DNA from: Sediminibacterium sp. C3
GTDB taxonomy: Bacteria > Bacteroidota > Bacteroidia > Chitinophagales > Chitinophagaceae
Assembly (NCBI RefSeq): GCF_000508085.1
Contig: NZ_KI669560.1
Coordinates: forward strand, 650,219-714,218
Length of the DNA stretch: 64,000 nt
Direction: 5' to 3'
Positions 1-64,000 of this stretch are shown here, piece by piece. Made by a program: the position numbers and the translations under genes. Each line of letters begins with the position of its first letter. The stretch's first letter is position 1. The notes under the pieces were generated by a model that searched no databases, had not been told where the DNA came from, and saw nothing but the letters and a program-made list of their open reading frames with translations.

Positions 1-323
1 TAAATTCCGGTTATTGCACCTTCTATTTTAATAGGAATATAGGTGATAATGCACGTTAATTGCTTATTCCTGACAGTTTGAACTTTGCATTTGAACTTTT
101 GTGTTGTCCCTGATTTTACCAGGTTGAATATTCTAAAAACAGTACCCATTTCATCTTGAAGCAGAAATGGAAATATACTTTCACCGTTTAATTTAGTTTC
201 AGGACATTCTAATAAAAGCGGCAGTTGATTGTTCATGGAAGTTATGTTTCCTTCTAAGTCTAACGAACAAACCGCGTAGGGGTTTTGATCAAAAAGTAAA
301 TAATAAGGTTGATCAGATTTCAT
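1..323 (-). CDS. PAS-domain sensor protein, partial (C-terminus beyond the window)
   Basis: An open frame runs from an ATG at 323 down to the window edge with no stop, about 107 codons. The visible part reads as a PAS fold: an early Phe-Asp-Gln-Asn-Pro stretch, a core strand containing SLDLEGNITSMN, and a later ITYIPIKIEGAITGI strand that resembles the typical PAS 'P-I' element. PAS domains usually feed a histidine kinase. The gene lies 85 bp downstream of, and in the same direction as, a response regulator, so a sensor kinase partner is likely, but the kinase domain itself is not visible. Confidence 0.6.
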   Translation of the reverse strand, partial: MKSDQPYYLLFDQNPYAVCSLDLEGNITSMNNQLPLLLECPETKLNGESIFPFLLQDEMGTVFRIFNLVKSGTTQKFKCKVQTVRNKQLTCIITYIPIKIEGAITGI

Positions 324-408
324 AAAATTAATTTACCTCAATCAAGAACAACAAATCTCTTTTATAAAAAAGATGTTATTGTAACAAATCTAAACGATTT
401 CTGCAAAA

Positions 409-1128
409 TCAGTTTGCATATTGATCATAAAGAGCTGGGAGTTTAACAAAACCGTTTTTTATACAATATGTGATTAATTCTGATTTATTCTTTACTTCAA
501 ATTTTTCTAGAAAATAGGCAAGATATTTTTTGATAGACGGGAGACTTTTATTCATTATCAATGCAATTTCTGAGTAACTTAAATCAGCAGCATTCAATAA
601 CAAAAACTGGCGTTGTATTAAAGTAAGTTCTGGAATTTTTTTATCAATTATTTGATTTGTTGAACTTGATAGTTTTAATTCTTTCCCTTTATTAAAAAGC
701 AAGTCGTCAATATATGTTGAATTTAAAATTGTATAATCTAAAGCCTCTCTGAAAACACTTCTATTTCCATAAGCTTGTTTATATATAGCTGAGTTAGGAC
801 TTGTAAAGTGCTTGCTAATAAAACTTCTGGCTCCTTCATTAAGAACTTCAGTAACTAGTGCTTTATTACTATGTGAGGATACACCAATTATCTTAATAGA
901 GGGATAAGTTCGCGAAATATAACTTGTTAAAAGTAAACCATCTATTTTGGGTAGTTCAATATCTAATAGTAGTATATCTGGAAGTTTTTTGGCAAGGTTC
1001 AAATTTAGCAGCAACTCAAAACCATCAGAAGCATCAATAATTAGTTTTGAGTTTTTAACTTTACCGATCTCATTTTTAATCAATAGCCTATAGCGCTCAT
1101 TGTCTTCTACTAAACCTATCTGTATCAT
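409..1128 (-). CDS. NarL/FixJ-family response regulator
   Basis: The 239-residue protein has a receiver domain at about residues 1-125: acidic pair E8-D9, phospho-acceptor D56 in DILLLDIELP, Ser84/85 and K106 in the FISK motif. A LuxR-type helix-turn-helix follows at about 170-230 (LTLIQRQFLLL, then LSYSEIALIMNKSLPSIKKY and a VKNKSELI helix). It should be a DNA-binding regulator controlled by phosphorylation. The downstream PAS protein on the same strand is a candidate partner kinase. The linker between the domains is longer than in standard NarL proteins. Targets cannot be told from the sequence. Confidence 0.85.
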   Translation of the reverse strand: MIQIGLVEDNERYRLLIKNEIGKVKNSKLIIDASDGFELLLNLNLAKKLPDILLLDIELPKIDGLLLTSYISRTYPSIKIIGVSSHSNKALVTEVLNEGARSFISKHFTSPNSAIYKQAYGNRSVFREALDYTILNSTYIDDLLFNKGKELKLSSSTNQIIDKKIPELTLIQRQFLLLNAADLSYSEIALIMNKSLPSIKKYLAYFLEKFEVKNKSELITYCIKNGFVKLPALYDQYAN

Positions 1129-1297
1129 AAAAGCTTATAAAGACCAAAAATAACATAAATAATTATTATATGTAAATTTTGCATATTCGATTATCCAAAT
1201 GGATAAGTTTTTAAGCTACTAGAAGAAATATTCATTTGGATATATATAAAATAGATAGTACTATTTATTTTCATTTTCTACTAATAAAACAAATCGA

Positions 1298-1489
1298 ATG
1301 ATTTCAAAAAGGGTCTTTAAATCACTATTCTTTTTAACTATTGTATTATCTGTTGCATCTTGTATTAAACAAACATTCATGCCACAAGATGAATTTTATG
1401 TTGAAAAAACATGGATTAAAGAAAATGGGAAAAACTATAAAGAAGGAATTCTTTTTATGTATACTAAAGAAAAAGTAAACAAGTGTTAA
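1298..1489 (+). pseudogene. N-terminal part of a frameshifted M23 lipoprotein
   Basis: This frame encodes 63 residues starting with a lipoprotein signal (MISKRVFKSLFFL..., lipobox VASC at about residues 19-22) and ends at TAA 1487-1489. It looks too short to be a complete product. The next frame, open from 1468, continues smoothly as an M23 peptidase that has no export signal of its own. Restoring one A in the A-run at 1470-1474 joins the two as ...KEKSKQVLTLDW..., giving a lipoprotein of about 438 residues. I read this as the 5' part of a gene broken by a one-base deletion. A sequencing error in the A-run is the alternative. Confidence 0.65.
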
Positions 1490-2613
1490 CATTAGATTGG
1501 TCAACTACAAAAAAAGCAATCATTAATAATATTTCATATACAGAGGTAAAATTTGTAGAAGGTTTAAATCACGAGCATGATAAGGGCATTAAAAGTTCAA
1601 ATAGTTCAGTTTCAACACAAATTCAATTTAGTCTTGTTTTTAGAAAAGTTAGTGATAAAATAGAGTCTGTTATTAAATATACTATTCCTAATGCAACCTT
1701 GGCTTTTTCAGATAGTGTTAGAAAGGGTACTATAGAAAGCTATCACACTTTTGACGGAAAAGTGTTAGATGTCTGGTTTACTGATTTTTCAACAAACAAA
1801 GTGATGAAGCGCAAAGAAATGCAAAATCAATCATTTTCAAACACTTCAATCCGTCAATTAGAACAAAAAATAAGGTCCAGAAATGTTAATGATCCAGAAT
1901 CGTTGTGTTATAATACAACAGAAAGCCAGTATGTATATTCTTGTATCAGTTTAGGGGCAAGTGCTGCTGGAGATTATAACATTGAGTGTGGTTGGAGGTA
2001 TATTGGAGAAGTTACATCTACATTTTGCTTTTCAGGGTCAGGAGGAACTGAAACTTGGCCACCTACAAGTGGTGGTGGAAATCAAACAGTACCACCTACA
2101 AAAACTCCTTGTCCTGGAGATGTAATTTTAAATCCAATAATTGCAAAATCAAATGCTACAAATATTAATGGTGGAAGATTTGGTCCGACTCGTAAGTATC
2201 CTAACGGTCAACCAAAAGAGCATAAAGGATTAGATATTTATGCAAAACCCAATACACCATTGTATGCTATTTTTAGTGGGGTGGTAACAAGATCAATTTC
2301 TATTTTTCAGCCTCAATATTATGGAAGCCCAACTTCATTTGGTAATTTAGTTGAAATAAAGAGTACTTTAGCTGATGGCCGTGTAATTAAAATCTTGTAC
2401 GCTCATTTAAATTCAACAAGTTTGACTGTTGATGACATAATTGATCAAGGACAGCAAATAGGCCTGAGTGGGAAAACCGGAAATGCACAAAATGTTATTT
2501 CGCCTCATGTTCATATTCAAGTTACTGAAAATGGTCAGAAAAAAAATCCGGAAAATTTTATTTCAACTAAATACAATCAGTTTGGATATTCTACAGGTAG
2601 CCCATGCAATTAA
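1483..2613 (+). CDS. M23/LytM-type metallopeptidase lipoprotein, main part (frameshifted from upstream signal)
   Basis: This frame (376 residues from GTG 1483) holds a beta-rich N-terminal region with the LDW motif, a Cys-containing CGWRYIGEVT segment at about 169-177, and a Gly/Pro-rich linker (SGSGG...TSGGGN, about 185-205). An M23 domain follows from about 225. The M23 zinc ligands are visible: H247 and D251 in HKGLDI and the HxH pair H342/H344 in PHVHIQ, plus H308 in YAHLN. M23 enzymes cut peptidoglycan cross-bridges or stem peptides. The signal peptide is in the other frame (1298-1489). The GTG start is probably artificial and the original gene began at 1298. The region is A+T-rich and accessory in character. 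Confidence 0.75.
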   Translation: MLTLDWSTTKKAIINNISYTEVKFVEGLNHEHDKGIKSSNSSVSTQIQFSLVFRKVSDKIESVIKYTIPNATLAFSDSVRKGTIESYHTFDGKVLDVWFTDFSTNKVMKRKEMQNQSFSNTSIRQLEQKIRSRNVNDPESLCYNTTESQYVYSCISLGASAAGDYNIECGWRYIGEVTSTFCFSGSGGTETWPPTSGGGNQTVPPTKTPCPGDVILNPIIAKSNATNINGGRFGPTRKYPNGQPKEHKGLDIYAKPNTPLYAIFSGVVTRSISIFQPQYYGSPTSFGNLVEIKSTLADGRVIKILYAHLNSTSLTVDDIIDQGQQIGLSGKTGNAQNVISPHVHIQVTENGQKKNPENFISTKYNQFGYSTGSPCN

Positions 2614-2636
2614 TCCACTTATATAAATCTCAATAT

Positions 2637-3179
2637 ATGAAGTTTAAATTATCATTTTATTTGGTCTTTATCGTATTAATAGCTATTTCATTTATAGTTA
2701 ATAGTCAAAGTATATCCCAACAAGAAAATTTGAATTTAGATTATTTATGGCTGAATCAGTTTGATATTAAGCCTCAATATTCACAAAATAATAATAATTC
2801 ACTTTTGATGAATGAATCTGAGTTTCAATTAAAATTTAATTTAAGTCTAAACGGGAATTCAGATTATTCGGAGGAGTTTGATTCAAATATGAATAATTAT
2901 TTTGGTAGTGGTATAGAGGTGTGGTTTATGGATAATATTCTGCAAGCCATGGAAGTAACTTCTAATTCTTACATATTTGAAATTACAAATGGAAATAGTA
3001 TTAGTGTTGGAGATAATATTAGTATTCTTTCTACTCAATTTCCTAATTCCTGGCTAAATAAAAATGAATCAGGAAAGATATTTGTTTTGCTTAAAAATAA
3101 TAATTCTGATATTGATATGAATTTAACATTTCATTATAATGTTAACTCCAACTTAATAACTAAAATTTCTGTGCAGTAA
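2637..3179 (+). CDS. Secreted hypothetical protein downstream of the M23 lipoprotein
   Basis: I chose ATG 2637 because it begins a clean signal peptide (MKFKLSFYLVFIVLIAISF..., cleavage near NSQS). An upstream ATG at 2604 overlaps the M23 gene and would put charged residues before it. The mature part, about 155 residues, is Asn/Ser-rich and probably beta-rich, with W-F-M-D and NSW segments. I recognise no family. Its position 23 bp after the peptidase gene, and its export signal, make it a candidate partner or periplasmic protector of that enzyme. This is inference only. Confidence 0.6.
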   Translation: MKFKLSFYLVFIVLIAISFIVNSQSISQQENLNLDYLWLNQFDIKPQYSQNNNNSLLMNESEFQLKFNLSLNGNSDYSEEFDSNMNNYFGSGIEVWFMDNILQAMEVTSNSYIFEITNGNSISVGDNISILSTQFPNSWLNKNESGKIFVLLKNNNSDIDMNLTFHYNVNSNLITKISVQ

Positions 3180-3197
3180 TTTCATAAATATAAAAAA

Positions 3198-3680
3198 ATG
3201 AGAAGATTTTTAATTATAGTAGCAGTATTTTTTTTCTCTCAATTTAATTCAAATTGTCAATTGAAATCTATAGTTGGTACGGTTTATAAGGAAATCAGTG
3301 ATATACCAATGCTAAGGGAGTATAAGATTGAGGAGGGCATTGCAATTGATGAAGATGAAAGCGGTAAAATATCCTTTATATTGATCAACAACGGGTTAAA
3401 TAAAAAAATAATATGCTCTGAATATCTTAGACCTCAATCAAGAAGAATATTAGCTATTCAAGAAATTGGTCAACTTTCTAAAAATAGTAAAGTAATTATG
3501 TCTAGGTGTAGAAAAGCGCAAAAAGATAATGGCTATATAATTGCAATAGTTGAAACTACACAGTCTGCTTACTTTAAAAAAGTTAAAAAGGCTTGGATTT
3601 TTAATAAAGTGCCTCAATCGTTTTCTGAAATTCCAACCAAGGGTATCGATTGTATTAATGATGAGTTTGATAATTTGTAG
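3198..3680 (+). CDS. Secreted hypothetical protein
   Basis: The 160-residue product has an N-terminal signal peptide (MRRFLIIVAVFFFSQFNSNC) that ends in Cys-Gln, so either signal peptidase could act. The rest alternates charged and hydrophobic strands (GKISFILINN, GYIIAIVETTQSAYF) and includes Cys residues near 74, 103 and 151. No family recognised. It follows the previous gene by 18 bp in the same direction and probably belongs to the same transcript as the M23 lipoprotein. Codon use is A+T-rich like its neighbours. Confidence 0.55.
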   Translation: MRRFLIIVAVFFFSQFNSNCQLKSIVGTVYKEISDIPMLREYKIEEGIAIDEDESGKISFILINNGLNKKIICSEYLRPQSRRILAIQEIGQLSKNSKVIMSRCRKAQKDNGYIIAIVETTQSAYFKKVKKAWIFNKVPQSFSEIPTKGIDCINDEFDNL

Positions 3681-3720
3681 TATGAAATTATTGAGAATTG
3701 GGCTTTTTAAAAAAAAAACT

Positions 3721-4143
3721 ATGTTTGATTTTAAAAAAATATTTCTCTTTTCAATGTTGTTTTTAGTAGTTAATGAAAAGCTTCATTCTCAAAATATAAA
3801 CTCTGAAAGAAAATTAATAGTTGGCACTTGGATTTCAACTGAAGGAGATTGGGTTTTTATTTTTGATAAAGATTCTTCTTGCAAAGAATATATGGCCAAA
3901 CAATTAATATCCAAATACTATTATAAGTTAACACCAGCTAATTCTTATTGCGGAAAAATTGCTAAAGTAAATCTTAATGACGAATCAATAAGCTATTTGC
4001 AATTAAATAATTTTGAAACAAAGGAAATTACTTGTTACGAAATTAATGGTATAGGAACTAAAACTCTAAGCATTACAGAGTACATGATGCCAGAACCAGC
4101 ATTATTTAGACGAAAAGTTGCAAAAACAATTCCAAAAAAATAG
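3721..4143 (+). CDS. Secreted lipocalin-like hypothetical protein
   Basis: I took ATG 3721 as the start because it opens a signal peptide (MFDFKKIFLFSMLFLVVNEKLHSQ). ATG 3682 is possible but would add 13 mostly basic residues. The mature domain starts LIVGTWISTEGDWVFIFDKD and carries strands typical of the small lipocalin-like proteins of Bacteroidetes (G-x-W near the start, ITEYMM later). No ligand or activity can be assigned. It is the last gene of the A+T-rich block. Guanylate kinase begins 26 bp later with a clearly different base composition. Confidence 0.55.
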   Translation: MFDFKKIFLFSMLFLVVNEKLHSQNINSERKLIVGTWISTEGDWVFIFDKDSSCKEYMAKQLISKYYYKLTPANSYCGKIAKVNLNDESISYLQLNNFETKEITCYEINGIGTKTLSITEYMMPEPALFRRKVAKTIPKK

Positions 4144-4169
4144 TCGTTTTTTGCAGAAACATATTTTGA

Positions 4170-4745
4170 ATGGGAGCTGATACTCGCAAAATCATCATTA
4201 TTGCCGCACCTTCCGGATCGGGTAAAACTTCTATAACACGCTATCTGTTACAGCAGCACCCCCTCCTTTCCTTGTCTATATCGGCTGCTACCAGAAAACC
4301 CAGAGGGGAGGAAAAAGACGGGGTTCATTATCATTTTATTTCGGAAGCGGAGTTTAAACAGAGAATTGAAGAAAATGCATTTGTAGAATGGGAAATGGTA
4401 TATGAAGGAAGTTATTACGGCACATTAAAGGCTGAATTGGAAAGAATCTGGAATCTTGGTAAAATTCCCATCCTTGATATTGATGTAAAAGGAGCCATTC
4501 ATTTACAAGATCAGTTTCCCAATCGTTGCCTGTCTATTTTTATAGAACCCCCTTCAGTAGAAGAATTAAAGAAAAGACTGGAAAGCCGGGGTACGGAAAC
4601 ACCGGAGAGCCTGGCAAACCGGGTGAATAAAGCCAGTTATGAGCTTTCTTTCAAAAGTCATTTTCACAAGAATATTCTGAATGACAATCTGGAGAAAGCT
4701 TGCAAAGAAACAGAAGAAGTAATCAAAGAATTCCTCGGTTGGTAA
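4170..4745 (+). CDS. gmk: Guanylate kinase
   Basis: This 191-residue protein phosphorylates GMP (and dGMP) to GDP with ATP, in the cytoplasm. The P-loop is at residues 13-21 (APSGSGKTS). The GMP-binding region follows with SISAATRKPRGEEKDGVHYHF, then EWEMVYEGSYYGT and DIDVKGA, and the lid arginines lie in KKRLESRGTET. Length is normal for bacterial Gmk. It marks the start of the core region after the A+T-rich block and is followed at 38 bp by an SDR gene in the same direction. Confidence 0.95.
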   Translation: MGADTRKIIIIAAPSGSGKTSITRYLLQQHPLLSLSISAATRKPRGEEKDGVHYHFISEAEFKQRIEENAFVEWEMVYEGSYYGTLKAELERIWNLGKIPILDIDVKGAIHLQDQFPNRCLSIFIEPPSVEELKKRLESRGTETPESLANRVNKASYELSFKSHFHKNILNDNLEKACKETEEVIKEFLGW

Positions 4746-4783
4746 ATTGCTTTGGCTTAAATTGAGTCTCTAAGCTTTTATCT

Positions 4784-5608
4784 ATGTCATCATTTGCCAA
4801 CAGAACTGTATTTATTACCGGTGCCAGCAGAGGGATCGGAAAAGCCATTGCTTTAAGACTGGCCAAAGAAGGAGCCAATATTGTAATTGCAGCCAAAAGT
4901 GTAGAAGAGGACCCCCGACTGGGAGGAACCATTTATTCTGCTGCTGAGGAAGTGGAAGCCGCTGGTGGTAAAGCACTGGCTGTGCAGGTAGACATCAGAG
5001 ACGAAGCACAGATTGCTGCAGCCGTACAGCAGGCAGTAGATAAGTTTGGGGGGATTGATGTTGTTATTAACAACGCATCCGCTATTTCTTTAACCAATAC
5101 CGAAAAAACAGAGGCCAAGCGGTTTGACTTAATGCAAAGTATTAATGTCAGGGGCACATTCCTGGTGGTAAAGCATTGTTTACCCTGGTTAAAAAAAGGA
5201 AACAATCCGCATATCATTACTTTGTCTCCACCCATTAGTTTAAAACCCAAATGGATGGGAGGACATATTGCCTATACGCTTACCAAATACAATATGAGTA
5301 TGCTGGCATTGGGCTGGGCGGCTGAGTTTAAGAATGATGGTATTGCCTCCAATGCTTTGTGGCCTAAAACCACCATTGATACAGCAGCTGTAAGAAATCT
5401 GCTGGGTGGTGAAGCATTGGCCAAAATGAGCCGTACACCGGAAATCATTGCAGACAGTGTGTATTATATTCTATCTAAAACAGGACTGGCTTATACAGGA
5501 AATACCTTCATTGACGAAGAAGTTCTTGCCAAGGAAGGTATTTCTAATTTAGATCAATATGCAGTTGTGCCCGGAGGACAATTGTATCCTGATTTGTTTG
5601 TTGATTAG
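4784..5608 (+). CDS. Short-chain dehydrogenase/reductase, HSDL2-like
   Basis: The 274-residue SDR has the cofactor motif TGASRGIG at 12-19, the NNAS motif (VVINNAS), and the catalytic Tyr-x3-Lys in AYTLTKY. The segment KSVEEDPRLGGTIYSAAEEV after the second strand is characteristic of hydroxysteroid dehydrogenase-like protein 2 (HSDL2) relatives, which have unclear physiological substrates. No sterol-carrier domain follows here. Its stop overlaps the stop of convergent lysS in a shared TTAG (5605-5608). Confidence 0.85.
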   Translation: MSSFANRTVFITGASRGIGKAIALRLAKEGANIVIAAKSVEEDPRLGGTIYSAAEEVEAAGGKALAVQVDIRDEAQIAAAVQQAVDKFGGIDVVINNASAISLTNTEKTEAKRFDLMQSINVRGTFLVVKHCLPWLKKGNNPHIITLSPPISLKPKWMGGHIAYTLTKYNMSMLALGWAAEFKNDGIASNALWPKTTIDTAAVRNLLGGEALAKMSRTPEIIADSVYYILSKTGLAYTGNTFIDEEVLAKEGISNLDQYAVVPGGQLYPDLFVD

Positions 5609-7131
5609 TCTTCGAATCGTTCAGGTCTCATCTGAGGGAACAGCAACACATCCTGAATGGAAGCCTGGTTGGTCATCATCATGCACAAACGATCAATACC
5701 AATTCCAATTCCGGAAGTTGGAGGCATTCCGTATTCGAGGGCACGTAAAAAGTCATAGTCGATAAACATGGCTTCATCGTCCCCTCTCTCCATTAGCTTA
5801 ACTTGTTCTTCAAAACGTTCCCGCTGGTCAATAGGGTCGTTTAATTCTGTGTAGGCATTCGCCAGCTCTTTCCCATTCACCATTAATTCAAAGCGTTCTA
5901 CCAAACCTGGTTTACTGCGATGTTTCTTGGTTAAAGGACTCATTTCAACCGGATAGTCTATAATGAAAGTGGGTTGCACATAAGTGTGTTCACTGGTTGC
6001 ACCGAAAATTTCATCAATCAGTTTGCCTTTTCCGATGGTTGGAGGTACATCAATTTTCAATTGCTTGCAAACTTCTCTCAGGCCTGCTTCATCCATTCCG
6101 CTAACATCCATGCCTGTATTCTCTTTAATGGCATCGTGAATGCTGATTCTTTTGAATGGTGCTTTGAAGCTTACGATTTTATCTCCCAATTGTACATCCG
6201 TAGTTCCGTGTATGGTTAAGGCAATCTTTTCGAATAGCTGTTCGGTTACTTCCATCATCCAGATATAATCTTTGTAGGCAGTGTACCATTCTAATACCGT
6301 AAACTCCGGATTGTGGGTTCTGTCCATTCCTTCATTTCTAAAGTTGCGGCTGAATTCATATACCCAGTCAAAACCACCTACAATCAGACGCTTCAAATAC
6401 AATTCGTTGGCAATTCTTAGGTAAAAAGGAACGTCCAGGGCATTGTGGTGCGTAATGAAAGGACGCGCGGCTGCCCCTCCGGGAATGGCCTGCAGAACCG
6501 GGGTGTCAACTTCAACAGCACCTTGTGAATTTAAAAAGTCACGAATGGTGTTGATGATTTTGGTTCTTTTAACAAAAGTGTCTTTTACATCCGGGTTAAT
6601 AATAAGGTCGGCATAACGCTGACGATATCTGAATTCCGGATCAGTTACTGCATCAAAAACATTTCCTTCTTCATCTCTCTTTACCACCGGTAGTGGCTTT
6701 AAAGATTTGGTAAGCAGTGTAATGGTTTGTGCATGTATAGATGTTTCTCCGGTCTTGGTGATAAAAGCAAAACCGGTACATCCGATAATATCCCCTAAAT
6801 CCAATCCGTGTTTTACAACTGTATCCCAGAATGACTTGTCTTCTTCCGGACAAATGTCATCTCGTTTTACATATAATTGAATAATGCCTTTACTATCCTG
6901 AATCTTGATAAAGAAAACTTTTCCTTTATCATTCATGCTCATAATTCTTCCTGCCACACAAAGATTGGTGAACTGATCTTTCTTCTCTTCGGTGTAGTTA
7001 TTTTTAATATCAACAGAAAAACTATTGACAGGATACAAGGGTGCGGGAAACGGATCAATTCCTGCTGCCTGCAATTTTGCAAGCTTCTCTCTTCTAATTA
7101 ATTCTTGTTCTGAAAAATGTACTTCGCTCAT
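5605..7131 (-). CDS. lysS: Lysyl-tRNA synthetase, class II
   Basis: The enzyme charges tRNA-Lys. It has an N-terminal OB-fold anticodon-binding domain (VAGRIMSMNDKGKVFFIKIQD) and a class II catalytic core with motif 2 (EFSRNFRNEGMD) and motif 3 (SGIGIGIDRLCMM). I use ATG 7131 (MSEVHFSEQELIRREKL), giving 508 residues, because LysS proteins usually begin so. An upstream in-frame ATG at 7161 lies inside the hairpin leader and would add ten unrelated residues. The stop is shared with the convergent SDR gene. Regulation may involve the leader hairpins at 7155-7226. Confidence 0.95.
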   Translation of the reverse strand: MSEVHFSEQELIRREKLAKLQAAGIDPFPAPLYPVNSFSVDIKNNYTEEKKDQFTNLCVAGRIMSMNDKGKVFFIKIQDSKGIIQLYVKRDDICPEEDKSFWDTVVKHGLDLGDIIGCTGFAFITKTGETSIHAQTITLLTKSLKPLPVVKRDEEGNVFDAVTDPEFRYRQRYADLIINPDVKDTFVKRTKIINTIRDFLNSQGAVEVDTPVLQAIPGGAAARPFITHHNALDVPFYLRIANELYLKRLIVGGFDWVYEFSRNFRNEGMDRTHNPEFTVLEWYTAYKDYIWMMEVTEQLFEKIALTIHGTTDVQLGDKIVSFKAPFKRISIHDAIKENTGMDVSGMDEAGLREVCKQLKIDVPPTIGKGKLIDEIFGATSEHTYVQPTFIIDYPVEMSPLTKKHRSKPGLVERFELMVNGKELANAYTELNDPIDQRERFEEQVKLMERGDDEAMFIDYDFLRALEYGMPPTSGIGIGIDRLCMMMTNQASIQDVLLFPQMRPERFED

Positions 7132-7154
7132 AAATTGGTTGTTCAAATTGGTAC

Positions 7155-7181
7155 AAAACAAAAGTCTCGCAGAAGCGAGAC
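7155..7181 (-). terminator. Terminator-like hairpin in the lysS leader
   Basis: On the minus strand a perfect 7-bp stem (GTCTCGC/GCGAGAC, loop of 4) is followed by TTTTGTTTT, as in an intrinsic terminator. It lies between a plausible promoter (7230-7260) and the lysS start at 7131, with its T-run ending 24 bases before the ATG. It could be an attenuator or the end of a short RNA. Confidence 0.5.
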
Positions 7182-7208
7182 CTTGTATATGGATGGGTTA
7201 GTAAGTAC

Positions 7209-7226
7209 AGGGAAACGCATTTCCCT
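7209..7226 (-). other. Second stable hairpin in the lysS leader
   Basis: A perfect 7-bp stem, AGGGAAA/TTTCCCT with the loop CGCA, lies just downstream of the predicted transcription start and about 28 bases before the terminator-like hairpin. The rest of the region between lysS (7131) and the next gene (7571) is A+T-rich and shows no open frame that I would support. Confidence 0.45.
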
Positions 7227-7229
7227 ACA

Positions 7230-7260
7230 CAATATTAAAAAGACTTTTAACTTATACAAA
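7230..7260 (-). promoter_or_regulatory. Candidate Bacteroidetes-type promoter for lysS
   Basis: On the minus strand TTTG (7260-7257) is followed after 19 bases by TAATATTG (7237-7230). This matches the Bacteroidetes sigma pattern TTTG-N19-TAnnTTTG except for one base in the second box. Transcription would start about 10 bases further on and run through both hairpins into lysS. Confidence 0.45.
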
Positions 7261-7570
7261 AATTTTTTTGAACAATTTTATTAACATTTTAAGCTCAAAT
7301 GTGAATTCAGAAAAATTTTTAGTGCATCATTAATTCAATTTTTAGAAGACTATTTACAATTTAAAATCAATTCATTTTTTTCATGATCCTCTGAAACATA
7401 TATGAATAAAGTGTTTCAGCGAAATGAAAAAATAGTTTTATTAAGACAACAACTTTTTATTTCCCCTTTTTGTAATGGAATTTTAATTGATAATTCAGCC
7501 AAGCGCTTTCAAAAAAAAATTTTCGGAAAAGCTTGTCTCACTACCTTTATCACCTCAAAAATTCACTCAA

Positions 7571-8518
7571 ATGAAGTTTCCGTCTCCTGTTTCCGTTTCC
7601 TGGATGTCTGAGTTTCTGGATGCAAAAGTTGCTGGGAATACCCGGGCAGAAATTTTGGGCATCAACGAAATTCATCGCGTAGAAAAAGGAGATATGGTTT
7701 TTGTTGATCATCCAAAATATTATGATACCTGTTTAAACAGCGCTGCTGATTTTATAATCATCAACACAGATGATGTAAATATTCCTGATGGTAAAACCAT
7801 TTTCATTGTTACAGATCCATTTGAATCTTATTTAAAAATTGTTCAGCATTTCAGTCCTTTTTTACCGGCTTCAAAATCCATTGACGATTCTTTAAAAGTT
7901 GGTGAGCATACGATAATCATGCCCAATGTATTTATTGGTAAAAATGTAGTTATCGGAAACAATTGCATCATTCATCCGAATGTTACGATACATGATAACA
8001 CCATCATTGGAAATGATGTTATCATACAGTCGGGCACTGTTATTGGCGGGGATGCATTTTACTACAACACCAAGAAAAATCGACCCGTTTGGTATAAAAA
8101 AATGTTGAGTTGTGGTAATGTTGTTCTGGAAGATTTTGTTGAGATAGGAACGGGCTGTATGATTGACAGGGGCGTAACTGCTGAAACCAGAATTGGCCAG
8201 GGTACCAAACTGGATAATATGGTTCATATTGGTCATGATGTTACCGTTGGAAAAAATTGTTTGTTTGCAGCCCAGGTGGGTATCGCAGGGGGAACCATCA
8301 TTGAAGATGGGGTTACGCTATGGGGACAGGTTGGCGTTAGCAAAACACTTACCATTGGATCCAATGCCGTAGTGTTGGCACAAAGTGGTGTTCCTTCCTC
8401 TCTGGCAGGAGGTAAAACTTATTTTGGTTATCCTGCTGAAGACGCTTCCATCAAACGCCGTGAGTTGGTATGGATTAAGCGAATTCCTGAACTCTGGAAA
8501 AAAGTGATGGAATCATAG
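7571..8518 (+). CDS. LpxD-like UDP-3-O-acylglucosamine N-acyltransferase
   Basis: I place the start at ATG 7571 (MKFPSPVSVSWMSEFLDAKV), giving 315 residues. The upstream extension from 7487 is unlike the family. The N-terminal domain is the LpxD uridine-binding type (VAGNTRAEILGINEIHRVEKGDMVF would be its core), followed from about residue 115 by a left-handed beta helix of hexapeptide repeats. The catalytic-type His lies in NMVHIGHDV, before CLFAAQVGIAGGT, as in LpxD. The likely reaction is N-acylation of UDP-3-O-acyl-glucosamine in lipid A synthesis. It stands apart from any lpx cluster and could be a second, specialised paralogue. Confidence 0.75.
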   Translation: MKFPSPVSVSWMSEFLDAKVAGNTRAEILGINEIHRVEKGDMVFVDHPKYYDTCLNSAADFIIINTDDVNIPDGKTIFIVTDPFESYLKIVQHFSPFLPASKSIDDSLKVGEHTIIMPNVFIGKNVVIGNNCIIHPNVTIHDNTIIGNDVIIQSGTVIGGDAFYYNTKKNRPVWYKKMLSCGNVVLEDFVEIGTGCMIDRGVTAETRIGQGTKLDNMVHIGHDVTVGKNCLFAAQVGIAGGTIIEDGVTLWGQVGVSKTLTIGSNAVVLAQSGVPSSLAGGKTYFGYPAEDASIKRRELVWIKRIPELWKKVMES

Positions 8519-9487
8519 CCGGTACTTTTCCCTGAATTCATTACAGATTCTATCAATAGATGTTTTAAGCGGAGTATAAGAAAATCCAGGTATGGATGCA
8601 AGTAGTTTTGAATTGTTGAAAACCACTTTCGCCTGAGCTGTCCTGGCTGTTTCTTTGGTAAGCAAGGGGTCTTTACCTGTAAAAAATGCTTTAATGGCTT
8701 CCCATCTCCATACAATGCCTGCCAGCAGAGGGGTTACTTTTTTGTGTGGCGGTTTCTTGTTAAAGCCAGCTGCAATCAACCCAAAAATATCTTTATAGCC
8801 AGTATTGTGGCCACTTAATATAAATCTTTCGCCATTCACTTCACTGTTCATTAAGTGATACATGGCTTTCACAACATCCAGCACATCTACAAATCCGCTG
8901 GTCCCTTCGGTGTACCATGGAAATTCTTCGTAAGATGATTTGAAAATGCCGGAAGATCCTCCGTTCCAGTCTCCGCTCCCCAGAATAATAACAGGGTTTA
9001 CTACTACTACAGACAAACCCTCACTCATTCCCCGCCATACTTCCATTTCTGCTAGGTATTTGCTTTTGCCATACTCACTGTTACTGGTTTCAGGGGTCCA
9101 GTTCATTGTTTCATCAATTGGTTTGTCTTCCCTGATTCTTCCGAGAGCAGCAACCGAACTAACGAATAATAATTTCTTCACCCCACTGTTGATGCAGGCG
9201 TTTACCACATTGGCAGTGCCTTCTACATTGGTGTGAAACATAGAAGTTTTCTTTGACGGATTAAAAGAAACAACGGCTGCGCAATGATATACCTGTTCAA
9301 CATTCTGCAGAGATTCTTCCAGAGAGACGATATCCAGTATATCTCCTTTTATCCATTCCACACCTTCTGTTCCAGCTATTTCAGGGGGATTGTTTCTATA
9401 TAATGCTTTAACTGAATGACCTTCCCGGATCAACTTTTGCAATAAGTGTGATCCTACCAGACCGCTGGCACCTGTTACTAAAATCAT
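8513..9487 (-). CDS. NAD-dependent epimerase/dehydratase (extended SDR)
   Basis: The 324-residue protein starts with the dinucleotide motif MILVTGASGLVGSHLLQ and keeps the catalytic Tyr-x3-Lys in SEYGKSKYLAE and the VYHCAAVVSF strand. It resembles the dihydroflavonol-reductase-like extended SDRs common in Bacteroidetes. The substrate is unknown. Its start overlaps the end of the Fur-family gene (ATGA arrangement), so it is co-translated with the metal regulator and SCO1. Its stop overlaps the convergent lpxD-like gene by 6 bases. Confidence 0.85.
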   Translation of the reverse strand: MILVTGASGLVGSHLLQKLIREGHSVKALYRNNPPEIAGTEGVEWIKGDILDIVSLEESLQNVEQVYHCAAVVSFNPSKKTSMFHTNVEGTANVVNACINSGVKKLLFVSSVAALGRIREDKPIDETMNWTPETSNSEYGKSKYLAEMEVWRGMSEGLSVVVVNPVIILGSGDWNGGSSGIFKSSYEEFPWYTEGTSGFVDVLDVVKAMYHLMNSEVNGERFILSGHNTGYKDIFGLIAAGFNKKPPHKKVTPLLAGIVWRWEAIKAFFTGKDPLLTKETARTAQAKVVFNNSKLLASIPGFSYTPLKTSIDRICNEFREKYRL

Positions 9488-9903
9488 TGCTCACATTTAT
9501 TACAGGTTCCGCTAATCACTAAATCGGTTTGAGCAGCTTTAAATCCTTTGGGTAGTTTTACTTTAGGAACATTGACTTCATCAATACAGTAAGTTGTTCC
9601 GCAATCATCGCAAATAAAATGAACATGATCGTCGTGGTGATGTCCAGCCCCACATTCGTCTTTGCACAAAGCATAGCGAACAGAATTGTCCGCAGTAGGT
9701 ATGGTGTGTATGATTCCTTTTTCTACAAAAGTTTGTAAGGTTCTGTAGATAGTTACACGGTCAAATTCTTCACTGCTTTTTTGTTCAATATCACCGTGAG
9801 CCATTGCATTTCCGGATTCCCAGAAAAGTGCGAGGATTTTTTTTCTTGCCTCAGTAATGCTTAGGTGATTCTTTTTTAATATGTCATTGATTTTATCCTG
9901 CAT
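9484..9903 (-). CDS. Fur-family metal-dependent repressor
   Basis: The 139-residue protein has an N-terminal winged helix (LSITEARKKILALFWE..., DRVTIYRTLQTFVEKGII). The C-terminal dimerisation domain holds a His-rich site (GHHHDDHVHFICDDCGTTYCIDE) and a second CxxC (CNKCEQ) at the very end, giving the two Cys pairs of the structural zinc site. Fur, Zur and PerR cannot be separated by eye. The neighbours (SCO1, MerC-like membrane protein) favour zinc or another metal. It lies 7 bp after SCO1 and is probably controlled by the palindrome at 10617-10631. Confidence 0.85.
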   Translation of the reverse strand: MQDKINDILKKNHLSITEARKKILALFWESGNAMAHGDIEQKSSEEFDRVTIYRTLQTFVEKGIIHTIPTADNSVRYALCKDECGAGHHHDDHVHFICDDCGTTYCIDEVNVPKVKLPKGFKAAQTDLVISGTCNKCEQ

Positions 9904-9910
9904 GTTGCCC

Positions 9911-10567
9911 CTAAGGATTATTGTTAAAGATACCGTTTACAAAATTACTGTTAGCAGATCGCTCCTGTAATAATTCTCTGATATCTTTCTTTAATTTTTC
10001 TATTTCATCTTTTTTTAGACCATCATAAATCTGAGAACGAACTTTTCCATCTTTATCTACCAGGGCAAAAAACTGGGTATGAATAAACTGGTCTTCAATT
10101 TTTTGAACACTGTTCTTGGGATCGTCCAATAAATAGGCGGCTCTTGCCATTTGGTATAAACTGTCTTTTCTGCCCGTTACCATCACCCATTTTCTGCTGT
10201 TTACCTGCATAGAGTCTGAGTATTTTTTTAATTTGGGTACAGAATCTGTTTCCGGATCACAGGTATGAGATAAAATCAAGAAATCAGGCTCGGCCTGGAA
10301 TTCATCATAAATCTCCTTCATGTTTTTGTTCATCTTTGGACAGATACCCTTACAGCTGGTAAAAAAGTATTCCACTACGGTTACCTTGCCTAATAAATCA
10401 CGGTCATTAAAGGGCAGACCTTCCTGTGTAGTAAATTGAAATGGTTTAATATAGCTAATTACAGATAACTTTTTCTTCCATTTATCAGTACCTCTGAATA
10501 GGAAAAAATAAAATCCACCCAGTAAAACCAGAAAAAACCCCAGATAGGCCAATACTCTCTTACTCAT
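9911..10567 (-). CDS. SCO1/SenC-family thioredoxin-fold copper protein
   Basis: After one membrane anchor (LAYLGFFLVLLGGFYFFLF), this 218-residue protein has a thioredoxin fold with the SCO copper-binding Cys pair in SCKGICPKM (C-x3-C) and the distal His in FIHTQFFALVD. SCO proteins deliver copper or reduce the CuA site of cytochrome c oxidase at the outer face of the inner membrane. It is the first gene of a minus-strand operon with the Fur-family repressor and an epimerase, and is divergent from the MerC-like gene. Confidence 0.9.
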   Translation of the reverse strand: MSKRVLAYLGFFLVLLGGFYFFLFRGTDKWKKKLSVISYIKPFQFTTQEGLPFNDRDLLGKVTVVEYFFTSCKGICPKMNKNMKEIYDEFQAEPDFLILSHTCDPETDSVPKLKKYSDSMQVNSRKWVMVTGRKDSLYQMARAAYLLDDPKNSVQKIEDQFIHTQFFALVDKDGKVRSQIYDGLKKDEIEKLKKDIRELLQERSANSNFVNGIFNNNP

Positions 10568-10616
10568 ATGCTTATATTAATGCTGTAAAGGTAATACCAT
10601 TTTACAACAAATATTT

Positions 10617-10631
10617 TGCAACAAAGTTGCA
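10617..10631. promoter_or_regulatory. Palindromic operator between SCO1 and MerC genes
   Basis: TGCAAC-AAA-GTTGCA is a perfect 6+3+6 palindrome in the 84-bp divergent gap between the SCO1 operon and the MerC-like gene. Flanking ACAACA on the left and TTGTTGT on the right extend the symmetry imperfectly. The form and place suit a dimeric Fur-family regulator, and such a regulator is encoded two genes away. Binding is inferred, not shown. Confidence 0.6.
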
Positions 10632-10651
10632 TTGTTGTAGTTTTACAGACG

Positions 10652-11044
10652 ATGAAGTTTAAAATCAACTGGGATGCATTGGGAATTGTTGCTTCTGTGG
10701 CCTGTGCCATACACTGCGCCCTGCTTCCCCTTTTTTTAAGTAGTCTTCCTTTATTTGGGGTAAATATTATTGAAAATATACATTTTGAATATTTAATGAT
10801 TGGCCTGGCTTTTATACTAGGGACATATGCATTATACCATGGTTTTAAAAAACATCATCATAGCTGGTGGCCAGTTGTTTTATTTACAACTGGTATTCTC
10901 TTTCTCATTTTAAAAGTAAACTTCCACCAACTGGAATGGATCTTATTGGTTCCTTCTGTTGGATTTATTGTGGTTGCACACTACCTGAACTTTAAACTTT
11001 GCAGAAAACACGATCATGCGCACAGCGATGATTGCGCACATTAA
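10652..11044 (+). CDS. MerC-domain membrane protein
   Basis: I choose ATG 10652 (MKFKINWDALGIVASVACAIHCALLPLF), giving 130 residues, because the upstream in-frame start would begin inside the operator. Four hydrophobic segments are visible. The CAIHC motif in the first segment is the MerC-type Cys pair, and the C-terminus is His/Asp-rich (CRKHDHAHSDDCAH), a likely soluble metal-binding tail. The family is linked to metal-ion uptake or handling. The actual ion is unknown. The shared operator with the SCO1/Fur operon suggests metal-dependent control. Confidence 0.75.
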   Translation: MKFKINWDALGIVASVACAIHCALLPLFLSSLPLFGVNIIENIHFEYLMIGLAFILGTYALYHGFKKHHHSWWPVVLFTTGILFLILKVNFHQLEWILLVPSVGFIVVAHYLNFKLCRKHDHAHSDDCAH

Positions 11045-11082
11045 CTGAAAAGGGTTACCTTTAAGTATAAAGTAAAAGTTTA

Positions 11083-12225
11083 ATGAAAACTGCCCAGCTT
11101 CAATTTGGTTCGGGAAAATGGATTAAGGCGGATTTACCTGACAATTTTCCTGCTGAGAAAGCACAACTGGTTTTGGCATTTGGTTCAGGAGAACTCGTAA
11201 CTAATCAAGCGGTCTTTACCTCAATTAAAGAAAAGTTTCCCAATGCGAATATTGTTTCCTGTTCTACATCTGGCGAAATTCTTTATAAACATGTTTATGA
11301 TGAAACAATAGTTGTAACAGCAATCTATTTTGAAAAAGCAACAACGCAGGCGGTTTCTATAGACATATCCCAGTCAGTAGACAGCTATGAAACCGGGAAA
11401 AAGCTGATGGGTATGTTAAATCAGGAAAAGCTAGTGTCTGTATTTGTTATTTCAGAGGGTTCGTTTATTAATGGGTCCGAATTGGTAGCAGGTTTTAATG
11501 CTGTCAATCCCAATAATATTCCTGTAACTGGTGGACTGGCAGGAGATGCTGCAAGATTTGAAAAAACACAGGTTGGATTAAATACGCCAGCCAAGCAAGG
11601 AACGGTTGTAGCTATAGGATTCTATGGGGCTGGTTTAATGGTTGGGCATAGTTCCTTTGGTGGATGGGATGAATTTGGAAAAGAGAGAGTAATTACCAAG
11701 TCTGTAAAAAATGTATTGTATGAAATTGATGGTCAGAAAGCGCTTGATTTATACAAGGAGTACCTGGGTCCCTATGTAGATGAATTACCTGGCTCTGCAC
11801 TCTTATTTCCTATTTCTTTACGAACCGAAGACAGTTCTAAAAATCTGGTAAGAACTATCTTAAATGTGAATGAAGCGGATGGCTCAATGATTTTTGCGGG
11901 AAATATGCCGGAGGGAAGTAAAATGCGTTTAATGAAAGTAAATTTTGAAAAAGTAATAAATGGTTCTTCTGTTGCCGCAACTACAACTGCATCCATGCAC
12001 GAGAACAACAATGCTAATCTGGCAATTTTAATCAGTTGTGTTGGACGCAAATTGATTTTACAGGACAGAACTTCTGAAGAAGTGGAAGCTGCTCAGAAAG
12101 TATTTGGTGAAAATACTACTATCACTGGCTTTTATTCTTATGGGGAACTATCACCTTTCAATCCAGGTTCTAATTGTGAACTCCACAATCAAACCATGAC
12201 TATTACAACATTTACTGAATTATAA
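11083..12225 (+). CDS. FIST-domain sensory protein
   Basis: The 380-residue soluble protein contains a FIST_N domain (about 20-215; LVLAFGSGELV, SCSTSGEILYK, VTGGLAGDAARF) and a FIST_C domain (about 220-370; GQKALDLYKEYLG, FYSYGELSPF). FIST domains are proposed small-ligand sensors, often linked to signal transduction. The next gene, 11 bp downstream, encodes a hybrid histidine kinase without an obvious sensor domain, so this protein may supply the sensing function. The ligand is unknown. Confidence 0.85.
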   Translation: MKTAQLQFGSGKWIKADLPDNFPAEKAQLVLAFGSGELVTNQAVFTSIKEKFPNANIVSCSTSGEILYKHVYDETIVVTAIYFEKATTQAVSIDISQSVDSYETGKKLMGMLNQEKLVSVFVISEGSFINGSELVAGFNAVNPNNIPVTGGLAGDAARFEKTQVGLNTPAKQGTVVAIGFYGAGLMVGHSSFGGWDEFGKERVITKSVKNVLYEIDGQKALDLYKEYLGPYVDELPGSALLFPISLRTEDSSKNLVRTILNVNEADGSMIFAGNMPEGSKMRLMKVNFEKVINGSSVAATTTASMHENNNANLAILISCVGRKLILQDRTSEEVEAAQKVFGENTTITGFYSYGELSPFNPGSNCELHNQTMTITTFTEL

Positions 12226-12236
12226 CGCCAGTTTCA

Positions 12237-13754
12237 ATGCCTTATCATAGCTTACTTAAAAAGCAGATATCTCAGTTTCTTAATAATTCTTTGGAGAACA
12301 ATCCAGACCTGGCTTCTTTTCTGGATGCGGTCAATAAAAGCGATAGCTCTTTCGACAGAGATAGAAAAATTACAGAACATGCATTTGATGTAAGTGAGAA
12401 GGAATACCAGCTTGCTACGAAAGATTTACAGAGACAAAATGAAATTAGACAACAATCTATTTATAAATTAAAGCAGGCGATTAAGGCACTGGATCCTGCT
12501 GCACCGCAGGAGTTTGATGAAGATAGTGATGACCTGATTGATATTATTTCTTTTCTGGAAAAACAGATTCTCAAAACAAAACAGCTGGAAGCAGATTTGA
12601 TTCATGCCAAGGAAGTGGCTGAAAAAGCGGCACAGGCCAAGAGTGAGTTTCTGTCTGTAATGAGCCATGAAATCCGTACACCTTTAAATGCAATTATTGG
12701 TACCATTATGTTACTTCAGTATCAGGATCTTGCACCAGACCAGCGAGAACTGTTGAATGTGATGGAGATTTCTTCTGAGAATTTACTAAGTCTCATTAAT
12801 GACGTACTCGATTTCAGCAAACTGGAAGAAGGTAAAATCATATTCGCTGAGCGAAATGTAAATGTGTTGCATTTCCTCAAGAATATTAAAATGGCCAATC
12901 AGGTAAAAGCGGAAGAAAAAAGAAATAGAATTAAAATTACCTATGACGATGATATTCCTGAGTTCCTGGTATGTGATGATGTAAGATTGGGTCAGATTTT
13001 AAATAACCTGATTTCCAATGCGGTTAAGTTTACCAAGGACGGAACCATTACCATACAGGTAGAACTGGTAGCCAACAATAAACAGGATGTAGATCTGATG
13101 TTTTCAATAGAAGATACCGGAATTGGTATTCCCAAAGAAAAACAACACCTGGTATTTGAACGATTTACGCAAGCCAACAATAATATTACCCGCGAGTTTG
13201 GAGGATCCGGACTTGGGCTAACCATTATTAGAAGATTGCTACAGCTTCAGGGCAGTGAAATATTTTTAGAGAGTGAGCCTGGTGTGGGATCCAAGTTTTA
13301 TTTCACGCTAAAATTCAAGAAAAGCAATAGTGAAATCAGAGAAGAAGCCAAACAAAGCGGTACAGAAAACAAGCCAGATTTATCAGGCAAAAGAATATTG
13401 TTGGTAGAAGACGTAGAGTTCAATATCATGGTTGCCCAACGAATGTTGAAGAACTGGAATGCGGAAGTAGATTTGGCAGAAAACGGATCCATTGCTGTTG
13501 AAAAAGTTAGGCAGGAGAATTACGATCTCATATTAATGGATATTCAGATGCCGGTAATGGATGGATATACGGCTACCAGAAATATCAGGACATTCAATAC
13601 CACTGTACCCATCATTGCGTTGACAGCTTCTGTTATCACCACCGATATTGAAGCAAAAGCAATACAGATAGGAATGGACGGTTGTTTATCCAAACCATTC
13701 AATCCTAATACGCTCTATACAATCATCATGGACAATATTGCTCCATCAGCATAA
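12237..13754 (+). CDS. Hybrid histidine kinase (HisKA-HATPase-REC)
   Basis: The 505-residue kinase has no membrane segment. Residues 1-130 are helical with a coiled-coil stretch. The H-box SHEIRTPLNAIIG gives phospho-His at about 143. N- and G-boxes (LISNAVKF, DTGIGIP, FGGSGLGL) define the ATPase domain. A receiver domain from about 385 has its Asp in LILMDIQMPVMDG (about 433) and Lys in CLSKPF. No Hpt or DNA-binding output is present. It directly follows the FIST gene, and I infer a FIST-kinase sensory pair. Confidence 0.9.
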   Translation: MPYHSLLKKQISQFLNNSLENNPDLASFLDAVNKSDSSFDRDRKITEHAFDVSEKEYQLATKDLQRQNEIRQQSIYKLKQAIKALDPAAPQEFDEDSDDLIDIISFLEKQILKTKQLEADLIHAKEVAEKAAQAKSEFLSVMSHEIRTPLNAIIGTIMLLQYQDLAPDQRELLNVMEISSENLLSLINDVLDFSKLEEGKIIFAERNVNVLHFLKNIKMANQVKAEEKRNRIKITYDDDIPEFLVCDDVRLGQILNNLISNAVKFTKDGTITIQVELVANNKQDVDLMFSIEDTGIGIPKEKQHLVFERFTQANNNITREFGGSGLGLTIIRRLLQLQGSEIFLESEPGVGSKFYFTLKFKKSNSEIREEAKQSGTENKPDLSGKRILLVEDVEFNIMVAQRMLKNWNAEVDLAENGSIAVEKVRQENYDLILMDIQMPVMDGYTATRNIRTFNTTVPIIALTASVITTDIEAKAIQIGMDGCLSKPFNPNTLYTIIMDNIAPSA

Positions 13755-13762
13755 TCAATCAG

Positions 13763-15157
13763 ATGACTCAATCTATGGGAGGTACCAAACTCCGTTATTG
13801 GTATGATTTGTTCAGGGAATCATTGAACAGCGAACACAAGGACTTTACAAAAGGAAGTTTAAGAAAAGCCATTTTTTTACTGGCTGTTCCAATGATTCTG
13901 GAAATGTGCATGGAGTCTGTTTTTGCTGTTGTAGATATTTTTTTTGTAAGCAAACTGGGATCTGCTGCAGCGGCAACAGTTGGATTAACCGAGTCGGTAT
14001 TGACCATTATTTACTCTTTAGCCATTGGACTCAGCATGGCCGCTACTGCGATGGTAGCCAGAAGAGTGGGTGAAAAGAATCATGAAGCTGCTGCAGAAGC
14101 AGGGGCACAAACACTTATTATTTGTATCGTCATCAGTATGATCATCAGTATCATCGGTGCTTTTTTTGCTTCGGACATATTGCAATTGGTAGGAGCTTCT
14201 CCTGAAATTCTAAGTATCGGTTCTAACTATGTTTCCATTATGCTGATTGGGAACCTGGTTATTATGTTGTTGTTTTTAATCAATGGAATTTTCAGAGGGG
14301 CGGGCAATGCAGCGATTGCTATGAAAAGTTTATGGCTGGCCAATCTTTGTAATATTATTTTATGTCCTGTAATGATTCATTTTTATGGTTTAACAGGAGC
14401 GGCAATTGCAACAACTACCGGAAGAGGTATTGGGGTACTTTATCAATTATATAATCTTCAGAAGGGAAAGGGGATTATTCAAATAAAATGGAATCATTTT
14501 AAGCCTATCTGGTCGGTTATTCTATCTGTTCTAAACATTGCATCAACCGGCGCACTTCAATTTATTATTGCTTCTGCCAGCTGGATTTTTATGGCAAAAA
14601 TCATTTCCGGATATGGGAGTGATGCCATTGCAGGGTATACCATTGCTATTCGGCTTATCATTTTTTTCCTGATGCCTGCCTGGGGCTTAAGTAATGCAGC
14701 GGCTACCCTTGTAGGACAAAATCTTGGAGCAAAACAAATTGAAAGAGCAGAAGCTTCTGTTTGGAAAACAGCAAAGTACAATGCAGTTTTTATGGGTATT
14801 GTTTCCGTTTTATTTATCACGGCTGCTCCTTTCTTTGTTGGATTAATGAGCAATGAGCCAATGGTAATTGCAACCGGAACCAGTGCACTAAGAATAATAA
14901 GTTTCGGTTATTTATTTTATGGAGTAGGAATGGTAATGATGAATGCCTTTAACGGTGCAGGAGATAGCAGAACGCCTACCCTTATTAATTTTTTCTGGTT
15001 CTGGGTCTTTCAGATTCCGGTAGCTTATTATTTATCGGGGGCAGCTAATTGGGGAACCAATGGAGTTTTCTGGGCCATTGTAATTACCGAAACAGCAGTG
15101 GCCATTACCGGCACTATTTTATTTAAGAGAGGCAGGTGGAAAACCATACAAATTTAA
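13763..15157 (+). CDS. MATE-family multidrug/Na+ efflux transporter
   Basis: A 464-residue, twelve-helix protein of the MatE family. The two internally repeated halves each begin with a P-M-I-type helix (LLAVPMILEMCMESVFAVVDIFFVSKLG; FLMPAWGLSNAAATLVGQNLGA). It starts 8 bp after the kinase gene and may be its regulatory target. The N-terminal 35 residues before the first helix are longer than usual. Transported compounds are not predictable. Its stop overlaps convergent corA in a shared TTAA. Confidence 0.9.
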   Translation: MTQSMGGTKLRYWYDLFRESLNSEHKDFTKGSLRKAIFLLAVPMILEMCMESVFAVVDIFFVSKLGSAAAATVGLTESVLTIIYSLAIGLSMAATAMVARRVGEKNHEAAAEAGAQTLIICIVISMIISIIGAFFASDILQLVGASPEILSIGSNYVSIMLIGNLVIMLLFLINGIFRGAGNAAIAMKSLWLANLCNIILCPVMIHFYGLTGAAIATTTGRGIGVLYQLYNLQKGKGIIQIKWNHFKPIWSVILSVLNIASTGALQFIIASASWIFMAKIISGYGSDAIAGYTIAIRLIIFFLMPAWGLSNAAATLVGQNLGAKQIERAEASVWKTAKYNAVFMGIVSVLFITAAPFFVGLMSNEPMVIATGTSALRIISFGYLFYGVGMVMMNAFNGAGDSRTPTLINFFWFWVFQIPVAYYLSGAANWGTNGVFWAIVITETAVAITGTILFKRGRWKTIQI

Positions 15158-16251
15158 AACCAGCCTCGCTTTCTGAAAATAAAAACCATAACCAGGGGAA
15201 CAATAATCATTAAGGCTGTAGCAATATAAAATCCATTGCTTTCATGCGCATAGGGAATACTATCGAAGTTCATTCCAAAAATTCCTCCTATTACCGTGGC
15301 GGGTGCCAGTAAGCAGGTAACGATTGCCATTACTTTCATTACCTCATTCATTTTCAAATTTACATTACTCACATACAGGTCGTGAAGGTTTAGCATCATG
15401 TCTCTGTAGCTTTCTGCCAGGTCATTCGCCTGAACAATATGATCGTAGATGTCTTTGAAATATTTGCGGGTTCTGTCTTCCAGCAGATGACTATCCGTTT
15501 TTACAAACCCATTGATAATATCTCTTACAGGTCCTACATTTCTTTTTAATACTATCAGTTCTTTGCGTAGTGCATTAATTTCAGCCAGCGACCTCTTATT
15601 GCTGCTTCTGATAATTCGTTCTTCCAGTAATTCTATTCTGTCCCCAATTTTATCCATTACCAAGTAGTAGTGGTCTACTATCATGTCTATCAGGGCATAG
15701 CATAAATAATCAGCACCACTCTGTCTTAGTTTTGAATCACTGACCCTTAATTTTTCACGCACTCCGTCAAAAACATCTCTGCTGGCATCTTCCTGATAAG
15801 TGATTACATAGTCTTTTCCGAGAATAATACTGATCTGCTCTGTTTCAACCGTAGCGGTCTGCTCATTAAAGTAAAGCATATTCAATAAACAGTACAACAC
15901 AGGATGTATTTCATCTATTTTAGGCCTTTGACCTACGCTTAAAATATCTTCTGCAATGAGATAGTGAATTCCAAAATGATTACATAAAAGTTCTACTTCT
16001 CCTTTTCTGATACCATCTACATTAATCCAGCTGATTCGACCATTGTCCTTAAACTGTTCACAGGATTCAATTCTGTCAAAGCTGCTTTCATTAATTTCTT
16101 TTTTATCAAAGTCAAAAACAGAAACCACAATATGATCGGCTTCTTTTCTTTCCGGAGTAACGGTTGGGTTTACTTTAAAAATATCTCTTGTACGCCTGGT
16201 ATTAAAAAATGCAAGCGGATTCAATAGTTTTAAATACTGGCTTCCTGTCAT
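15154..16251 (-). CDS. corA: CorA-family Mg2+/Co2+ channel
   Basis: The 365-residue protein has a long cytoplasmic N-terminal domain with a coiled-coil helix, and two C-terminal membrane helices. The signature GMN motif is present in GGIFGMNFDSIPYAH at the end of TM1, and the C-terminus ends in basic residues (FRKRGWF), as in CorA. The role is magnesium (or cobalt/nickel) influx across the inner membrane as a pentamer. It is an isolated gene, convergent with the MATE transporter. Confidence 0.92.
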   Translation of the reverse strand: MTGSQYLKLLNPLAFFNTRRTRDIFKVNPTVTPERKEADHIVVSVFDFDKKEINESSFDRIESCEQFKDNGRISWINVDGIRKGEVELLCNHFGIHYLIAEDILSVGQRPKIDEIHPVLYCLLNMLYFNEQTATVETEQISIILGKDYVITYQEDASRDVFDGVREKLRVSDSKLRQSGADYLCYALIDMIVDHYYLVMDKIGDRIELLEERIIRSSNKRSLAEINALRKELIVLKRNVGPVRDIINGFVKTDSHLLEDRTRKYFKDIYDHIVQANDLAESYRDMMLNLHDLYVSNVNLKMNEVMKVMAIVTCLLAPATVIGGIFGMNFDSIPYAHESNGFYIATALMIIVPLVMVFIFRKRGWF

Positions 16252-16305
16252 AGATTGAAGTTAATTAAAATGAGGTATTTAATACCTTCGCTCATAAATT
16301 GAGTC

Positions 16306-17283
16306 ATGCCTTTATTAAGTCCTGCAAGTTTTAAACCTCCGGTCCTTCAATACAATGGGCACTGGCAAAGCATTTATCCCAGCTTGTTCAGGAAAGTTGC
16401 CTTTCGGTATGCAAAAAGAGAAAGGCTTGAATTACCGGACGGTGATTTTCTTGATCTGGATTGGTCTGTGTTGGAAAGGCAATCGGAGAAGCTGGTTATT
16501 ATTACTCATGGTCTGGAGGGAGATTCGGGAAGGCACTATGTAACGGGGATGGCCAAAATTTTCAGTGCCAATGGATACGATGCACTGGGTTGGAATTGCA
16601 GAAGTTGCAGTGGCGAAATGAACAGGCTGGTAAGGTTTTATCATCATGGAGATGCCAGCGATTTAAGGGCCGTAATAAATTATAGCATTCAACAGTATGG
16701 CTATAAACATATAGTTTTAATAGGGTTTAGCATGGGAGGAAGTTTAACCTTCAGGGCCATTGCAGAAAACCCTTCAGCAGTTCCTGAGCAAGTAAAGAAA
16801 GCCATTGGCTTTTCTGTTCCCTGCAGTTTAAAGGGAAGTGTGGATGCATTGTCTACCTCCGCGAACCGGATTTATTTAAACCGGTTTTTGAAAAAACTGG
16901 GAAAGAAAATAAAATTAAAATCAAAGCTTTTCCCTGATCAGATAGATGCTAGCGGATACGATAATATCAAAACCTTTATTGAATTCGATAACCGGTATAC
17001 AGCACCCTTGCATGGGTACGAAAATGCACTGGATTTTTATGAAAAAGCCAGCGTAGGACCTTTATTACATCAGGTGGCCATACCTTCTTTGATTGTACAG
17101 TCGGTGAATGATCCTTTTTTATTACCCAACTGCATGCCCATAGAAACAGCAGAGAAGCACCCTCATTTATTTCTGGAAATGCCCAAAGAAGGAGGGCATT
17201 GCGGGTTTATGATGAGAGGTCAGTCTTATACCTGGGCAGAAATCCGCGCATTGTCATTTGCAGAAGATACAACTGGGCTATAA
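16306..17283 (+). CDS. YheT/ABHD-type alpha/beta hydrolase
   Basis: The 325-residue protein shows an alpha/beta-hydrolase core: ITHGLEGDSGRHYVTGMAK (oxyanion region), nucleophile elbow GFSMGGS, an acid in VNDPFL and the catalytic His in EGGHCGFM. The N-terminal FKPPVLQYNGHWQSIYPS segment is characteristic of the YheT/ABHD1-3 group, probably esterases acting on lipids. The substrate is unknown. The stop overlaps the convergent DUF1080 gene by 6 bases. Confidence 0.88.
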   Translation: MPLLSPASFKPPVLQYNGHWQSIYPSLFRKVAFRYAKRERLELPDGDFLDLDWSVLERQSEKLVIITHGLEGDSGRHYVTGMAKIFSANGYDALGWNCRSCSGEMNRLVRFYHHGDASDLRAVINYSIQQYGYKHIVLIGFSMGGSLTFRAIAENPSAVPEQVKKAIGFSVPCSLKGSVDALSTSANRIYLNRFLKKLGKKIKLKSKLFPDQIDASGYDNIKTFIEFDNRYTAPLHGYENALDFYEKASVGPLLHQVAIPSLIVQSVNDPFLLPNCMPIETAEKHPHLFLEMPKEGGHCGFMMRGQSYTWAEIRALSFAEDTTGL

Positions 17284-18054
17284 GGGTCTGATCCAGATAT
17301 TTCTGAAGCTAACCGGATTGCCTCCATCCATACCATGATCCTGTATAATCAGTGATTCCTTGTCTCCATGGAGTTTGTAAGAAGCTGGTCCAATCCATTC
17401 TGTGCCACCTAAAATGGTAACATTATTCTGAACCAGTACTCCATTGTGGAATACAGTGATAGTAGCGGGCTGCTGTAATTTTCCATCAGAGAAGAAGCGG
17501 GGAGCATTGAATATAATATCATAGCTCTGCCATTCTCCTGGTTTTCTGGAGGCATTTACCAGAGGAATATATTGCTTATAAATACTGCCTGCCTGACCAT
17601 TGGAATAGGTAGGATTGTTATAGGAGTCTAATACCTGTAACTCATATTTTCCCATCAGGAAAATTCCGCTATTGCCTCTGCTTTGACCATCACCTGCAAT
17701 AGCAGCGGGCGTTCTCCATTCAATATGCAACTGGCAGCTGCCAAATTTTTCTTTGGTTTCAATATCACCGGATCCTTTTACTACATTCAATATGCCCTGA
17801 GCATCTACTTTCCAGCCGGGTAGTCCCCCACCTTTTTTCTGAAAGGCATTCAGGTTTTTACCATTGAATAGAACAACGGCATCGGAGGGAGCATCACTGG
17901 CTGATTTACCCGGACTAACCATTACTGGCACGGGTTCCCATACTTCTGTTTTTTTAGATTCTTTCACCAAACTGTCAATGTTAGGCTTTTTTTGTCCATA
18001 GCTGCTACTTACTAATAGAATGCCTGTGATGGTGGTAATAACGGTGTTTTTCAT
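17278..18054 (-). CDS. Secreted DUF1080 (3-keto-disaccharide hydrolase-type) protein
   Basis: A signal peptide (MKNTVITTITGILLVSSSYG) precedes a concanavalin-like jelly roll of about 200 residues. DUF1080 signatures include DAVVLFNGKNLNAF, CQLHIEWRTP, GNSGIFLMGKYELQVLDSY and a C-terminal GNPVSFRNIWIRPL. Family members bind or cleave modified disaccharides in the periplasm of Bacteroidetes. It stands alone, with no glycoside locus around it. 258 residues is a usual single-domain length. Confidence 0.88.
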   Translation of the reverse strand: MKNTVITTITGILLVSSSYGQKKPNIDSLVKESKKTEVWEPVPVMVSPGKSASDAPSDAVVLFNGKNLNAFQKKGGGLPGWKVDAQGILNVVKGSGDIETKEKFGSCQLHIEWRTPAAIAGDGQSRGNSGIFLMGKYELQVLDSYNNPTYSNGQAGSIYKQYIPLVNASRKPGEWQSYDIIFNAPRFFSDGKLQQPATITVFHNGVLVQNNVTILGGTEWIGPASYKLHGDKESLIIQDHGMDGGNPVSFRNIWIRPL

Positions 18055-18158
18055 GATTCTAATATCGTGAAAAAACGCTGAATAATCGTAATAATACTAT
18101 TGTGAACCCTTAATTATTACAAGAATTTAGATATCCCTTTTCACTAAAAACTAATATT

Positions 18159-18803
18159 ATGCAAACAACGATTACCGTTTTCATCGCCGATAATCAAATG
18201 ATGTACAAGCTTGGTTTAAAAACAGTACTCCAGGCTTTCCCTACTATTAAACTTGTTGGAAACAATGAGTTTAAAGAGAACTGGGTGAATGATATCGTAG
18301 AAGCCAAACCCGATGTGGTATTAATTGATCTTGAATCAGACTCTCCTGAAATAACCAGGCATATTTTGAGTCATTCACCGGAAACAGCCGTGATATTTTT
18401 ATCTTACCAGATTACACATCAGTTAATGTATCAGTTACTGGAAGTGGGAACCATGGGATTTGTTTCTAAACAAGCCAGGGAAGCGGAAATCATGGAATCT
18501 ATTCAAACCTGTTATGCGCATAAACATTATTTCTGCAAAATCAGCGCGGAGTGCTTAAGTTATATAGTGACTCAGAACTATCAATTACCCACTAAAGTAT
18601 CTGCCAACTTTACAGAAAGGGAACTGCAGATTATTGAACGTATCTGCAATGAAAAAACCAGCAAGGAAATTGCCAGTGAATTACACTTGAGTAAGAGAAC
18701 AGTGGAAGGACATAGAATCAGAATCATGGGAAAACTAGGAGCCAAATGCAGCGCAGGAATTGTTACCTATGCAATTCAGAATGGCCTTTACCAGCATGCC
18801 TGA
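18159..18803 (+). CDS. NarL/LuxR-family response regulator
   Basis: The receiver domain (1-120) has D11 and phospho-acceptor D57 in DVVLIDLES, with K104 in GFVSKQ. The C-terminal LuxR helix-turn-helix is clear (FTERELQIIERICNEKTSKE, HLSKRTVEGHRIRIMGKLG). At 214 residues it has normal NarL architecture. Only one acidic residue is found where the usual pair sits (IADNQ), which may affect magnesium binding. No cognate kinase is adjacent. It is convergent with the RND operon, so it is not part of that transcript. Confidence 0.88.
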   Translation: MQTTITVFIADNQMMYKLGLKTVLQAFPTIKLVGNNEFKENWVNDIVEAKPDVVLIDLESDSPEITRHILSHSPETAVIFLSYQITHQLMYQLLEVGTMGFVSKQAREAEIMESIQTCYAHKHYFCKISAECLSYIVTQNYQLPTKVSANFTERELQIIERICNEKTSKEIASELHLSKRTVEGHRIRIMGKLGAKCSAGIVTYAIQNGLYQHA

Positions 18804-18804
18804 T

Positions 18805-20241
18805 TTAGTTCCAGCCACCTCCTAAGGATCTGTATAAGTTGATTAAATAAACAAATACTGTTTTCTTAGAGTTGATCTGATCAAGCTCTGCTTCCAACAC
18901 CCCTCTTTGTGCGGTAACAACTTCCAGATAAGTTGCTGCTCCACCCATATATAAATCGTTGGAAGAAGCAACCGCAGCCTGTAAGCTTTTGGTTTCCTGT
19001 ACTTTCAGGTCATATATTTTGTTGTACTGATCAATCCCGCTTAGATTGGTTTGTACTTCATGGTAGGCATAAATAATATGCTTTCTGTATAATTCAAAAG
19101 CTTCCTGTTGAGCGGCACTTGCCAGCTGATAATTTCCCTTTAGCATGTTTTTGCTTAGTACAGGGGTAACCAATCCGCCCAATAATCCATAGGTTAGTGA
19201 CTGTGGGCTAAATAAAACAGAGGACTTAAAACTATTCAAAGCAGTATAGGCGCTGATGTTCAGGGATGGCAGAAACGCTTTTCTGCTGGCTTCAACTTCT
19301 GCACCGGCGGCTTCCAGTAAGTATTCAGCTTCTTTAATATCTGGTCTGTTCGCGAGCAATTGAGCAGGAATGCCTATTTGTAAAGTTGCAGGTAATTGTA
19401 AGTCTGTGATACCCACACCTCTTTTAATTTTGAAATCGTACTTACCGGAAATAGCACTTAATAAATTTTCAGTTGCGGTAATTCTTTGTTTCATTACATT
19501 CAGCATGCTCTTGGTGCCTAATAATTGGGCCGTAAATTGTTGAACGGCTAATTCAGTGGCCCTTCCACCTGCTTTTTGAACTTTTACAATTTCTACTCCA
19601 TTTTCCTGAAGCCTGATATTTCTTTGTAAAATTTCCAGTTCTTTATCCAGTGCCAGTAATTCGTAATACAATTCTGCAACTTGTGCAACCAGTTGTGTGG
19701 TTACCCATTTTCTGGCCTGTTCCGTAGCAAGGTATCGGTTTAAGGCTGCTTTTTTCTGATTCGACAATTTACCCCAGATATCGGCTTCCCAGCTACTCCT
19801 AAAACCCAAAAATAAATCAGGCATGTTCAGTGGAATCTGCTGGTCTTTTCTAATATTCGGTGAAAGGTTCATGTCATAGTTACCCAAACCATTCATGGTA
19901 TAATCCCCAAATTTGTCTACTCCTGTAGACACTACCGCATCAACTCCAATTTTTGTTAAGCCCTGCGCTATTCCCAAACCTGCTCTGGAAGACGCAATTC
20001 TTTGAACTGCAATTCTAATATCAGCATTATTGGCAATAGCAGTATCAATTAGTTCCTGTAAAAAAGGATCGGGAAAAAAAGTTTTTTTAGGAAGGGTTGC
20101 AATACTAACACTGTCTGTGGATTGCTGAAAAGCTGCAGGAAGTATTTCAGATTTATTTAGGGTTACAGGTTTGGGCATGGCACAGGAAATGGCCATGAAA
20201 GTGATACCTGTATATAGTAAAAATTGAAAATTATTCTTCAT
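18805..20241 (-). CDS. RND efflux outer-membrane lipoprotein (NodT/TolC family)
   Basis: The 478-residue protein has a lipoprotein signal with lipobox AISC (about residues 17-20) and two OEP repeats of long helices (e.g. VTTQLVAQVAELYYELLALD, HIIYAYHEVQTNLSGI). It forms the outer-membrane channel of the tripartite pump encoded immediately upstream. It is the third gene of the minus-strand MFP-RND-OMF operon, 10 bp after the permease gene. Confidence 0.92.
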   Translation of the reverse strand: MKNNFQFLLYTGITFMAISCAMPKPVTLNKSEILPAAFQQSTDSVSIATLPKKTFFPDPFLQELIDTAIANNADIRIAVQRIASSRAGLGIAQGLTKIGVDAVVSTGVDKFGDYTMNGLGNYDMNLSPNIRKDQQIPLNMPDLFLGFRSSWEADIWGKLSNQKKAALNRYLATEQARKWVTTQLVAQVAELYYELLALDKELEILQRNIRLQENGVEIVKVQKAGGRATELAVQQFTAQLLGTKSMLNVMKQRITATENLLSAISGKYDFKIKRGVGITDLQLPATLQIGIPAQLLANRPDIKEAEYLLEAAGAEVEASRKAFLPSLNISAYTALNSFKSSVLFSPQSLTYGLLGGLVTPVLSKNMLKGNYQLASAAQQEAFELYRKHIIYAYHEVQTNLSGIDQYNKIYDLKVQETKSLQAAVASSNDLYMGGAATYLEVVTAQRGVLEAELDQINSKKTVFVYLINLYRSLGGGWN

Positions 20242-20251
20242 AATATATTTT

Positions 20252-23200
20252 CTATCTGTCAGATAATTGTTCAGGATGATCCACCACAGGGACTACTGCC
20301 GCAGGGCTTTTCTTTTTGGAAAGTTTTTCGGAAAGTTGAGCAAAAATTACATAAAGCCCCGGTATGATGATGACCCCGAAAATGGTTCCGAATAACATGC
20401 CTCCGGCAGAAGCGGTACCAATGGACCGGTTTCCGATGGCACCCGCACCCGTAGCAATTACTAGCGGTATCAATCCTGCAATGAATGCAAAAGAAGTCAT
20501 TAAGATAGGTCTAAGACGTGATACGGCACCCTCTTTAGCAGCTTCCAGAATACTGAAACCCTGCGTTCTTCTTAGCATGGCAAACTCAACAATCAGGATG
20601 GCATTTTTACCCAATAATCCAATCAGCATAACCAGGGCAACCTGTGCATAAATATTGTTTTCAAGTCCTAAAGCTTTCAGCGCCAAAAACGCCCCAAAAA
20701 CCCCGGTAGGAAGAGAAAGAATTACCGCAAAAGGCATTAAGAAACTTTCGTATTGGGCAGCAAGGATTAAATAAACGAATAGTAAGCAAACGATAAATAT
20801 AGATGCTGCTTGTCCGCTGGATGCTACCTGATCTCTGGTAATTCCAGACCATTCGTAACTGTATCCTCTTGGTAATTTTTCTTTGGCTACTTTTTCAACG
20901 GAAGCAATGGCTTCACCACTACTAAACCCTTTCCCAGCATCTCCATTCACCATAGCAGAAGTGTACATATTATATCTGGTTAACTGCTCAGGTCCGTATA
21001 CTCTTTCCATTTTAATGAATGTGCCATAGGATACCATTTCTCCACGGTTATTCTTGACATACAAATTCATTAAGTCGTTAGGTTTAGCCCTGAAGTTCGG
21101 ATAGGCCTGAACCATTACTTTGTACATCTGACCAAATCGTATAAAGTTGGTTGCATAATAACTCCCAATCAGGGTTTGTAAATCTGTCATGGCATTATCT
21201 ACGGTCACCCCTTTTTTAGCAGCCATATCATAATCAATATGAATCATGTACTGCGGAAAGCTTGGATCAAAACCAGTATAAGCTGCTCCAACAACTCCAG
21301 CAGCTTTAATGTCTTCAATTAATTGATTGGTTACGGCGGCAGTTTGCTGTAAATCACCCGTACCTGTTTTATCGATTACACGTAATTCGAATCCACTGGT
21401 GTTTCCGAATCCGGGTACGGTTGGAGGAGGCATGAATTCAATATTGGCATCTTTGATTTTACTGGTCCTGTCTCTTAAAACAGGAATTAGTTCAGCAACC
21501 GTTAAATCCCTCTCCTTCCAGGGTTTCAGATTAATCATCATCATACCATAGGAAGCACCAGCTGCTTCTGTAATTAAGCTATATCCACTGAGGGTTGTAA
21601 TATTTTCTACCGATGGTATTTCTTTGATTACTTTTTCTAATTGTACTAAAACATTTTCTGTTCTTTCGACAGTAGCACCTGCAGGCGCAGATACATTTAC
21701 ATAGATAATTCCCTGATCTTCTGTAGGAATAAATCCTCCTGGCAGAATGCTATTAATTCCTGCTGTTCCAACAAAGAAAACTGCAAGCAATGAAATGGTT
21801 ACCAGTTTTCTTCCACTAATCCAGCCAACCAGATTCATGTATTTATTTTCAGTAGAAGAATAACCCCTATTAAATGAGGCAAAAAATCTGTTCAATAGAT
21901 TTGTTTTCTTTGTCTTGCCATGGGTGTTTTTGATAAGCAATGCACAAAGTGCAGGTGTCAGCGTTAGTGCGTTAATTCCAGATATTACGATCGATACAGC
22001 CAATGTCAATGAAAATTGTCTGTAGAATACGCCTGCTGGTCCGGATAAAAATGCTACTGGAATAAAAACAGCTGACATCACTAAAGTGATTGCAACAACC
22101 GCACTCGCAATTTCTTTAATGGCAGCCAGGGTTGCATCCATTGCATTCAGGTGCTGCTCTTCCATTTTAACATGAACAGCTTCTACCACTACAATTGCAT
22201 TATCAACGACTATACCTATGGCCAGTACCAGTGCAAATAGTGTTAAGAGGTTAATAGAGAAGCCCATCACCTGCATAAACGCAAGCGTACCAATCAGGGC
22301 AACCGGTACAGCTAATGCAGGAATCAATGTAGAACGGAAATCCTGAAGGAAAATAAATACAATAATGAATACCAGGATAAATGCTTCAATCAATGTCTTT
22401 AATACCTCTTTGATAGAAGCATCCAGAAATCTGGATACGTCATAGGCAAAATTGTATTTCATGCCGGGAGGAAAAGAAGTTTCTTTCAATTCTGCCATTC
22501 TGGCTTTTACCTTGGTGATTACTTCTTTTGCATTAGAGCCTGGTCTCTGTTTTAACATGATGGAAGCCGAAGGCTTGCCATCTGTTTTGGAAATCATGCT
22601 ATAGGTCATGGCACCAAACTCAATATCAGCAATGTCTTTCAGGTATAAAATAGATCCGTTGTTCTCTGCCTTTACAACTATGTTTTTGTATTGATTGGGC
22701 TCGAAAAATTTACCCGTATAGCGCAAAATATATTGTAAACTCTGTGGATTCATACCGGAACTTTCCCCGGTTTTTCCTGGTGCAGCTTCTACGTTCTGGT
22801 TTCTTAATGCATCAATTACATCCTGAGCAGATACGTTGTAGGCCAACATACGATCAGGCTTTAACCATACACGCATGGAATATTCCTTCTGCCCCATAAT
22901 TTCTGCAAAGCCCACACCGTCGATACGTTTTAGTTCCTGTAGAATATTGATATCCGCAAAATTGTAAATGAACTGTTCATCAGCAGCAGTGTCCTCACTC
23001 ATTACATTCAAATACAGCAACATGCTGTTTACATCTTTTTCTGTAGTAACACCCGCTTTAATTACTTCTTCCGGCAATTCATCCAATACGGTACTAACCC
23101 TGTTCTGAACACTTACTGCAGCAACGTCAGGATCAATCCCTACTTTAAATGCCACCGTAATCAATGTAATCCCGTTATTACTGGATACAGAAGACATATA

Positions 23201-23428
23201 AGTCATGCCAGGCACCCCATTGATGGCTCTTTCCAATGGAGTAGCAACAGCTTTCGCACAAACTTCTGCGTTGGCTCCTGTATATTTAGCAGTAACAGTT
23301 ACAGAGGGAGGCACAATATCCGGGAACTGGGTAATGGGCAAGGTAAATAAAGATAATACCCCCAGTAATGTGATGATAATGGATATAACCAGAGATAGAA
23401 CCGGTCTTTTAATAAAAGTTTCTAACAT
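20252..23428 (-). CDS. RND multidrug efflux permease (AcrB/HAE1 type)
   Basis: The 1058-residue inner-membrane pump has the AcrB layout: TM1 (LETFIKRPVLSLVISIIITL), a first porter domain, TM2-6 with the proton-relay Asp in GIVVDNAIVVVEA, a second porter domain, and a C-terminal TM bundle (AQVALVMLIGLLGKNAILIVEF). It exports hydrophobic compounds with proton influx. The gene is preceded by its adaptor (7 bp gap) and followed by its channel. Length and motifs look intact. Confidence 0.95.
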   Translation of the reverse strand: MLETFIKRPVLSLVISIIITLLGVLSLFTLPITQFPDIVPPSVTVTAKYTGANAEVCAKAVATPLERAINGVPGMTYMSSVSSNNGITLITVAFKVGIDPDVAAVSVQNRVSTVLDELPEEVIKAGVTTEKDVNSMLLYLNVMSEDTAADEQFIYNFADINILQELKRIDGVGFAEIMGQKEYSMRVWLKPDRMLAYNVSAQDVIDALRNQNVEAAPGKTGESSGMNPQSLQYILRYTGKFFEPNQYKNIVVKAENNGSILYLKDIADIEFGAMTYSMISKTDGKPSASIMLKQRPGSNAKEVITKVKARMAELKETSFPPGMKYNFAYDVSRFLDASIKEVLKTLIEAFILVFIIVFIFLQDFRSTLIPALAVPVALIGTLAFMQVMGFSINLLTLFALVLAIGIVVDNAIVVVEAVHVKMEEQHLNAMDATLAAIKEIASAVVAITLVMSAVFIPVAFLSGPAGVFYRQFSLTLAVSIVISGINALTLTPALCALLIKNTHGKTKKTNLLNRFFASFNRGYSSTENKYMNLVGWISGRKLVTISLLAVFFVGTAGINSILPGGFIPTEDQGIIYVNVSAPAGATVERTENVLVQLEKVIKEIPSVENITTLSGYSLITEAAGASYGMMMINLKPWKERDLTVAELIPVLRDRTSKIKDANIEFMPPPTVPGFGNTSGFELRVIDKTGTGDLQQTAAVTNQLIEDIKAAGVVGAAYTGFDPSFPQYMIHIDYDMAAKKGVTVDNAMTDLQTLIGSYYATNFIRFGQMYKVMVQAYPNFRAKPNDLMNLYVKNNRGEMVSYGTFIKMERVYGPEQLTRYNMYTSAMVNGDAGKGFSSGEAIASVEKVAKEKLPRGYSYEWSGITRDQVASSGQAASIFIVCLLFVYLILAAQYESFLMPFAVILSLPTGVFGAFLALKALGLENNIYAQVALVMLIGLLGKNAILIVEFAMLRRTQGFSILEAAKEGAVSRLRPILMTSFAFIAGLIPLVIATGAGAIGNRSIGTASAGGMLFGTIFGVIIIPGLYVIFAQLSEKLSKKKSPAAVVPVVDHPEQLSDR

Positions 23429-23435
23429 GATTCAA

Positions 23436-24590
23436 TTAGTTGATGGTTAAAGCAGTTTGCATTAAGCTGTCTAAGTTCATTTTGACAGGTTTAATTTTTG
23501 CACCCTGGCGAATGCTTTGTACTCCTTCATAAACAATACGCTCACCAGGTTTCAATCCGGCTTCAACTATATAATATTGAGCAATCCTTCTCCCAGGCTT
23601 AAATGCCCTGGTCTGAACCATATTTTCTTTGTCCACAACAAAAACAAAGGTTTTATCCTGAATTTCAAAAGTTGCTTTTTGTGGTATAATGATAGCATTA
23701 TCAACTTCAGTTGTAAGTCTTGCTTTGCCTGAAGCACCATGCTTTAAGAGCTTATTGGGATTAGGGAATCTGGCTCTGAATGCAATGGCACCAGTGTTTT
23801 CATTGAATTCACCATCGCTGGTTTCAATTTTACCAGTATAAGCATATTCAGTACCATCTGCCAGCATTAAATGAATTAGACGATCTTCTTTTAACCCTTT
23901 TGAAAGCGATTTTCTGTAACGTAAATATTCGTTTTCTGAAATATTGAAATAGGCAAAAACATTGTGTACGTCTGAAATGGTAGTTAGCAGCGCTCCCGGA
24001 TCAATCAGGCTACCCATTTTTAAAGGTATCCTGTCGATGATACCATCGAAAGGTGCTTTCACAAAAGTATAAGACAATTTGGTTTCAGCACTGGTTTGTG
24101 CAGATAGGGCTTCTTCAATCTTGGCTTTTGTAGCAGCTACTTTTGAAGCGGCCAATTCATATTCTGTTTTAGATATCACATTCTTTTCAACCAGAATTTT
24201 TATTCTGCCCAGCTCCAGTTCTGCTGCTTTAGCCTCTGCCATTGCACTGGATACAGCAGCTTTTGCTCTGGCCAATTCAGTTTTGTATTCAAGGTCATTA
24301 ATCTGAAACATGGGCTGTCCTTTTTTCACTTCCTGACCTTCATCTACAAATATTTTTTCCAGAAATCCCTGAACCCTTGCTCTGACTTCCACGTTTTTTA
24401 CAGCTTGTATATCGGCTACATAGTCGGTTTGTAAAACAGTATCTTTTTGCACAACCTCAACAACTGGCAAACTCGGGATAAGCTCTGCTGTCCCATTTTT
24501 ATCCTTGTTTTCACAGGCGGCAAATCCAAAAACACTAAACATTAATAAAGGAGTCAATCCTTTAAAAGGGGTTGAAAAGGTAATTTTCAT
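23436..24590 (-). CDS. RND periplasmic adaptor (membrane-fusion protein)
   Basis: The 384-residue adaptor has an N-terminal lipoprotein-like signal (LLMFSVFGFAAC). A lipoyl/hairpin region follows, with EVRARVQGFLEKIFVDEGQEVKKGQ, a long coiled-coil hairpin (about 95-165) and YTFVKAPFDGIIDRIPLKMGSL. It bridges the permease and outer-membrane channel. It is the first gene of the efflux operon, with a candidate -7 box at 24616-24623. Confidence 0.92.
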   Translation of the reverse strand: MKITFSTPFKGLTPLLMFSVFGFAACENKDKNGTAELIPSLPVVEVVQKDTVLQTDYVADIQAVKNVEVRARVQGFLEKIFVDEGQEVKKGQPMFQINDLEYKTELARAKAAVSSAMAEAKAAELELGRIKILVEKNVISKTEYELAASKVAATKAKIEEALSAQTSAETKLSYTFVKAPFDGIIDRIPLKMGSLIDPGALLTTISDVHNVFAYFNISENEYLRYRKSLSKGLKEDRLIHLMLADGTEYAYTGKIETSDGEFNENTGAIAFRARFPNPNKLLKHGASGKARLTTEVDNAIIIPQKATFEIQDKTFVFVVDKENMVQTRAFKPGRRIAQYYIVEAGLKPGERIVYEGVQSIRQGAKIKPVKMNLDSLMQTALTIN

Positions 24591-24615
24591 GTCTTATTTT
24601 GAGTTGAATAAACTA

Positions 24616-24623
24616 CAAATATA
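24616..24623 (-). promoter_or_regulatory. Candidate -7 promoter box of the efflux operon
   Basis: On the minus strand TATATTTG fits TAnnTTTG exactly, 26 bases before the adaptor start codon. No convincing TTTG -33 box is seen at the right distance, so only half of the promoter is supported. Confidence 0.4.
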
Positions 24624-24752
24624 CCGTTTTAATGTTTTTTTAATCTTTACATTTATAAATGGCTGTTATGAGGGGGATTTTTCGGTGAATCTGGATAGAC
24701 AGGCATTCAAATTAAAATTGGCACTAAACAGAACAGATGATATTTTTATAAC

Positions 24753-25370
24753 ATGAGCTTTATTGAACGCATTAAATCAAACACTAATTTAAAGAAGTGG
24801 GTTTACTGGATGATGGTTTCCGAAAATAATCCCGGGTGCAGACTTTGGGTTAGGTTGTTTATGAACCCTTTTGTTCATAAAGTTTCCCGTAAATCAGTAA
24901 TAAGGTCAAACGCAAGATTGGATTTGGCACCCTGGAAAATGTTTTCCCTGGGAAAGAAAGCGGTGATAGAAGACTTTTGTTGTATCAACAACATGGTTGG
25001 TGATGTTTATATTGAAGATAATGTTCATGTAGGTTTAAGTAACACGATTATTGGTCCGGTAACAGTGGGGGCCAATACCATCATGGCACAGAATATTGTT
25101 TTGTCCGGATTAAATCACGGATATGCGGATCCGGATATACCTATTAAAAATCAAAAAGAAACAACTGCACCTATTGTTATTGAAGAAGATTGCTGGATAG
25201 GAGCCAATGCTGTTGTTGTAGCCGGTGTAACCATTGGAAAACATTGCATTGTTGCTGCAGGTTCAGTTGTAACTAAAAGTGTTCCTGCTTATTCTATTGT
25301 TGGAGGAAATCCCGCAAAAATTTTAAAACAGTATAACAATGTAACAAAGAATTGGGAGAAGCCTGTTTAA
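24753..25370 (+). CDS. Hexapeptide-repeat acyltransferase (LbH fold)
   Basis: The 205-residue protein has left-handed beta-helix repeats (IEDNVHVGLSNTIIGPVTVG, then IEEDCWIGANAVVVAGVTIG, HCIVAAGSVVTKSVPAYSIVGGNPAKI). The ending is typical of the maltose/galactoside/serine O-acetyltransferase group. The acceptor is probably a sugar, perhaps in cell-surface glycan synthesis. It lies 19 bp upstream of the desaturase gene in the same direction and may be co-transcribed with it. Confidence 0.85.
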   Translation: MSFIERIKSNTNLKKWVYWMMVSENNPGCRLWVRLFMNPFVHKVSRKSVIRSNARLDLAPWKMFSLGKKAVIEDFCCINNMVGDVYIEDNVHVGLSNTIIGPVTVGANTIMAQNIVLSGLNHGYADPDIPIKNQKETTAPIVIEEDCWIGANAVVVAGVTIGKHCIVAAGSVVTKSVPAYSIVGGNPAKILKQYNNVTKNWEKPV

Positions 25371-25389
25371 GAATTATCTTGCTCGGCCT

Positions 25390-26136
25390 ATGACGGCCAT
25401 ATTGATATTCTTAGTTTTACATTGGTACTTATCTCTTTTTGGACAAACATTTTACCTGCACAGATATGCAGCCCACAAAATGTTTACGATGAATAAATTC
25501 TGGGAAATTTTCTGGTATATCTATACCTGGGTAACACAGGGAACTTCTTATCTGAACGCAAGAGCCTATGCAATTTTGCACAGGATGCATCATGCTTACA
25601 GCGACACAGAGAAGGATCCGCACACTCCTCACTTTTTCAAGGAAGTTTTTTCTATGATGTGGCATACAAAAAAAGTATACCATGGCGTACTGAAAGGAAC
25701 CATGCCGGTTGAAAAAAAATTCGAAAAAAATTTTCCTGTATATCCCATTATTGATAAAGTAGCAGATAGCTGGTTCACGAGAATTTTATTTGCTATAGGC
25801 TATGTAGTCTTCTATTATTTCTTTGCAACAGAATGGTGGATGTATTTATTTCTGCCTATCCATTTTTTAATAGGCCCTATTCAGGGTGCTGTTGTAAACT
25901 GGGCTGGTCATAAATATGGATACAGAAATTATCCTGGTGAAAAAGATCATTCAAAGAATACCTTGATCATTGATTTTTTGATGATGGGAGAGTTATTCCA
26001 AAACAATCACCACCATGCAGGTGCAAGACCCAATTTTGCCAACAAATGGTGGGAGTTTGATCCTTGCTATCCGATTATTAAAATTTTTCATTGGCTGGGA
26101 ATTATTCAATTGGTTCCCATTAAAGCAAATGCTTAA
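25390..26136 (+). CDS. Membrane fatty-acid (acyl-CoA/acyl-lipid) desaturase
   Basis: The 248-residue integral membrane protein carries the three His boxes of di-iron desaturases: HRYAAH near residue 24, HRMHH near 63, and NNHHH near 205. It also has an additional conserved GHKYGYRNY segment and four hydrophobic stretches. The probable reaction is delta-9-type double-bond insertion into acyl chains, tuning membrane fluidity. Its stop overlaps the convergent hypothetical gene in a shared TTAA. Confidence 0.92.
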   Translation: MTAILIFLVLHWYLSLFGQTFYLHRYAAHKMFTMNKFWEIFWYIYTWVTQGTSYLNARAYAILHRMHHAYSDTEKDPHTPHFFKEVFSMMWHTKKVYHGVLKGTMPVEKKFEKNFPVYPIIDKVADSWFTRILFAIGYVVFYYFFATEWWMYLFLPIHFLIGPIQGAVVNWAGHKYGYRNYPGEKDHSKNTLIIDFLMMGELFQNNHHHAGARPNFANKWWEFDPCYPIIKIFHWLGIIQLVPIKANA

Positions 26137-26786
26137 TCACGGGTCCAGATTTCATAAATGGCATCGCCCTTTGAACTCAGGCCACTATGGTGCCACTTGC
26201 CTTCTTCTATTTTTGCAGAAAATTGTAATGAAGCGCCTACCCTGCTGCTATCCCTGCTGAAAAACTCAATGTTTTCAGTGTATTTGCCATTGATAAATTG
26301 ATAAGTACCGCCGCCAGTTCCGGAAAATTCACCCGTCTCAATATTGATAGCAAACCACTGAAAACGAGTACCGGTTAGTAATTTATAAGTACGCCTTGCC
26401 CTCAGCGGGTTTTCTGAAAATTGCTCTCCTGTTTTTCTTCCACTCATTCTCCAGTTGCCGGCCAAAGCGTTTTCTCCCTTATCAATGGATTCCAGCGTTT
26501 TGGTATTAAAGGGTATTTCCCTGTTTTTGCCTACGACCAATTTATCCCTTGAATCAAAATGTGTTAACACAATTAATTTGTTTCCTTCTTTTGTATATGG
26601 CCCTCCCCAGGTATATTCAAAAGTTTTAGTACTTACATTGAACTTGGTTTCTACAAAATAACCGTCCATTAAACTGTATACAATATCCGGGTTTTCTTTA
26701 CTTCTGAAAGAACCCTTGATGGATTGTTGAGCCTGAGATTCAAACCCAATCAAAAGGGTAAGTAGAATGGCATAGATTGTTTTCAT
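26133..26786 (-). CDS. Secreted hypothetical protein (membrane or secreted protein family)
   Basis: A signal peptide (MKTIYAILLTLLIGFESQAQ) precedes about 195 residues rich in beta strands and aromatic residues (TFEYTWGGPYTKEGNKLIVL; GNWRMSGRK; FQWFAINIETGEFSGTGGGTY). The repeated G-x-W/NWRM pattern suggests a lipocalin-like calyx. I do not know a function. It is the last gene in a minus-strand set with a GNAT and another secreted protein, each overlapping the next by 4 bases. Confidence 0.65.
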   Translation of the reverse strand: MKTIYAILLTLLIGFESQAQQSIKGSFRSKENPDIVYSLMDGYFVETKFNVSTKTFEYTWGGPYTKEGNKLIVLTHFDSRDKLVVGKNREIPFNTKTLESIDKGENALAGNWRMSGRKTGEQFSENPLRARRTYKLLTGTRFQWFAINIETGEFSGTGGGTYQFINGKYTENIEFFSRDSSRVGASLQFSAKIEEGKWHHSGLSSKGDAIYEIWTRD

Positions 26787-27313
26787 GTTTGTTGGTTATT
26801 TTCTAGTTTCATTAATAAGTCGGTTTGTATATCATTACCCAAGCTAAATAAATGGCTGCCAAATACCTTGAAACCATATTTCTCATAAAACCGAATGGCC
26901 CTTTCGTTTTTCTCCCAAACACCCAGCCAAACATAACTGGGTTTCATTTTGTAGGCAATTTCCAAGGCAGCGTCCATTAAAAAGTTGCCCATACCCTTTC
27001 CAAGATAGGGTTTTAACACATAAATCCTTTCAATTTCAAAAGCAGTTAGATCAGTCAATTCCGTTTGCGCAGCACCCCAATTCAACTTAAGATATCCAGC
27101 TGCATCATTGTTTCTTTCACCAAAGTAAAATGCTGATTCCGGGTTCTGTATTTCTTTAGATAATTTATCTATTGAAAGTTGCTCATGAAGATACTTATTC
27201 AGGTCTTCGGCAGAATTATGCTCTTCAAATGTTTCTTTGAAAGTAGTTCTGCTTATTTCCTGTAAATCATGCAGGTCTGAGAGCACTAATTTTTTTAAAG
27301 TGTAAATGCTCAT
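26783..27313 (-). CDS. GNAT-family N-acetyltransferase
   Basis: The 176-residue protein has the GNAT core: FEIERIYVLKPYLGKGMGNFLMDAA (motif A with the acetyl-CoA loop, here L-G-K-G-M-G) and WLGVWEKNERAIRFYEKYGF (motif B). It resembles the RimI/PaiA-like acetyltransferases. The acceptor is unknown. It overlaps both neighbours by 4 bases, so it lies inside a three-gene operon (27969 to 26133). Confidence 0.88.
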   Translation of the reverse strand: MSIYTLKKLVLSDLHDLQEISRTTFKETFEEHNSAEDLNKYLHEQLSIDKLSKEIQNPESAFYFGERNNDAAGYLKLNWGAAQTELTDLTAFEIERIYVLKPYLGKGMGNFLMDAALEIAYKMKPSYVWLGVWEKNERAIRFYEKYGFKVFGSHLFSLGNDIQTDLLMKLENNQQT

Positions 27314-27969
27314 AGTTGATTCTGTATAAAAAACTGGATGGCCTGTTCTTTTTGGGATTCACTGATATCTGCCAAAACAATTTTTCTGGCATATTCATTA
27401 TTAAGGATTACGGTTTTACGAATCCTGTTAAAATCAGTAATGGGTATCTGGGCAACCAATAAACTTTCTTTTTGTTTCCAGGCTTCCGCATCAATTATCA
27501 TATCGGCCTGCCTTCCGTTGATACCCAACTGATCAATTAATTTTTTCCGGTATTTTGTTTTGTAGCTGCTTACAAGCTGTGCTTTTGACAAAGTATCATA
27601 AGCATTATTCGGACTTAACTGGGTAATGGCACAACCACTGGCATAAGCCCTGTTCAAAATGGATTTTGCCTTATCTCCTGTGATGGAAATGGCTTTATAT
27701 TTTTTAAGTACTTCCTGATTTACTTCATTCACTGTAGCGAAAGTATCGTTGGTATTAGCCTCAATTTTAAGTTTTTGTAAGGTTGCCCAATAGTTAATTT
27801 GACCAACTTTATTCGCCGTCTCTTCCGAAATACCTAATTCCTTCATCAGAAACTGTTTTTCACAATATCCAAAGAGCTCCAGCTGTTCTTCAGGTGTCCA
27901 GGTTTGAGCGAAAATATGACCCTGGTTGAATACCAGAAAGCCAACAAGGTAGAGAAATACTTTTTTCAT
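27310..27969 (-). CDS. Secreted helical hypothetical protein
   Basis: A signal peptide (MKKVFLYLVGFLVFNQGHIFAQ) leads into an all-helical protein of about 195 residues with two similar halves. Each half carries 'LGI..E.AN/QADMII' and 'ITGDKAKSIL/ISESQKEQAI' elements, reminiscent of periplasmic Spy/CpxP-like or LTXXQ proteins. It is the first gene of the small operon with the GNAT. Function unknown. Confidence 0.65.
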   Translation of the reverse strand: MKKVFLYLVGFLVFNQGHIFAQTWTPEEQLELFGYCEKQFLMKELGISEETANKVGQINYWATLQKLKIEANTNDTFATVNEVNQEVLKKYKAISITGDKAKSILNRAYASGCAITQLSPNNAYDTLSKAQLVSSYKTKYRKKLIDQLGINGRQADMIIDAEAWKQKESLLVAQIPITDFNRIRKTVILNNEYARKIVLADISESQKEQAIQFFIQNQL

Positions 27970-28015
27970 AAGTTCCTATTTAATTAGTCAATCTTATTAG
28001 TGTAGCTTTGATGTA

Positions 28016-28591
28016 ATGTTCGAAGTATTTTTTTCTCAGGTTAAAGATAAAGTCTTGATTTCCGAACAGGAACAAAACCTTGTTAAAACCTTTTTTTCAC
28101 CCAAAAAGATAAGAAAAAAGCAATATTTATTGCAAGAGGGAGACGTGTGTAAGCACCTTGCATTCGTTGAAAAAGGCTTGTTACGTTCTTATAGTGTTGA
28201 TGAGAGAGGTACGGAGCATATGATCCATTTTGCCTGGGAGGGATGGTGGATGGCTGATATTCTCAGCTTTCTTTCGGCAGAACCATCCACGTATTTTATT
28301 GATGCCATAGAAGAATCTGAATTATTACTGATTAGTTTTCAAGGCTTTGAAGAAATGCTTTTAAAAGTACCTGTAATGGAACGGTATTTCAGAATCTTAT
28401 TCCAAAACAATATCATCTCCAAAGAACGAAGGTTAATTCAATCACTTGCATATTCTGCAGAAGAAAAATATTTGCACCTCTTAGCTAATAATCCAAAACT
28501 GGTTCAGAAAATACCTCAAAATTTAATAGCATCCTATCTGGGCATCACTCCTGAGACACTGAGCCGCATCAAGCGAAAAATTAAACAATAG
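28016..28591 (+). CDS. Crp/Fnr-family transcription regulator
   Basis: The 191-residue protein has a cyclic-nucleotide-binding-type beta roll (LLQEGDVCKHLAFVEKGLLR) and a C-terminal helix-turn-helix (LIASYLGITPETLSRIKRKI), where helix 3 is the recognition helix. There are no Fe-S cysteines as in Fnr, and the cAMP-contact Arg is not obvious. It lies upstream of, and in the same direction as, an Old Yellow Enzyme/SDR set and is a plausible regulator of it. A TAGCTTTG box at 28002-28009 sits very close to the ATG. Confidence 0.87.
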   Translation: MFEVFFSQVKDKVLISEQEQNLVKTFFSPKKIRKKQYLLQEGDVCKHLAFVEKGLLRSYSVDERGTEHMIHFAWEGWWMADILSFLSAEPSTYFIDAIEESELLLISFQGFEEMLLKVPVMERYFRILFQNNIISKERRLIQSLAYSAEEKYLHLLANNPKLVQKIPQNLIASYLGITPETLSRIKRKIKQ

Positions 28592-28685
28592 ACCTTTTTT
28601 ATTGATATAGGTCAATGCTATTTCTTGTTTTATCTCAATGGCAAAAAAATAATGGCAACCTAATTTTGCATTTCAAATTAGAAAG

Positions 28686-29171
28686 ATGCAGTATAACAAT
28701 ATTGTAGCAATACTAGGTGCTAATTCGGATGTAGGTCAGCGAATTGCCAAAAGCATATCCGGACAGTACCCTGTTTTATTAATGGATGCTGACAAGGAAG
28801 CATTGAAGGAGCTACAAAAAGCCATTCAGGTCAATAATCCTGCTGCGAATATTACTCTACTTGAATGCAGTAAAGAAGCTTCCTGGGAAGCAGATATTGT
28901 AATTATTGCAGTTGAAAAGGAAGAAGAGCAACAATTGATTGCAGAAAGAATCAATGAATTCACTACCTGCAAAATCGTAATCCAAATTCGCCCCGAGAAC
29001 AATTCAATGCAGCATCTCCAGCATAAACTACCCTATGCCAAATTCATGCTGGTAGACTGGGGTAATACAGTCGCAATAGTAGAGGGGAAAGATGAAATGG
29101 CCTTGTCTGTTACAGGAGAAATTATCCATTTATGTGGTTTACAACCCATTTTTAAAAAGTCATTAATTTAA
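28686..29171 (+). CDS. NAD(P)-binding Rossmann protein, F420-dependent-oxidoreductase-like
   Basis: The 161-residue protein begins VAILGANSDVGQRIAKSI, a dinucleotide-binding start with a variant G-A-N-x-x-V-G loop, followed by VLLMDADKEAL and DIVIIAVEKEEEQQL, like the N-domain of NADP-dependent F420 reductases. The catalytic C-domain of larger families is absent. It lies 11 bp before the Old Yellow Enzyme gene and is probably co-transcribed. The substrate is unknown. Confidence 0.6.
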   Translation: MQYNNIVAILGANSDVGQRIAKSISGQYPVLLMDADKEALKELQKAIQVNNPAANITLLECSKEASWEADIVIIAVEKEEEQQLIAERINEFTTCKIVIQIRPENNSMQHLQHKLPYAKFMLVDWGNTVAIVEGKDEMALSVTGEIIHLCGLQPIFKKSLI

Positions 29172-29182
29172 TCAATATACAT

Positions 29183-30277
29183 ATGAGTACTAATGTTTTG
29201 TTTACGCCTTATCAGTTGGCAGATTTAACGTTGAATAACAAAATGGTGATGGCGCCCATGACCAGAAGTAGAGCAGACAATGCCGGGGCTGTTCCCAATG
29301 CATTAATGGCAGAATATTATGCACAAAGAGCTTCTGCGGGATTAATAGTAACAGAAGGTTCTCCGGTGAGTACCTGGGGTGTAGGTTATATAAATGTGCC
29401 AGGTATTTACAGTGATAAACAAGTAGAGGGATGGAAGCAGGTAACCAAAGCTGTTCATGAAAAAGGAGGCAAGATCTTTGTTCAATTGTGGCATGTGGGC
29501 AGAATGTCTCATCCCGATTTTCATAATGGCGAATTGCCTTTGGCGCCTTCAGCTTTTAATCCCAATGAAAAGTCGTACACAAAAAATGGTTTTACCGATA
29601 CAGTAGCTCCTCGTGAAATGACGATTGCAGATATTAAGCAAACGGTTCAGGATTTTAAAAATGCTGCAGCCAATGCCTTGAAAGCAGGTTTTGACGGAGT
29701 TGAAATTCACGGAGCCAATGGATATCTTTTGCAACAATTTTTTAATGCTACTTCTAACCAGAGAACAGACGAATACGGGGGTACGGTTGAAAACAGAGCA
29801 AGAATCTTGTTTGAAATTCTGGATGCATTCAAAGAAGTAATCGACTATAAAAAAGTAGGACTTCGTTTAAGTCCAAGCTTAAACGGATTATTTGGAATAA
29901 CAATGGACGAAACCACTATTCCAACACACGAATACATCGTAAAGCGTTTGAATGATTATGGTCTGGCTTATTTACACTTAACAGAGCCATTTGTACCGGT
30001 AGACCATTTGCCTTTTGCTGTATCAGAAGTGGCAAAGCATTTCAGACCGCTTTATAAGGGTACTTTAATTATTAACAGAGGATTTAACAAGGAAACGGCT
30101 ACCGCAGTATTGGAAGCAGGCGATGCAGATTTAGTTGCTTTTGGTGTTCCTTTCATTGCTAATCCCGATTTAGTAAAGCGATTTGAAACCGGTGCTGCAT
30201 TAAACGAAGTAGACACGCAAACATTTTATACACCTGGAGAAAAGGGATATACCGATTATCCTTTTTTAACCGCTTAA
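29183..30277 (+). CDS. Old Yellow Enzyme-type NADH:flavin oxidoreductase (alkene reductase)
   Basis: The 364-residue TIM barrel shows FMN-binding and active-site features of the NemA/OYE group: MVMAPMTRSRADNAGAVPN, QLWHVGRMSHPDF, the His-x2-Asn pair in EIHGANGYLLQQF, and the signature NQRTDEYGGTVENRAR. It reduces activated C=C bonds (enones, nitro compounds) with NAD(P)H. It sits in an operon-like set with an upstream Rossmann protein and a downstream SDR, under a likely Crp-type regulator. Confidence 0.93.
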   Translation: MSTNVLFTPYQLADLTLNNKMVMAPMTRSRADNAGAVPNALMAEYYAQRASAGLIVTEGSPVSTWGVGYINVPGIYSDKQVEGWKQVTKAVHEKGGKIFVQLWHVGRMSHPDFHNGELPLAPSAFNPNEKSYTKNGFTDTVAPREMTIADIKQTVQDFKNAAANALKAGFDGVEIHGANGYLLQQFFNATSNQRTDEYGGTVENRARILFEILDAFKEVIDYKKVGLRLSPSLNGLFGITMDETTIPTHEYIVKRLNDYGLAYLHLTEPFVPVDHLPFAVSEVAKHFRPLYKGTLIINRGFNKETATAVLEAGDADLVAFGVPFIANPDLVKRFETGAALNEVDTQTFYTPGEKGYTDYPFLTA

Positions 30278-30286
30278 TTAATTACA

Positions 30287-31003
30287 ATGGAATCATTACA
30301 GAATAAAGTGGCATTGGTTACCGGTGCCGGAAAGGGAATTGGAAAAGCAATTGCCATTGCTTTGGCAAAAGAAGGCGTTCATGTTGGACTAATAGCCAGA
30401 ACAGAAATCGACTTGCAGGAGGTTGCGGCAGAAATAAACACATTAGGTGTTAAATCAATCATTGCAACAGCTGATATCAGCAATATCAATGCAGTAAACT
30501 GGGCAGTTGAAAAAATAGAAACTGCATTAGGTCCGGTTGATATCCTGATTAACAATGCAGGAACAGGAACATTTGGAAAGTTTCTGGATCTTAGTCCGGA
30601 AGTGTGGGAGCAACAAGTGAAAGTAAATCTGTTTGGTGTGTATTACACTACCAGAGCGGTTTTACCACAAATGATGAAACGCCTTACAGGTGATATTGTG
30701 AATGTATCTTCAACAGCCGGATTAAGAGGAGCCGCAACTACCAGCGCCTACAGTGCATCTAAGTTTGGTGTAATGGGATTAACAGAGTCGCTAATGCAGG
30801 AAGTAAGAAAGTACAATATCAGGGTTACAGCAATGGCTCCCAGTACAGTGGTTACCGAATTGGCACAGTCTGCTAATTTAATCAACAACAATGAAGAGCG
30901 TTTGATGCATCCGGAGGATTTTGCAGAATTGATTATTGCACAATTAAAATTAAACAGAAGGGTTTTTGTAAAAGAGAGTTCAATTTGGTCTACCAACCCT
31001 TAA
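30287..31003 (+). CDS. SDR oxidoreductase, FabG-like
   Basis: The 238-residue protein has the classical TGAGKGIG cofactor loop at 13-20, NNAG motif, catalytic Ser in IVNVSSTAG and Y-x3-K in AYSASKFG. It resembles 3-ketoacyl reductases (FabG) but is away from fatty-acid genes. Its position 9 bp after the OYE gene suggests a shared substrate pathway, perhaps sequential reduction of an enone and a ketone. This is inferred from context. Confidence 0.9.
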   Translation: MESLQNKVALVTGAGKGIGKAIAIALAKEGVHVGLIARTEIDLQEVAAEINTLGVKSIIATADISNINAVNWAVEKIETALGPVDILINNAGTGTFGKFLDLSPEVWEQQVKVNLFGVYYTTRAVLPQMMKRLTGDIVNVSSTAGLRGAATTSAYSASKFGVMGLTESLMQEVRKYNIRVTAMAPSTVVTELAQSANLINNNEERLMHPEDFAELIIAQLKLNRRVFVKESSIWSTNP

Positions 31004-31036
31004 ATTTATGCATCCTATCACCCTAAAGCGGTAAAG

Positions 31037-32182
31037 ATGCAACCATTTAAATATCTTTTATTTAGCCTGAGTCTGCTTTTGATTCACCTGCCCGGGGCAA
31101 GAGCACAAAATTCAAAAGCAGACTCTGCTATTTTAGCCATCATGCGGGAGACTCCCGTTATGGGATTATCTGTAGCTGTGGTGAAAAACAATAAACTTGT
31201 TTTCACCAATGCATATGGATATAAAAACCAACAAACCCTTGAGCCGCTTGCTACCGGTAATCTATTCAGAATAGCATCAATTTCCAAGTCTTTTACGGCA
31301 ACAGCTATGATGCAGCTGGTTGAGAAAAAGAAAGTTTCCCTGGATGACGATATCAGCGCACTGGTGGGCTTTATTGTGCGCAATCCTTCTTTTCCAGAGC
31401 AGCCTATTAGTTTAAGAATGATTTTATCTCATCGTTCTTCCATCAATGATAGTCAGGGGTATTTTAGTTTGGACGCTATCAACCCCGCAAAAAATCCGGA
31501 TTGGAGAAAATGTTACAATTCCTATGCACCTGATTCCGGATATCAATATTGTAATTTGAATTATAATATGGCAGGTGCTATTTTGGAGCGGATTTCTGGA
31601 ATACGTTTCGATCAATACATCCAACAGAATATTCTGCAACCACTCAGTTTATTCGGAGGGTATAATGTGGACGAGTTCGATACTCAGCAATTTGCACAGA
31701 TTTACGAATACAACAGAGACTCAGCAAAATTTCTATTTTCCTCAGGCGCTTATGCATCCCGAAAAAAGGAACTTGAGTCTTACACGCTCGGTTATTCAAC
31801 CCCCATTTTTTCACCAACCGGAGGGATGAAAATATCTGCGCCGGATTTGGCAAATTATATGATGATGCATGCTAATTATGGCAAGTACAATGGGAAAAGA
31901 ATTATTGCAAAGAAGAGTGCCAGGAAAATGCAGACCATGTATTCTGAAAAAGAACAATATGGTTTGGCCTTGTCAAAGTCAGTTAACCTGATAGAAGGGA
32001 AAACATTGGTTGGGCATACCGGTTCTGCTTATGGTTTGTATAGCATCATGTTTTTTGACCCTAGGGAAAAATTTGGTATAGTAGTTATTAGTAACGGATG
32101 TGATCCTGCTTATGAAAAAGGATTCAATAAAGTGCTGAGAAAAGTTGCCAATATATTGTATGAAAATATTGTGATTCAGTAA
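31037..32182 (+). CDS. Secreted class C beta-lactamase-type serine hydrolase
   Basis: A signal peptide (about 1-23, ending GARAQ) precedes a beta-lactamase/transpeptidase-like domain. The S-x-x-K motif is in ASISKSF, Y-x-N in YCNLNYN and the H-T-G triad in VGHTGSAYG. Relatives act as esterases, D-amino-acid peptidases or true AmpC, and the sequence does not decide between them. At 381 residues it is single-domain. It follows the SDR gene by 33 bp. Confidence 0.9.
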   Translation: MQPFKYLLFSLSLLLIHLPGARAQNSKADSAILAIMRETPVMGLSVAVVKNNKLVFTNAYGYKNQQTLEPLATGNLFRIASISKSFTATAMMQLVEKKKVSLDDDISALVGFIVRNPSFPEQPISLRMILSHRSSINDSQGYFSLDAINPAKNPDWRKCYNSYAPDSGYQYCNLNYNMAGAILERISGIRFDQYIQQNILQPLSLFGGYNVDEFDTQQFAQIYEYNRDSAKFLFSSGAYASRKKELESYTLGYSTPIFSPTGGMKISAPDLANYMMMHANYGKYNGKRIIAKKSARKMQTMYSEKEQYGLALSKSVNLIEGKTLVGHTGSAYGLYSIMFFDPREKFGIVVISNGCDPAYEKGFNKVLRKVANILYENIVIQ

Positions 32183-32185
32183 ACG

Positions 32186-32821
32186 ATGGTGTATCCGGTA
32201 ATTGACTTTTCATTTTCCCCTGAGTTGAGTTTAACTATTCCGGATCCGGATAAGTTAAGAGCAGCCTATGAAACATTGCTTTTGAGTAATACCGAAACTG
32301 AATTTCCATTTTGGGCAAAATGCTGGCCATCTTCCCTGGCAATGCATTCGTATTTGAACAGTCATCCAGATATAATAAAGCACAAACTAGTATTAGAATT
32401 GGGCGCCGGAATTGGCTTGCCTTCTTTCTTTGCTGCCAAAACAGCATCTTCAGTAATTATAACCGATTATGCCAAAGAGGCTGTGGAGCTGATGCAAATA
32501 AACATTAATGCTCTTGGATGTAAAAATGTAAAAGCATTGGAGCTGGATTGGAATAATTATGCCGGAGATATTCCCGCAGATATTCTTTTGCTAAGTGATG
32601 TTAATTACGATGAGAGGGATTTTGAATCATTAAAATTAATATTGAGTTCTTATTTGGAAAAAGGGGTCACTATTTTATTAGCAACCCCTTACCGCATTAA
32701 TGCAAGTTCTTTTGTTACCTATTTTTCTTTGTTCATTCAGGAACAGGAATTGATTGCGGTTCAAAATGAAGGAACGGAAGTAACGATAGGGTTATTTGTA
32801 TTGAAATATAAGGGGGAATAA
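32186..32821 (+). CDS. SAM-dependent methyltransferase, METTL/Nnt1-like
   Basis: The 211-residue protein has the class I SAM motif LELGAGIGLPSFFAAK, then SVIITDYAKEA (motif post I) and ILLLSDVNYDE (motif IV). It resembles the lysine methyltransferase group (METTL20/21, Nnt1). It starts 3 bp after the serine hydrolase gene. Its 3' end overlaps the convergent membrane-protein gene by 30 bases, the longest such overlap in the window. Confidence 0.85.
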   Translation: MVYPVIDFSFSPELSLTIPDPDKLRAAYETLLLSNTETEFPFWAKCWPSSLAMHSYLNSHPDIIKHKLVLELGAGIGLPSFFAAKTASSVIITDYAKEAVELMQININALGCKNVKALELDWNNYAGDIPADILLLSDVNYDERDFESLKLILSSYLEKGVTILLATPYRINASSFVTYFSLFIQEQELIAVQNEGTEVTIGLFVLKYKGE

Positions 32822-33889
32822 AAAAGCAACAATAAATGCCCAGCCACCATAGACAGGCAAGTAAGCAACAATGGTGTTGGCAACTTCTTCAATGGCTTCT
32901 TTCTTTTTAGTTGCTTTAACTAGTTTAAAGAAAACCAAAATAAGATTGGTAAATATAATCAGGTTGGCACCCAATACAGCTAATCTGTTTGCACTGACGC
33001 CAAATTCCGATAGTCTGAAGAGAATAGCTGACAAGGCAATTCCATTCACAATAATGGTAACTGTTGACAGCAGCAGTAACAGAATCGTATTTATTCTATT
33101 ATCTTTTAGTTTGTTGGCTTCAATAACCGAAAATAGAATCAAAGCCATCACCCCTATCAATACCAGATTGAAAATGAGTAAAAAATCTCTATTACTGTAA
33201 ATACTTTTACCTGTTGCGAATAAGGTAATCGTAAAGATGGTGAGCATGATTAATACCAGGGGTGTGAAAATTTTGGCAATCAGTGGCGTTATTTTGTTTA
33301 CTAATCCTGCATTGTTTTCTACCAGATAACTGGCAATTAAGGGAACGGCAGATAGACCCGTTATAACCACATAGTTAAAATAAAATGTTTCAATCTTAAC
33401 TTCAATCAGGTTAAACATGCTAATGGTTAATGCGGAAAAAATAAATCCGGAAATTACTAGCATTGCCGACATTACTGCCAGATTGCTGTTATATATCAGA
33501 TATTCAATTTTTAATTTTGTATTTTTTACTTCTCCTTTTATGTAAATAAAACCCAGTATTGTCCATGCAAGAATAGGCATATGCATGCAGGCCAAAATCA
33601 GAGAATCATTTGATTCAATCGAAGGCAATAAGTTCATGTACACCCATGAAAGAATAATTACCACTAATGCGATAGCCGCTTTATTAATATTAATTTCTTT
33701 TTTCCATATAAAGTAGGCCATTAACGTAGGAACTATAATGAATGACAGGTTCTTTGCGTAATATTCGTCTTCTGTCAGTCCAAAAAACTGAGGTATTTTG
33801 GCTATAAACGTTGCAATGATAATCCCGCAGGAAATAAGAAACAATTCTACAAATTGTTTGCTGGATAATTTTATGGTCTTGTTTTCCAT
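32792..33889 (-). CDS. DUF4153-like multi-pass membrane protein
   Basis: The 365-residue protein has about ten hydrophobic segments and a segment G-x-S-A-N-R-L-A-V-L-G-x-N-L near the C-terminus, as in DUF4153 proteins. Function unknown. It lies 1 bp after a small winged-helix regulator, and that gene overlaps another membrane protein, so the three form one operon (34825 to 32792). Confidence 0.65.
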   Translation of the reverse strand: MENKTIKLSSKQFVELFLISCGIIIATFIAKIPQFFGLTEDEYYAKNLSFIIVPTLMAYFIWKKEININKAAIALVVIILSWVYMNLLPSIESNDSLILACMHMPILAWTILGFIYIKGEVKNTKLKIEYLIYNSNLAVMSAMLVISGFIFSALTISMFNLIEVKIETFYFNYVVITGLSAVPLIASYLVENNAGLVNKITPLIAKIFTPLVLIMLTIFTITLFATGKSIYSNRDFLLIFNLVLIGVMALILFSVIEANKLKDNRINTILLLLLSTVTIIVNGIALSAILFRLSEFGVSANRLAVLGANLIIFTNLILVFFKLVKATKKKEAIEEVANTIVAYLPVYGGWAFIVAFLFPLIFQYK

Positions 33890-33890
33890 T

Positions 33891-34190
33891 TTAAAGTGTT
33901 TGTCTTATTAATTTTTCAAGTGCGTTGATATGCTCTTTAAATGCTTTTTTACCTTGAGCCGTAACTGAGTAAGTTGTATTTGGTTTTTTTCCGATGAATT
34001 TCTTTTCAACTTTTATATAGGCCAATTTTTCCAGGGCGGTAATATGACTGGCTATGTTTCCATCTGTAACTTGTAGCTGCTCTTTCAGACTAACAAAATC
34101 AATCTCATCTGCTACCATTAAAACAGACATGATGCCCAAACGAACCCTACTCTCGAAAGCCTTATTCAAATTTTCTATTCGGTTTTTCAC
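33891..34190 (-). CDS. Small winged-helix transcriptional regulator
   Basis: The 99-residue protein has FESRVRLGIMSVLMVADEIDF, DGNIASHITALEKLAYIKVE as the recognition region, and a wing (KKFIGKKPNTTYSVTAQGKKAF). It belongs to the single-domain ArsR/MarR-like 'HTH_34' regulators frequent in Bacteroidetes. There is no metal site. It overlaps the upstream membrane-protein gene by 4 bases and probably regulates its own operon. Confidence 0.85.
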   Translation of the reverse strand: MKNRIENLNKAFESRVRLGIMSVLMVADEIDFVSLKEQLQVTDGNIASHITALEKLAYIKVEKKFIGKKPNTTYSVTAQGKKAFKEHINALEKLIRQTL

Positions 34191-34825
34191 TTTTCGTTTT
34201 TATAGTAGATAATGAGTCCAAATACAATATGTAAAAACCCAAACCCTGTTGTCCAAATTAATAAACCATGGGCAGTAAAAAACGAACCCAGTAGTCCGAG
34301 TGCAATCATACATATACCCAAATAGCGCATCAGATCAATGGTGTATTTGCCTGCGTTCAGCATTCCCATTCCATAGAACAGAAGGGTAGCAGGTAGTACC
34401 AATTCAATATGACCTTGCACTAATAGAATCGCACTATATATGCCTCCAGCCAGTAATGGAATCGAAAAGTTCAATAACATTCTTCTCGCAGTTAAATCGA
34501 ATGGACTTGCCCCTTGTTTTTTGGCATTCACCGCAGATAAATAGGCTGAAATTCCGAAAGCAAGCAACAATAAAATTCCCAGATTAATCAGAATTAGTAT
34601 TCCTTTTTCTGTTAATGATTCTGTTGATGCTGACCATATGTCTGCATAAGATATAGGTTCGCCCAAAGGGGTATCTAATATAGTATAGGTGATGAAACTG
34701 CTAATCAGGGCAAGCAGACCTGCAATTGCTCCGGAAAGGCCACTCAAGGCTGAAAATCTGGAAGAGCGTTCCATTAGCCTTTTAATGTCTTGTATGGCAT
34801 CTAGCTGTTCTTCTTGTTTGCTCAT
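34187..34825 (-). CDS. Multi-pass membrane protein of unknown function
   Basis: I prefer ATG 34825 (MSKQEEQLDAIQDIKRLMERSSRFSALSG), giving 212 residues. The longer frame to 34966 starts in the promoter region of the divergent gene. Six hydrophobic segments follow a short amphipathic N-terminus. Such proteins often precede the HTH_34 regulator in Bacteroidetes, and the gene overlaps it by 4 bases. No catalytic motif is seen. Confidence 0.7.
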   Translation of the reverse strand: MSKQEEQLDAIQDIKRLMERSSRFSALSGLSGAIAGLLALISSFITYTILDTPLGEPISYADIWSASTESLTEKGILILINLGILLLLAFGISAYLSAVNAKKQGASPFDLTARRMLLNFSIPLLAGGIYSAILLVQGHIELVLPATLLFYGMGMLNAGKYTIDLMRYLGICMIALGLLGSFFTAHGLLIWTTGFGFLHIVFGLIIYYKNEK

Positions 34826-34980
34826 TTTGATGTATTTAAAAGTACTTTGAAATACAAAGTAAAAGCGTTTTTCTAATCCCGCCAAATTTTTCTTTACTGA
34901 TTTCGTAAACGGAATTCCTGTTTGCGTTAGTCTGCTTAAACACCTGAGCTTAGTTTCGCGACTCAATTATAAAAGTATCA

Positions 34981-35487
34981 ATGAGCAAGGCTTCAACCAA
35001 AATGCGTGTTTACCATCGTTATCTGGGATTTTTTCTGGCAGGAATCATGGCCATTTATTCTATTAGTGGTATAATTCTTATCTTCAGAAACACGGATTTC
35101 CTAAAAAAGGAAAAGCATAAAATAACCATTGTAGAACCTAATCTTGATGAGGAATCTTTGGGAAAGGCAATTAAGGTGAAGGAGTTGAAGTTTTTGAAAA
35201 AAGAGGGAGACATGGCATTTTTTAAGCAAGGGAACTATCAAGTATCAACAGGAAAAGCTAGTTATACTGTAAAGGAATTGCCTTTTATTATCAGTAAGAT
35301 GAATAATTTTCACAAAGCCAATACCAAGCATCCATTATTTTATCTCAATATCTTTTTTGGTTTATCGCTAATGTTTTTTGTGATTTCTACTTTCTGGATG
35401 TTTGCACCAGGCACGCGAATTTTTAAAAAGGGGATCTTATTTACAATTGCTGGTGTGATTCTTACTTTGGTACTACTTTTTGTATGA
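34981..35487 (+). CDS. PepSY-associated membrane protein
   Basis: The 168-residue protein has a TM near 15-33 after RVYHRYLGFFLAGIMAIYSISG, a periplasmic portion of about 75 residues, and two C-terminal TMs (HPLFYLNIFFGLSLMFFVIS, LFTIAGVILTLVLLFV). The His-Arg start of the first helix and overall plan resemble PepSY_TM proteins linked to iron or siderophore reduction. With a single PepSY unit, function is uncertain. Confidence 0.6.
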   Translation: MSKASTKMRVYHRYLGFFLAGIMAIYSISGIILIFRNTDFLKKEKHKITIVEPNLDEESLGKAIKVKELKFLKKEGDMAFFKQGNYQVSTGKASYTVKELPFIISKMNNFHKANTKHPLFYLNIFFGLSLMFFVISTFWMFAPGTRIFKKGILFTIAGVILTLVLLFV

Positions 35488-35500
35488 GAAAAATATAGCT

Positions 35501-35845
35501 TTATTTAGCCTGCTGATTTATAAAAGATAATTTATCCCAATACCCTCTTTGGTAAATGATTTTATCATTTTCTATCCAGAAAAAGCCACAGCCCCTTAAG
35601 CCTTTAGGGTCCTTCCACTCCAGCATACCCACATTGCCATCTTCAAAAATATTTTCCACAATACAAACCATTTCAAATTGCTCAAACTCTTGTTTAAACA
35701 TTTGCTTAATATTTTCTTTACCACTTACTATACCATTGGGTGTTTGATGATTTGTACATTCTTCTGCATATAACTCAGCAAGTCCCTCAAAATCATATTG
35801 ATTGAACAATTCAACCCATTGTTGTAAAACTTCCTTTGGTCTCAT
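35501..35845 (-). CDS. SnoaL/NTF2-like fold protein
   Basis: The 114-residue protein has the NTF2-like pattern: helix VLQQWVELFNQYDFEGLAELYA, then strands carrying GKENIKQMF, NVGMLEWKDPKGLRGCGFFWIENDKI. Polyketide-cyclase-like SnoaL proteins and nuclear-transport-factor-like enzymes share the fold. Activity cannot be inferred. It heads a run of small minus-strand genes (35.5-39.2 kb). Confidence 0.75.
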   Translation of the reverse strand: MRPKEVLQQWVELFNQYDFEGLAELYAEECTNHQTPNGIVSGKENIKQMFKQEFEQFEMVCIVENIFEDGNVGMLEWKDPKGLRGCGFFWIENDKIIYQRGYWDKLSFINQQAK

Positions 35846-35854
35846 ATTTTTGAA

Positions 35855-36328
35855 TTAATGATCGTAGCTAATTACCCGGGAAATTTTCCAATTTCCTTTT
35901 TCGTTTTTCCAAATCATCATAAACTTGAAAGTACCAACTTCTAGCTTCCCATTTTCAATATGACTGAACTGATGACTACCCGCTTCAATGGCACCGTATC
36001 CTTCAATGGGATGAACTTCCAGTGATTCTTTAATAAGACTTCTGGTAAGTGTATATTCTCTATTAAATATGGATTGGAAATTAGCAAACACTTTTTCAAA
36101 ATCAATAAGACCACCATTATCCTGATACCATTCCAAATCATCGGTAAAATAGGTTTTCATTAGATTCAGATTCTTTGAATTGTAAGCTGAAAATAATGCA
36201 CTATCCAGTTGTGCTATTTTCTTGTACAGTACTGATTCTTTATCAGTTACCTTCTTTTCATTATTGTTCTGCGCAAATGAACAGAAACAAAATGAAAGGC
36301 AAATAAATATTACGATGGTTCTTTTCAT
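35855..36328 (-). CDS. Secreted DUF4440/SnoaL-like protein
   Basis: A signal peptide (MKRTIVIFICLSFCFCSFAQ) precedes an NTF2-like domain (LDSALFSAYNSKNLNLMKTY..., ending KNEKGNWKISRVISYDH) typical of DUF4440. Function unknown. It lies 9 bp from the downstream SnoaL-like gene, and the pair may be related duplicates with one exported and one cytoplasmic. Confidence 0.75.
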   Translation of the reverse strand: MKRTIVIFICLSFCFCSFAQNNNEKKVTDKESVLYKKIAQLDSALFSAYNSKNLNLMKTYFTDDLEWYQDNGGLIDFEKVFANFQSIFNREYTLTRSLIKESLEVHPIEGYGAIEAGSHQFSHIENGKLEVGTFKFMMIWKNEKGNWKISRVISYDH

Positions 36329-36337
36329 TAGTACAAT

Positions 36338-37207
36338 TTAGTAAGATGTTACCGATTTCATATATTCCATACTCTGTTTTAAAGCATCATAAACATCAAT
36401 GGCAGAGGTATCCATCTCTAATACAAACCATTCACAACCAGCAGGAGCCGATTCAAAAATCGCCGGAAGATTTTGTGTTCCTTTTCCTAAAGGAGTCATT
36501 GGGTCCGGGTTATCACTAATTAGGTTTTGATTAAATTCAGCCGGGCCATCTTTTATATGCATAAGATTAACCCTGTCCCCGAATATTTTTATGATTTTAT
36601 CTGGTTGATGCCCGGCTACTTTTACCCAATAAATATCAATTTCAAAAAAAATATCTTTATCTAATTCTTCTAATAAAACTTCATAAACAAATTTTCCATC
36701 TACTTTATTTCTAAACTCCCACCAATGATTGTGTAAGCCAAAACTCAATCCATTTGCTTTTGCAAATTTGTTTGCATTATTGTAGATTTTAACAAGCTCT
36801 CTTGTTCCTTCTATGCTACTATATCTCTTGTCTTCCGGCCAACCATGCCATATCATGTTTTTACAATTAAACACTTTGGCGGTTTCTAGAAATATTTTCT
36901 GATTTTCTCCAACAGGAAGTTCAATATGACAAGAGCTGACCTTTAAATTATTTTCATTCAAAATTGCAGCTGCTTGGTTCAGACTAATTCCCTTTGGCCA
37001 AAATGCCGTTTCTACATATTCAAAACCAAGGTCAGATATTTTTTTAATTGCGCCTGCAAAGTCTTTCGCAATATGATCTCTGATTGTATACAATTGAACA
37101 GACATTTTCTTTTTTGGGCTTAATCCCAAGAAATTAAAATTCTCAGGCAAACAAGTACCCATTATACCCATTGAAGTTAACTGTAAAAAGTCTCTGCGTG
37201 TTTGCAT
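36338..37207 (-). CDS. Sugar phosphate isomerase/epimerase-like TIM-barrel protein with Tat signal
   Basis: The 289-residue protein begins with a Tat-type signal (MQTRRDFLQLTSMGIMGTC). A xylose-isomerase-like TIM barrel follows, with metal-site residues in FEIDIYWVKVAGH, LMHIKDGP and FVLEMDTSAIDVYD. Such exported barrels are common in Bacteroidetes. Substrates are probably sugars or inositols. Its first 65 bases overlap the frame of the truncated RBBP9-type gene upstream. Confidence 0.85.
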   Translation of the reverse strand: MQTRRDFLQLTSMGIMGTCLPENFNFLGLSPKKKMSVQLYTIRDHIAKDFAGAIKKISDLGFEYVETAFWPKGISLNQAAAILNENNLKVSSCHIELPVGENQKIFLETAKVFNCKNMIWHGWPEDKRYSSIEGTRELVKIYNNANKFAKANGLSFGLHNHWWEFRNKVDGKFVYEVLLEELDKDIFFEIDIYWVKVAGHQPDKIIKIFGDRVNLMHIKDGPAEFNQNLISDNPDPMTPLGKGTQNLPAIFESAPAGCEWFVLEMDTSAIDVYDALKQSMEYMKSVTSY

Positions 37208-37628
37208 AAATTGTATTATAAAAATAACCTACAAAAGAAACCCAAATATCATTTGAACTGGCCACTACAATAGAGTTGAAACCTAATCTTTCCAGTGGGA
37301 TGGGTGAAAAACCTTTTGTAGGAAAAGTATAGTTGGCTGCCTCTAAATCACTGGGAGCTACTAGCATAGCCCCCTTAATTTCCCTTTTATACTTTACTGC
37401 CCAATGTGCTATTGCAGAACAGCCTAAACTGTGTCCTATCAAAACGATGGAGGATGCTTCAAATGAAGTTACCATATCATCAATACTTTTTATCCAGTCT
37501 TCGCAGGCCGGCGTATCCCAATCTGATTGTTGTATTCTGGTGAAATTAGGAGCGGAGTTTTCAAAATAGGTTTGCCAATGTTCCGGACCTGAATTTCCCA
37601 GTCCAGGAACAATTAAATAATTTGTCAT
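37143..37628 (-). pseudogene. RBBP9/YdeN-type serine hydrolase, C-terminus lost
   Basis: The protein begins NYLIVPGLGNSGPEHWQTY and has the nucleophile elbow LIGHSLGCSA, the diagnostic features of RBBP9/YdeN hydrolases, and it reaches the acid-bearing VASSND near residue 125. It then runs into intergenic-looking sequence (about 37240 downward) and lacks the segment that carries the catalytic His (normally G-H-I-N). Normal length is about 180 residues. The frame only continues by reading over the start of the next gene. It is probably inactive, and the C-terminal third has been deleted. Confidence 0.7.
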
Positions 37629-37637
37629 ATCAAGTAT

Positions 37638-37940
37638 TTAAAATTCTTTTTTTCTAGCTCTTGCAATTAAATCCGTATCAATTAACTCTAAAGACAAAAC
37701 CATATCCTTAACAGTTTCCTTTTTATCAGATACTGCTGTATAAGATAATACTCCTGACTCTAGTTTTATGGCTGCTTTCATTTGCTCTTGCAAGGCAGAT
37801 TTATATTTTTCTAACTGACGGCCATCTACTTTAATTTTTGCAATTCTATAAATTGGGTTAGCGTTCTGTGCTTTTGAATCAAAACCGATTATTGTTAGTA
37901 TTCCAATCATTAAAAGCACTAGAAATGTATTTTTCATCAT
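37638..37940 (-). pseudogene. ABM-type (quinol) monooxygenase with internal deletion
   Basis: After a signal peptide (about 1-24) the protein follows the secreted ABM family: YRIAKIKVDGRQLEKYKSAL, ESGVLSYTAVSDKKET. It then jumps directly to VKDMVLSLELIDTDL, which is the family's C-terminal end. The usual 30-40 residues between them (the ILEIY strand and the H-x-x-T-x-H-F segment) are missing, in frame. Without them the dimeric barrel and active-site His are lost. I judge it a decayed gene, though a shortened functional protein cannot be excluded. Confidence 0.6.
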
Positions 37941-38560
37941 AATTTATTTAATTTAAAATCAATTCCTCCACAGGGAACCACAACAACATCTGTACCAGCT
38001 GTAATCTTGTAAAATAGTTTTTTATCTTTTAATATATACTCTCCTCTGACGGGCCATTTTGTTTTATGGATGAAAACTACGCTATAAAACAAATTATTTT
38101 TGAACGGGGAAATTCTAAAATTTAAACTCTTCAATTCATCTGATTCGTTATTTAAAAGAGATGATATGTCCGTAAGACCATAATCGAATTCTTGTAATTT
38201 GTCAATTGTCATTGGAGACTTAGGTATGACCACTTTTGCGTGAGAATCTTTTGATTCAAAGGGGATGCTTGTTGGAAATTTTATTTTTATATCCAGAGGC
38301 GTAAATTCGGCATTATGTACATTGGTCCAAAAAATGAAATTGTTATACTCTTTTCCATTATGATTTACGATACCCCCGCCCTTAGGTAAACTATTTGTAA
38401 TAATTGTTTTCTTTTTGTCAGAAGAGGTGTAAACAACTTTAGTATGCTCCCAATTCTTTTTTTGATCAGTTTGCCCATTCAAATTTAATGTAAGAAGTAT
38501 AAGAAATAAACCTGCGTATATGGTCAATTTCGGTGACGATGTTTGAAAAGTGATATACAT
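37937..38560 (-). CDS. Secreted hypothetical protein
   Basis: The N-terminus has a hydrophobic export segment (LTIYAGLFLILLTLNLNGQ), followed by about 175 mainly beta residues (VHNAEFTPLDIKIKFP, FNLFYSVVFIHKTKWP-like strands and a Cys-Gly-Gly near the end). No family recognised. It overlaps the shortened monooxygenase gene by 4 bases and likely shares its transcript. Confidence 0.6.
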   Translation of the reverse strand: MYITFQTSSPKLTIYAGLFLILLTLNLNGQTDQKKNWEHTKVVYTSSDKKKTIITNSLPKGGGIVNHNGKEYNNFIFWTNVHNAEFTPLDIKIKFPTSIPFESKDSHAKVVIPKSPMTIDKLQEFDYGLTDISSLLNNESDELKSLNFRISPFKNNLFYSVVFIHKTKWPVRGEYILKDKKLFYKITAGTDVVVVPCGGIDFKLNKL

Positions 38561-38566
38561 AAACGA

Positions 38567-38598
38567 AAAAGGTTACACTTTACAAGTATAACCCTTTT
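38567..38598 (-). terminator. Bidirectional terminator-like hairpin
   Basis: AAAAGGTTACACTT pairs with AAGTATAACCCTTTT with one bulge and one mismatch, around a 4-base loop, with a T-rich tract on the minus strand. It follows the GNAT gene ending at 38609. Confidence 0.55.
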
Positions 38599-38608
38599 AA
38601 TCAGATAT

Positions 38609-39169
38609 CTAGTCCCCTGCATTCCAATCCCACAAAACAATATCCCATTTAACACCACCATACATCAATTCATTGATGACTTGAAATCCTCTTTTCTTAT
38701 GCGCTTTAAGAGAACGAGTATTTGCTTGGGCTATATCCGTAACGAGGTAAGTATATTCTTTTGAAAGACAATCCCTGAAATGTCCGTATAATTTTTGAAC
38801 CAGGTCTTGTCCGCGGTATTCTTTTGCTACACACAATTGCCCAACAACTACATAATTAACATCCCTGAGTAATTTCCCATTGTATTCTGATTGATCAATG
38901 GCCTCAAAAAGCCCTTCAACAAGGTCGTGCCCATTTCTAATTTCTTTTGTAGCTACCAACGCATAACCAATAACTTTGTCTCCAACCTTTGCAATGATGG
39001 AAGGCGAATTTGCATTCATCTCCTGCAAATATTCTATTGTAAAGGCTGCTGTAAGAAAACCCTGGTCTCTGGCCTCTTCGGCACTTATATTCTGCTTTAA
39101 ATTCAACGCTTGCAAATCTCTTATGCCAATTATATCACTTGGTCTTGATACCCTTGTTACTTCAATCAT
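38609..39169 (-). CDS. GNAT-family acetyltransferase
   Basis: The 186-residue protein has VVVGQLCVAKEYRGQDLVQKLYGHF (motif A, with R-G-Q-D-L instead of R-G-x-G-x) and a C-terminal TRSLKAHKKRGFQV segment (motif B). The acceptor is unknown. It is the last complete core gene before the IS3-containing accessory segment, with the DUF4160 remnant ending 9 bp upstream. Confidence 0.85.
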   Translation of the reverse strand: MIEVTRVSRPSDIIGIRDLQALNLKQNISAEEARDQGFLTAAFTIEYLQEMNANSPSIIAKVGDKVIGYALVATKEIRNGHDLVEGLFEAIDQSEYNGKLLRDVNYVVVGQLCVAKEYRGQDLVQKLYGHFRDCLSKEYTYLVTDIAQANTRSLKAHKKRGFQVINELMYGGVKWDIVLWDWNAGD

Positions 39170-39177
39170 AGCACAAC

Positions 39178-39361
39178 TTATACCAAAGGATCAATTTCAT
39201 GAAGTTTTTCTTGATTTCTTGCTCTTTCCCAATTATTAATTAGATCCATCTGGTGAAGTGCAGTCCACTCTGTTACTATTCCTAAAACGCGAGGAGGTAG
39301 AAATCCTCCTATTATCTCATTTTTTTCTATATCAATTATCGCTTCATAGTCACCATGGTAA
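39178..39361 (-). pseudogene. DUF4160 protein, 5' half removed by IS3
   Basis: Reading from 39361 down to TAA 39180-39178 gives YHGDYEAIIDIEKNEIIGGF, then PPRVLGIVTEWTALHQMDL and INNWERARNQEKLHEIDPLV. These correspond to the last two thirds of DUF4160 proteins, which are small proteins often found next to DUF2442 in mobile or toxin-antitoxin-like settings. The N-terminal H-F-H portion and start codon are missing at the exact left end of the IS3 element. Confidence 0.7.
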
Positions 39362-39424
39362 GCTCCCCCAAAAAGAGTACGGTTAATTTGTAGACAAAAA
39401 GTTTATAAATTTAAATCGTAAACC

Positions 39425-39691
39425 ATGAGAAAGAGTCAGTTCAGTCACACACAGATTGCCAACATTTTAAAGGAGTTTGAGCAAGGAAAATCAGCCGAGG
39501 AGATCCATCGGGAGTATGGAGTTAGTAAAGCCACTTTTTATAAATGGGGGGAACGTTATGGTGGTATGGAAGCCAGTGAGCTTAAACGAATCAAAGAGCT
39601 TGAGGAAGAAAATGCTCGATTAAAACGGATGTATGCCAACTTGGCCATGGAGTTAGATACGGCAAAATATATCATCGAAAAAAAGCTTTAA
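39425..39691 (+). CDS. IS3-family transposase OrfA
   Basis: The 88-residue protein has an N-terminal helix-turn-helix ([37 protein letters not shown]) and a leucine-zipper-like helix ([21 protein letters not shown]), the usual OrfA plan. It binds the IS ends. Near its end, A AAA AAG at 39679-39685 is a slippery heptamer for -1 frameshifting into OrfB. Confidence 0.92.
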
Positions 39692-40557
39692 AGCCTTGCG
39701 AAAAGCGAAGAATCATTGAGGAGCTAAAAGATGAGCGTCCAAAAGACATCGGCAAGGCGTGTCGGGTACTAAGAATAAGCAGAAGCAGTTTGCACTATCG
39801 GTCTATTAAAGATGATAGTACCATTATCAAGCTTCTAGAGAATCTAGCTGAAGACCAGCCAATAGAAGGCTTTTGGAAGTATTATCACCGATTAAGGAAC
39901 CAAGGTGTGGTTGTGAATCACAAGCGACTACATCGTATTTACAAGGATTTAAAACTGCCTTTAAGGCGCAAGGTTAAGAAAAGATTGCCCCCACGGGAAA
40001 AACAATCACTTGAAGTGCCAGAATGCTTTACACAAACCTGGAGCATAGATTTTATGACTGATGTATTAAGTAACGGAACCAAATTCAGATCGTTTAATGT
40101 GATAGATGATTTTAACAGAGAAGTATTATTCATTGAGGTTGATTATTCTTTAAAAAGCAGTAGAGTAATATGGGTACTGCGACATTTAATAAACCGCTTT
40201 GGTAAACCACAAAAGATTAGAATGGATAACGACCCAGAGTTTATATCTAAGCTAACCCAATCATGGAGCAAGGCCAATGAAATTGAGTTCCACTATATTC
40301 AACCAGGTAAGCCATCACAGAACGCCTACATTGAAAGATTCAATAGAAGCTTCCGTGGCCATGTATTGGATGCCTATTCATTTGATAACCTAAACCAAGT
40401 AAGAGAAATTTCGGATGCATGGATCGAGGATTACAACAATCATCGACCACATGATGCACTTGGAGGTTTACCACCAAGGGTATACCGAGAAAAACAAAAC
40501 CAGTCTAATGGGCTTCTTTTCGCTTCGGCTTCGCCTACGCTACAATCAGCCCATTAG
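39679..40557 (+). CDS. IS3-family transposase OrfB (rve integrase domain, via -1 frameshift)
   Basis: In the -1 frame the reading is open from the slippery site to TAG... at 40557, about 292 residues. The DDE catalytic residues are in WSIDFMTD (D1), RMDNDPEF (D2) and [10 protein letters not shown] (E). D2 reads N-D-P instead of the common N-G-P. A helix-turn-helix precedes the core. There is no separate strong start upstream of the rve domain except ATG 39790, so I treat it as the fused OrfAB product. Confidence 0.9.
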
Positions 40558-40596
40558 CAATAAAAGAAAAAATTATACTTTTAACAAGTACTCAAA

Positions 40597-40896
40597 ATGG
40601 GGAGCCTTCAGAAGCCGATCATTCTTAATGTTATCGGCGACCGGGCAATACGTTTTGGTAAACTTAACCAACTGATTCCTGCAATCTCAAATAAAGTACT
40701 GGCCAACGAATTAAAAGAGCTGGAGATTTTCGGACTGATAAGAAGGAAAGAATACAAAGAGTTACCTCCACGTGTAGAATATGAGCTTACTTCTGCGGGT
40801 ATTTCGCTGATGCCAATTCTGCACGAAATGGCTAAATGGGGAAATACAAATATGGCTAAGCAAATAATAATAAAGGGTCATACTATCAAAGTATAA
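40597..40896 (+). pseudogene. HxlR-family regulator, N-terminus replaced by the IS3 end
   Basis: The frame contains the HxlR winged helix: KPIILNVIGDRAIRFGKLNQ, then PAISNKVLANELKELEIFGL, RRKEYKELPPRVEYELTSAG and the C-terminal helix LMPILHEMAKWG. The first 25-30 residues (normally with the redox-type CP and the GGKW motif) are missing. The frame is instead opened by an ATG located in the right end of the IS element (40597). The DNA-contacting helix is intact, so a fused short regulator could still be made. Decay is more likely. Confidence 0.7.
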
Positions 40897-40903
40897 CCCT
40901 TTA
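40872..40903 (+). terminator. Intrinsic terminator-like hairpin at the end of the HxlR remnant
   Basis: AAAGGGT-C-ATAC pairs with GTAT-A-ACCCTTT around a 7-base loop and is followed by TACTTTTAT. It overlaps the HxlR stop codon and shares the GGGTTATACTT core with the hairpin at 38567-38598. Confidence 0.55.
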
Positions 40904-41015
40904 CTTTTATGTCTGCTCCCCTTATTGACGAAAGATGCAGCTTTTCTCTTATCTAAAGGCTATTATTTTATTATAAAACATATTGTTAGTTCATTTAATA
41001 TTATTGGAACAATAA

Positions 41016-41327
41016 TTAGATATGCCAGTTTAATAGGATGCTTATTTTGACATAAGACCAGCCACCAATCATTACAGCTAAAATTCCTGCCACATAATAT
41101 AACAATGAATTTTTATATTCTTTTGATTTTGGAGCTTTAATGATCATTAATAATAGCAATACAATAATATGAATGATTGTAAATACCATTTGGTAAAATC
41201 CAATTAATAAACTTTCAATATTTATTCTTGAAAAATAAATTGCAACCATCCCAAATAAATAAATTAATGAAAGTAAAAAATTTATAACAAAAAAATATAA
41301 TATCCCTTTATTAGTTACATTCTCCAT
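41016..41327 (-). CDS. Small membrane protein overlapping the peptidase lipoprotein gene
   Basis: From ATG 41327 (MENVTNKGILYFFVINFLL...) the product has 103 residues. An in-frame ATG at 41372 would add 15. Three to four hydrophobic helices are visible (about 9-30, 40-65, 80-100), with few charged residues. Its start overlaps the end of the lipoprotein gene 41311-42741 by about 17 bases, indicating translational coupling. No family recognised. Position, size and membrane nature fit an immunity or anchoring partner of the lipoprotein, which is inference. Confidence 0.6.
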   Translation of the reverse strand: MENVTNKGILYFFVINFLLSLIYLFGMVAIYFSRINIESLLIGFYQMVFTIIHIIVLLLLMIIKAPKSKEYKNSLLYYVAGILAVMIGGWSYVKISILLNWHI

Positions 41328-42741
41328 GGCTTCTTTTTGTTTTATAATTTCCGATTTTAATATTTGAATCAATATTTTTTCTTGAATTCAAATATTGATA
41401 TACTCCTTTTGGGGAATAGCCACTGGTTATTCCAAAATAACTGGTTGAGGGTACAACAAGTCTCTCATTATTAGTTCTTGCAAAATTGAAAACATCTAAC
41501 GCGTAGTTAGTACAATTATAATCATCTAACTTATACTTAGCATTATTAGCATATGCAATTGCAATGTTAACTGCAGAATTAAAATCTATTTCTGGCATGT
41601 TATCCATAATTATACTAGCATCTTCCTCTCGTTCAAGATTTGGAGCCCCATCGTTTTTAATGACACTTGACATATATTGCATAGTCAATGATGCATAAGA
41701 ATTATTGGGGTAAAATCCGATGGATTGACTAATACTTTGATTACCATAAGATTTTTCAAATGTTAAATAAACATGTCCAGCATTAGAAAAAGTCGATAAA
41801 ACTGTTGGATCTGAATTGTCAGGAATATCTACACTAAGTTTAAGTGAGAATTTTGCTCCATTACTTGGAATATTCTCAAAACATTTAAAAATTTTTAAAA
41901 TATCAACAATTGGACGATCTTGATCAAAATATATAACAAAGTCTTCTTGTTGAATATTTTGAGTTTCATTACCACCACCACCACAATTACTTTTTAGGAT
42001 ATTGGATTCATTATCAATATCAATTGTAGTTTGACATTGATCTCCAGTGCAGGTTGTATATAAATATCGGCTACTTTCTGTTGTTGTTCCGTCTGAATAA
42101 AAGTAAGTAGTTACTAAAAACCAATTAGTGCAGTTTACTTCAGTGGATTTTATGTTTTCTAGTGATGAAAATGTAGAGTTTGCTTTTAAATTTCCTTCAA
42201 GTTTGGGTAATTGATTTTTTAGATGTCTAGTTTTAGTCAGTGACCCGTTTTCATAATTAAATTCCATAATAAATCTTCCATCAATATGTATTGTAGATAT
42301 TAATAAGTTTTGTTTATCGGAGACCTTTGTGTAATCATTGAAATAATCTAAAATTATTTCAGAGCAATTTTTATTTAAATTATTTCCAATTATTTCTACT
42401 AAAAACCCTGATTTTATCTTTTGATTTTTAAACTGTAGAACAACCTTTAATTCTTTTCTTTTTTCTGTTTTATTAATAGTTTTATAATCTTGATTAATAT
42501 CAATTAGTAAAAGTTTGTTATAAGAATCAAGTTTTATCTCTTGAGATTTATTCCATTCTATGTTTTTAATAAGTGAATCAATCATTTTATTATTGTGAAG
42601 AATAGAATTATAATGTTTTACTGTTGAAAAATATTCCAATACATCTTTTTTGTATAAAAGACTAATCTCATCATTATTAAATTCTTTTTTGCAAGAACTA
42701 AAACTTAATGGTATTAAAATAAGTAGGATAAAGATTCTCAT
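41311..42741 (-). CDS. Lipoprotein with permuted NlpC/P60- or papain-like C-terminal domain
   Basis: The 476-residue protein has a lipoprotein signal (lipobox SFSSC, Cys17), a beta-rich region with the NIEW motif (W63), a Cys-containing NCTNWFLVTTYFYSDG stretch (203-218) and a linker with GGGG (254-257). The C-terminal domain has NAGHVYLTFE (H323) before DYNCTNYALDVF (C410). This His-first, Cys-last order and the N-C-T-x-Y pattern are those of circularly permuted NlpC/P60/LRAT-type cysteine hydrolases. It probably acts outside the cell or at its surface on a peptide or amide bond. The overall plan matches the M23 and JAB lipoproteins of this window. Confidence 0.6.
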   Translation of the reverse strand: MRIFILLILIPLSFSSCKKEFNNDEISLLYKKDVLEYFSTVKHYNSILHNNKMIDSLIKNIEWNKSQEIKLDSYNKLLLIDINQDYKTINKTEKRKELKVVLQFKNQKIKSGFLVEIIGNNLNKNCSEIILDYFNDYTKVSDKQNLLISTIHIDGRFIMEFNYENGSLTKTRHLKNQLPKLEGNLKANSTFSSLENIKSTEVNCTNWFLVTTYFYSDGTTTESSRYLYTTCTGDQCQTTIDIDNESNILKSNCGGGGNETQNIQQEDFVIYFDQDRPIVDILKIFKCFENIPSNGAKFSLKLSVDIPDNSDPTVLSTFSNAGHVYLTFEKSYGNQSISQSIGFYPNNSYASLTMQYMSSVIKNDGAPNLEREEDASIIMDNMPEIDFNSAVNIAIAYANNAKYKLDDYNCTNYALDVFNFARTNNERLVVPSTSYFGITSGYSPKGVYQYLNSRKNIDSNIKIGNYKTKRSHGECN

Positions 42742-42944
42742 ATATTTTTATTTCTACCTGAAAATAATACAATTTAGTCCTTTGAATTAACCACTACAAA
42801 AAATAGGGTGATTCATACAAAATTGCTTTATCAATATTTTTTGTACAAAATAGCAGGTCATAGAAAATTTGGAAAAGATGCAACTATAAATTTCAATCTA
42901 CCAGTGAGGATATTAATTAATGCCAGTAAGACTTTGGTAAAAGG

Positions 42945-42976
42945 TAAAAAGAAAAAGAGGTCATTTCTGACCTCTT
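42945..42976 (-). terminator. Terminator after tRNA-Asn
   Basis: On the minus strand AAGAGGTCA-GAAA-TGACCTCTT forms a perfect 9-bp stem followed by a TTTTTCTTTTT tract. It lies 12 bases beyond the tRNA 3' end. Confidence 0.8.
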
Positions 42977-42987
42977 GCCTTGTTTTG

Positions 42988-43061
42988 CTCCCCCTTCAGG
43001 ACTTGAACCTGAGACCCTCTGATTAACAGTCAGATGCTCTAACCAACTGAGCTAAGGAGGA
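42988..43061 (-). tRNA. tRNA-Asn (anticodon GTT)
   Basis: A 74-base cloverleaf on the minus strand: acceptor TCCTCCT pairs with AGGGGGA, D-arm AGCTCAGTTGGTTAGAGC, anticodon loop CTGTTAA, and T-arm TCAGG-TTCAAGT-CCTGA, with discriminator G. CCA is not encoded. Its 3' end faces the accessory segment at 39.2-42.8 kb. Translated protein frames over it are spurious. Confidence 0.95.
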
Positions 43062-43119
43062 ATTTCCCCTTTCGGGGTTGCAAAAATAGGGGATTATTGA
43101 TTCTTACAAAAAAATTCCA

Positions 43120-43473
43120 TTAAAAATTCGCAAAAAAGCCTTTTTTAAAGCCTACAAAAATACCTTCAGCCCCTTGTTTCACCGGGTAGGTTTTTAAAAA
43201 ATACCCTTCTCCGCTGGTATTGCGGCCATTCTGCAAGGAAAACCGGTAACGATGTAGCGGGCAAACCACATTCCCTGCAGCATCTATAAATCCATCTGCC
43301 ATAATACCACTGGCATGTGGGCATTTATGTGCAAAGGCAAAGATCCTATCATCTTTAAGTGCTAAAGTCAGTTTTTTCCCATCAGCCTCTATAATGCACA
43401 TATGGTTGCTCTGCCAGATGAGTTCGTTTGCTGAATCGGCGATTTTAATCCAACTATAATCGGTTGCTTCCAA
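43120..43473 (-). CDS. Rieske [2Fe-2S] ferredoxin-type protein
   Basis: The 117-residue protein has both Rieske boxes: C-P-H in FAHKCPHASG and C-P-L-H in VVCPLHRYRF. The usual spacing is present, so a 2Fe-2S cluster with two Cys and two His ligands is expected. It resembles small Rieske ferredoxins rather than oxygenase subunits. Its electron partner is not evident. It starts 1 bp after hflX on the same strand. Confidence 0.9.
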   Translation of the reverse strand: MEATDYSWIKIADSANELIWQSNHMCIIEADGKKLTLALKDDRIFAFAHKCPHASGIMADGFIDAAGNVVCPLHRYRFSLQNGRNTSGEGYFLKTYPVKQGAEGIFVGFKKGFFANF

Positions 43474-44661
43474 TTAGTATAACATGGTTTTGTAGGGATA
43501 GCGAATGGCATATAATTCCCGTACCTTTTCAAGAATAATATCTCTTAACGCATCCATATTTTGTCTTTCTGTAGCTGAAACAAATACACAATTGCCATTG
43601 GTGGCCAAATCCCATTTGTCTTTCAGGTCCTTTAATATTTCTTCTTTCACTGAATCTTCCAACCACTCATCAAAGTTCTTCTGAACGTATAAATCCATTT
43701 TATTAAAAATGGTCAGCATGGGTTTTTCAAAAGCCTTTAATTCCTGGAGCGTTTTGTTTACAACGCCTATCTGGTCTTCATACTGCGGATGCGAAATATC
43801 TACCACATGCAATAAGATATCTGCTTCTCTTACTTCATCCAATGTGCTCTTGAAACTCTCAACCAGATGATGCGGAAGCTTTCTGATAAACCCTACTGTA
43901 TCACTCAATAAAAAGGGTGTGTTCTCAAAAACCACTTTACGGGTGGTGGTATCAAGGGTGGCAAATAATTTATTCTCAGCAAATACCTCACTCTTGCTTA
44001 ATACCGTCATGAGTGTGCTCTTGCCCACATTGGTATACCCAACCAGCGCAACACGTATGAATTCTCCACGTTCTTTTCGTTGCGTAAAAGCCTGTTTGTC
44101 TATTTCGCTCAAACGCTTGCGCAGTAAGGCTATCTTGTCTTTTACAATACGACGGTCTGTCTCTATTTCTGTTTCACCTGGACCACGTGTTCCAATACCA
44201 CCTCCTTGTCTTTCCAGGTGTTTCCACATCCCTTTTAATCTGGGAAGTAAATACTGATACTGGGCAAGCTCTACCTGTACTTTTGCCTGAGCTGTTCTTG
44301 CTCTGCGGGCAAAAATGTCCAGGATCAAATCGCTTCGATCAATGGTTTTAACATTGAGCTCTTTTTCAATATTGGAGATCTGAGAACCGGTTAATTCATC
44401 GTCAAAAATGACAAGGGTAATATTCTTGCCGTTCAGATAATCTTTAATTTCTTCCAGTTTTCCCTTTCCTACAAAGGTTCTGCTGTCGGGGTGAGCTAGT
44501 TTTTGGGTAAAACGTTTAACAGTTTTCGCACCTGCTGTTTCCGATAAAAATGCCAGTTCATCTAGGTATTCTTCTGCCTGTTCTGTAGTTTGATCTTTTA
44601 AGATCACACCCACCAGAACGGCTTTCTCCTCAACGGAAATCAGTTGTTTTTTTTCTATCAA
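43474..44661 (-). CDS. hflX: GTPase HflX
   Basis: The 395-residue protein has the HflX N-terminal domain (SRTFVGKGKLEEIKDYL, VIFDDELTGSQISNIEKEL), a coiled-coil linker with GERERQGGG-like GGGIGTRGPGETEIETDRR, and the G domain. The G-domain motifs are GYTNVGKSTL (G1), DTVGFIRKLPHHLVESFKST (G3) and NKMD (G4). HflX rescues and splits stalled ribosomes. It is followed directly by the Rieske gene. Confidence 0.95.
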   Translation of the reverse strand: MIEKKQLISVEEKAVLVGVILKDQTTEQAEEYLDELAFLSETAGAKTVKRFTQKLAHPDSRTFVGKGKLEEIKDYLNGKNITLVIFDDELTGSQISNIEKELNVKTIDRSDLILDIFARRARTAQAKVQVELAQYQYLLPRLKGMWKHLERQGGGIGTRGPGETEIETDRRIVKDKIALLRKRLSEIDKQAFTQRKERGEFIRVALVGYTNVGKSTLMTVLSKSEVFAENKLFATLDTTTRKVVFENTPFLLSDTVGFIRKLPHHLVESFKSTLDEVREADILLHVVDISHPQYEDQIGVVNKTLQELKAFEKPMLTIFNKMDLYVQKNFDEWLEDSVKEEILKDLKDKWDLATNGNCVFVSATERQNMDALRDIILEKVRELYAIRYPYKTMLY

Positions 44662-44670
44662 TGGGTTGAA

Positions 44671-45396
44671 TTATAATCCGCTAATTGAAATACCTAAAGA
44701 AAATCTGTTCATGGAAGGGCCAGCGCCGTCTTTTAGAACCGAACTGATATAGTAGCTTCCCTGTAATCCAATGATACCATATCCAACACGACCTGTGATA
44801 GCCAGAGAGGTTCCGTTAAAGTATTTTTTGGTTACTTCTTTTTGAACAAAGCTATTACCATAAACGGTTTGGTTGTTTTTGTCAACCAGGTTTTTACCCT
44901 TGGTATGAGCTCTTAAAAGAGTACCCACTTTTGCACCAATTGCAAATTTCCAGGACTTGGCCGGATTTTCCGGATTGGTATAGTAACGTAGTTCTACGGG
45001 TATCTCAAGGAAAATATTGGTTACTTTAAATTTGTCAAAATGGTTAATGCTATCCGCAATGGTAAAAGGCAGACGAGCTGCATTTGCTTTGATATTAACG
45101 TTTACATTGTCAAAGAAAATATTGCTGGAACCAATACCGGCACCATAAGACAGACTGAACTTCTTATTGTTTTTAAAAGGCTTATCAAACATCACATAGA
45201 AGTTGAAATGTCTGCTAAAACCGTTTCCGGTTCTTACACTATCGGGTCTGTTTGTCCAGCTGTCTGAACCATATTGAATCATAAAGTGGTCTTTGGATCG
45301 CCCACTCAGGTCAATTTTACTCCAATCTTTTTTTGTTGTTTGAGCAGCGGCACCCAGTCCTGCAAGCGTAGCAATTACTAGAAATATTCTTTTCAT
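44671..45396 (-). CDS. Secreted outer-membrane beta-barrel-like protein
   Basis: I choose ATG 45396 (MKRIFLVIATLAGLGAAAQTT), giving 241 residues with a clean signal peptide. The rest has alternating amphipathic strands (FSLSYGAGIGSSNIFFDNV, FAIGAKVGTLLRAHTKG, LAITGRVGYGIIGLQGSYYIS), ending FSLGISISGL, typical of an outer-membrane barrel (PorT/OmpA-like beta-barrel of Bacteroidetes). Role unknown. Confidence 0.75.
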   Translation of the reverse strand: MKRIFLVIATLAGLGAAAQTTKKDWSKIDLSGRSKDHFMIQYGSDSWTNRPDSVRTGNGFSRHFNFYVMFDKPFKNNKKFSLSYGAGIGSSNIFFDNVNVNIKANAARLPFTIADSINHFDKFKVTNIFLEIPVELRYYTNPENPAKSWKFAIGAKVGTLLRAHTKGKNLVDKNNQTVYGNSFVQKEVTKKYFNGTSLAITGRVGYGIIGLQGSYYISSVLKDGAGPSMNRFSLGISISGL

Positions 45397-45572
45397 TTTG
45401 GTTGATTGCAAGATTATTCCCCTTGCAAGGCTGCAAAAATAATCAAAATGAATGCATCCGATTGGTTAAAAATTAGTCAAATGGGGTTATAATGCAGGGT
45501 ATTTTCACAATTTTCACGATAAACGCCATATAAAATTTATATTTATGGCTCGTAGCACGTAAAACGAAAGGG

Positions 45573-46364
45573 ATGAATACGGATTTTTTAAAGGGAAAAA
45601 GGATTTTAATAGCAGAAGACGACTTTGTGAATCAAAAGTTGATCACACACTCCTTAAATGTTACCGGAGCCAGCTTTGATATTGCCGGTAATGGCGCGGA
45701 AGCTATTGAAATGTTGAAGCAAAACCCTTATGACCTGATTTTGATGGACATTAATATGCCGGAAATGGATGGATTTGAAGCCACTCAAATCATCAGGGCC
45801 GAAATTAACAAGGAGATTCCGATTATTGCGATGACAGGCTGGAGCAGTCGTGCCGAAGGAGACAAGTTTACCAGAATGGGAATGAATGCCTGTTTGGCAA
45901 AGCCATTTGGACTGGAAGCATTATATAAAACCCTGGATGAAATATTCAATGCCCCACCACCCGTAAAGCCCAATAATGCCAATTTTGGTGTTAAAGCACC
46001 AGACACTGTGTCTACAGTTGCCGTTGATTTAGATATGCTGAATGAACTGGCAGAGGGTGACAATGAATATAAAACTACCATCATCAACATGTTTTTGGAA
46101 AGTATGCCGGAAAGCATACAAAAAATGGAAGATGATCTGGCCGCTGAGAACTGGGAAAACTTTTACAAGTCTGCTCACTACGCAAAATCCTCCTTATCTG
46201 TAGTAAGGGTTCCGGACATGCATACATTGGCTAATACCATGGAAGTTAATGCTAAAAAGCTGGAAAAGCTGGAAACCATTCCCCCTTCTTTGCAATTGTT
46301 TAAAAAGTACTTCGAGTTGGCCAAAGATGTATTACATGAAGAGATCAAAAAACTCGGAGCTTAA
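45573..46364 (+). CDS. Response regulator with C-terminal Hpt-like domain
   Basis: The 263-residue protein has a receiver domain (1-125) with phospho-acceptor D59 in LILMDINMPEMDG and Lys in CLAKPFG. A Pro-rich linker follows, then a helical domain (about 150-260) containing SAHYAKSSLSVV, an Hpt motif with phospho-His near 200. A REC-Hpt protein works as an intermediate in a phosphorelay and has no DNA-binding output. It stands alone, 25 bp before the helicase gene, so its kinase is elsewhere. Confidence 0.85.
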   Translation: MNTDFLKGKRILIAEDDFVNQKLITHSLNVTGASFDIAGNGAEAIEMLKQNPYDLILMDINMPEMDGFEATQIIRAEINKEIPIIAMTGWSSRAEGDKFTRMGMNACLAKPFGLEALYKTLDEIFNAPPPVKPNNANFGVKAPDTVSTVAVDLDMLNELAEGDNEYKTTIINMFLESMPESIQKMEDDLAAENWENFYKSAHYAKSSLSVVRVPDMHTLANTMEVNAKKLEKLETIPPSLQLFKKYFELAKDVLHEEIKKLGA

Positions 46365-46389
46365 TTAGTTTACTTAATTATATATCATT

Positions 46390-47760
46390 TTGAATTTTAG
46401 AGAACTCGGTTTAACTGAAAAACTGCTGGAGGGGATTGATGCCATGGGCTATGAAACAGCCACTCCTGTTCAGGCGCAGGTGATTCAACCCATACTCGAA
46501 GGAAGAGATATCATTGCATCTGCACAAACCGGAACCGGTAAAACGGCAGCCTTTTTATTACCGATTATTCATAAGATGTTAACGCAGCCACATTCGGCTC
46601 ATCATATTAACGCCCTGATTATTGTTCCTACCCGTGAGCTGGCAATTCAGATTTCTGAGACCATGGAAGGGCTGGGTTATTTTACGGATATAAGTTGTAT
46701 TGCGGTATATGGTGGTGGAGACGGAAGTTCATTTACTGCAGAAAAGAAAGCCTTAAGCAGTGGGGTGGACATGGTGGTTTGTACACCCGGCAGAATGATT
46801 GCTCATTTAAATATGGGCTATGTAAAAATGCAGGAAGTACAATATCTGGTATTGGATGAAGCAGACAGAATGCTCGACATGGGTTTTCATGATGATCTCA
46901 TGAAAATCATTTCCTTCCTGCCAAAACAAAGACAAAGCCTTTTATTTTCTGCAACCATGCCTCAGAAAATGAGAGAGCTGGCCAGAAAGTTATTGAACAA
47001 TCCTGCAGAAATAAATATTGCGGTTTCTAAACCACCAGAGCAAATATTACAACAGGCATATGTGGTATATGAGCCACAAAAAATTCCGCTGATTAAATAT
47101 GTGCTAACGCACCAAACATATACCCGCGTCATTATTTTTTGCTCTAAAAAGCAGAATGTAAAACAACTGGCTTCTGAATTAAAACGTGCTAAATTATCCG
47201 TAGAAGAAATTCATTCAGATTTATTGCAAGACAAGCGAGAACAGGTATTGCAGGATTTCAGAAACAGAAAATTAAAAATTCTGGTGGCCACCGATATTTT
47301 AAGTCGTGGTATTGATATTGAAGAAATTGAATTGGTCATTAATTACGACGTACCCAATGATGGTGAAGATTATATCCATCGCATTGGAAGAACAGCCCGT
47401 GCAGCCACTTCAGGAACTGCCATCACATTTATCAGCGAACCCGAGCAAAGAAAGTTTTTACAGATAGAAGAATTGTTGGGCAAGCCGGTGGAGAAAATTC
47501 CGGTTCCTGAATCTTTTGGTCCTGCGCCGGAATATGCGCCAAGAGCATTCAAACCAGGTGCGCACCGCGGAAATCGCCCACCGCAAAAAGGCAGACCGAA
47601 TCAGTTCAGACCAGGCCAACCGCGACAAAATCAAAATAGGTCTGCTCAGCCAAATAGAAATCAATCCAATCATAATCAAAGGCAAGGTAATCAGGGAAAT
47701 ATTAAATTAAATTCATCTGACCCAAAGCCAATTGATAATAAAGAAAAGAAGGATAATTAA
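46390..47760 (+). CDS. DEAD-box RNA helicase (RhlE type)
   Basis: The 456-residue helicase starts at TTG 46390, because family members begin at MNFxxLGL and no ATG lies nearby. Motifs: Q motif GYETATPVQAQ, I AQTGTGKTAA, II VLDEADRM, III SAT, VI HRIGRTAR. The C-terminal 75 residues are Gln/Asn/Arg/Pro-rich and disordered, probably binding RNA. It remodels RNA or ribosome assembly intermediates. Its stop shares TTAA with the convergent lactonase gene. Confidence 0.93.
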   Translation: MNFRELGLTEKLLEGIDAMGYETATPVQAQVIQPILEGRDIIASAQTGTGKTAAFLLPIIHKMLTQPHSAHHINALIIVPTRELAIQISETMEGLGYFTDISCIAVYGGGDGSSFTAEKKALSSGVDMVVCTPGRMIAHLNMGYVKMQEVQYLVLDEADRMLDMGFHDDLMKIISFLPKQRQSLLFSATMPQKMRELARKLLNNPAEINIAVSKPPEQILQQAYVVYEPQKIPLIKYVLTHQTYTRVIIFCSKKQNVKQLASELKRAKLSVEEIHSDLLQDKREQVLQDFRNRKLKILVATDILSRGIDIEEIELVINYDVPNDGEDYIHRIGRTARAATSGTAITFISEPEQRKFLQIEELLGKPVEKIPVPESFGPAPEYAPRAFKPGAHRGNRPPQKGRPNQFRPGQPRQNQNRSAQPNRNQSNHNQRQGNQGNIKLNSSDPKPIDNKEKKDN

Positions 47761-48887
47761 TCAACGAACTTCAGGCAAACGGGTTTCGAAACCTCAATTC
47801 GTTTTCCCGTATCCGTTAGTTTTCCTGTTTGTAAATTTCTTTTAAAAACAACCACCTCGTTACTGTTTTGATTGGCAGCTAATAAAAATTTTCCTGTTGG
47901 GTCTATGGCAAAATTCCTTGGTGCCAGACCTAGCGTTGGTTCTGATCCCACCCATTGCAACCAGCCATTTTGCCCAATTTTAAAAATAGCCAGGTCATTG
48001 AAGTCGGCCCGGTTGGAAGCGTATAAAAATTTTCCATCCGGTGATACATGAATATCAGCAGCGCCAGATTTTTTTTCGTCGCCCTTTACAAACATATTTA
48101 CCTGCTGTAGTTTTCTGAGCGTACCCTTTGTAAAGTTCAATACAGTAACAGATCCTGTTAGTTCCTGAACTGCATATACAATGGGTTTGGTGGGATGAAA
48201 ACTGATATGTCTTGGACCATCACCCGGATTGCAATTAAACACAGAAAGAGGCTTTTGTGAAACGGGACGGGTATTGTTCAGGTTTAAGCCATATACGCTA
48301 ATCTGATCGGTGCCCAAATCCTGCACCAATAAATATTTTTCATCGGGAGAAATAAAGGCAGAATGCACATGTGGTTTGTCTTGTCTTGATTTATTGGCAC
48401 TGCTGCCAGTGTGTTGAATGGTTTGTACCGCATTGCTCAGGCTTCCATCGGCTTCAATGCGCATCACACTAAAATTTCCTCCTGAATAATTTGACACAAA
48501 TACAAAACGATTTTTGGAATCTATACTAATATGACAAGGATGGTCGCCACCGCTTAAAACCGTATTCAGTAATTGAAAACTACCGGATACTTTATCGAAT
48601 TGATATGCGGATACTGCACCCATGCCATTGCCCAATTCGTTTACTGCATATATATTGGGTTTATTTGCGGCGATTGCTAAAAAGGAAGGATCCGCTGCTG
48701 CTGTTTTGCTTATCAACTCAGCTGAACCATTGGCATTGAATTGGTAATTATAAATACCCTCTGTTACAGTTCCATTGGTATAACTGCCAATCAACAATCT
48801 CTGACTGCCAGGCTTTTGTGCAGTAATGGATAAAAATGGAATAAGGGTAAAGAAGAGGTTTAGCAATCCTTTTATTAATCGGTTCAT
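47757..48887 (-). CDS. Secreted 6-phosphogluconolactonase-like seven-bladed propeller
   Basis: I choose ATG 48887 (MNRLIKGLLNLFFTLIPFLSITAQ), giving a signal peptide and a mature lactonase-fold domain. Typical repeats include RLLIGSYTNGTVTEGIYNY, HPCHISIDSKNRFVFVSNYSGG, GPRHISFHPTKPIVYAVQEL and PRNFAIDPTGKFLLAANQ. Relatives (Pgl/YbhE, DUF/lactonase family PF10282) are cytoplasmic lactonases, but this protein is exported, so the substrate is unclear. Confidence 0.88.
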   Translation of the reverse strand: MNRLIKGLLNLFFTLIPFLSITAQKPGSQRLLIGSYTNGTVTEGIYNYQFNANGSAELISKTAAADPSFLAIAANKPNIYAVNELGNGMGAVSAYQFDKVSGSFQLLNTVLSGGDHPCHISIDSKNRFVFVSNYSGGNFSVMRIEADGSLSNAVQTIQHTGSSANKSRQDKPHVHSAFISPDEKYLLVQDLGTDQISVYGLNLNNTRPVSQKPLSVFNCNPGDGPRHISFHPTKPIVYAVQELTGSVTVLNFTKGTLRKLQQVNMFVKGDEKKSGAADIHVSPDGKFLYASNRADFNDLAIFKIGQNGWLQWVGSEPTLGLAPRNFAIDPTGKFLLAANQNSNEVVVFKRNLQTGKLTDTGKRIEVSKPVCLKFVD

Positions 48888-48983
48888 AGCGAGCAATTCA
48901 AGTGTATTGATACCATAAATATCGGCCTTTCTTGGCAAACCCCGATTGTTACATATGTTACTGAACAGGCTTTTTAACGGTTC

Positions 48984-48991
48984 TACTTTTG
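48984..48991 (+). promoter_or_regulatory. Candidate -7 box for the second efflux operon
   Basis: TACTTTTG matches TAnnTTTG exactly, 19 bases before the ATG of the outer-membrane channel gene. A TTG at 48946-48948 is too far upstream to be its partner. Confidence 0.4.
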
Positions 48992-49010
48992 TGTTCTTAA
49001 AATAGGAATT

Positions 49011-50318
49011 ATGAGATTATTGTCAATTTTTTTAGTGTCAATCCTCGGATTTCTTAGCGTAGAAGCACAGGAAATGCCTACCCAAATCCAGCTGGAAGAA
49101 GCATTAAGTCTGGCACAAAAAGCCAATCAGCAAATCAAAATTGCGCAGATTAATCAGCAGATTGCCAGCGCCAACGTAAAGCAAACCGAAGCTATTTGGT
49201 TGCCGCAGCTGAACCTTTCGTATACAGCAATGAATACCAACAACCCATTGAATGCATTTGGATTCAAGCTTCAGCAGGCCAATGTAACTGCAGCTGATTT
49301 TAATCCTGCATTATTAAATAACCCCGGCGCTACACCTAATTATCTTACTCAATTAAGTTTACAACAGCCCATTATAAATATGGATATGCTTCAAATGCGC
49401 AAAGCGGCTGAACAACAAGTCCAGATAAGTTCATTGCAAACAAAGAGAACAGAAGAAGCCGTTAAGATGCAGGTTACACAATTGTATCTGCAATTAAATT
49501 TTTTGTATCAGGCACTTGATGTTGTAAAAAGTGCCCTAATTACTTCTCAGTCAATTTATCAGTTTACTAAAAACAGATTTGATCAGGGGCTGATGCAAAA
49601 ATCTGATTTGCTCAATGTTGAAGTTCAGGTTAAAAATACTGAAACCCGTTTAAATGAGCTTTATTCTAATATAGCGCAGACTTCAGATCAGTTGGGTCTG
49701 ATGATGAATAAACCACAGGGTGTAATATATAAAACCACACCAGTTTCGCTTGATTTTGCAAAGGAACAATTACAAGCTATTCCAATGGACAGATCAGATT
49801 TAAAAGCAATGCAAACAGGATTGGGCATGTATGATATTGCTATAAAAGGATCTAAAATGAGCTGGCTCCCCAGATTGAATGCTTTTGCTAATTACCAATT
49901 GAACGACAGAAAAGCATTGGGGTTTAATGCAGGCTCTTATTTTGCGGGCATTCAATTGTCCTGGGATATTATCAAGGGTAATCAGACAAAAAATAAGATT
50001 GCTACTCAAACGATAGAAAAAGCTAAACTACAGGAACAGTTGGCTGCAAGATTTAATCAGGAACAGACCGAACTGCAAAATACAATCCGTAAAATTAAAG
50101 ATGCTAGGTATAAATATCAGCAATTGGAAACCTCAATAGCACAGGCCGACGAATCTTTAAGAATATTACAAAACAGATATCAGCAGGGGCTGGTTAGCAC
50201 CAATGATATACTGCTTGCTCAAACGCAGCTTTCTCAACAAAAACTACAGCAGGCAGAAGCCAAATTGATGGAACAGGCTGCTATTAATTACTATGAATTT
50301 TTAACAACAGTTAAGTAA
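49011..50318 (+). CDS. TolC-family outer-membrane efflux protein
   Basis: After a signal peptide (MRLLSIFLVSILGFLSVEAQ) the 435-residue protein shows two OEP repeats of long coiled helices (LSLAQKANQQIKIAQINQQI; LLAQTQLSQQKLQQAEAKLM). It is the first gene of the second tripartite system, followed at 18 bp by the adaptor. Unlike the first system, the channel gene precedes adaptor and pump and the protein is not a lipoprotein. Confidence 0.92.
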   Translation: MRLLSIFLVSILGFLSVEAQEMPTQIQLEEALSLAQKANQQIKIAQINQQIASANVKQTEAIWLPQLNLSYTAMNTNNPLNAFGFKLQQANVTAADFNPALLNNPGATPNYLTQLSLQQPIINMDMLQMRKAAEQQVQISSLQTKRTEEAVKMQVTQLYLQLNFLYQALDVVKSALITSQSIYQFTKNRFDQGLMQKSDLLNVEVQVKNTETRLNELYSNIAQTSDQLGLMMNKPQGVIYKTTPVSLDFAKEQLQAIPMDRSDLKAMQTGLGMYDIAIKGSKMSWLPRLNAFANYQLNDRKALGFNAGSYFAGIQLSWDIIKGNQTKNKIATQTIEKAKLQEQLAARFNQEQTELQNTIRKIKDARYKYQQLETSIAQADESLRILQNRYQQGLVSTNDILLAQTQLSQQKLQQAEAKLMEQAAINYYEFLTTVK

Positions 50319-50336
50319 AATATTAAAACCACTAAA

Positions 50337-51440
50337 ATGAAAATAAATTACAAATTAGTCATTGCTGGAGCTATCATAACTACGTTTACAGCTACTGCTT
50401 GTGGAGATAAAAAAAGTGCAGAGACTGTTGTTTCTGAAGCACCTGTTGAAGTTGTATTAGCAAATGCCGGGACCAATGTTACAAATGGTAATTTTGAAAT
50501 TACTGGTCAAATCGAAGGCATTCAATCAGCCAATATTTCTACCCGAGTAATGGGTACCATTACCAGTATGCGGGTAAAAGCAGGAGATATAGTTAAGCAA
50601 GGTCAGGTATTATTTACGATTAATGCCAGTGATATTAAAGCCAAGACGGCTCAAACAGAAGCCATGATAGCTCAGGCGGAAGCTGCTTTTAAAAATGCAC
50701 AAAAAGATCACGAAAGATTTACTGCACTTTATAAACAACAGAGTGCTACTGCAAAGGAATTGGAACAAATATCCTTACAGTATACTTCTGCGAAAGCGAA
50801 CCTGGATGCGGCAAAGCAAATGAAAAATGAAGTCAACGCAAATTTGGCTTATACAACCGTTACTGCTCCTTTTTCAGGTGTAATTTCTCAAAAGAATGCT
50901 GAAGCTGGTAGCATTGCCAGTCCAGGTATGCCTATTTTAACTTTAGAGCAAACCGGTAATTTACAGGTAAGTGCGATGGTGCCGGAAAATTTAATTGCAA
51001 GTATTTCAACCGGACAAGCTGTTGAAATGTATGTGCAAGCTGTTAATAAGAAAGTGAATGGAAAGGTAATTCAGGTAAATCCTTCATCTCAGTTTACCGG
51101 AGGGCAATACATTGTAAAAATTAGTTTGCCTCAGGCAGACATGAAAAGTTTTTATTCAGGCATGTTTGTTAATATAATGGTTCCGGTTACTGAAATAACA
51201 TTAGCAGAAAAAGTGAATAAGGCCATAAGTGTTCCGGAATCAAGTATTGTTTATAAAAACCAACTTACTGGTATTTACACAATTACTGCCGAGAATACAG
51301 CACTTTTAAGATGGGTAAGATTAGGAAAAAATCAATCAGGTCAAATTGAGGTTTTGTCTGGACTATCTGAAGGTGAAAAATATATTGTGAGTGCCAAGGG
51401 GAACCTTTATAACGGTGTACCTGTAAAGATTGCAAAATAA
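50337..51440 (+). CDS. RND periplasmic adaptor lipoprotein
   Basis: The 367-residue adaptor has lipobox TATAC (Cys at about 22). It has a lipoyl half GTITSMRVKAGDIVKQGQ, a coiled-coil hairpin (100-160), the second lipoyl part AYTTVTAPFSGVISQKNAEAG, and beta-barrel/MP domains to the end. It connects pump and channel. It lies between the channel and pump genes in one operon. Confidence 0.92.
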   Translation: MKINYKLVIAGAIITTFTATACGDKKSAETVVSEAPVEVVLANAGTNVTNGNFEITGQIEGIQSANISTRVMGTITSMRVKAGDIVKQGQVLFTINASDIKAKTAQTEAMIAQAEAAFKNAQKDHERFTALYKQQSATAKELEQISLQYTSAKANLDAAKQMKNEVNANLAYTTVTAPFSGVISQKNAEAGSIASPGMPILTLEQTGNLQVSAMVPENLIASISTGQAVEMYVQAVNKKVNGKVIQVNPSSQFTGGQYIVKISLPQADMKSFYSGMFVNIMVPVTEITLAEKVNKAISVPESSIVYKNQLTGIYTITAENTALLRWVRLGKNQSGQIEVLSGLSEGEKYIVSAKGNLYNGVPVKIAK

Positions 51441-51460
51441 TTGCCAAAGCATTTAAACAA

Positions 51461-54400
51461 ATGAAAATGGAAAAAGGATTATCAGGAAATATAGCAAAAG
51501 CATTTTTGCAGTCCAAACTTACCATTCTGCTGATGGTTGCCTTCTTACTTATTGGCGGTTATAGTACTTTATTAATGCCAAGAGAGGAAGAACCTCAGAT
51601 TCAGGTTCCTATGGCTGATATTTTTATTGCCTATCCGGGAGCAAGTCCAAAAGAAGTTGAAACAAAAGTATCTGCTCCTCTAGAAAAAGTTATTTCAAAT
51701 ATAAAGGGAGTAGAATATGTTTATTCTACATCAATGAGTGGCCAAACCATGCTGATTGTTCAGTTTTTGGTAGGGGAAGATGTTGAACGTTCACTCGTAA
51801 AGCTCTATAGTGAAATCATGAAGAATATGGATAAAATGCCGCAAGGTGTTTCCATGCCTTTGATCAAAACCAGAGCAATTGATGATGTTCCTGTTTTTGG
51901 ACTAACACTCTGGGGTGAAAAATATGATGACTATCAATTGAAACAGGTTGCTCAGGAATTGTCGAATGAGTTAAAAAAGTCCAACGATGTATCTGATATC
52001 AATATTATCGGAGGAAGAGCAAAAGAGGTAAAAGTACTTTTGAATAAGACTTTAATGGCAGCTAATCATGTTGACTTTTTATCTATATCTAAAGCAATTG
52101 GTGGAGCAAATACACAATCACAAAGTGGTAGTTTTTATAAAAATGACAGCTCATTCGCTGTACTTACCGGTAATTTTCTTAGCTCAGCCGAAGACGTGGC
52201 TTCATTGGTGATTGGTATGAATAGCGGGACGCCTGTTTATTTAAAGCAGGTGGCAACCGTTACAGAGTCTCCGGCAACTTCAAGTCAATATGTATTTTAT
52301 GGTTACGGTCAGGCCGATACGGCGGGATTTAAAAAGTTTTCTGCATCGTATCCTGCTGTAACATTAGCTATTGCCAAGAAGAAGGGCGCAGATGCCATGA
52401 AGCTTTCTGATAATATTTTATCGAAAGTAGAATCCCTTAAAAAGGATTTGATACCATCAGATATTCAGGTAACTGCAACCAGAAACTATGGTGAATCTGC
52501 AGCTCATAAAGTATCTGAATTATTATTCCACTTATTTATTTCAATTGTTGTAGTAACGCTTTTTGTAATGCTGGCCATGGGCTGGAGAGGTGGTTTGGTT
52601 GTATTTCTTTCTGTACCGGTAACTTTTGCATTGACCTTGTTTAGTTATTATGCAATGGATTATACACTGAACCGGATTACTTTATTTGCCTTGGTATTCA
52701 TTACAGGTATTGTAGTGGATGATTCAATTATCATTGCTGAAAATATGCACCGTCACTTTAAAATGCGTAAACTGCCGCCTCTGCAAGCCGCTATTTATGC
52801 CATTAATGAAGTCGGTAACCCAACCATACTTGCCACTTTCACTGTAGTAGCGGCCGTACTTCCAATGGCATTTGTTTCCGGCTTAATGGGGCCTTATATG
52901 AGCCCAATGCCTATTGGAGCATCTATTGCTATGTTGCTTTCATTGATTGTTGCCTTAACCTTAACTCCCTATTTAGGATATATTTTCTTAAGAGAAAAGG
53001 AAAAACGCGGTAGTGAAGATCATTCACATGGAAGTCATTCTTTGGAAGCATCAGGCATCTATAAAATCTATAACTCATTCATTCAGCCTATGCTGGAAGT
53101 AAGATGGAAGCGATGGGCATTTATCATGGGTACCGTAGTTGTATTATTAGCCAGCATGTTACTTTTTTACACAAAATCTGTGGCGGTTAAAATGTTGCCT
53201 TTTGATAATAAGAATGAGTTTCAGGTAGTGATTGACATGCCTGAAGGTACAACACTGGAAAAAACAAACGCAGTGGCTAATGAGATAGCACAGTATGTAT
53301 CCAAACAGCCCATGGTGAAAAACTATCAGGGTTATATAGGAACAGCTGGTCCAATTAGTTTTAATGGATTGGTTAGACACTATGATTTAAGAAGAGGTGA
53401 TAATGTGGCAGATATACAAGTGAACCTGATTGATAAAGAAGAGCGCTCTCTGCAGAGTCATGATATAGCTAAGTCAATGCGTGAACCCATTCAGAAAATT
53501 GCTGCCAGGTATCATGCAAATGTAAAAATTGTTGAAGTTCCGCCAGGTCCTCCAGTTTTATCTACATTGGTAGCGGAAGTATATGGCCCTGACTATAAAC
53601 AACAGATTGAGATTGGCAGACAAATTGAACAGCTGTTCCGTAAAACACCTGATGTGGTTGATGCAGACTGGATGGTTGAAGATGATCAGTATGAATATAA
53701 GTTTACAGTTGACAAAGAAAAAGCAATGCGTTATGGAGTTGCAACAGCACAAGTGAATGCAATAGTTGCCGGCGGACTTTCAGGAATGCCTGTTGGGGTA
53801 ATTAATGCACCTAGTTCCTTTTCGCAAACTCCAATTCGTTTACAGTTAAAAGAGGAAGATAAAGCTGGTGTGAATGAAATTCTTGGATTGACAGTTACAG
53901 GAATGCAGGGCAATACAGTAAACTTGCGAGACATTGTTACTGTAAATAGACAGGTGAAAGACAAAAGTATTTACCGTAAAAATCAGAAGGAAGTTGTTTA
54001 TGTAATGGCTGATATGGCAGGTGAACTAGAGAGTCCATTCTATGCTATTTCTAAAATGTCTGACAGTATTTCAATGCTCAAAATACCTGCAGGTTACACT
54101 ATAAAAGAAGAATATACAAAGCAACCCGAAAGTCAGGATCAGTATTCACTTAAATGGGATGGAGAGTGGCAGATTACCTACGAAGTATTTAGAGATTTAG
54201 GAATTGCTTTCGCTGCAGTTATTCTGATCATCTATATGCTGATAGTAGGTTGGTTTCAGAATTTTACCGTTCCGGTAGTTATGCTTGCTGCAATCCCATT
54301 GAGTTTGGTTGGAATTATTCTTGGGCACTGGATGATGGATGCTTATTTTACCGCAACCTCTATGATTGGTTTTATTGCACTGGCTGGTGTAATGGTGCGA

Positions 54401-54670
54401 AATTCAATTTTGCTAATCGATTTTATCAATATCAGGCTTGATGAAGGCATTCCTTTGAAACAAGCTATTATTGAAGCCGGGGCTGTTCGAACAACGCCAA
54501 TTCTGTTAACTGCGGGTGCAGTTGTGCTAGGTGCTGTAATCATCTTGTTTGATCCAATTTTCCAAGGCCTAGCTATTTCTTTAATGGGAGGAACCATTAC
54601 ATCAACATTTTTAACCTTATTGGTTGTGCCATTGCTTTACTATAAAATGATGCGCAATAAAGTAAAATAA
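51461..54670 (+). CDS. RND efflux permease
   Basis: The 1069-residue pump has TM1 (FLQSKLTILLMVAFLLIGGY), the LMPREEEPQIQVPMADI segment, a TM4 with the relay Asp pair in GIVVDDSIIIAENMHRHF, and C-terminal TMs (GFIALAGVMVRNSILLIDF). The R-E-E-E-P-Q-I start is typical of a subgroup distinct from AcrB that often travels with DUF3240 and DUF2892 genes, as here. The substrate is not predictable; heavy metals or sulfur compounds are possible. Confidence 0.93.
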   Translation: MKMEKGLSGNIAKAFLQSKLTILLMVAFLLIGGYSTLLMPREEEPQIQVPMADIFIAYPGASPKEVETKVSAPLEKVISNIKGVEYVYSTSMSGQTMLIVQFLVGEDVERSLVKLYSEIMKNMDKMPQGVSMPLIKTRAIDDVPVFGLTLWGEKYDDYQLKQVAQELSNELKKSNDVSDINIIGGRAKEVKVLLNKTLMAANHVDFLSISKAIGGANTQSQSGSFYKNDSSFAVLTGNFLSSAEDVASLVIGMNSGTPVYLKQVATVTESPATSSQYVFYGYGQADTAGFKKFSASYPAVTLAIAKKKGADAMKLSDNILSKVESLKKDLIPSDIQVTATRNYGESAAHKVSELLFHLFISIVVVTLFVMLAMGWRGGLVVFLSVPVTFALTLFSYYAMDYTLNRITLFALVFITGIVVDDSIIIAENMHRHFKMRKLPPLQAAIYAINEVGNPTILATFTVVAAVLPMAFVSGLMGPYMSPMPIGASIAMLLSLIVALTLTPYLGYIFLREKEKRGSEDHSHGSHSLEASGIYKIYNSFIQPMLEVRWKRWAFIMGTVVVLLASMLLFYTKSVAVKMLPFDNKNEFQVVIDMPEGTTLEKTNAVANEIAQYVSKQPMVKNYQGYIGTAGPISFNGLVRHYDLRRGDNVADIQVNLIDKEERSLQSHDIAKSMREPIQKIAARYHANVKIVEVPPGPPVLSTLVAEVYGPDYKQQIEIGRQIEQLFRKTPDVVDADWMVEDDQYEYKFTVDKEKAMRYGVATAQVNAIVAGGLSGMPVGVINAPSSFSQTPIRLQLKEEDKAGVNEILGLTVTGMQGNTVNLRDIVTVNRQVKDKSIYRKNQKEVVYVMADMAGELESPFYAISKMSDSISMLKIPAGYTIKEEYTKQPESQDQYSLKWDGEWQITYEVFRDLGIAFAAVILIIYMLIVGWFQNFTVPVVMLAAIPLSLVGIILGHWMMDAYFTATSMIGFIALAGVMVRNSILLIDFINIRLDEGIPLKQAIIEAGAVRTTPILLTAGAVVLGAVIILFDPIFQGLAISLMGGTITSTFLTLLVVPLLYYKMMRNKVK

Positions 54671-54677
54671 TATTGAC

Positions 54678-54992
54678 ATGAAATTATTAATAATTACAGC
54701 TGTAAAAGAATGCAGCAAATCCATTGAAAAAATATTGAAAGAAGCATCTGTTTCCGTCTTTAGTGTTACAGATACCATGGGTGTAAAAAATAGTCCCGAT
54801 GATTATATCCTGGATGATTGGTTTGGTTCTGATGATGGAAACAAATACGATTCTGTTTTTATTTTTAGCTTCTGTAATAATGAGGCAGCCAATCATGCCC
54901 TAAGTTTAATAGATGACTTTAATGCTAAGGAAAAAGAAAATCAGTTTCCAATCAGAGCATTTATTGTACCCGTAGAAAATTCAACAAAATAA
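54678..54992 (+). CDS. DUF3240-like PII-fold protein
   Basis: The 104-residue protein begins MKLLIITAVKECSKSIEKIL and has VSVFSVTDTMGVKN and YDSVFIFSFCNNEAANHALS, a ferredoxin-like PII-type fold as in DUF3240. It follows the pump gene by 7 bp and may be a small regulator binding a metal or ligand near the pump. The central acidic YILDDWFGSDDGNKYDS loop is unusual. Confidence 0.7.
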   Translation: MKLLIITAVKECSKSIEKILKEASVSVFSVTDTMGVKNSPDDYILDDWFGSDDGNKYDSVFIFSFCNNEAANHALSLIDDFNAKEKENQFPIRAFIVPVENSTK

Positions 54993-54997
54993 TCATT

Positions 54998-55183
54998 ATG
55001 AAAGAAAGAATTGTAAGAGCTGTTGCAGGGGGCTTTGTATTGACCAGTATTAGTCTTGCCTATTTTGTGCATATTAACTGGCTTTTATTGGCGGCATTTG
55101 TAGGTTTAAATCTATTGCAATCCTCTTTTACCAAGTTTTGTCCTCTAGAATGTATACTAGAAAAAGCAAATATTTCTAAATAA
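54998..55183 (+). CDS. DUF2892 (YgaP-TM) small membrane protein
   Basis: The 61-residue protein has two TM segments: RIVRAVAGGFVLTSISLAY and NWLLLAAFVGLNLLQSSFT, ending FCPLECILEKANIS. This is the DUF2892 pattern (N-W-L-x2-A-F-V-G-x-N-x2-Q...F-C-P). These domains occur with rhodaneses in sulfur handling. It is the last gene of the operon, 5 bp after the DUF3240-like gene. Confidence 0.85.
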   Translation: MKERIVRAVAGGFVLTSISLAYFVHINWLLLAAFVGLNLLQSSFTKFCPLECILEKANISK

Positions 55184-55227
55184 GAAGTAAAACTGATGTA
55201 CCTTGGTATTTGCCATTCACTAGTAAT

Positions 55228-55827
55228 ATGAATTTAGAAAAGAGGGATAAGTTAGCAGATAAAAAGCGCTCGTTAAAAACTCGGTTATTAGTTGAATCAA
55301 AAATCAAGGCTTTAGAAAATTGCTGGTTGAATTGGTTTAAACAGGTAAATGAAAAGATTAAAAGTTGTGAATTGATCTGTCTGGACTGGGTTCAAGATTC
55401 AGAGTTGCCATTTTGGGATAGTTTTTTAAATCATGCACCCTGGACAGAATTTTCTGATTTAACTAAGTTTTTGAAAGTCGGAAGTGAACCAGTAATTCTG
55501 GAATTACTTTTCAAGAATCATCCTGGTGTTTTGCCGCTAAGATATCTGCCGGATGCTCCAGTTTTAAAAACCAATGAGGCACCTGCTGCAATATTTTCTC
55601 AGATAGTTATGCAAAACCAAATAACGCAACAACCAGTTTATGTATTTTTTGTTCGTATGTCTCCTGTAATAAAAATGGACTTGTATGATATAATGAATTC
55701 GCCGGATTTGAATGAGCTTTTGCCAGAGGAAGAAGACATGGTTATTATGTCTTTGGATGGTAACTGGATTATCTTCAAATCACTCGAACAGGAATGGGTT
55801 TATAGAAATTCATTAGAAATTCAATAG
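55228..55827 (+). CDS. Hypothetical cytoplasmic protein
   Basis: From ATG 55228 the product has 199 residues. It starts with a basic, possibly coiled region (NLEKRDKLADKKRSLKTRLL) and continues with Trp-rich segments (CWLNWFKQVN, LDWVQDSELPFWDSF, DGNWIIFKS). No signal or membrane segment is seen, and no family is recognised. It lies between the efflux operon and the tRNA at 55882, at the edge of the accessory region. Confidence 0.6.
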   Translation: MNLEKRDKLADKKRSLKTRLLVESKIKALENCWLNWFKQVNEKIKSCELICLDWVQDSELPFWDSFLNHAPWTEFSDLTKFLKVGSEPVILELLFKNHPGVLPLRYLPDAPVLKTNEAPAAIFSQIVMQNQITQQPVYVFFVRMSPVIKMDLYDIMNSPDLNELLPEEEDMVIMSLDGNWIIFKSLEQEWVYRNSLEIQ

Positions 55828-55881
55828 AAATTAGCCCATAATCATTATTTTTGCCACCCTTTAAGAACAGCAATGTTCTTC

Positions 55882-55955
55882 GGGCCTATAGCTCAGTTGG
55901 TTAGAGCACCTGACTCATAATCAGGGGGTCCCAGGATCATGCCCTGGTGGGCCCA
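55882..55955 (+). tRNA. tRNA with CAT anticodon (elongator Met or Ile2)
   Basis: A 74-base cloverleaf: GGGCCTA pairs with TGGGCCC, D-arm AGCTCAGTTGGTTAGAGC, anticodon loop CTCATAA, discriminator A. The T-loop reads ATCATGC, so positions 54 and 58 are A and T instead of T and A. Whether the anticodon C is modified to lysidine (Ile2) cannot be decided here. The 3' end borders the accessory segment. Confidence 0.92.
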
Positions 55956-55966
55956 CTTGAAAATCA

Positions 55967-56003
55967 AGCAGTTACGAACGAAAGTTGGTAGCTGCTTTTT
56001 TTA
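55967..56003 (+). terminator. Terminator after the CAT tRNA
   Basis: AGCAGTTAC pairs with GTAGCTGCT, with a small inner AAC-GAAA-GTT stem, followed by TTTTTTTAT. Confidence 0.75.
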
Positions 56004-56102
56004 TTTGCATACTATTTGCATGCCTTTTTTGATAATCATCACGAATTTTGGTCTGGAAGTATATGAAAGTAGACAGAAATCTAATATAACCGTGTGTATG
56101 TA

Positions 56103-56134
56103 AGAGGGTCTCAGGTTCAAGTCTTGGAGGGGGA
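56103..56134 (+). repeat. Copy of the tRNA-Asn 3' end (attachment-site-like remnant)
   Basis: AGAGGGTCTCAGGTTCAAGT, continuing to AGGGGGA, matches the variable-loop, T-arm and acceptor end of the tRNA-Asn at 42988-43061 with two mismatches in 32 bases. The 5' half of a tRNA is absent. The copy is in the opposite orientation to the full tRNA. It is followed by its own terminator (56147-56183). Such 3' fragments are typical relics of site-specific integration into tRNA genes. Confidence 0.75.
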
Positions 56135-56146
56135 AAGTAAGAATCA

Positions 56147-56183
56147 GCCGCTTACGACAAACAGTCTTAAGTGGCTTTTTTTT
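56147..56183 (+). terminator. Terminator after the tRNA-Asn fragment
   Basis: GCCGCTTA pairs with TAAGTGGC, with an inner GAC/GTC pair, followed by TTTTTTTT. It may have come with the tRNA fragment. Confidence 0.75.
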
Positions 56184-56384
56184 GCACCACTTTTTGGTCC
56201 ACAATTTTTTTCCAAAAATTAATACCAGATTTTCAATTTCGTAACAAGCACTTGTGTCTGTAACGCCAATTGGATTATAATTACCCTAAAAATCAAAAAG
56301 TTTTATATAGAGTATAATGAAAATTTAGAATTGAATAGTCAGATTAAATTTTTAAATTTATTTCAGAGAAATACTTCAAAAAGT

Positions 56385-57140
56385 ATGAAAATGAGGGTAT
56401 TGATTTATTGCTTATTAATTTGCAATCTTTGCAAGGGCCAAGCTCCAGATTTAACTAACTGGAAATTAGACACACTACCATTAGAAGATAGAATATACAA
56501 AGCAAATAATTCAGATAATAATTGGTTTTTTGAAAAATCTGGTAATGTTTGGGAAGTAAAAAGAAAGGCTAATAGATTAGAAAGGGGGGATAGTCTGCCT
56601 GTATTAAGTAAAAGAATAAGGAAATTAATCGATTCAATTAAAGGAATTAAGTTTTTTAAGAAAATATCTTCTGGTTATTTAATGGGGGTTAATAATGGTG
56701 AGTTTGGAGGGGGATTGTATTATATTGATTTATCAAGAAGAAAGCTGCGTGAAATTCACCAAAGTTTTAGAATTCAAGAAATTTTTGAATTTCAATCAAA
56801 AGTGTATGCATCTGTAGGTGTATATAATGGTCAAATAATTGAAATTTATGAGGAAAATGAGCATTGGAAATACAAATCTGTATGTATTTTAATTGGAACA
56901 CCAAGATTAATTGTTGATTATAACGATGAAAAATTAATTCTGACTAGTCAACATTTATCGGTACTTGGTAAAGATTTAAAGGTTACTGAATTACTTAAAG
57001 CTCCATTTTATTGGGGAATGTTATATCCTTCTTCTATTTTAATTGATGGTGACAATATATATATAGCAATGCGGGGAGGCGTATTGAAAATAAGTCAATT
57101 TATTACCAAACCTATGTTCGAATGGTTTACACCAAAATAA
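56385..57140 (+). CDS. Secreted hypothetical protein
   Basis: ATG 56385 opens a signal peptide (MKMRVLIYCLLICNLCKGQA). The mature part has about 230 residues with repeated short strands (NNWFFEKSGNVWEVKRK, GLYYIDLSRRKLREI, VYASVGVYNGQIIEIYEEN, NIYIAMRGGVLKI), suggesting a small beta-propeller. No family recognised. It is convergent with the broken JAB lipoprotein gene, ends 72 bp from it, and shares its A+T-rich composition. Confidence 0.6.
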   Translation: MKMRVLIYCLLICNLCKGQAPDLTNWKLDTLPLEDRIYKANNSDNNWFFEKSGNVWEVKRKANRLERGDSLPVLSKRIRKLIDSIKGIKFFKKISSGYLMGVNNGEFGGGLYYIDLSRRKLREIHQSFRIQEIFEFQSKVYASVGVYNGQIIEIYEENEHWKYKSVCILIGTPRLIVDYNDEKLILTSQHLSVLGKDLKVTELLKAPFYWGMLYPSSILIDGDNIYIAMRGGVLKISQFITKPMFEWFTPK

Positions 57141-57212
57141 ACAGGTATTGCAATACTCAATTATCACTAAGGGTTAATGAAAATATTTGAACGCAACTAA
57201 TATTTTATATGT

Positions 57213-57652
57213 TTAGTTTTTACAAGGCCCATCAATTACTGAATTTTCATTTAACTTTTTTTCTTGCCAGTTTTTTGATTCGTTAGATCCTTTGAACATA
57301 GTCAATCCTGCATCGTAATCTTTTATTAATTTTAAAAAGTTAGTTTCCCAAGATTTGCTATGGTTACTACTAGCTAGGTTATAATCTGCTTTATATTTAT
57401 TTTCAAAAGACTGTAAATCCATATCATCTGAAAGATGATCTACATAAAAATTTATAAATTTTTCAATATCATTTATTTTAAACACATATGAACCATATGT
57501 ACTTACAACACCAAGTGTGAAATCACTATAAATCTTATACGGATCTTTTGCGGAATTACTAGCAACTATTTTACCTAATTGTTTTAGGTCACCTGGTGAT
57601 GGCATTGAATTTAGGCCAGAATAATGAGAATGTATAATGCCAAAAGTCCTTG
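57213..57652 (-). pseudogene. C-terminal part of an IS-split JAB/JAMM lipoprotein
   Basis: Read from the IS3 left end (57652) to the stop at 57213, the frame is TRTFGIIHSHYSGLNSMPSP, then GDLKQLGKIVAS and on to the C-terminus ENSVIDGPCKN. HSH-x8-S-x2-D is the zinc motif of JAB/JAMM peptidases (MPN+). Start ATG 57605 lies after the HxH, so any product from it would be inactive. The N-terminal part is at 61925-62788. The two parts join in frame after removal of IS3 and IS21. Confidence 0.75.
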
Positions 57653-57691
57653 TGTCTAGTCCTGAAATAGCTTGTCAAAAAACTATTCAGC

Positions 57692-58099
57692 ATGACAGAA
57701 AAGGTTCAAAAAAAGTCAAAGCCTAGTTTCCCCAGTAGCCAACCATATAGGCGGAGAAGCGAAGAGGAAATGTTAGAAATTGTCCGAGAAATTCAGGAAA
57801 GGGGAATGCCAAAGAAAACGGCATGCCGTAAATATGGAGTCAATAGGAACACCCTAAGGCTATTTATTTTAAAGCAATCCACAAAGGATTTATCCCAAAA
57901 TCATTCATTAGATTTATTATCAACTATGAATGAAAATCAACAACACTTGGCATTGTCCAAAAAGATTAAGGAGCTAACTGGTGCACTTGAAAAATCTGAG
58001 TTAAAGGTCCTTACCCTTCAAACTATGATCCAAGTTGCTGAGGACGACCTCAAAATTAAGATTAGAAAAAAGTCTGGTACCAAACAGTCAAAAGAATAA
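57692..58099 (+). CDS. IS3-family transposase OrfA (second copy)
   Basis: The 135-residue protein has a helix-turn-helix (RRRSEEEMLEIVREIQERG, KTACRKYGVNRNTLRLFIL) and a C-terminal leucine-rich helix. It is longer than the OrfA of the other two IS3 copies and belongs to another subgroup. The slippery site A AAA AAG is at 58066-58072. Confidence 0.88.
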   Translation: MTEKVQKKSKPSFPSSQPYRRRSEEEMLEIVREIQERGMPKKTACRKYGVNRNTLRLFILKQSTKDLSQNHSLDLLSTMNENQQHLALSKKIKELTGALEKSELKVLTLQTMIQVAEDDLKIKIRKKSGTKQSKE

Positions 58100-58989
58100 G
58101 GCAAAGAAATCCAAAAGCATCACTGGAGAGTATTTGTGCACTGTTTGGTGTGACAAGGCAAGCATTTTATGATGCTCAAAAGCAAGAACAAAATATCACG
58201 ATTGCTCAAATGATAGTTCTCTGTTTGGTCCGGGAGGCCAGGTTGATTATGCCAATGATTGGAACCCGGAAATTGGTTCATTATTTGGCAGGGCCACTGC
58301 AGGATCATGGGATAAAAATGGGAAGAGATCAGCTATTTAATCTACTGAGACACCATGGTCTGCTTGTCCGAAAGAGACGCAGGATGATAAAAACTACTGA
58401 TTCATTTCATTGGTTAAAGAAGTATCCGGATTTAACGACAGGGCTTAATTTAAATGCATCAGAACAGCTTTGGGTGTGTGATATTACCTATATAAGAACC
58501 ATTAATGGGTTTAGTTATTTGAGCTTAATAACGGACGCATATTCAAGATTGATAGTAGGATACTGTTTATACCCAACGCTGGAAGCTGTTGGTTGCTTAA
58601 AGGCCTTAGAAATGGCAATCAATAACAGAAGCAAGGGCTGTAAATTGATACACCATTCTGACAGAGGAATCCAATATTGCTCGGCGGCATATGTAGATGT
58701 ATTGAAACTAAACCATATTGAAATTAGTATGACACAGAGTGGTAGCCCGTATGAAAATGCTCTGGCTGAAAGAATGAATGGTATTCTGAAAAACGAATTT
58801 TATCCCAAACGAGTTTATCAAAATCATAAAGAGGCTGTCAAGGTTTTAACTTCTAACATTGAGGTATATAATTCTAAACGACCTCATTTAAGTTTAGGCT
58901 ATCTCACACCACGGTCAGCACATCAAATGACAGGTGATATTAATAAAAGCTGGAAGAGTTATCCCAGGAAAAAGAAACAGGTTTTTTAA
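58066..58989 (+). CDS. IS3-family transposase OrfB (second copy, via -1 frameshift)
   Basis: The -1 frame is open from the slippery site to 58989. The part from ATG 58150 has 279 residues. Catalytic D-D-E residues are in WVCDITYIRT, HHSDRGIQYC and LAERMNGILKNEF, and the ending PHLSLGYLTPRSAH is typical. It looks intact, so this copy may be active. Confidence 0.92.
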   Translation, partial: KKVWYQTVKRIRQRNPKASLESICALFGVTRQAFYDAQKQEQNITIAQMIVLCLVREARLIMPMIGTRKLVHYLAGPLQDHGIKMGRDQLFNLLRHHGLLVRKRRRMIKTTDSFHWLKKYPDLTTGLNLNASEQLWVCDITYIRTINGFSYLSLITDAYSRLIVGYCLYPTLEAVGCLKALEMAINNRSKGCKLIHHSDRGIQYCSAAYVDVLKLNHIEISMTQSGSPYENALAERMNGILKNEFYPKRVYQNHKEAVKVLTSNIEVYNSKRPHLSLGYLTPRSAHQMTGDINKSWKSYPRKKKQVF

Positions 58990-59375
58990 GACATAGCAGA
59001 AGTACACTAAAAATAATCGGCAAAATATTTTGCCGATTATCGTGTTCATTTGGTTGGAATATCCCTGACAAGATGCCCCTCAGCAGAGCTTGTTTACGTT
59101 TCTTCCAACGTTTTAAGGCTAATAAATAGATCAAAATATACAAGGATATAAAATGACTATCTTTGATTGTAAACAAAATCCAGGATTAAGAAAAACACAT
59201 GTAAAGTAATATCCGGATTAATTTTTAAATGTGTAAGGTTTTTTTAGGACGAGACATTGTGTTAAAGTTAAAGTGTAAATTCCGGTCATGTTGACCCCCT
59301 ATTCCGGGATGTTGACCCCTCTGTTAAGAGGGCAATAAATGTAAGAGCTAGATGATGTTGTAAAAGTACAGAGGG

Positions 59376-60116
59376 TTATTGATTTGTCTTGGTTTTTTTT
59401 CTGCGTAATGATTCACCTTTTAGTTCTATTCTATGCCCATTTGCTGTCAGTCTGTCAAGGATGGCATCTGCAAGTGTAGGGTCATTGATGTATTCATACC
59501 ATTTTGCAACTGGCAATTGAGAAGTTACGATGATACTTTTTTTGCCATAACGGTCTTCGAGTAGTTGTAAAAGCGTGAGTCGTATTTCTTGACTTAAGTT
59601 TTGTAAACCAAAATCGTCAAGAATAATGAGTGTCTGTTTTTCAAGGTGGTTTAATAGTTTAATGTAAGAGCCATCCAGTTTGGATAGGGTTACTTTTTCA
59701 ATTAGCCGATTCATATTCAAATAGGTTGTCTTGTAACCCTGCAGACAAGCCTGATGTCCTAAGGCGCAGGCGAGGAAGCTTTTTCCGCAACCAGTTGGGC
59801 CAGTAATCAGTACGTTTTCTCCTTGCTGGATATAACGTCCTTCCGCTAGTAACCCCAGTTGTTGCTTAGTTAGGTTTCTGGCAGGGCTACATTCAATTTG
59901 ATCAATCGAAGCAGCCAAGCGCAGTTTAGCTAGTTTTAGGTAATAAGCCGTCTTTTCATTCATTCGGCTGAGCTGTTCGGACTGAACCAATTGGGCAACT
60001 AAATCATGTCCTTCGAGCTGTTGATCTAAAGGGAGTTCCATTTGTGATTTATAGGACTGATACATCCCATTGAGTCGGAGTTGTTGTAATTGTTCCAGGG
60101 TTTGTGTTGTATTCAT
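59376..60116 (-). CDS. istB: IS21 helper ATPase IstB
   Basis: I use ATG 60116 (MNTTQTLEQLQQLRLNGMY), giving 246 residues. The upstream in-frame ATG at 60140 overlaps istA. AAA+ motifs: Walker A in ITGPTGCGKSFLA, Walker B in TLIILDDFG, and sensor-like TSQLPVAKW. IstB promotes target selection and strand transfer by IstA. It follows istA with near overlap. Confidence 0.93.
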   Translation of the reverse strand: MNTTQTLEQLQQLRLNGMYQSYKSQMELPLDQQLEGHDLVAQLVQSEQLSRMNEKTAYYLKLAKLRLAASIDQIECSPARNLTKQQLGLLAEGRYIQQGENVLITGPTGCGKSFLACALGHQACLQGYKTTYLNMNRLIEKVTLSKLDGSYIKLLNHLEKQTLIILDDFGLQNLSQEIRLTLLQLLEDRYGKKSIIVTSQLPVAKWYEYINDPTLADAILDRLTANGHRIELKGESLRRKKTKTNQ

Positions 60117-60136
60117 ATATGTTGGTTTGATGACAA

Positions 60137-61672
60137 TCATTGATATTGTTCTTTTCCTCTAATGTTTTCGTGAAGTGGTATGGGGGTATTAGAAGTGAAG
60201 AGCATTTTGTCGAGGCCACGTTCTAAAATATTTTTAATCATAGTATAGTTAATACGAGTACCCAATAAAGCACGGCTGCAAGCTGCTTCAAGTCGGTCGG
60301 CACCATATTTTCTTTGTAGCTGTAACATTCCAAAACAAGCTTTATAGTTTTGTTCTATGTAAATACTGTTTTCAAGCATCAATGCCGCAGCACGGGAAGT
60401 AGACAGGCCCACTTTAGCTGCTTGTTCCAGCAGTGTTTCTTTATTCCAGCCTTTAATTTCTTTCATGCGCTGATGATGTGGCGGCATATGTTCATCAAGG
60501 GTGGTATAAGCGTTTTGGTGTGTTTTGCGCAGATGCATTGCAATGCGCTGATGGTCAAAGTAAACTTCTACTACCCGGTTGTCGTAAAGTACTTTTACTT
60601 TTTTGCCTACATATTGGAAGGGTACACTGTAATAATGATAGTTTTCTGTTAGTTGTACATGATAGTTCCGCTGTACAGTTAACATAACCGCTTTCTTAGG
60701 AGAAAATGCTTCACAGGGAAGAGGTCGTAGCGTTGCTTTTTCCTGAAGGTCGTAATAGTACCATCGGCTATGTACTGTGTTCTTATAGGGTTTATCATTG
60801 AGTATAAGTAGCTGCTGGTACATTGCCTGATTAAGGGCTTTGATACTGGTAAAGTGGTGATGACGTAAGGGGGCATAAATATGCGTATAGATAATATTTA
60901 CCGCACGCTCTACCATGGCCTTGTCTCTTGGACTATAGGGCCTGGTTGCACTAAAAGTAGTACCATAGTGTTCTCCGGCTTGGTTGCACATCTCAGTAAA
61001 TACAGGCTCATATTTACTGGGGCGTATAACGGCTGTCTTTAAATTATCGCATAAAATAGTGGCAGGGCTGCCTCCATAGAACTGGAGCATTTTATTGAAG
61101 CAGGTGGTGAGATCTGCCGTCTGTTGGGTAGCTACAGCATAACAAAAAATCAACCCGCTGTAAGGAAGGATAGACACAAAGACTTCACAGAAGATTTGTT
61201 CGCCCGTTTGCTCATCAACATAAAATGGTTTTTTGCCAGCAAAGTCTACCATGATCATATCACCTGGCGTATACTCTAGGTGCATGGATACATCACTGTT
61301 GCGTTGATATTCCTTTAGGTGATAACAGAACTGACTGTATCCATAACCATCAGGGTAGTCCACCAGATACTCATGCCAAAGGAGCTGTCGGGTTACCCCT
61401 GTTTTTGAGAGTTCATGAGCTTTGACTTTAAAATACTGAAACAAGCTTTGTAGGCGTTGCTCGTTGTGATCTAATACGGCATTATTATATGCAGCATCGG
61501 CTAGTTCCTTGTTTGAAAAAGCATCAGTAGACACATTGATCCTAGAAAGATATTTACGTACACTGTTACGACTTATACCCGTTCGGCGTACAATCTCTTT
61601 AATGGCAACTCCATCTCTTTTTAATTGTAAAATTTGTTTTACGTGATCCATTGCAATAGGCTTTTGTGACAT
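60137..61672 (-). CDS. istA: IS21 transposase IstA
   Basis: The 511-residue protein has an N-terminal helix-turn-helix (VKQILQLKRDGVAIKEIVRR, TGISRNSVRKYLSRI). The rve/DDE core carries D in MIMVDFAGKKPF, D in LCDNLKTAV, and E in DKAMVERAVNI, and a C-terminal beta domain follows. It appears full length and is followed by istB. Confidence 0.93.
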   Translation of the reverse strand: MSQKPIAMDHVKQILQLKRDGVAIKEIVRRTGISRNSVRKYLSRINVSTDAFSNKELADAAYNNAVLDHNEQRLQSLFQYFKVKAHELSKTGVTRQLLWHEYLVDYPDGYGYSQFCYHLKEYQRNSDVSMHLEYTPGDMIMVDFAGKKPFYVDEQTGEQIFCEVFVSILPYSGLIFCYAVATQQTADLTTCFNKMLQFYGGSPATILCDNLKTAVIRPSKYEPVFTEMCNQAGEHYGTTFSATRPYSPRDKAMVERAVNIIYTHIYAPLRHHHFTSIKALNQAMYQQLLILNDKPYKNTVHSRWYYYDLQEKATLRPLPCEAFSPKKAVMLTVQRNYHVQLTENYHYYSVPFQYVGKKVKVLYDNRVVEVYFDHQRIAMHLRKTHQNAYTTLDEHMPPHHQRMKEIKGWNKETLLEQAAKVGLSTSRAAALMLENSIYIEQNYKACFGMLQLQRKYGADRLEAACSRALLGTRINYTMIKNILERGLDKMLFTSNTPIPLHENIRGKEQYQ

Positions 61673-61734
61673 CGCTCCCTTGGTTTAGGGGTGCAAAAAA
61701 CATCATTCAGCGCTATACATTGAATTGCCTACTG

Positions 61735-61924
61735 GGGTCAACATGCCGGAATGACAGAAAACCCAGACTAAATAAAACAAAAAACAGAGGGGTCAACATG
61801 CCGGAATAAAATCAAAACACCTTAATACAGCATTAATTTAGAAAATTAAAAGGTGGGGTGAACATCCCGGAACGGGGGGTGAGCATGAAACGGAATGAGG
61901 GGTCAACATGATCCGGAATCTACA
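61735..61924. repeat. Repeated IstA-binding-type motifs at the IS21 right end
   Basis: Five imperfect copies of GGGGTSAACATnnCCGGAA lie at about 61735, 61793, 61855, 61876 and 61899. Two inverted counterparts lie at the left end (59280-59325). Multiple terminal repeats are known for IS21 elements and probably bind the transposase. Between istA and these repeats no coding frame is seen. Confidence 0.65.
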
Positions 61925-62788
61925 GTTAAAGTGTATGAAATTTTCATTTTCGTTACCTTTCACTAGACTATATTCAAAATCACCTGAAGCGTTTTTGGTT
62001 ATTACATATCCTTCTTCATTTGTTTGATTGACTTTCTTTGATAAATCTTGGATATTAGCAACGAAATTAGTATCAGCACTAATTGTTTTCATTGAACCAC
62101 ATGGATCATTACCTGTTGATTCATTTGATGTTGAATTATCTCCACCACCACCATAACTGGTAGTTTCAGGATTTTGGAATGTTAAAAAATCATTGTAATA
62201 AGCTTTATCTTGTAACATAAAAAAAAGATTCCAAAAGTCTAATTTTGCATTACTTGAAGGTATATAACCTATTACAAAGACTTCTGGCAATGGTTCGTTA
62301 GCAATGTCTTTGGATGTTATTGCTGAAGTAGATGTGAAAGAATTTGAAAAACTGGTTTTTTGATTTATCCATTTACCATCCACAACTATCATTTCATTTT
62401 CTAAAATTCCATTTAAATCACGAATAATAACACGTCGCTTCCTCGATTCAGCAGGTAATATTTTATCAAATTCAATAAACTTTATTGCCTCATGTCCTTT
62501 TGAATCTCCATAGACTAAAAATTGCCCTGGAGTATTTAATTCAACTAAATAAACATGATATTGAGTTCCATCTATTTTGCTAAACGTATTATTTTGCCCT
62601 TTCGCCCAATTAATTTTGTTGAATTGTTCTAGCGGAATTTTACCTTTTAAAATATTATACGCTGATAAAAGATCATGTTTTATTACAGTTTGATGAGTTA
62701 TTTTCTGACAACTAAAAAGGGTTAATAAACTAATAGAAATGAATAAGATTCCTCTGGAAATCATTGTGGTTTTATAAAATATATTCAT
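61925..62788 (-). pseudogene. N-terminal part of an IS-split JAB/JAMM lipoprotein
   Basis: From ATG 62788 (or ATG 62764, which gives a shorter signal) the protein has a lipobox LFSC, a beta-rich region with the KINW motif, DLNGILENEMIVVDGKW, a PEVFVIGYIPSS stretch, a YGGGGD linker and the start of the JAB fold (NEEGYVITKNASGDFEYSLVKG). It then reads F-I-H-F-N and runs into the IS21 end, which adds 28 foreign residues to a stop at 61838. A truncated lipoprotein without catalytic residues could still be exported. Confidence 0.7.
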
Positions 62789-63009
62789 TTATTTAACAAA
62801 TTTTTTAAAATCATAAAAGTAATATGTATTTAAATATATATATATAAATTTTTATAAATAAAAATTATTTGTCCTAAATACCCAATAATAATCTTGGTAT
62901 AGCAAATGTCTAACCCGTGTAAATCAATTAACCTCCCCCCGAAAAAACGGACTGATGTAAATTAGAAAAATCGGGCAATTATTCATAATTTAAACATGAA
63001 AGATTGCTT

Positions 63010-63276
63010 ATGAAAAAGTCACATTACACAGAGCAGCAAATTGCCTTTGCGTTAAAGCAGGCAGAGACAGGGACCCGGATTGATGAGATATGTAGGAAGA
63101 TGGGTATTAGTGACGCTACTTTTTACAATTGGAAGAAGCGTTATGGAGGTTTGGGTGTATCAGAGTTACGGCGATTAAAACAAATGGAGGAAGAAAATTC
63201 AAGATTAAAACAGATTGTCGCTGATTTAACCTTGGATAAGCAAATGCTCCAGGATGTATTAAAAAAAAAGCTTTAA
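63010..63276 (+). CDS. IS3-family transposase OrfA (third copy)
   Basis: I use ATG 63010 (MKKSHYTEQQIAFALKQ), giving 88 residues, rather than TTG 63004. The plan is the same as OrfA of the first copy: helix-turn-helix with ISDATFYNWKKRYGGLG, then a leucine zipper (LKQMEEENSRLKQIVADL). The A-run at 63261-63270 ending in AAG is the frameshift site (A AAA AAG at 63264-63270). Confidence 0.92.
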   Translation: MKKSHYTEQQIAFALKQAETGTRIDEICRKMGISDATFYNWKKRYGGLGVSELRRLKQMEEENSRLKQIVADLTLDKQMLQDVLKKKL

Positions 63277-64000
63277 GGCTAAAACAGTTGAAGGAACTAG
63301 CGGCCAGTTTAATCAAGGATTATCGGGTATCTATAACGCGTGCTTGTGGTGTAGTATGCATCCATCGATCAGCTTGGCACTATAAGTCTAGGCGAAGAGA
63401 GGACAGACCTCTAAGGCAACGAATAAAAGAGATTGCAGCTGCGAGAGTCAGATATGGCATGTGGCGTATTTATGTTCTATTAAGGCGGGAAGGTTTTAAG
63501 GATAATCATAAGCGTGTTCATAGGATTTATAAGGAAGAGGGTTTAAATCTTAGAAGTAAGCGCCCCAAACGCAGTAAAAGTGCAGCACATCGCCTGGAAC
63601 GCAGTACAGTCAACACTTTACATCACTGTTGGAGTATGGATTTTGTTGCAGATCAATTGTTTGATGGAAGAAAATTTAGGGCCTTAACTATAGTAGATAA
63701 TTTTAGTCGTTTTTGTTTGGGAATCAGGGTTGGTAAATCAATAAAAGGAATAGATGTAGTTGAAGTGTTAGAAGCATTAAAAAATCAACAGCAGTTAATA
63801 CCCAAACGAATACAAGTTGATAATGGAAGTGAGTTTATCAGCAAAGATTTTGACAAGTGGGCATATGAAAATAAAGTAACCTTGGATTACTCAAGACCAG
63901 GCACTCCGACGGATAATCCGTTCATTGAATCGTTCAATGGAAGCTTTAGAGATGAGTGCTTAAATACCCACTGGTTCTTATCTTTAGACGATGCGTATAA
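63264..64000 (+). CDS. IS3-family transposase OrfB (third copy, partial)
   Basis: In the -1 frame from the slippery site the reading is open to the window end. Catalytic residues are visible in CWSMDFVAD, QVDNGSEF and NPFIESFNGSFRDECL. Together with the OrfA similarity this puts it near the first copy but clearly diverged from it. The C-terminus is outside the window. Confidence 0.9.

Follow-up and report, generated by a model that had tools for sequence, protein, structure and literature searches.

Why should one stretch of a Sediminibacterium genome (sp. C3, contig NZ_KI669560.1; the 64,000 nucleotides analysed here are referred to as the window) contain three lipoprotein loci that resemble each other in front and have a different enzyme behind? 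An earlier note on this DNA had proposed that the three, here termed A, B and C, share an N-terminal plan of lipobox, [DEN]-W motif and Gly-rich linker, with an M23 metallopeptidase, a permuted papain-like domain and a JAB/JAMM domain, respectively, attached to it, and that they form a domain-swapping set with the logic of polymorphic toxins. The lipobox, linker, [DEN]-W and C-terminal motifs are indeed present at A, B and C (A being frameshifted and C interrupted), as is the A+T-richness that was pointed out, with GC of 26-32% in the segments with the three loci versus 33-43% in most 1-kb steps elsewhere. Bacteroidota abound in soil, water and gut habitats, yet few of their weapons are known beyond T6SS, TANFOR proteins and secreted pore-formers. 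It is likely, judging from sequence, that the loci are lipoprotein-borne polymorphic toxin-immunity cassettes which would act mainly on the envelope.

Locus A is on the forward strand and divergent from a LuxR-type response regulator gene (409..1128, reverse strand; Pfam Response_reg E=4.6e-17). A 63-aa ORF closed by a stop (1298-1489) has the lipobox and the beginning of the N-terminal domain and, with one frameshift between, a 376-aa frame (1483-2613) provides the remainder of that constant domain to the Gly linker (1483..2080), followed by the exchangeable C-terminal domain (2081..2613, last residues ...SPCN), whose M23 identity is confirmed by Pfam (E=1.5e-18; 67.2 bits against a cut-off of 28.7). 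Window positions 1-2080, that is up to the Gly linker of A, are 99.9% identical to G1047, a genome of the same genus; the next ~1.6 kb (2081-3705), comprising the M23 domain and two exported genes, is without match there; and similarity returns at 3706, with 96.2% identity over 3706-5997. Where the window has the M23 segment G1047 has a GH19 domain and its own downstream gene, and this replacement copy is likewise out of frame. The first gene 3' of A in the non-shared segment (2604..3179, forward strand, hydrophobic N-terminus) is, by position and hydropathy, the M23 cassette's candidate immunity gene, and the second (3198..3680, forward) has an N-terminus that is signal-like by eye. Adjoining the M23 cassette, and common to G1047 from 3706, there is an orphan gene (forward strand; ORF as listed 3550..4143) related to the downstream genes of the GH19 class; it matches the gene beside GH19 in G1047 at 3.2e-10 with phmmer.

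A second swap is visible in the DNA of two paralogues in the window's genome, D and E, which are 82% identical over 852 bp, stopping at the 'DPC' codons of the junction, after which D has a JAB/JAMM and E a GH19 domain. The GH19 of E is homologous to that of G1047 (4.7e-45) and so are their downstream genes (1.1e-14). Response regulators adjoin all of A, D and E, that of D being full length and that of E a C-terminal part only. The one beside A is 49% identical to the one beside D over 239 aa, and over 74 aa the fragment beside E has 81% identity to that of D. How recent is such exchange? Over 150 500-bp segments the median identity to G1047 is 90.6%; 24 have at least 99%, and 21 of these fall in two islands, which hold A and C. 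Since the islands are near-identical in genomes ~91% alike, we infer transfer of the loci between species.

Locus C, on the reverse strand, has its lipobox, N-terminal region, Gly linker and the first 57 residues of its JAB domain at 61838..62788 (the last residues of that ORF being insertion sequence) and the rest of the JAB/JAMM domain (HSHYSGLNSMPSPGD, last residues ...GPCKN) at 57213..57629, the C-terminal piece itself being taken as 57213-57605 with the frame staying open somewhat further upstream. Within C are IS3-type transposase genes (57692..58989, forward; Pfam rve and HTH_Tnp_1) and IS21-type IstA/IstB genes (59376..61672, reverse; Pfam IstB_IS21 1.5e-62, and rve), and in G1047 the locus is uninterrupted. 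The JAB/JAMM assignment stands, with the HxH...PSxxD motif present and a JAB profile built in this analysis matching the C piece at E=1.5e-5 and, at 2e-7, a copy from another genome that has no interruption. Against a toxin-immunity role, the kilobase behind C has no same-strand ORF of at least 70 aa, and in the window's genome only B and D are open, since A carries a frameshift, E both a stop and a frameshift close to its beginning, and C two insertion sequences. Neither D nor B had a match on plasmids (tblastn), nor C on viral contigs, and D had a viral match to its first 22 residues only; PADLOC returned nothing for the six pieces submitted, and an order-wide search with the C protein had matches in 1 of 99 genomes, with no acceptable relative beyond its own.

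Locus B (41311..42741, reverse strand) is an intact lipoprotein of 476 aa with last residues ...GECN. Its C-terminal domain has GH and NCxN motifs and no Pfam match of its own; it is homologous (5.6e-4) to that of a relative, L126, which matches PPPDE (E=0.0029). PPPDE being a permuted papain fold, the permuted papain-like identity suggested at the outset is plausible for B by way of this relative. Overlapping the end of B is a multi-pass membrane protein gene (41016..41372, reverse; ~3 membrane segments by crude hydropathy), a candidate immunity gene, and the gene 3' of L126's same-class domain also has ~3 such segments, the likeness of the two consisting in segment count alone.

Is the N-terminal region of all three one family, as had been suggested? 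For A the answer is a strong yes, for B a modest one and C falls short. Early profiles of B and C against the family gave no match. In two decoy-calibrated profile comparisons with 190 neighbour proteins as decoys (three of them family-related), B ranked first in both, with a modest P of 0.0085 in one, and C fifth and seventh. With the shared Cys start and Gly end removed B was still top (22.5 vs 20.1), and with them kept, which favours B and C, 0 of 100 shuffles equalled B's score and 1 of 100 C's. Deeper profiles had the register right at weak P values (0.009 and 0.02 for B, 0.025 and 0.12 for C). A 32-row HMMER profile put full-length B at the top of the non-family sequences (E=0.04), while the N-terminal parts alone were both among the decoys (0.57 for B, 0.67 for C), and a family profile search of the window's genome found neither at E<=10, with a repeat at E<=1 having the same outcome. 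Structure prediction without alignments gave pLDDT of 34 for B (476 aa) and 36 for A (376 aa), too low for fold comparison. B is placed in the family through its C-terminal domain and, less firmly, through its N-terminal region. An order-wide search with the B protein had matches in 3 of 99 genomes, the two outside its own genome being partial, weak and not accepted; in a search of genome contigs the first 58 residues of B turned up, at 95%, at a contig end of the MAG Sphingobacteriia bacterium 24-36-13.

The N-terminal domain of A defines a family without a name in Pfam or NCBIfam, spread patchily over three family-level groups of Bacteroidia. A first class-wide profile that included signal peptides hit 12 of 395 genomes, mostly through the signal peptide, and the profile was cut to the mature part. 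The family profile matched 8 of 394 genomes of one family at E<=0.02 (one match spurious) and 23 of 161 genomes of another (at least one spurious). From 28 places in the latter, two (in G667 and G559) were already included and 19 others used, whereas L093, L101, L103, L105, L106, L110 and L111 were excluded because they were fragmentary, lay at contig ends or were spurious. Spurious matches were L063 (antisense of a large ORF), L015 (by eye a sigma factor) and L103 (by eye a sialidase-like protein); L147 in G1045 (E=0.045), by eye a member, was kept out of the counts. An alignment of 29 N-terminal regions, B and C not among them, shows conservation of at least 90% at the W of [DEN]-W. By pattern search 24 of 34 members have a lipobox-like Cys in the same frame, that of A being in the other frame and that of E ahead of the stop. 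A Cys lies within the last six residues of 28 of 34 members compared with 6 of 190 neighbours (5 of 187 without the three family-related ones). The Cys at the head of the C-terminal domains guided the choice of cut points by eye, so that how often it occurs does not count as a test; the tail Cys played no part in that choice.

Behind this domain and its Gly linker come unrelated C-terminal domains, namely M23, GH19, JAB/JAMM, SprT-like and PPPDE-like ones, and others that were unrecognised. A's family has no single fixed C-terminus, and the swapping idea is supported by five kinds of enzyme on one N-terminal family, by the two DNA swaps and by partner genes that track class. Clustering at phmmer E<1e-3 puts the C-terminal pieces, 36 with the two parts of C taken separately, into 4 clusters and 12 singles. 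C-terminal class hardly follows the 34-row N-terminal tree: it changes 18 times, the minimum possible being 12 and the shuffled mean 19.9, with values as low in 25 of 200 shuffles. Class names such as X1 and U112 are labels coined in this analysis, and the placing of L141 with the HExxH members relies on a weak match (0.0023) plus its motif by eye. Two further members deserve mention: the C-terminal domain of L127 is nuclease-like by eye only, and L132 is presumably HetC by its motif, Pfam giving only VWA7_N and DUF6765.

A close downstream gene is present for 33 of the 34 members, and where two such genes are homologous the C-terminal domains are of the same class (17 of 17 pairs; permutation p ~5e-5, in a test that counts related loci repeatedly, 13 of the 17 pairs being JAB loci of one family-level group). 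A strongly hydrophobic N-terminus, giving an exported or membrane-bound look, is seen in 30 of 33 downstream genes versus 69 of 164 neighbours (partner genes left out), at a threshold set after the values were seen; those of L112, L115 and L118 do not look exported. By eye L136 has five and L139 three tandem copies of one downstream gene, and L119 repeated units of C-terminal tip plus downstream gene. The downstream genes probably protect their owners, to judge from where they lie, how they co-segregate and the fact that some occur in tandem or as orphans.

Might these rather be ordinary lipoprotein enzymes for envelope remodelling or nutrient scavenging, built on a common anchor domain, with the downstream genes encoding enzyme regulators or chaperones? 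The recognised C-terminal domains are hydrolases and peptidases with plausible house-keeping roles, and the related response regulators that adjoin A, D and E suggest that expression may answer a signal. The patchiness of the genome counts above, spurious matches included, does not sit well with such a role, and it is conflict systems, more than house-keeping ones, that typically show recent exchange of cassettes, downstream genes in orphan or tandem form, frequent inactivation and partners specific to a class; we regard the house-keeping role as unlikely. Surface variation, in which the variable C-terminal part alters what phages, predators or hosts see and enzyme activity is incidental, would have the same look at the DNA level, with swapped outer parts on surface lipoproteins and recent interspecies exchange. 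However, catalytic residues are invariant in both aligned classes (E, HxH, S and D in 9 of 9 JAB rows, the D locus included, and HExxH in 12 of 12 rows), and surface variation has no need of homologous downstream genes going with the same class, as found, so that it is very improbable.

The toxin-immunity reading, by comparison, envisages the following. The lipobox would permit passage across the inner membrane and anchoring in the envelope, perhaps in the outer membrane at the surface, with the constant domain and Gly linker displaying the C-terminal enzyme. Enzyme and the gene behind it would be exchanged together by recombination at the linker, as in the two cases visible in the DNA, and whole loci could pass between species by homologous recombination over several kilobases. 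The Cys often present at the enzyme start and the counted Cys at the protein end probably form a disulfide staple, which would let unrelated folds plug into one carrier. M23, GH19, JAB, SprT-like and permuted-papain enzymes may reach neighbour cells through contact or via membrane vesicles and there attack peptidoglycan or envelope proteins, and the product of the next gene, small and in most cases exported or membrane-bound, would neutralise the producer's own enzyme. JAB and papain-like domains need not have envelope targets, and toxin JAB domains may be nucleases according to a 2012 survey (PMC3482391).

A bolder proposal, to which we give somewhat less than an even chance, is of an unnamed Bacteroidia-wide form of lipoprotein toxin delivery, SitA-like but envelope-aimed, in which a carrier domain with a Cys-to-Cys 'socket' would accept any folded enzyme that comes with an exported antidote, delivery being by contact or outer-membrane vesicles and whole loci being replaced between species. 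The family provides a search profile and a list of candidate antidotes, two related genomes that have M23 and GH19, respectively, at the one locus are a natural allelic swap for kin discrimination experiments, and the delivery of lipoprotein toxins without a dedicated machine becomes a testable question.

How does this relate to what is known? No published description of these cassettes was found in the open-access literature. Among the features that PMC3482391 gives for polymorphic toxin systems, a constant N-terminal domain, cassette exchange and orphan or tandem partner copies are found, and a class-specific adjacent gene is found in terms of position and co-segregation only. SitA/SitI of myxobacteria (PMC5562445, PMC8546572) are lipoprotein toxins with a conserved N-terminal domain, unrelated C-terminal domains and a downstream immunity gene, and share with the present loci the lipoprotein nature, N-terminal constancy, C-terminal variety, adjacent downstream gene and several cassettes per strain. 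SitA homologues are reported from Myxococcales only, and only with traAB, and their C-terminal domains are typically nucleases with cytoplasmic action; by that description the present loci differ in having Bacteroidia hosts, recognisable peptidases or wall hydrolases and mostly exported or membrane partners, and none of the C-termini recognised here is a nuclease. TANFOR proteins (PMC7073777) have in common with these loci the Bacteroidota, a constant N-terminal domain, variable C-terminal toxins and a downstream immunity gene; they are large, often with Fn3, their named toxins are mostly nucleases and T9SS export is hypothesised.

Least probable is a reading in which a dedicated machine for injection or secretion (a T6SS, contractile tail or T9SS) exports these proteins as its effectors and their lipobox is there by chance. 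In its favour, polymorphic C-terminal domains of these kinds are known from such machines (PMC3482391), and T9SS export has been proposed for the TANFOR toxins of Bacteroidetes (PMC7073777). Against it, the T6SS sheath protein PF05943, the single component searched, is absent from the window's genome at E<=0.001 (E. coli control positive); the NCBIfam matches (E<=0.01) of the 34 members include neither the TANFOR domain TIGR02542 nor any secretion-tail model, provided that the release holds them; and 24 of the 34 have the lipobox-like Cys in the same frame.

PMC3482391 has further systems with, by description, a lineage-specific constant N-terminal domain and variable C-terminal domains as here, namely MafB-N, Microscilla-N, reported from one species, and APD1/APD2 of Amoebophilus, which follow a lipobox and are predicted to act on the eukaryotic host. 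It also describes Tox-JAB-1, a Bacteroidetes JAB toxin on an RHS carrier, with the lipoprotein Imm65 as immunity protein; the present JAB loci differ in carrier, and among their and the other members' 33 downstream proteins there is no Imm65 match at E<=0.01. One of the nine JAB rows matches Pfam Toxin-JAB1 (E=0.0035).

The best-supported reading of the three lipoprotein loci in the window is a polymorphic toxin-immunity system carried on lipoproteins, with enzymes that would act mainly in the envelope. Locus A (1298-2613, forward strand) has one frameshift that leaves a 63-aa lipobox open reading frame and a 376-aa frame, locus B (41311-42741, reverse strand) is intact, and locus C (62788 to 57213, reverse strand) is broken by IS21-type and IS3-type genes. 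The segments holding them are A+T-rich (26-32% GC, against 33-43% in most of the remaining window), and the motifs that the earlier note had listed for each are all present.

A's N-terminal region matches two adjacent paralogues elsewhere in the genome (C4:3.16 Mb; 2.7e-14 and 2.2e-12): D, intact at 476 aa, with a JAB-type C-terminal domain, and E, with a stop and a frameshift near its start and a GH19-type domain whose best solved relatives are endolysin-type enzymes (1.6e-17 and 3.3e-17). Further members were gathered stepwise by profile search. With the loose cut-off E<=1, 36 of 244 family genomes gave matches, of which five, all at E<0.005 and spread over four other genomes, were accepted as real. 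Matches also came from 8 of 394 family genomes at E<=0.02 (own genome included, one spurious); from 12 of 345 genomes at class level at E<=0.05 (four, own included, at E<1e-9); from 23 of 161 genomes in a different family at E<=0.01 (one or more of them spurious); and from 6 of 61 genomes at genus level at E<=1, strong in two. The accepted matches place real members in three family-level groups (f1, f61 and f75). Their shared N-terminal domain, or carrier, is marked by a near-invariant W, two Cys and a Gly linker. No model names it, since the commonest Pfam model among the 34 members counted, SprT-like PF10263 (7/34), is C-terminal and any single NCBIfam model matches at most one (both E<=0.01). 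Searches of open-access literature brought up no description of the carrier.

That the N-terminal regions of A, B and C share ancestry, as the earlier note proposed, holds for A, gains some support for B and is not borne out for C. Plain profile searches recovered neither B nor C. Against 188 decoys B's region ranked first with or without the shared ends, but with a modest local P (0.0085) and an odd composition. C's ranked fifth and seventh, so that homology is not demonstrated for C. C agrees with the family in plan, Gly linker, the DPC start at the junction and the terminal Cys.

Pairwise search (E<1e-3) of the 36 C-terminal pieces gives four clusters, with 11, 9, 2 and 2 pieces, and leaves 12 singles, two of which are the halves of C. 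The classes include SprT-like HExxH proteases (weak profile match to Spartan, 0.01), JAB, M23, GH19, a class without recognised identity in members L125 and L137, and others. A's M23 domain (Pfam 1.5e-18) has TagE, other M23 peptidases and lysostaphin-type enzymes as its closest solved structures. B shares its permuted-papain kind, which has a weak PDB match (0.56) to a PPPDE protein, with member L126 (5.6e-4; PPPDE at 0.0029). At L126's place the N-terminal profile has a match of 3.6e-13 that crosses one stop, and the open frame there leads from the latter half of the N-terminal domain into the papain-like domain; B's C-terminal kind therefore sits on an accepted carrier. Pfam matches of the JAB class are weak (0.001-0.01: Prok-JAB in 3/9; Toxin-JAB1, RadC and DUF4329 one each) and none was found among solved structures; its catalytic residues are invariant in 9/9. 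The JAB profile matches C's C-terminal piece at 1.5e-5; leaving aside one true JAB protein and the other half of C (0.31), no further sequence in that search scored better than 0.65. The uninterrupted C copy in the congeneric genome G1047 matches at 2e-7. A second JAB-type lipoprotein, at L123:6633-7829 (reverse strand), differs in its N-terminal region and, judged by eye, comes with its own relative of the downstream gene nearby; the toxin class is the same, the carrier another.

Two swaps are visible in DNA. Window 1-2080 is 99.9% identical to G1047, with open frames broken at the same place, and the match ends within the Gly linker codons. Nothing in G1047 corresponds to window 2081-3705, which holds the M23 domain and two more genes; G1047 carries there a GH19 domain that is not in frame with the N-terminal part and a single exported-looking gene, homologous to E's domain and downstream gene respectively (4.7e-45 and 1.1e-14). 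The match restarts at 3706 and continues to 5997 (96.2%). The window gene at 3550-4143 is related to G1047's GH19 downstream gene (3.2e-10), and so the M23 locus retains a GH19-kind gene. D and E, for their part, are 82% identical over 852 bp that begin 72 nt ahead of D's start codon and end with the DPC codons, beyond which similarity drops to background. In a 34-row tree of the N-terminal regions (14 of 31 branches weak; long ends, B's the longest) C-terminal class needs 18 changes, where 12 is the least possible and shuffled labels need 19.9 (as low as 18 in 25/200); class thus hardly follows descent.

Directly behind 33 of the 34 members lies a gene that overlaps or begins within 129 bp, and the fetched stretch of the 34th ends inside such a gene. 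All 17 homologous pairs of these partners (E<1e-3; 13 are JAB pairs within one family-level group) belong to members of the same C-terminal class, where permuted labels give a mean of 3.1 (p about 5e-5). Homologies across genera link the partners of D and L119 (6.9e-12), L125 and L137 (2.2e-12) and L113 and L114 (4.9e-4); that of L113 and L116 (1.2e-26) joins two genomes of one genus. A strongly hydrophobic start occurs in 30/33 partners versus 69/164 neighbouring proteins. Tandem copies are seen by eye in L136 (five) and L139 (three), and in L119 the repeated unit joins the partner gene to the last residues of the candidate toxin. As judged from sequence, these candidate immunity genes show the usual marks of such genes. 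The downstream genes of L115 and L118 lack the exported look, and the C-terminal domains there may act in the cytoplasm.

A Cys within the last six residues is found across many C-terminal classes (28/34 members, and C likewise), against 6/190 neighbouring proteins (5/187 without three family-related ones) and 0/33 partners, which suggests a disulfide to the Cys at the domain start, spanning the inserted enzyme. In its proposed working, with no claim of membership, the system resembles SitA of myxobacteria; TANFOR was not matched among members, the window's genome has no T6SS sheath protein, and delivery by membrane vesicles or contact is our guess.

Along the compared stretch the window's genome and G1047 have a median identity of 90.6%; 24 of 150 windows of 500 bp reach at least 99%, 21 of them in two islands (-3292 to 4705 and 55255 to 67269 in window coordinates) containing A and C. 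Near-identity between genomes otherwise about 91% alike points to recent replacement between species. Ordinary genes also lie in the islands, by eye an acyl-CoA synthetase-like and a guanylate kinase-like one. At B's site (38488-42986), which adjoins tRNA-Asn (42987-43061), G1047 has instead some 29 kb that include a phage-type integrase, which makes the site a probable hot spot of integration. An exported-looking protein (56331-57140, forward strand), propeller-like by eye and without a Pfam match, is convergent with the end of C. A PAS-domain protein (1-332, extending leftward; Pfam on the G1047 copy, L152:6370-7083) adjoins A's response regulator. IS3-type transposase genes also lie near B (39425-40557) and just right of C (63004-63998), with Pfam rve matches for 39790-40557 and 63288-63998.
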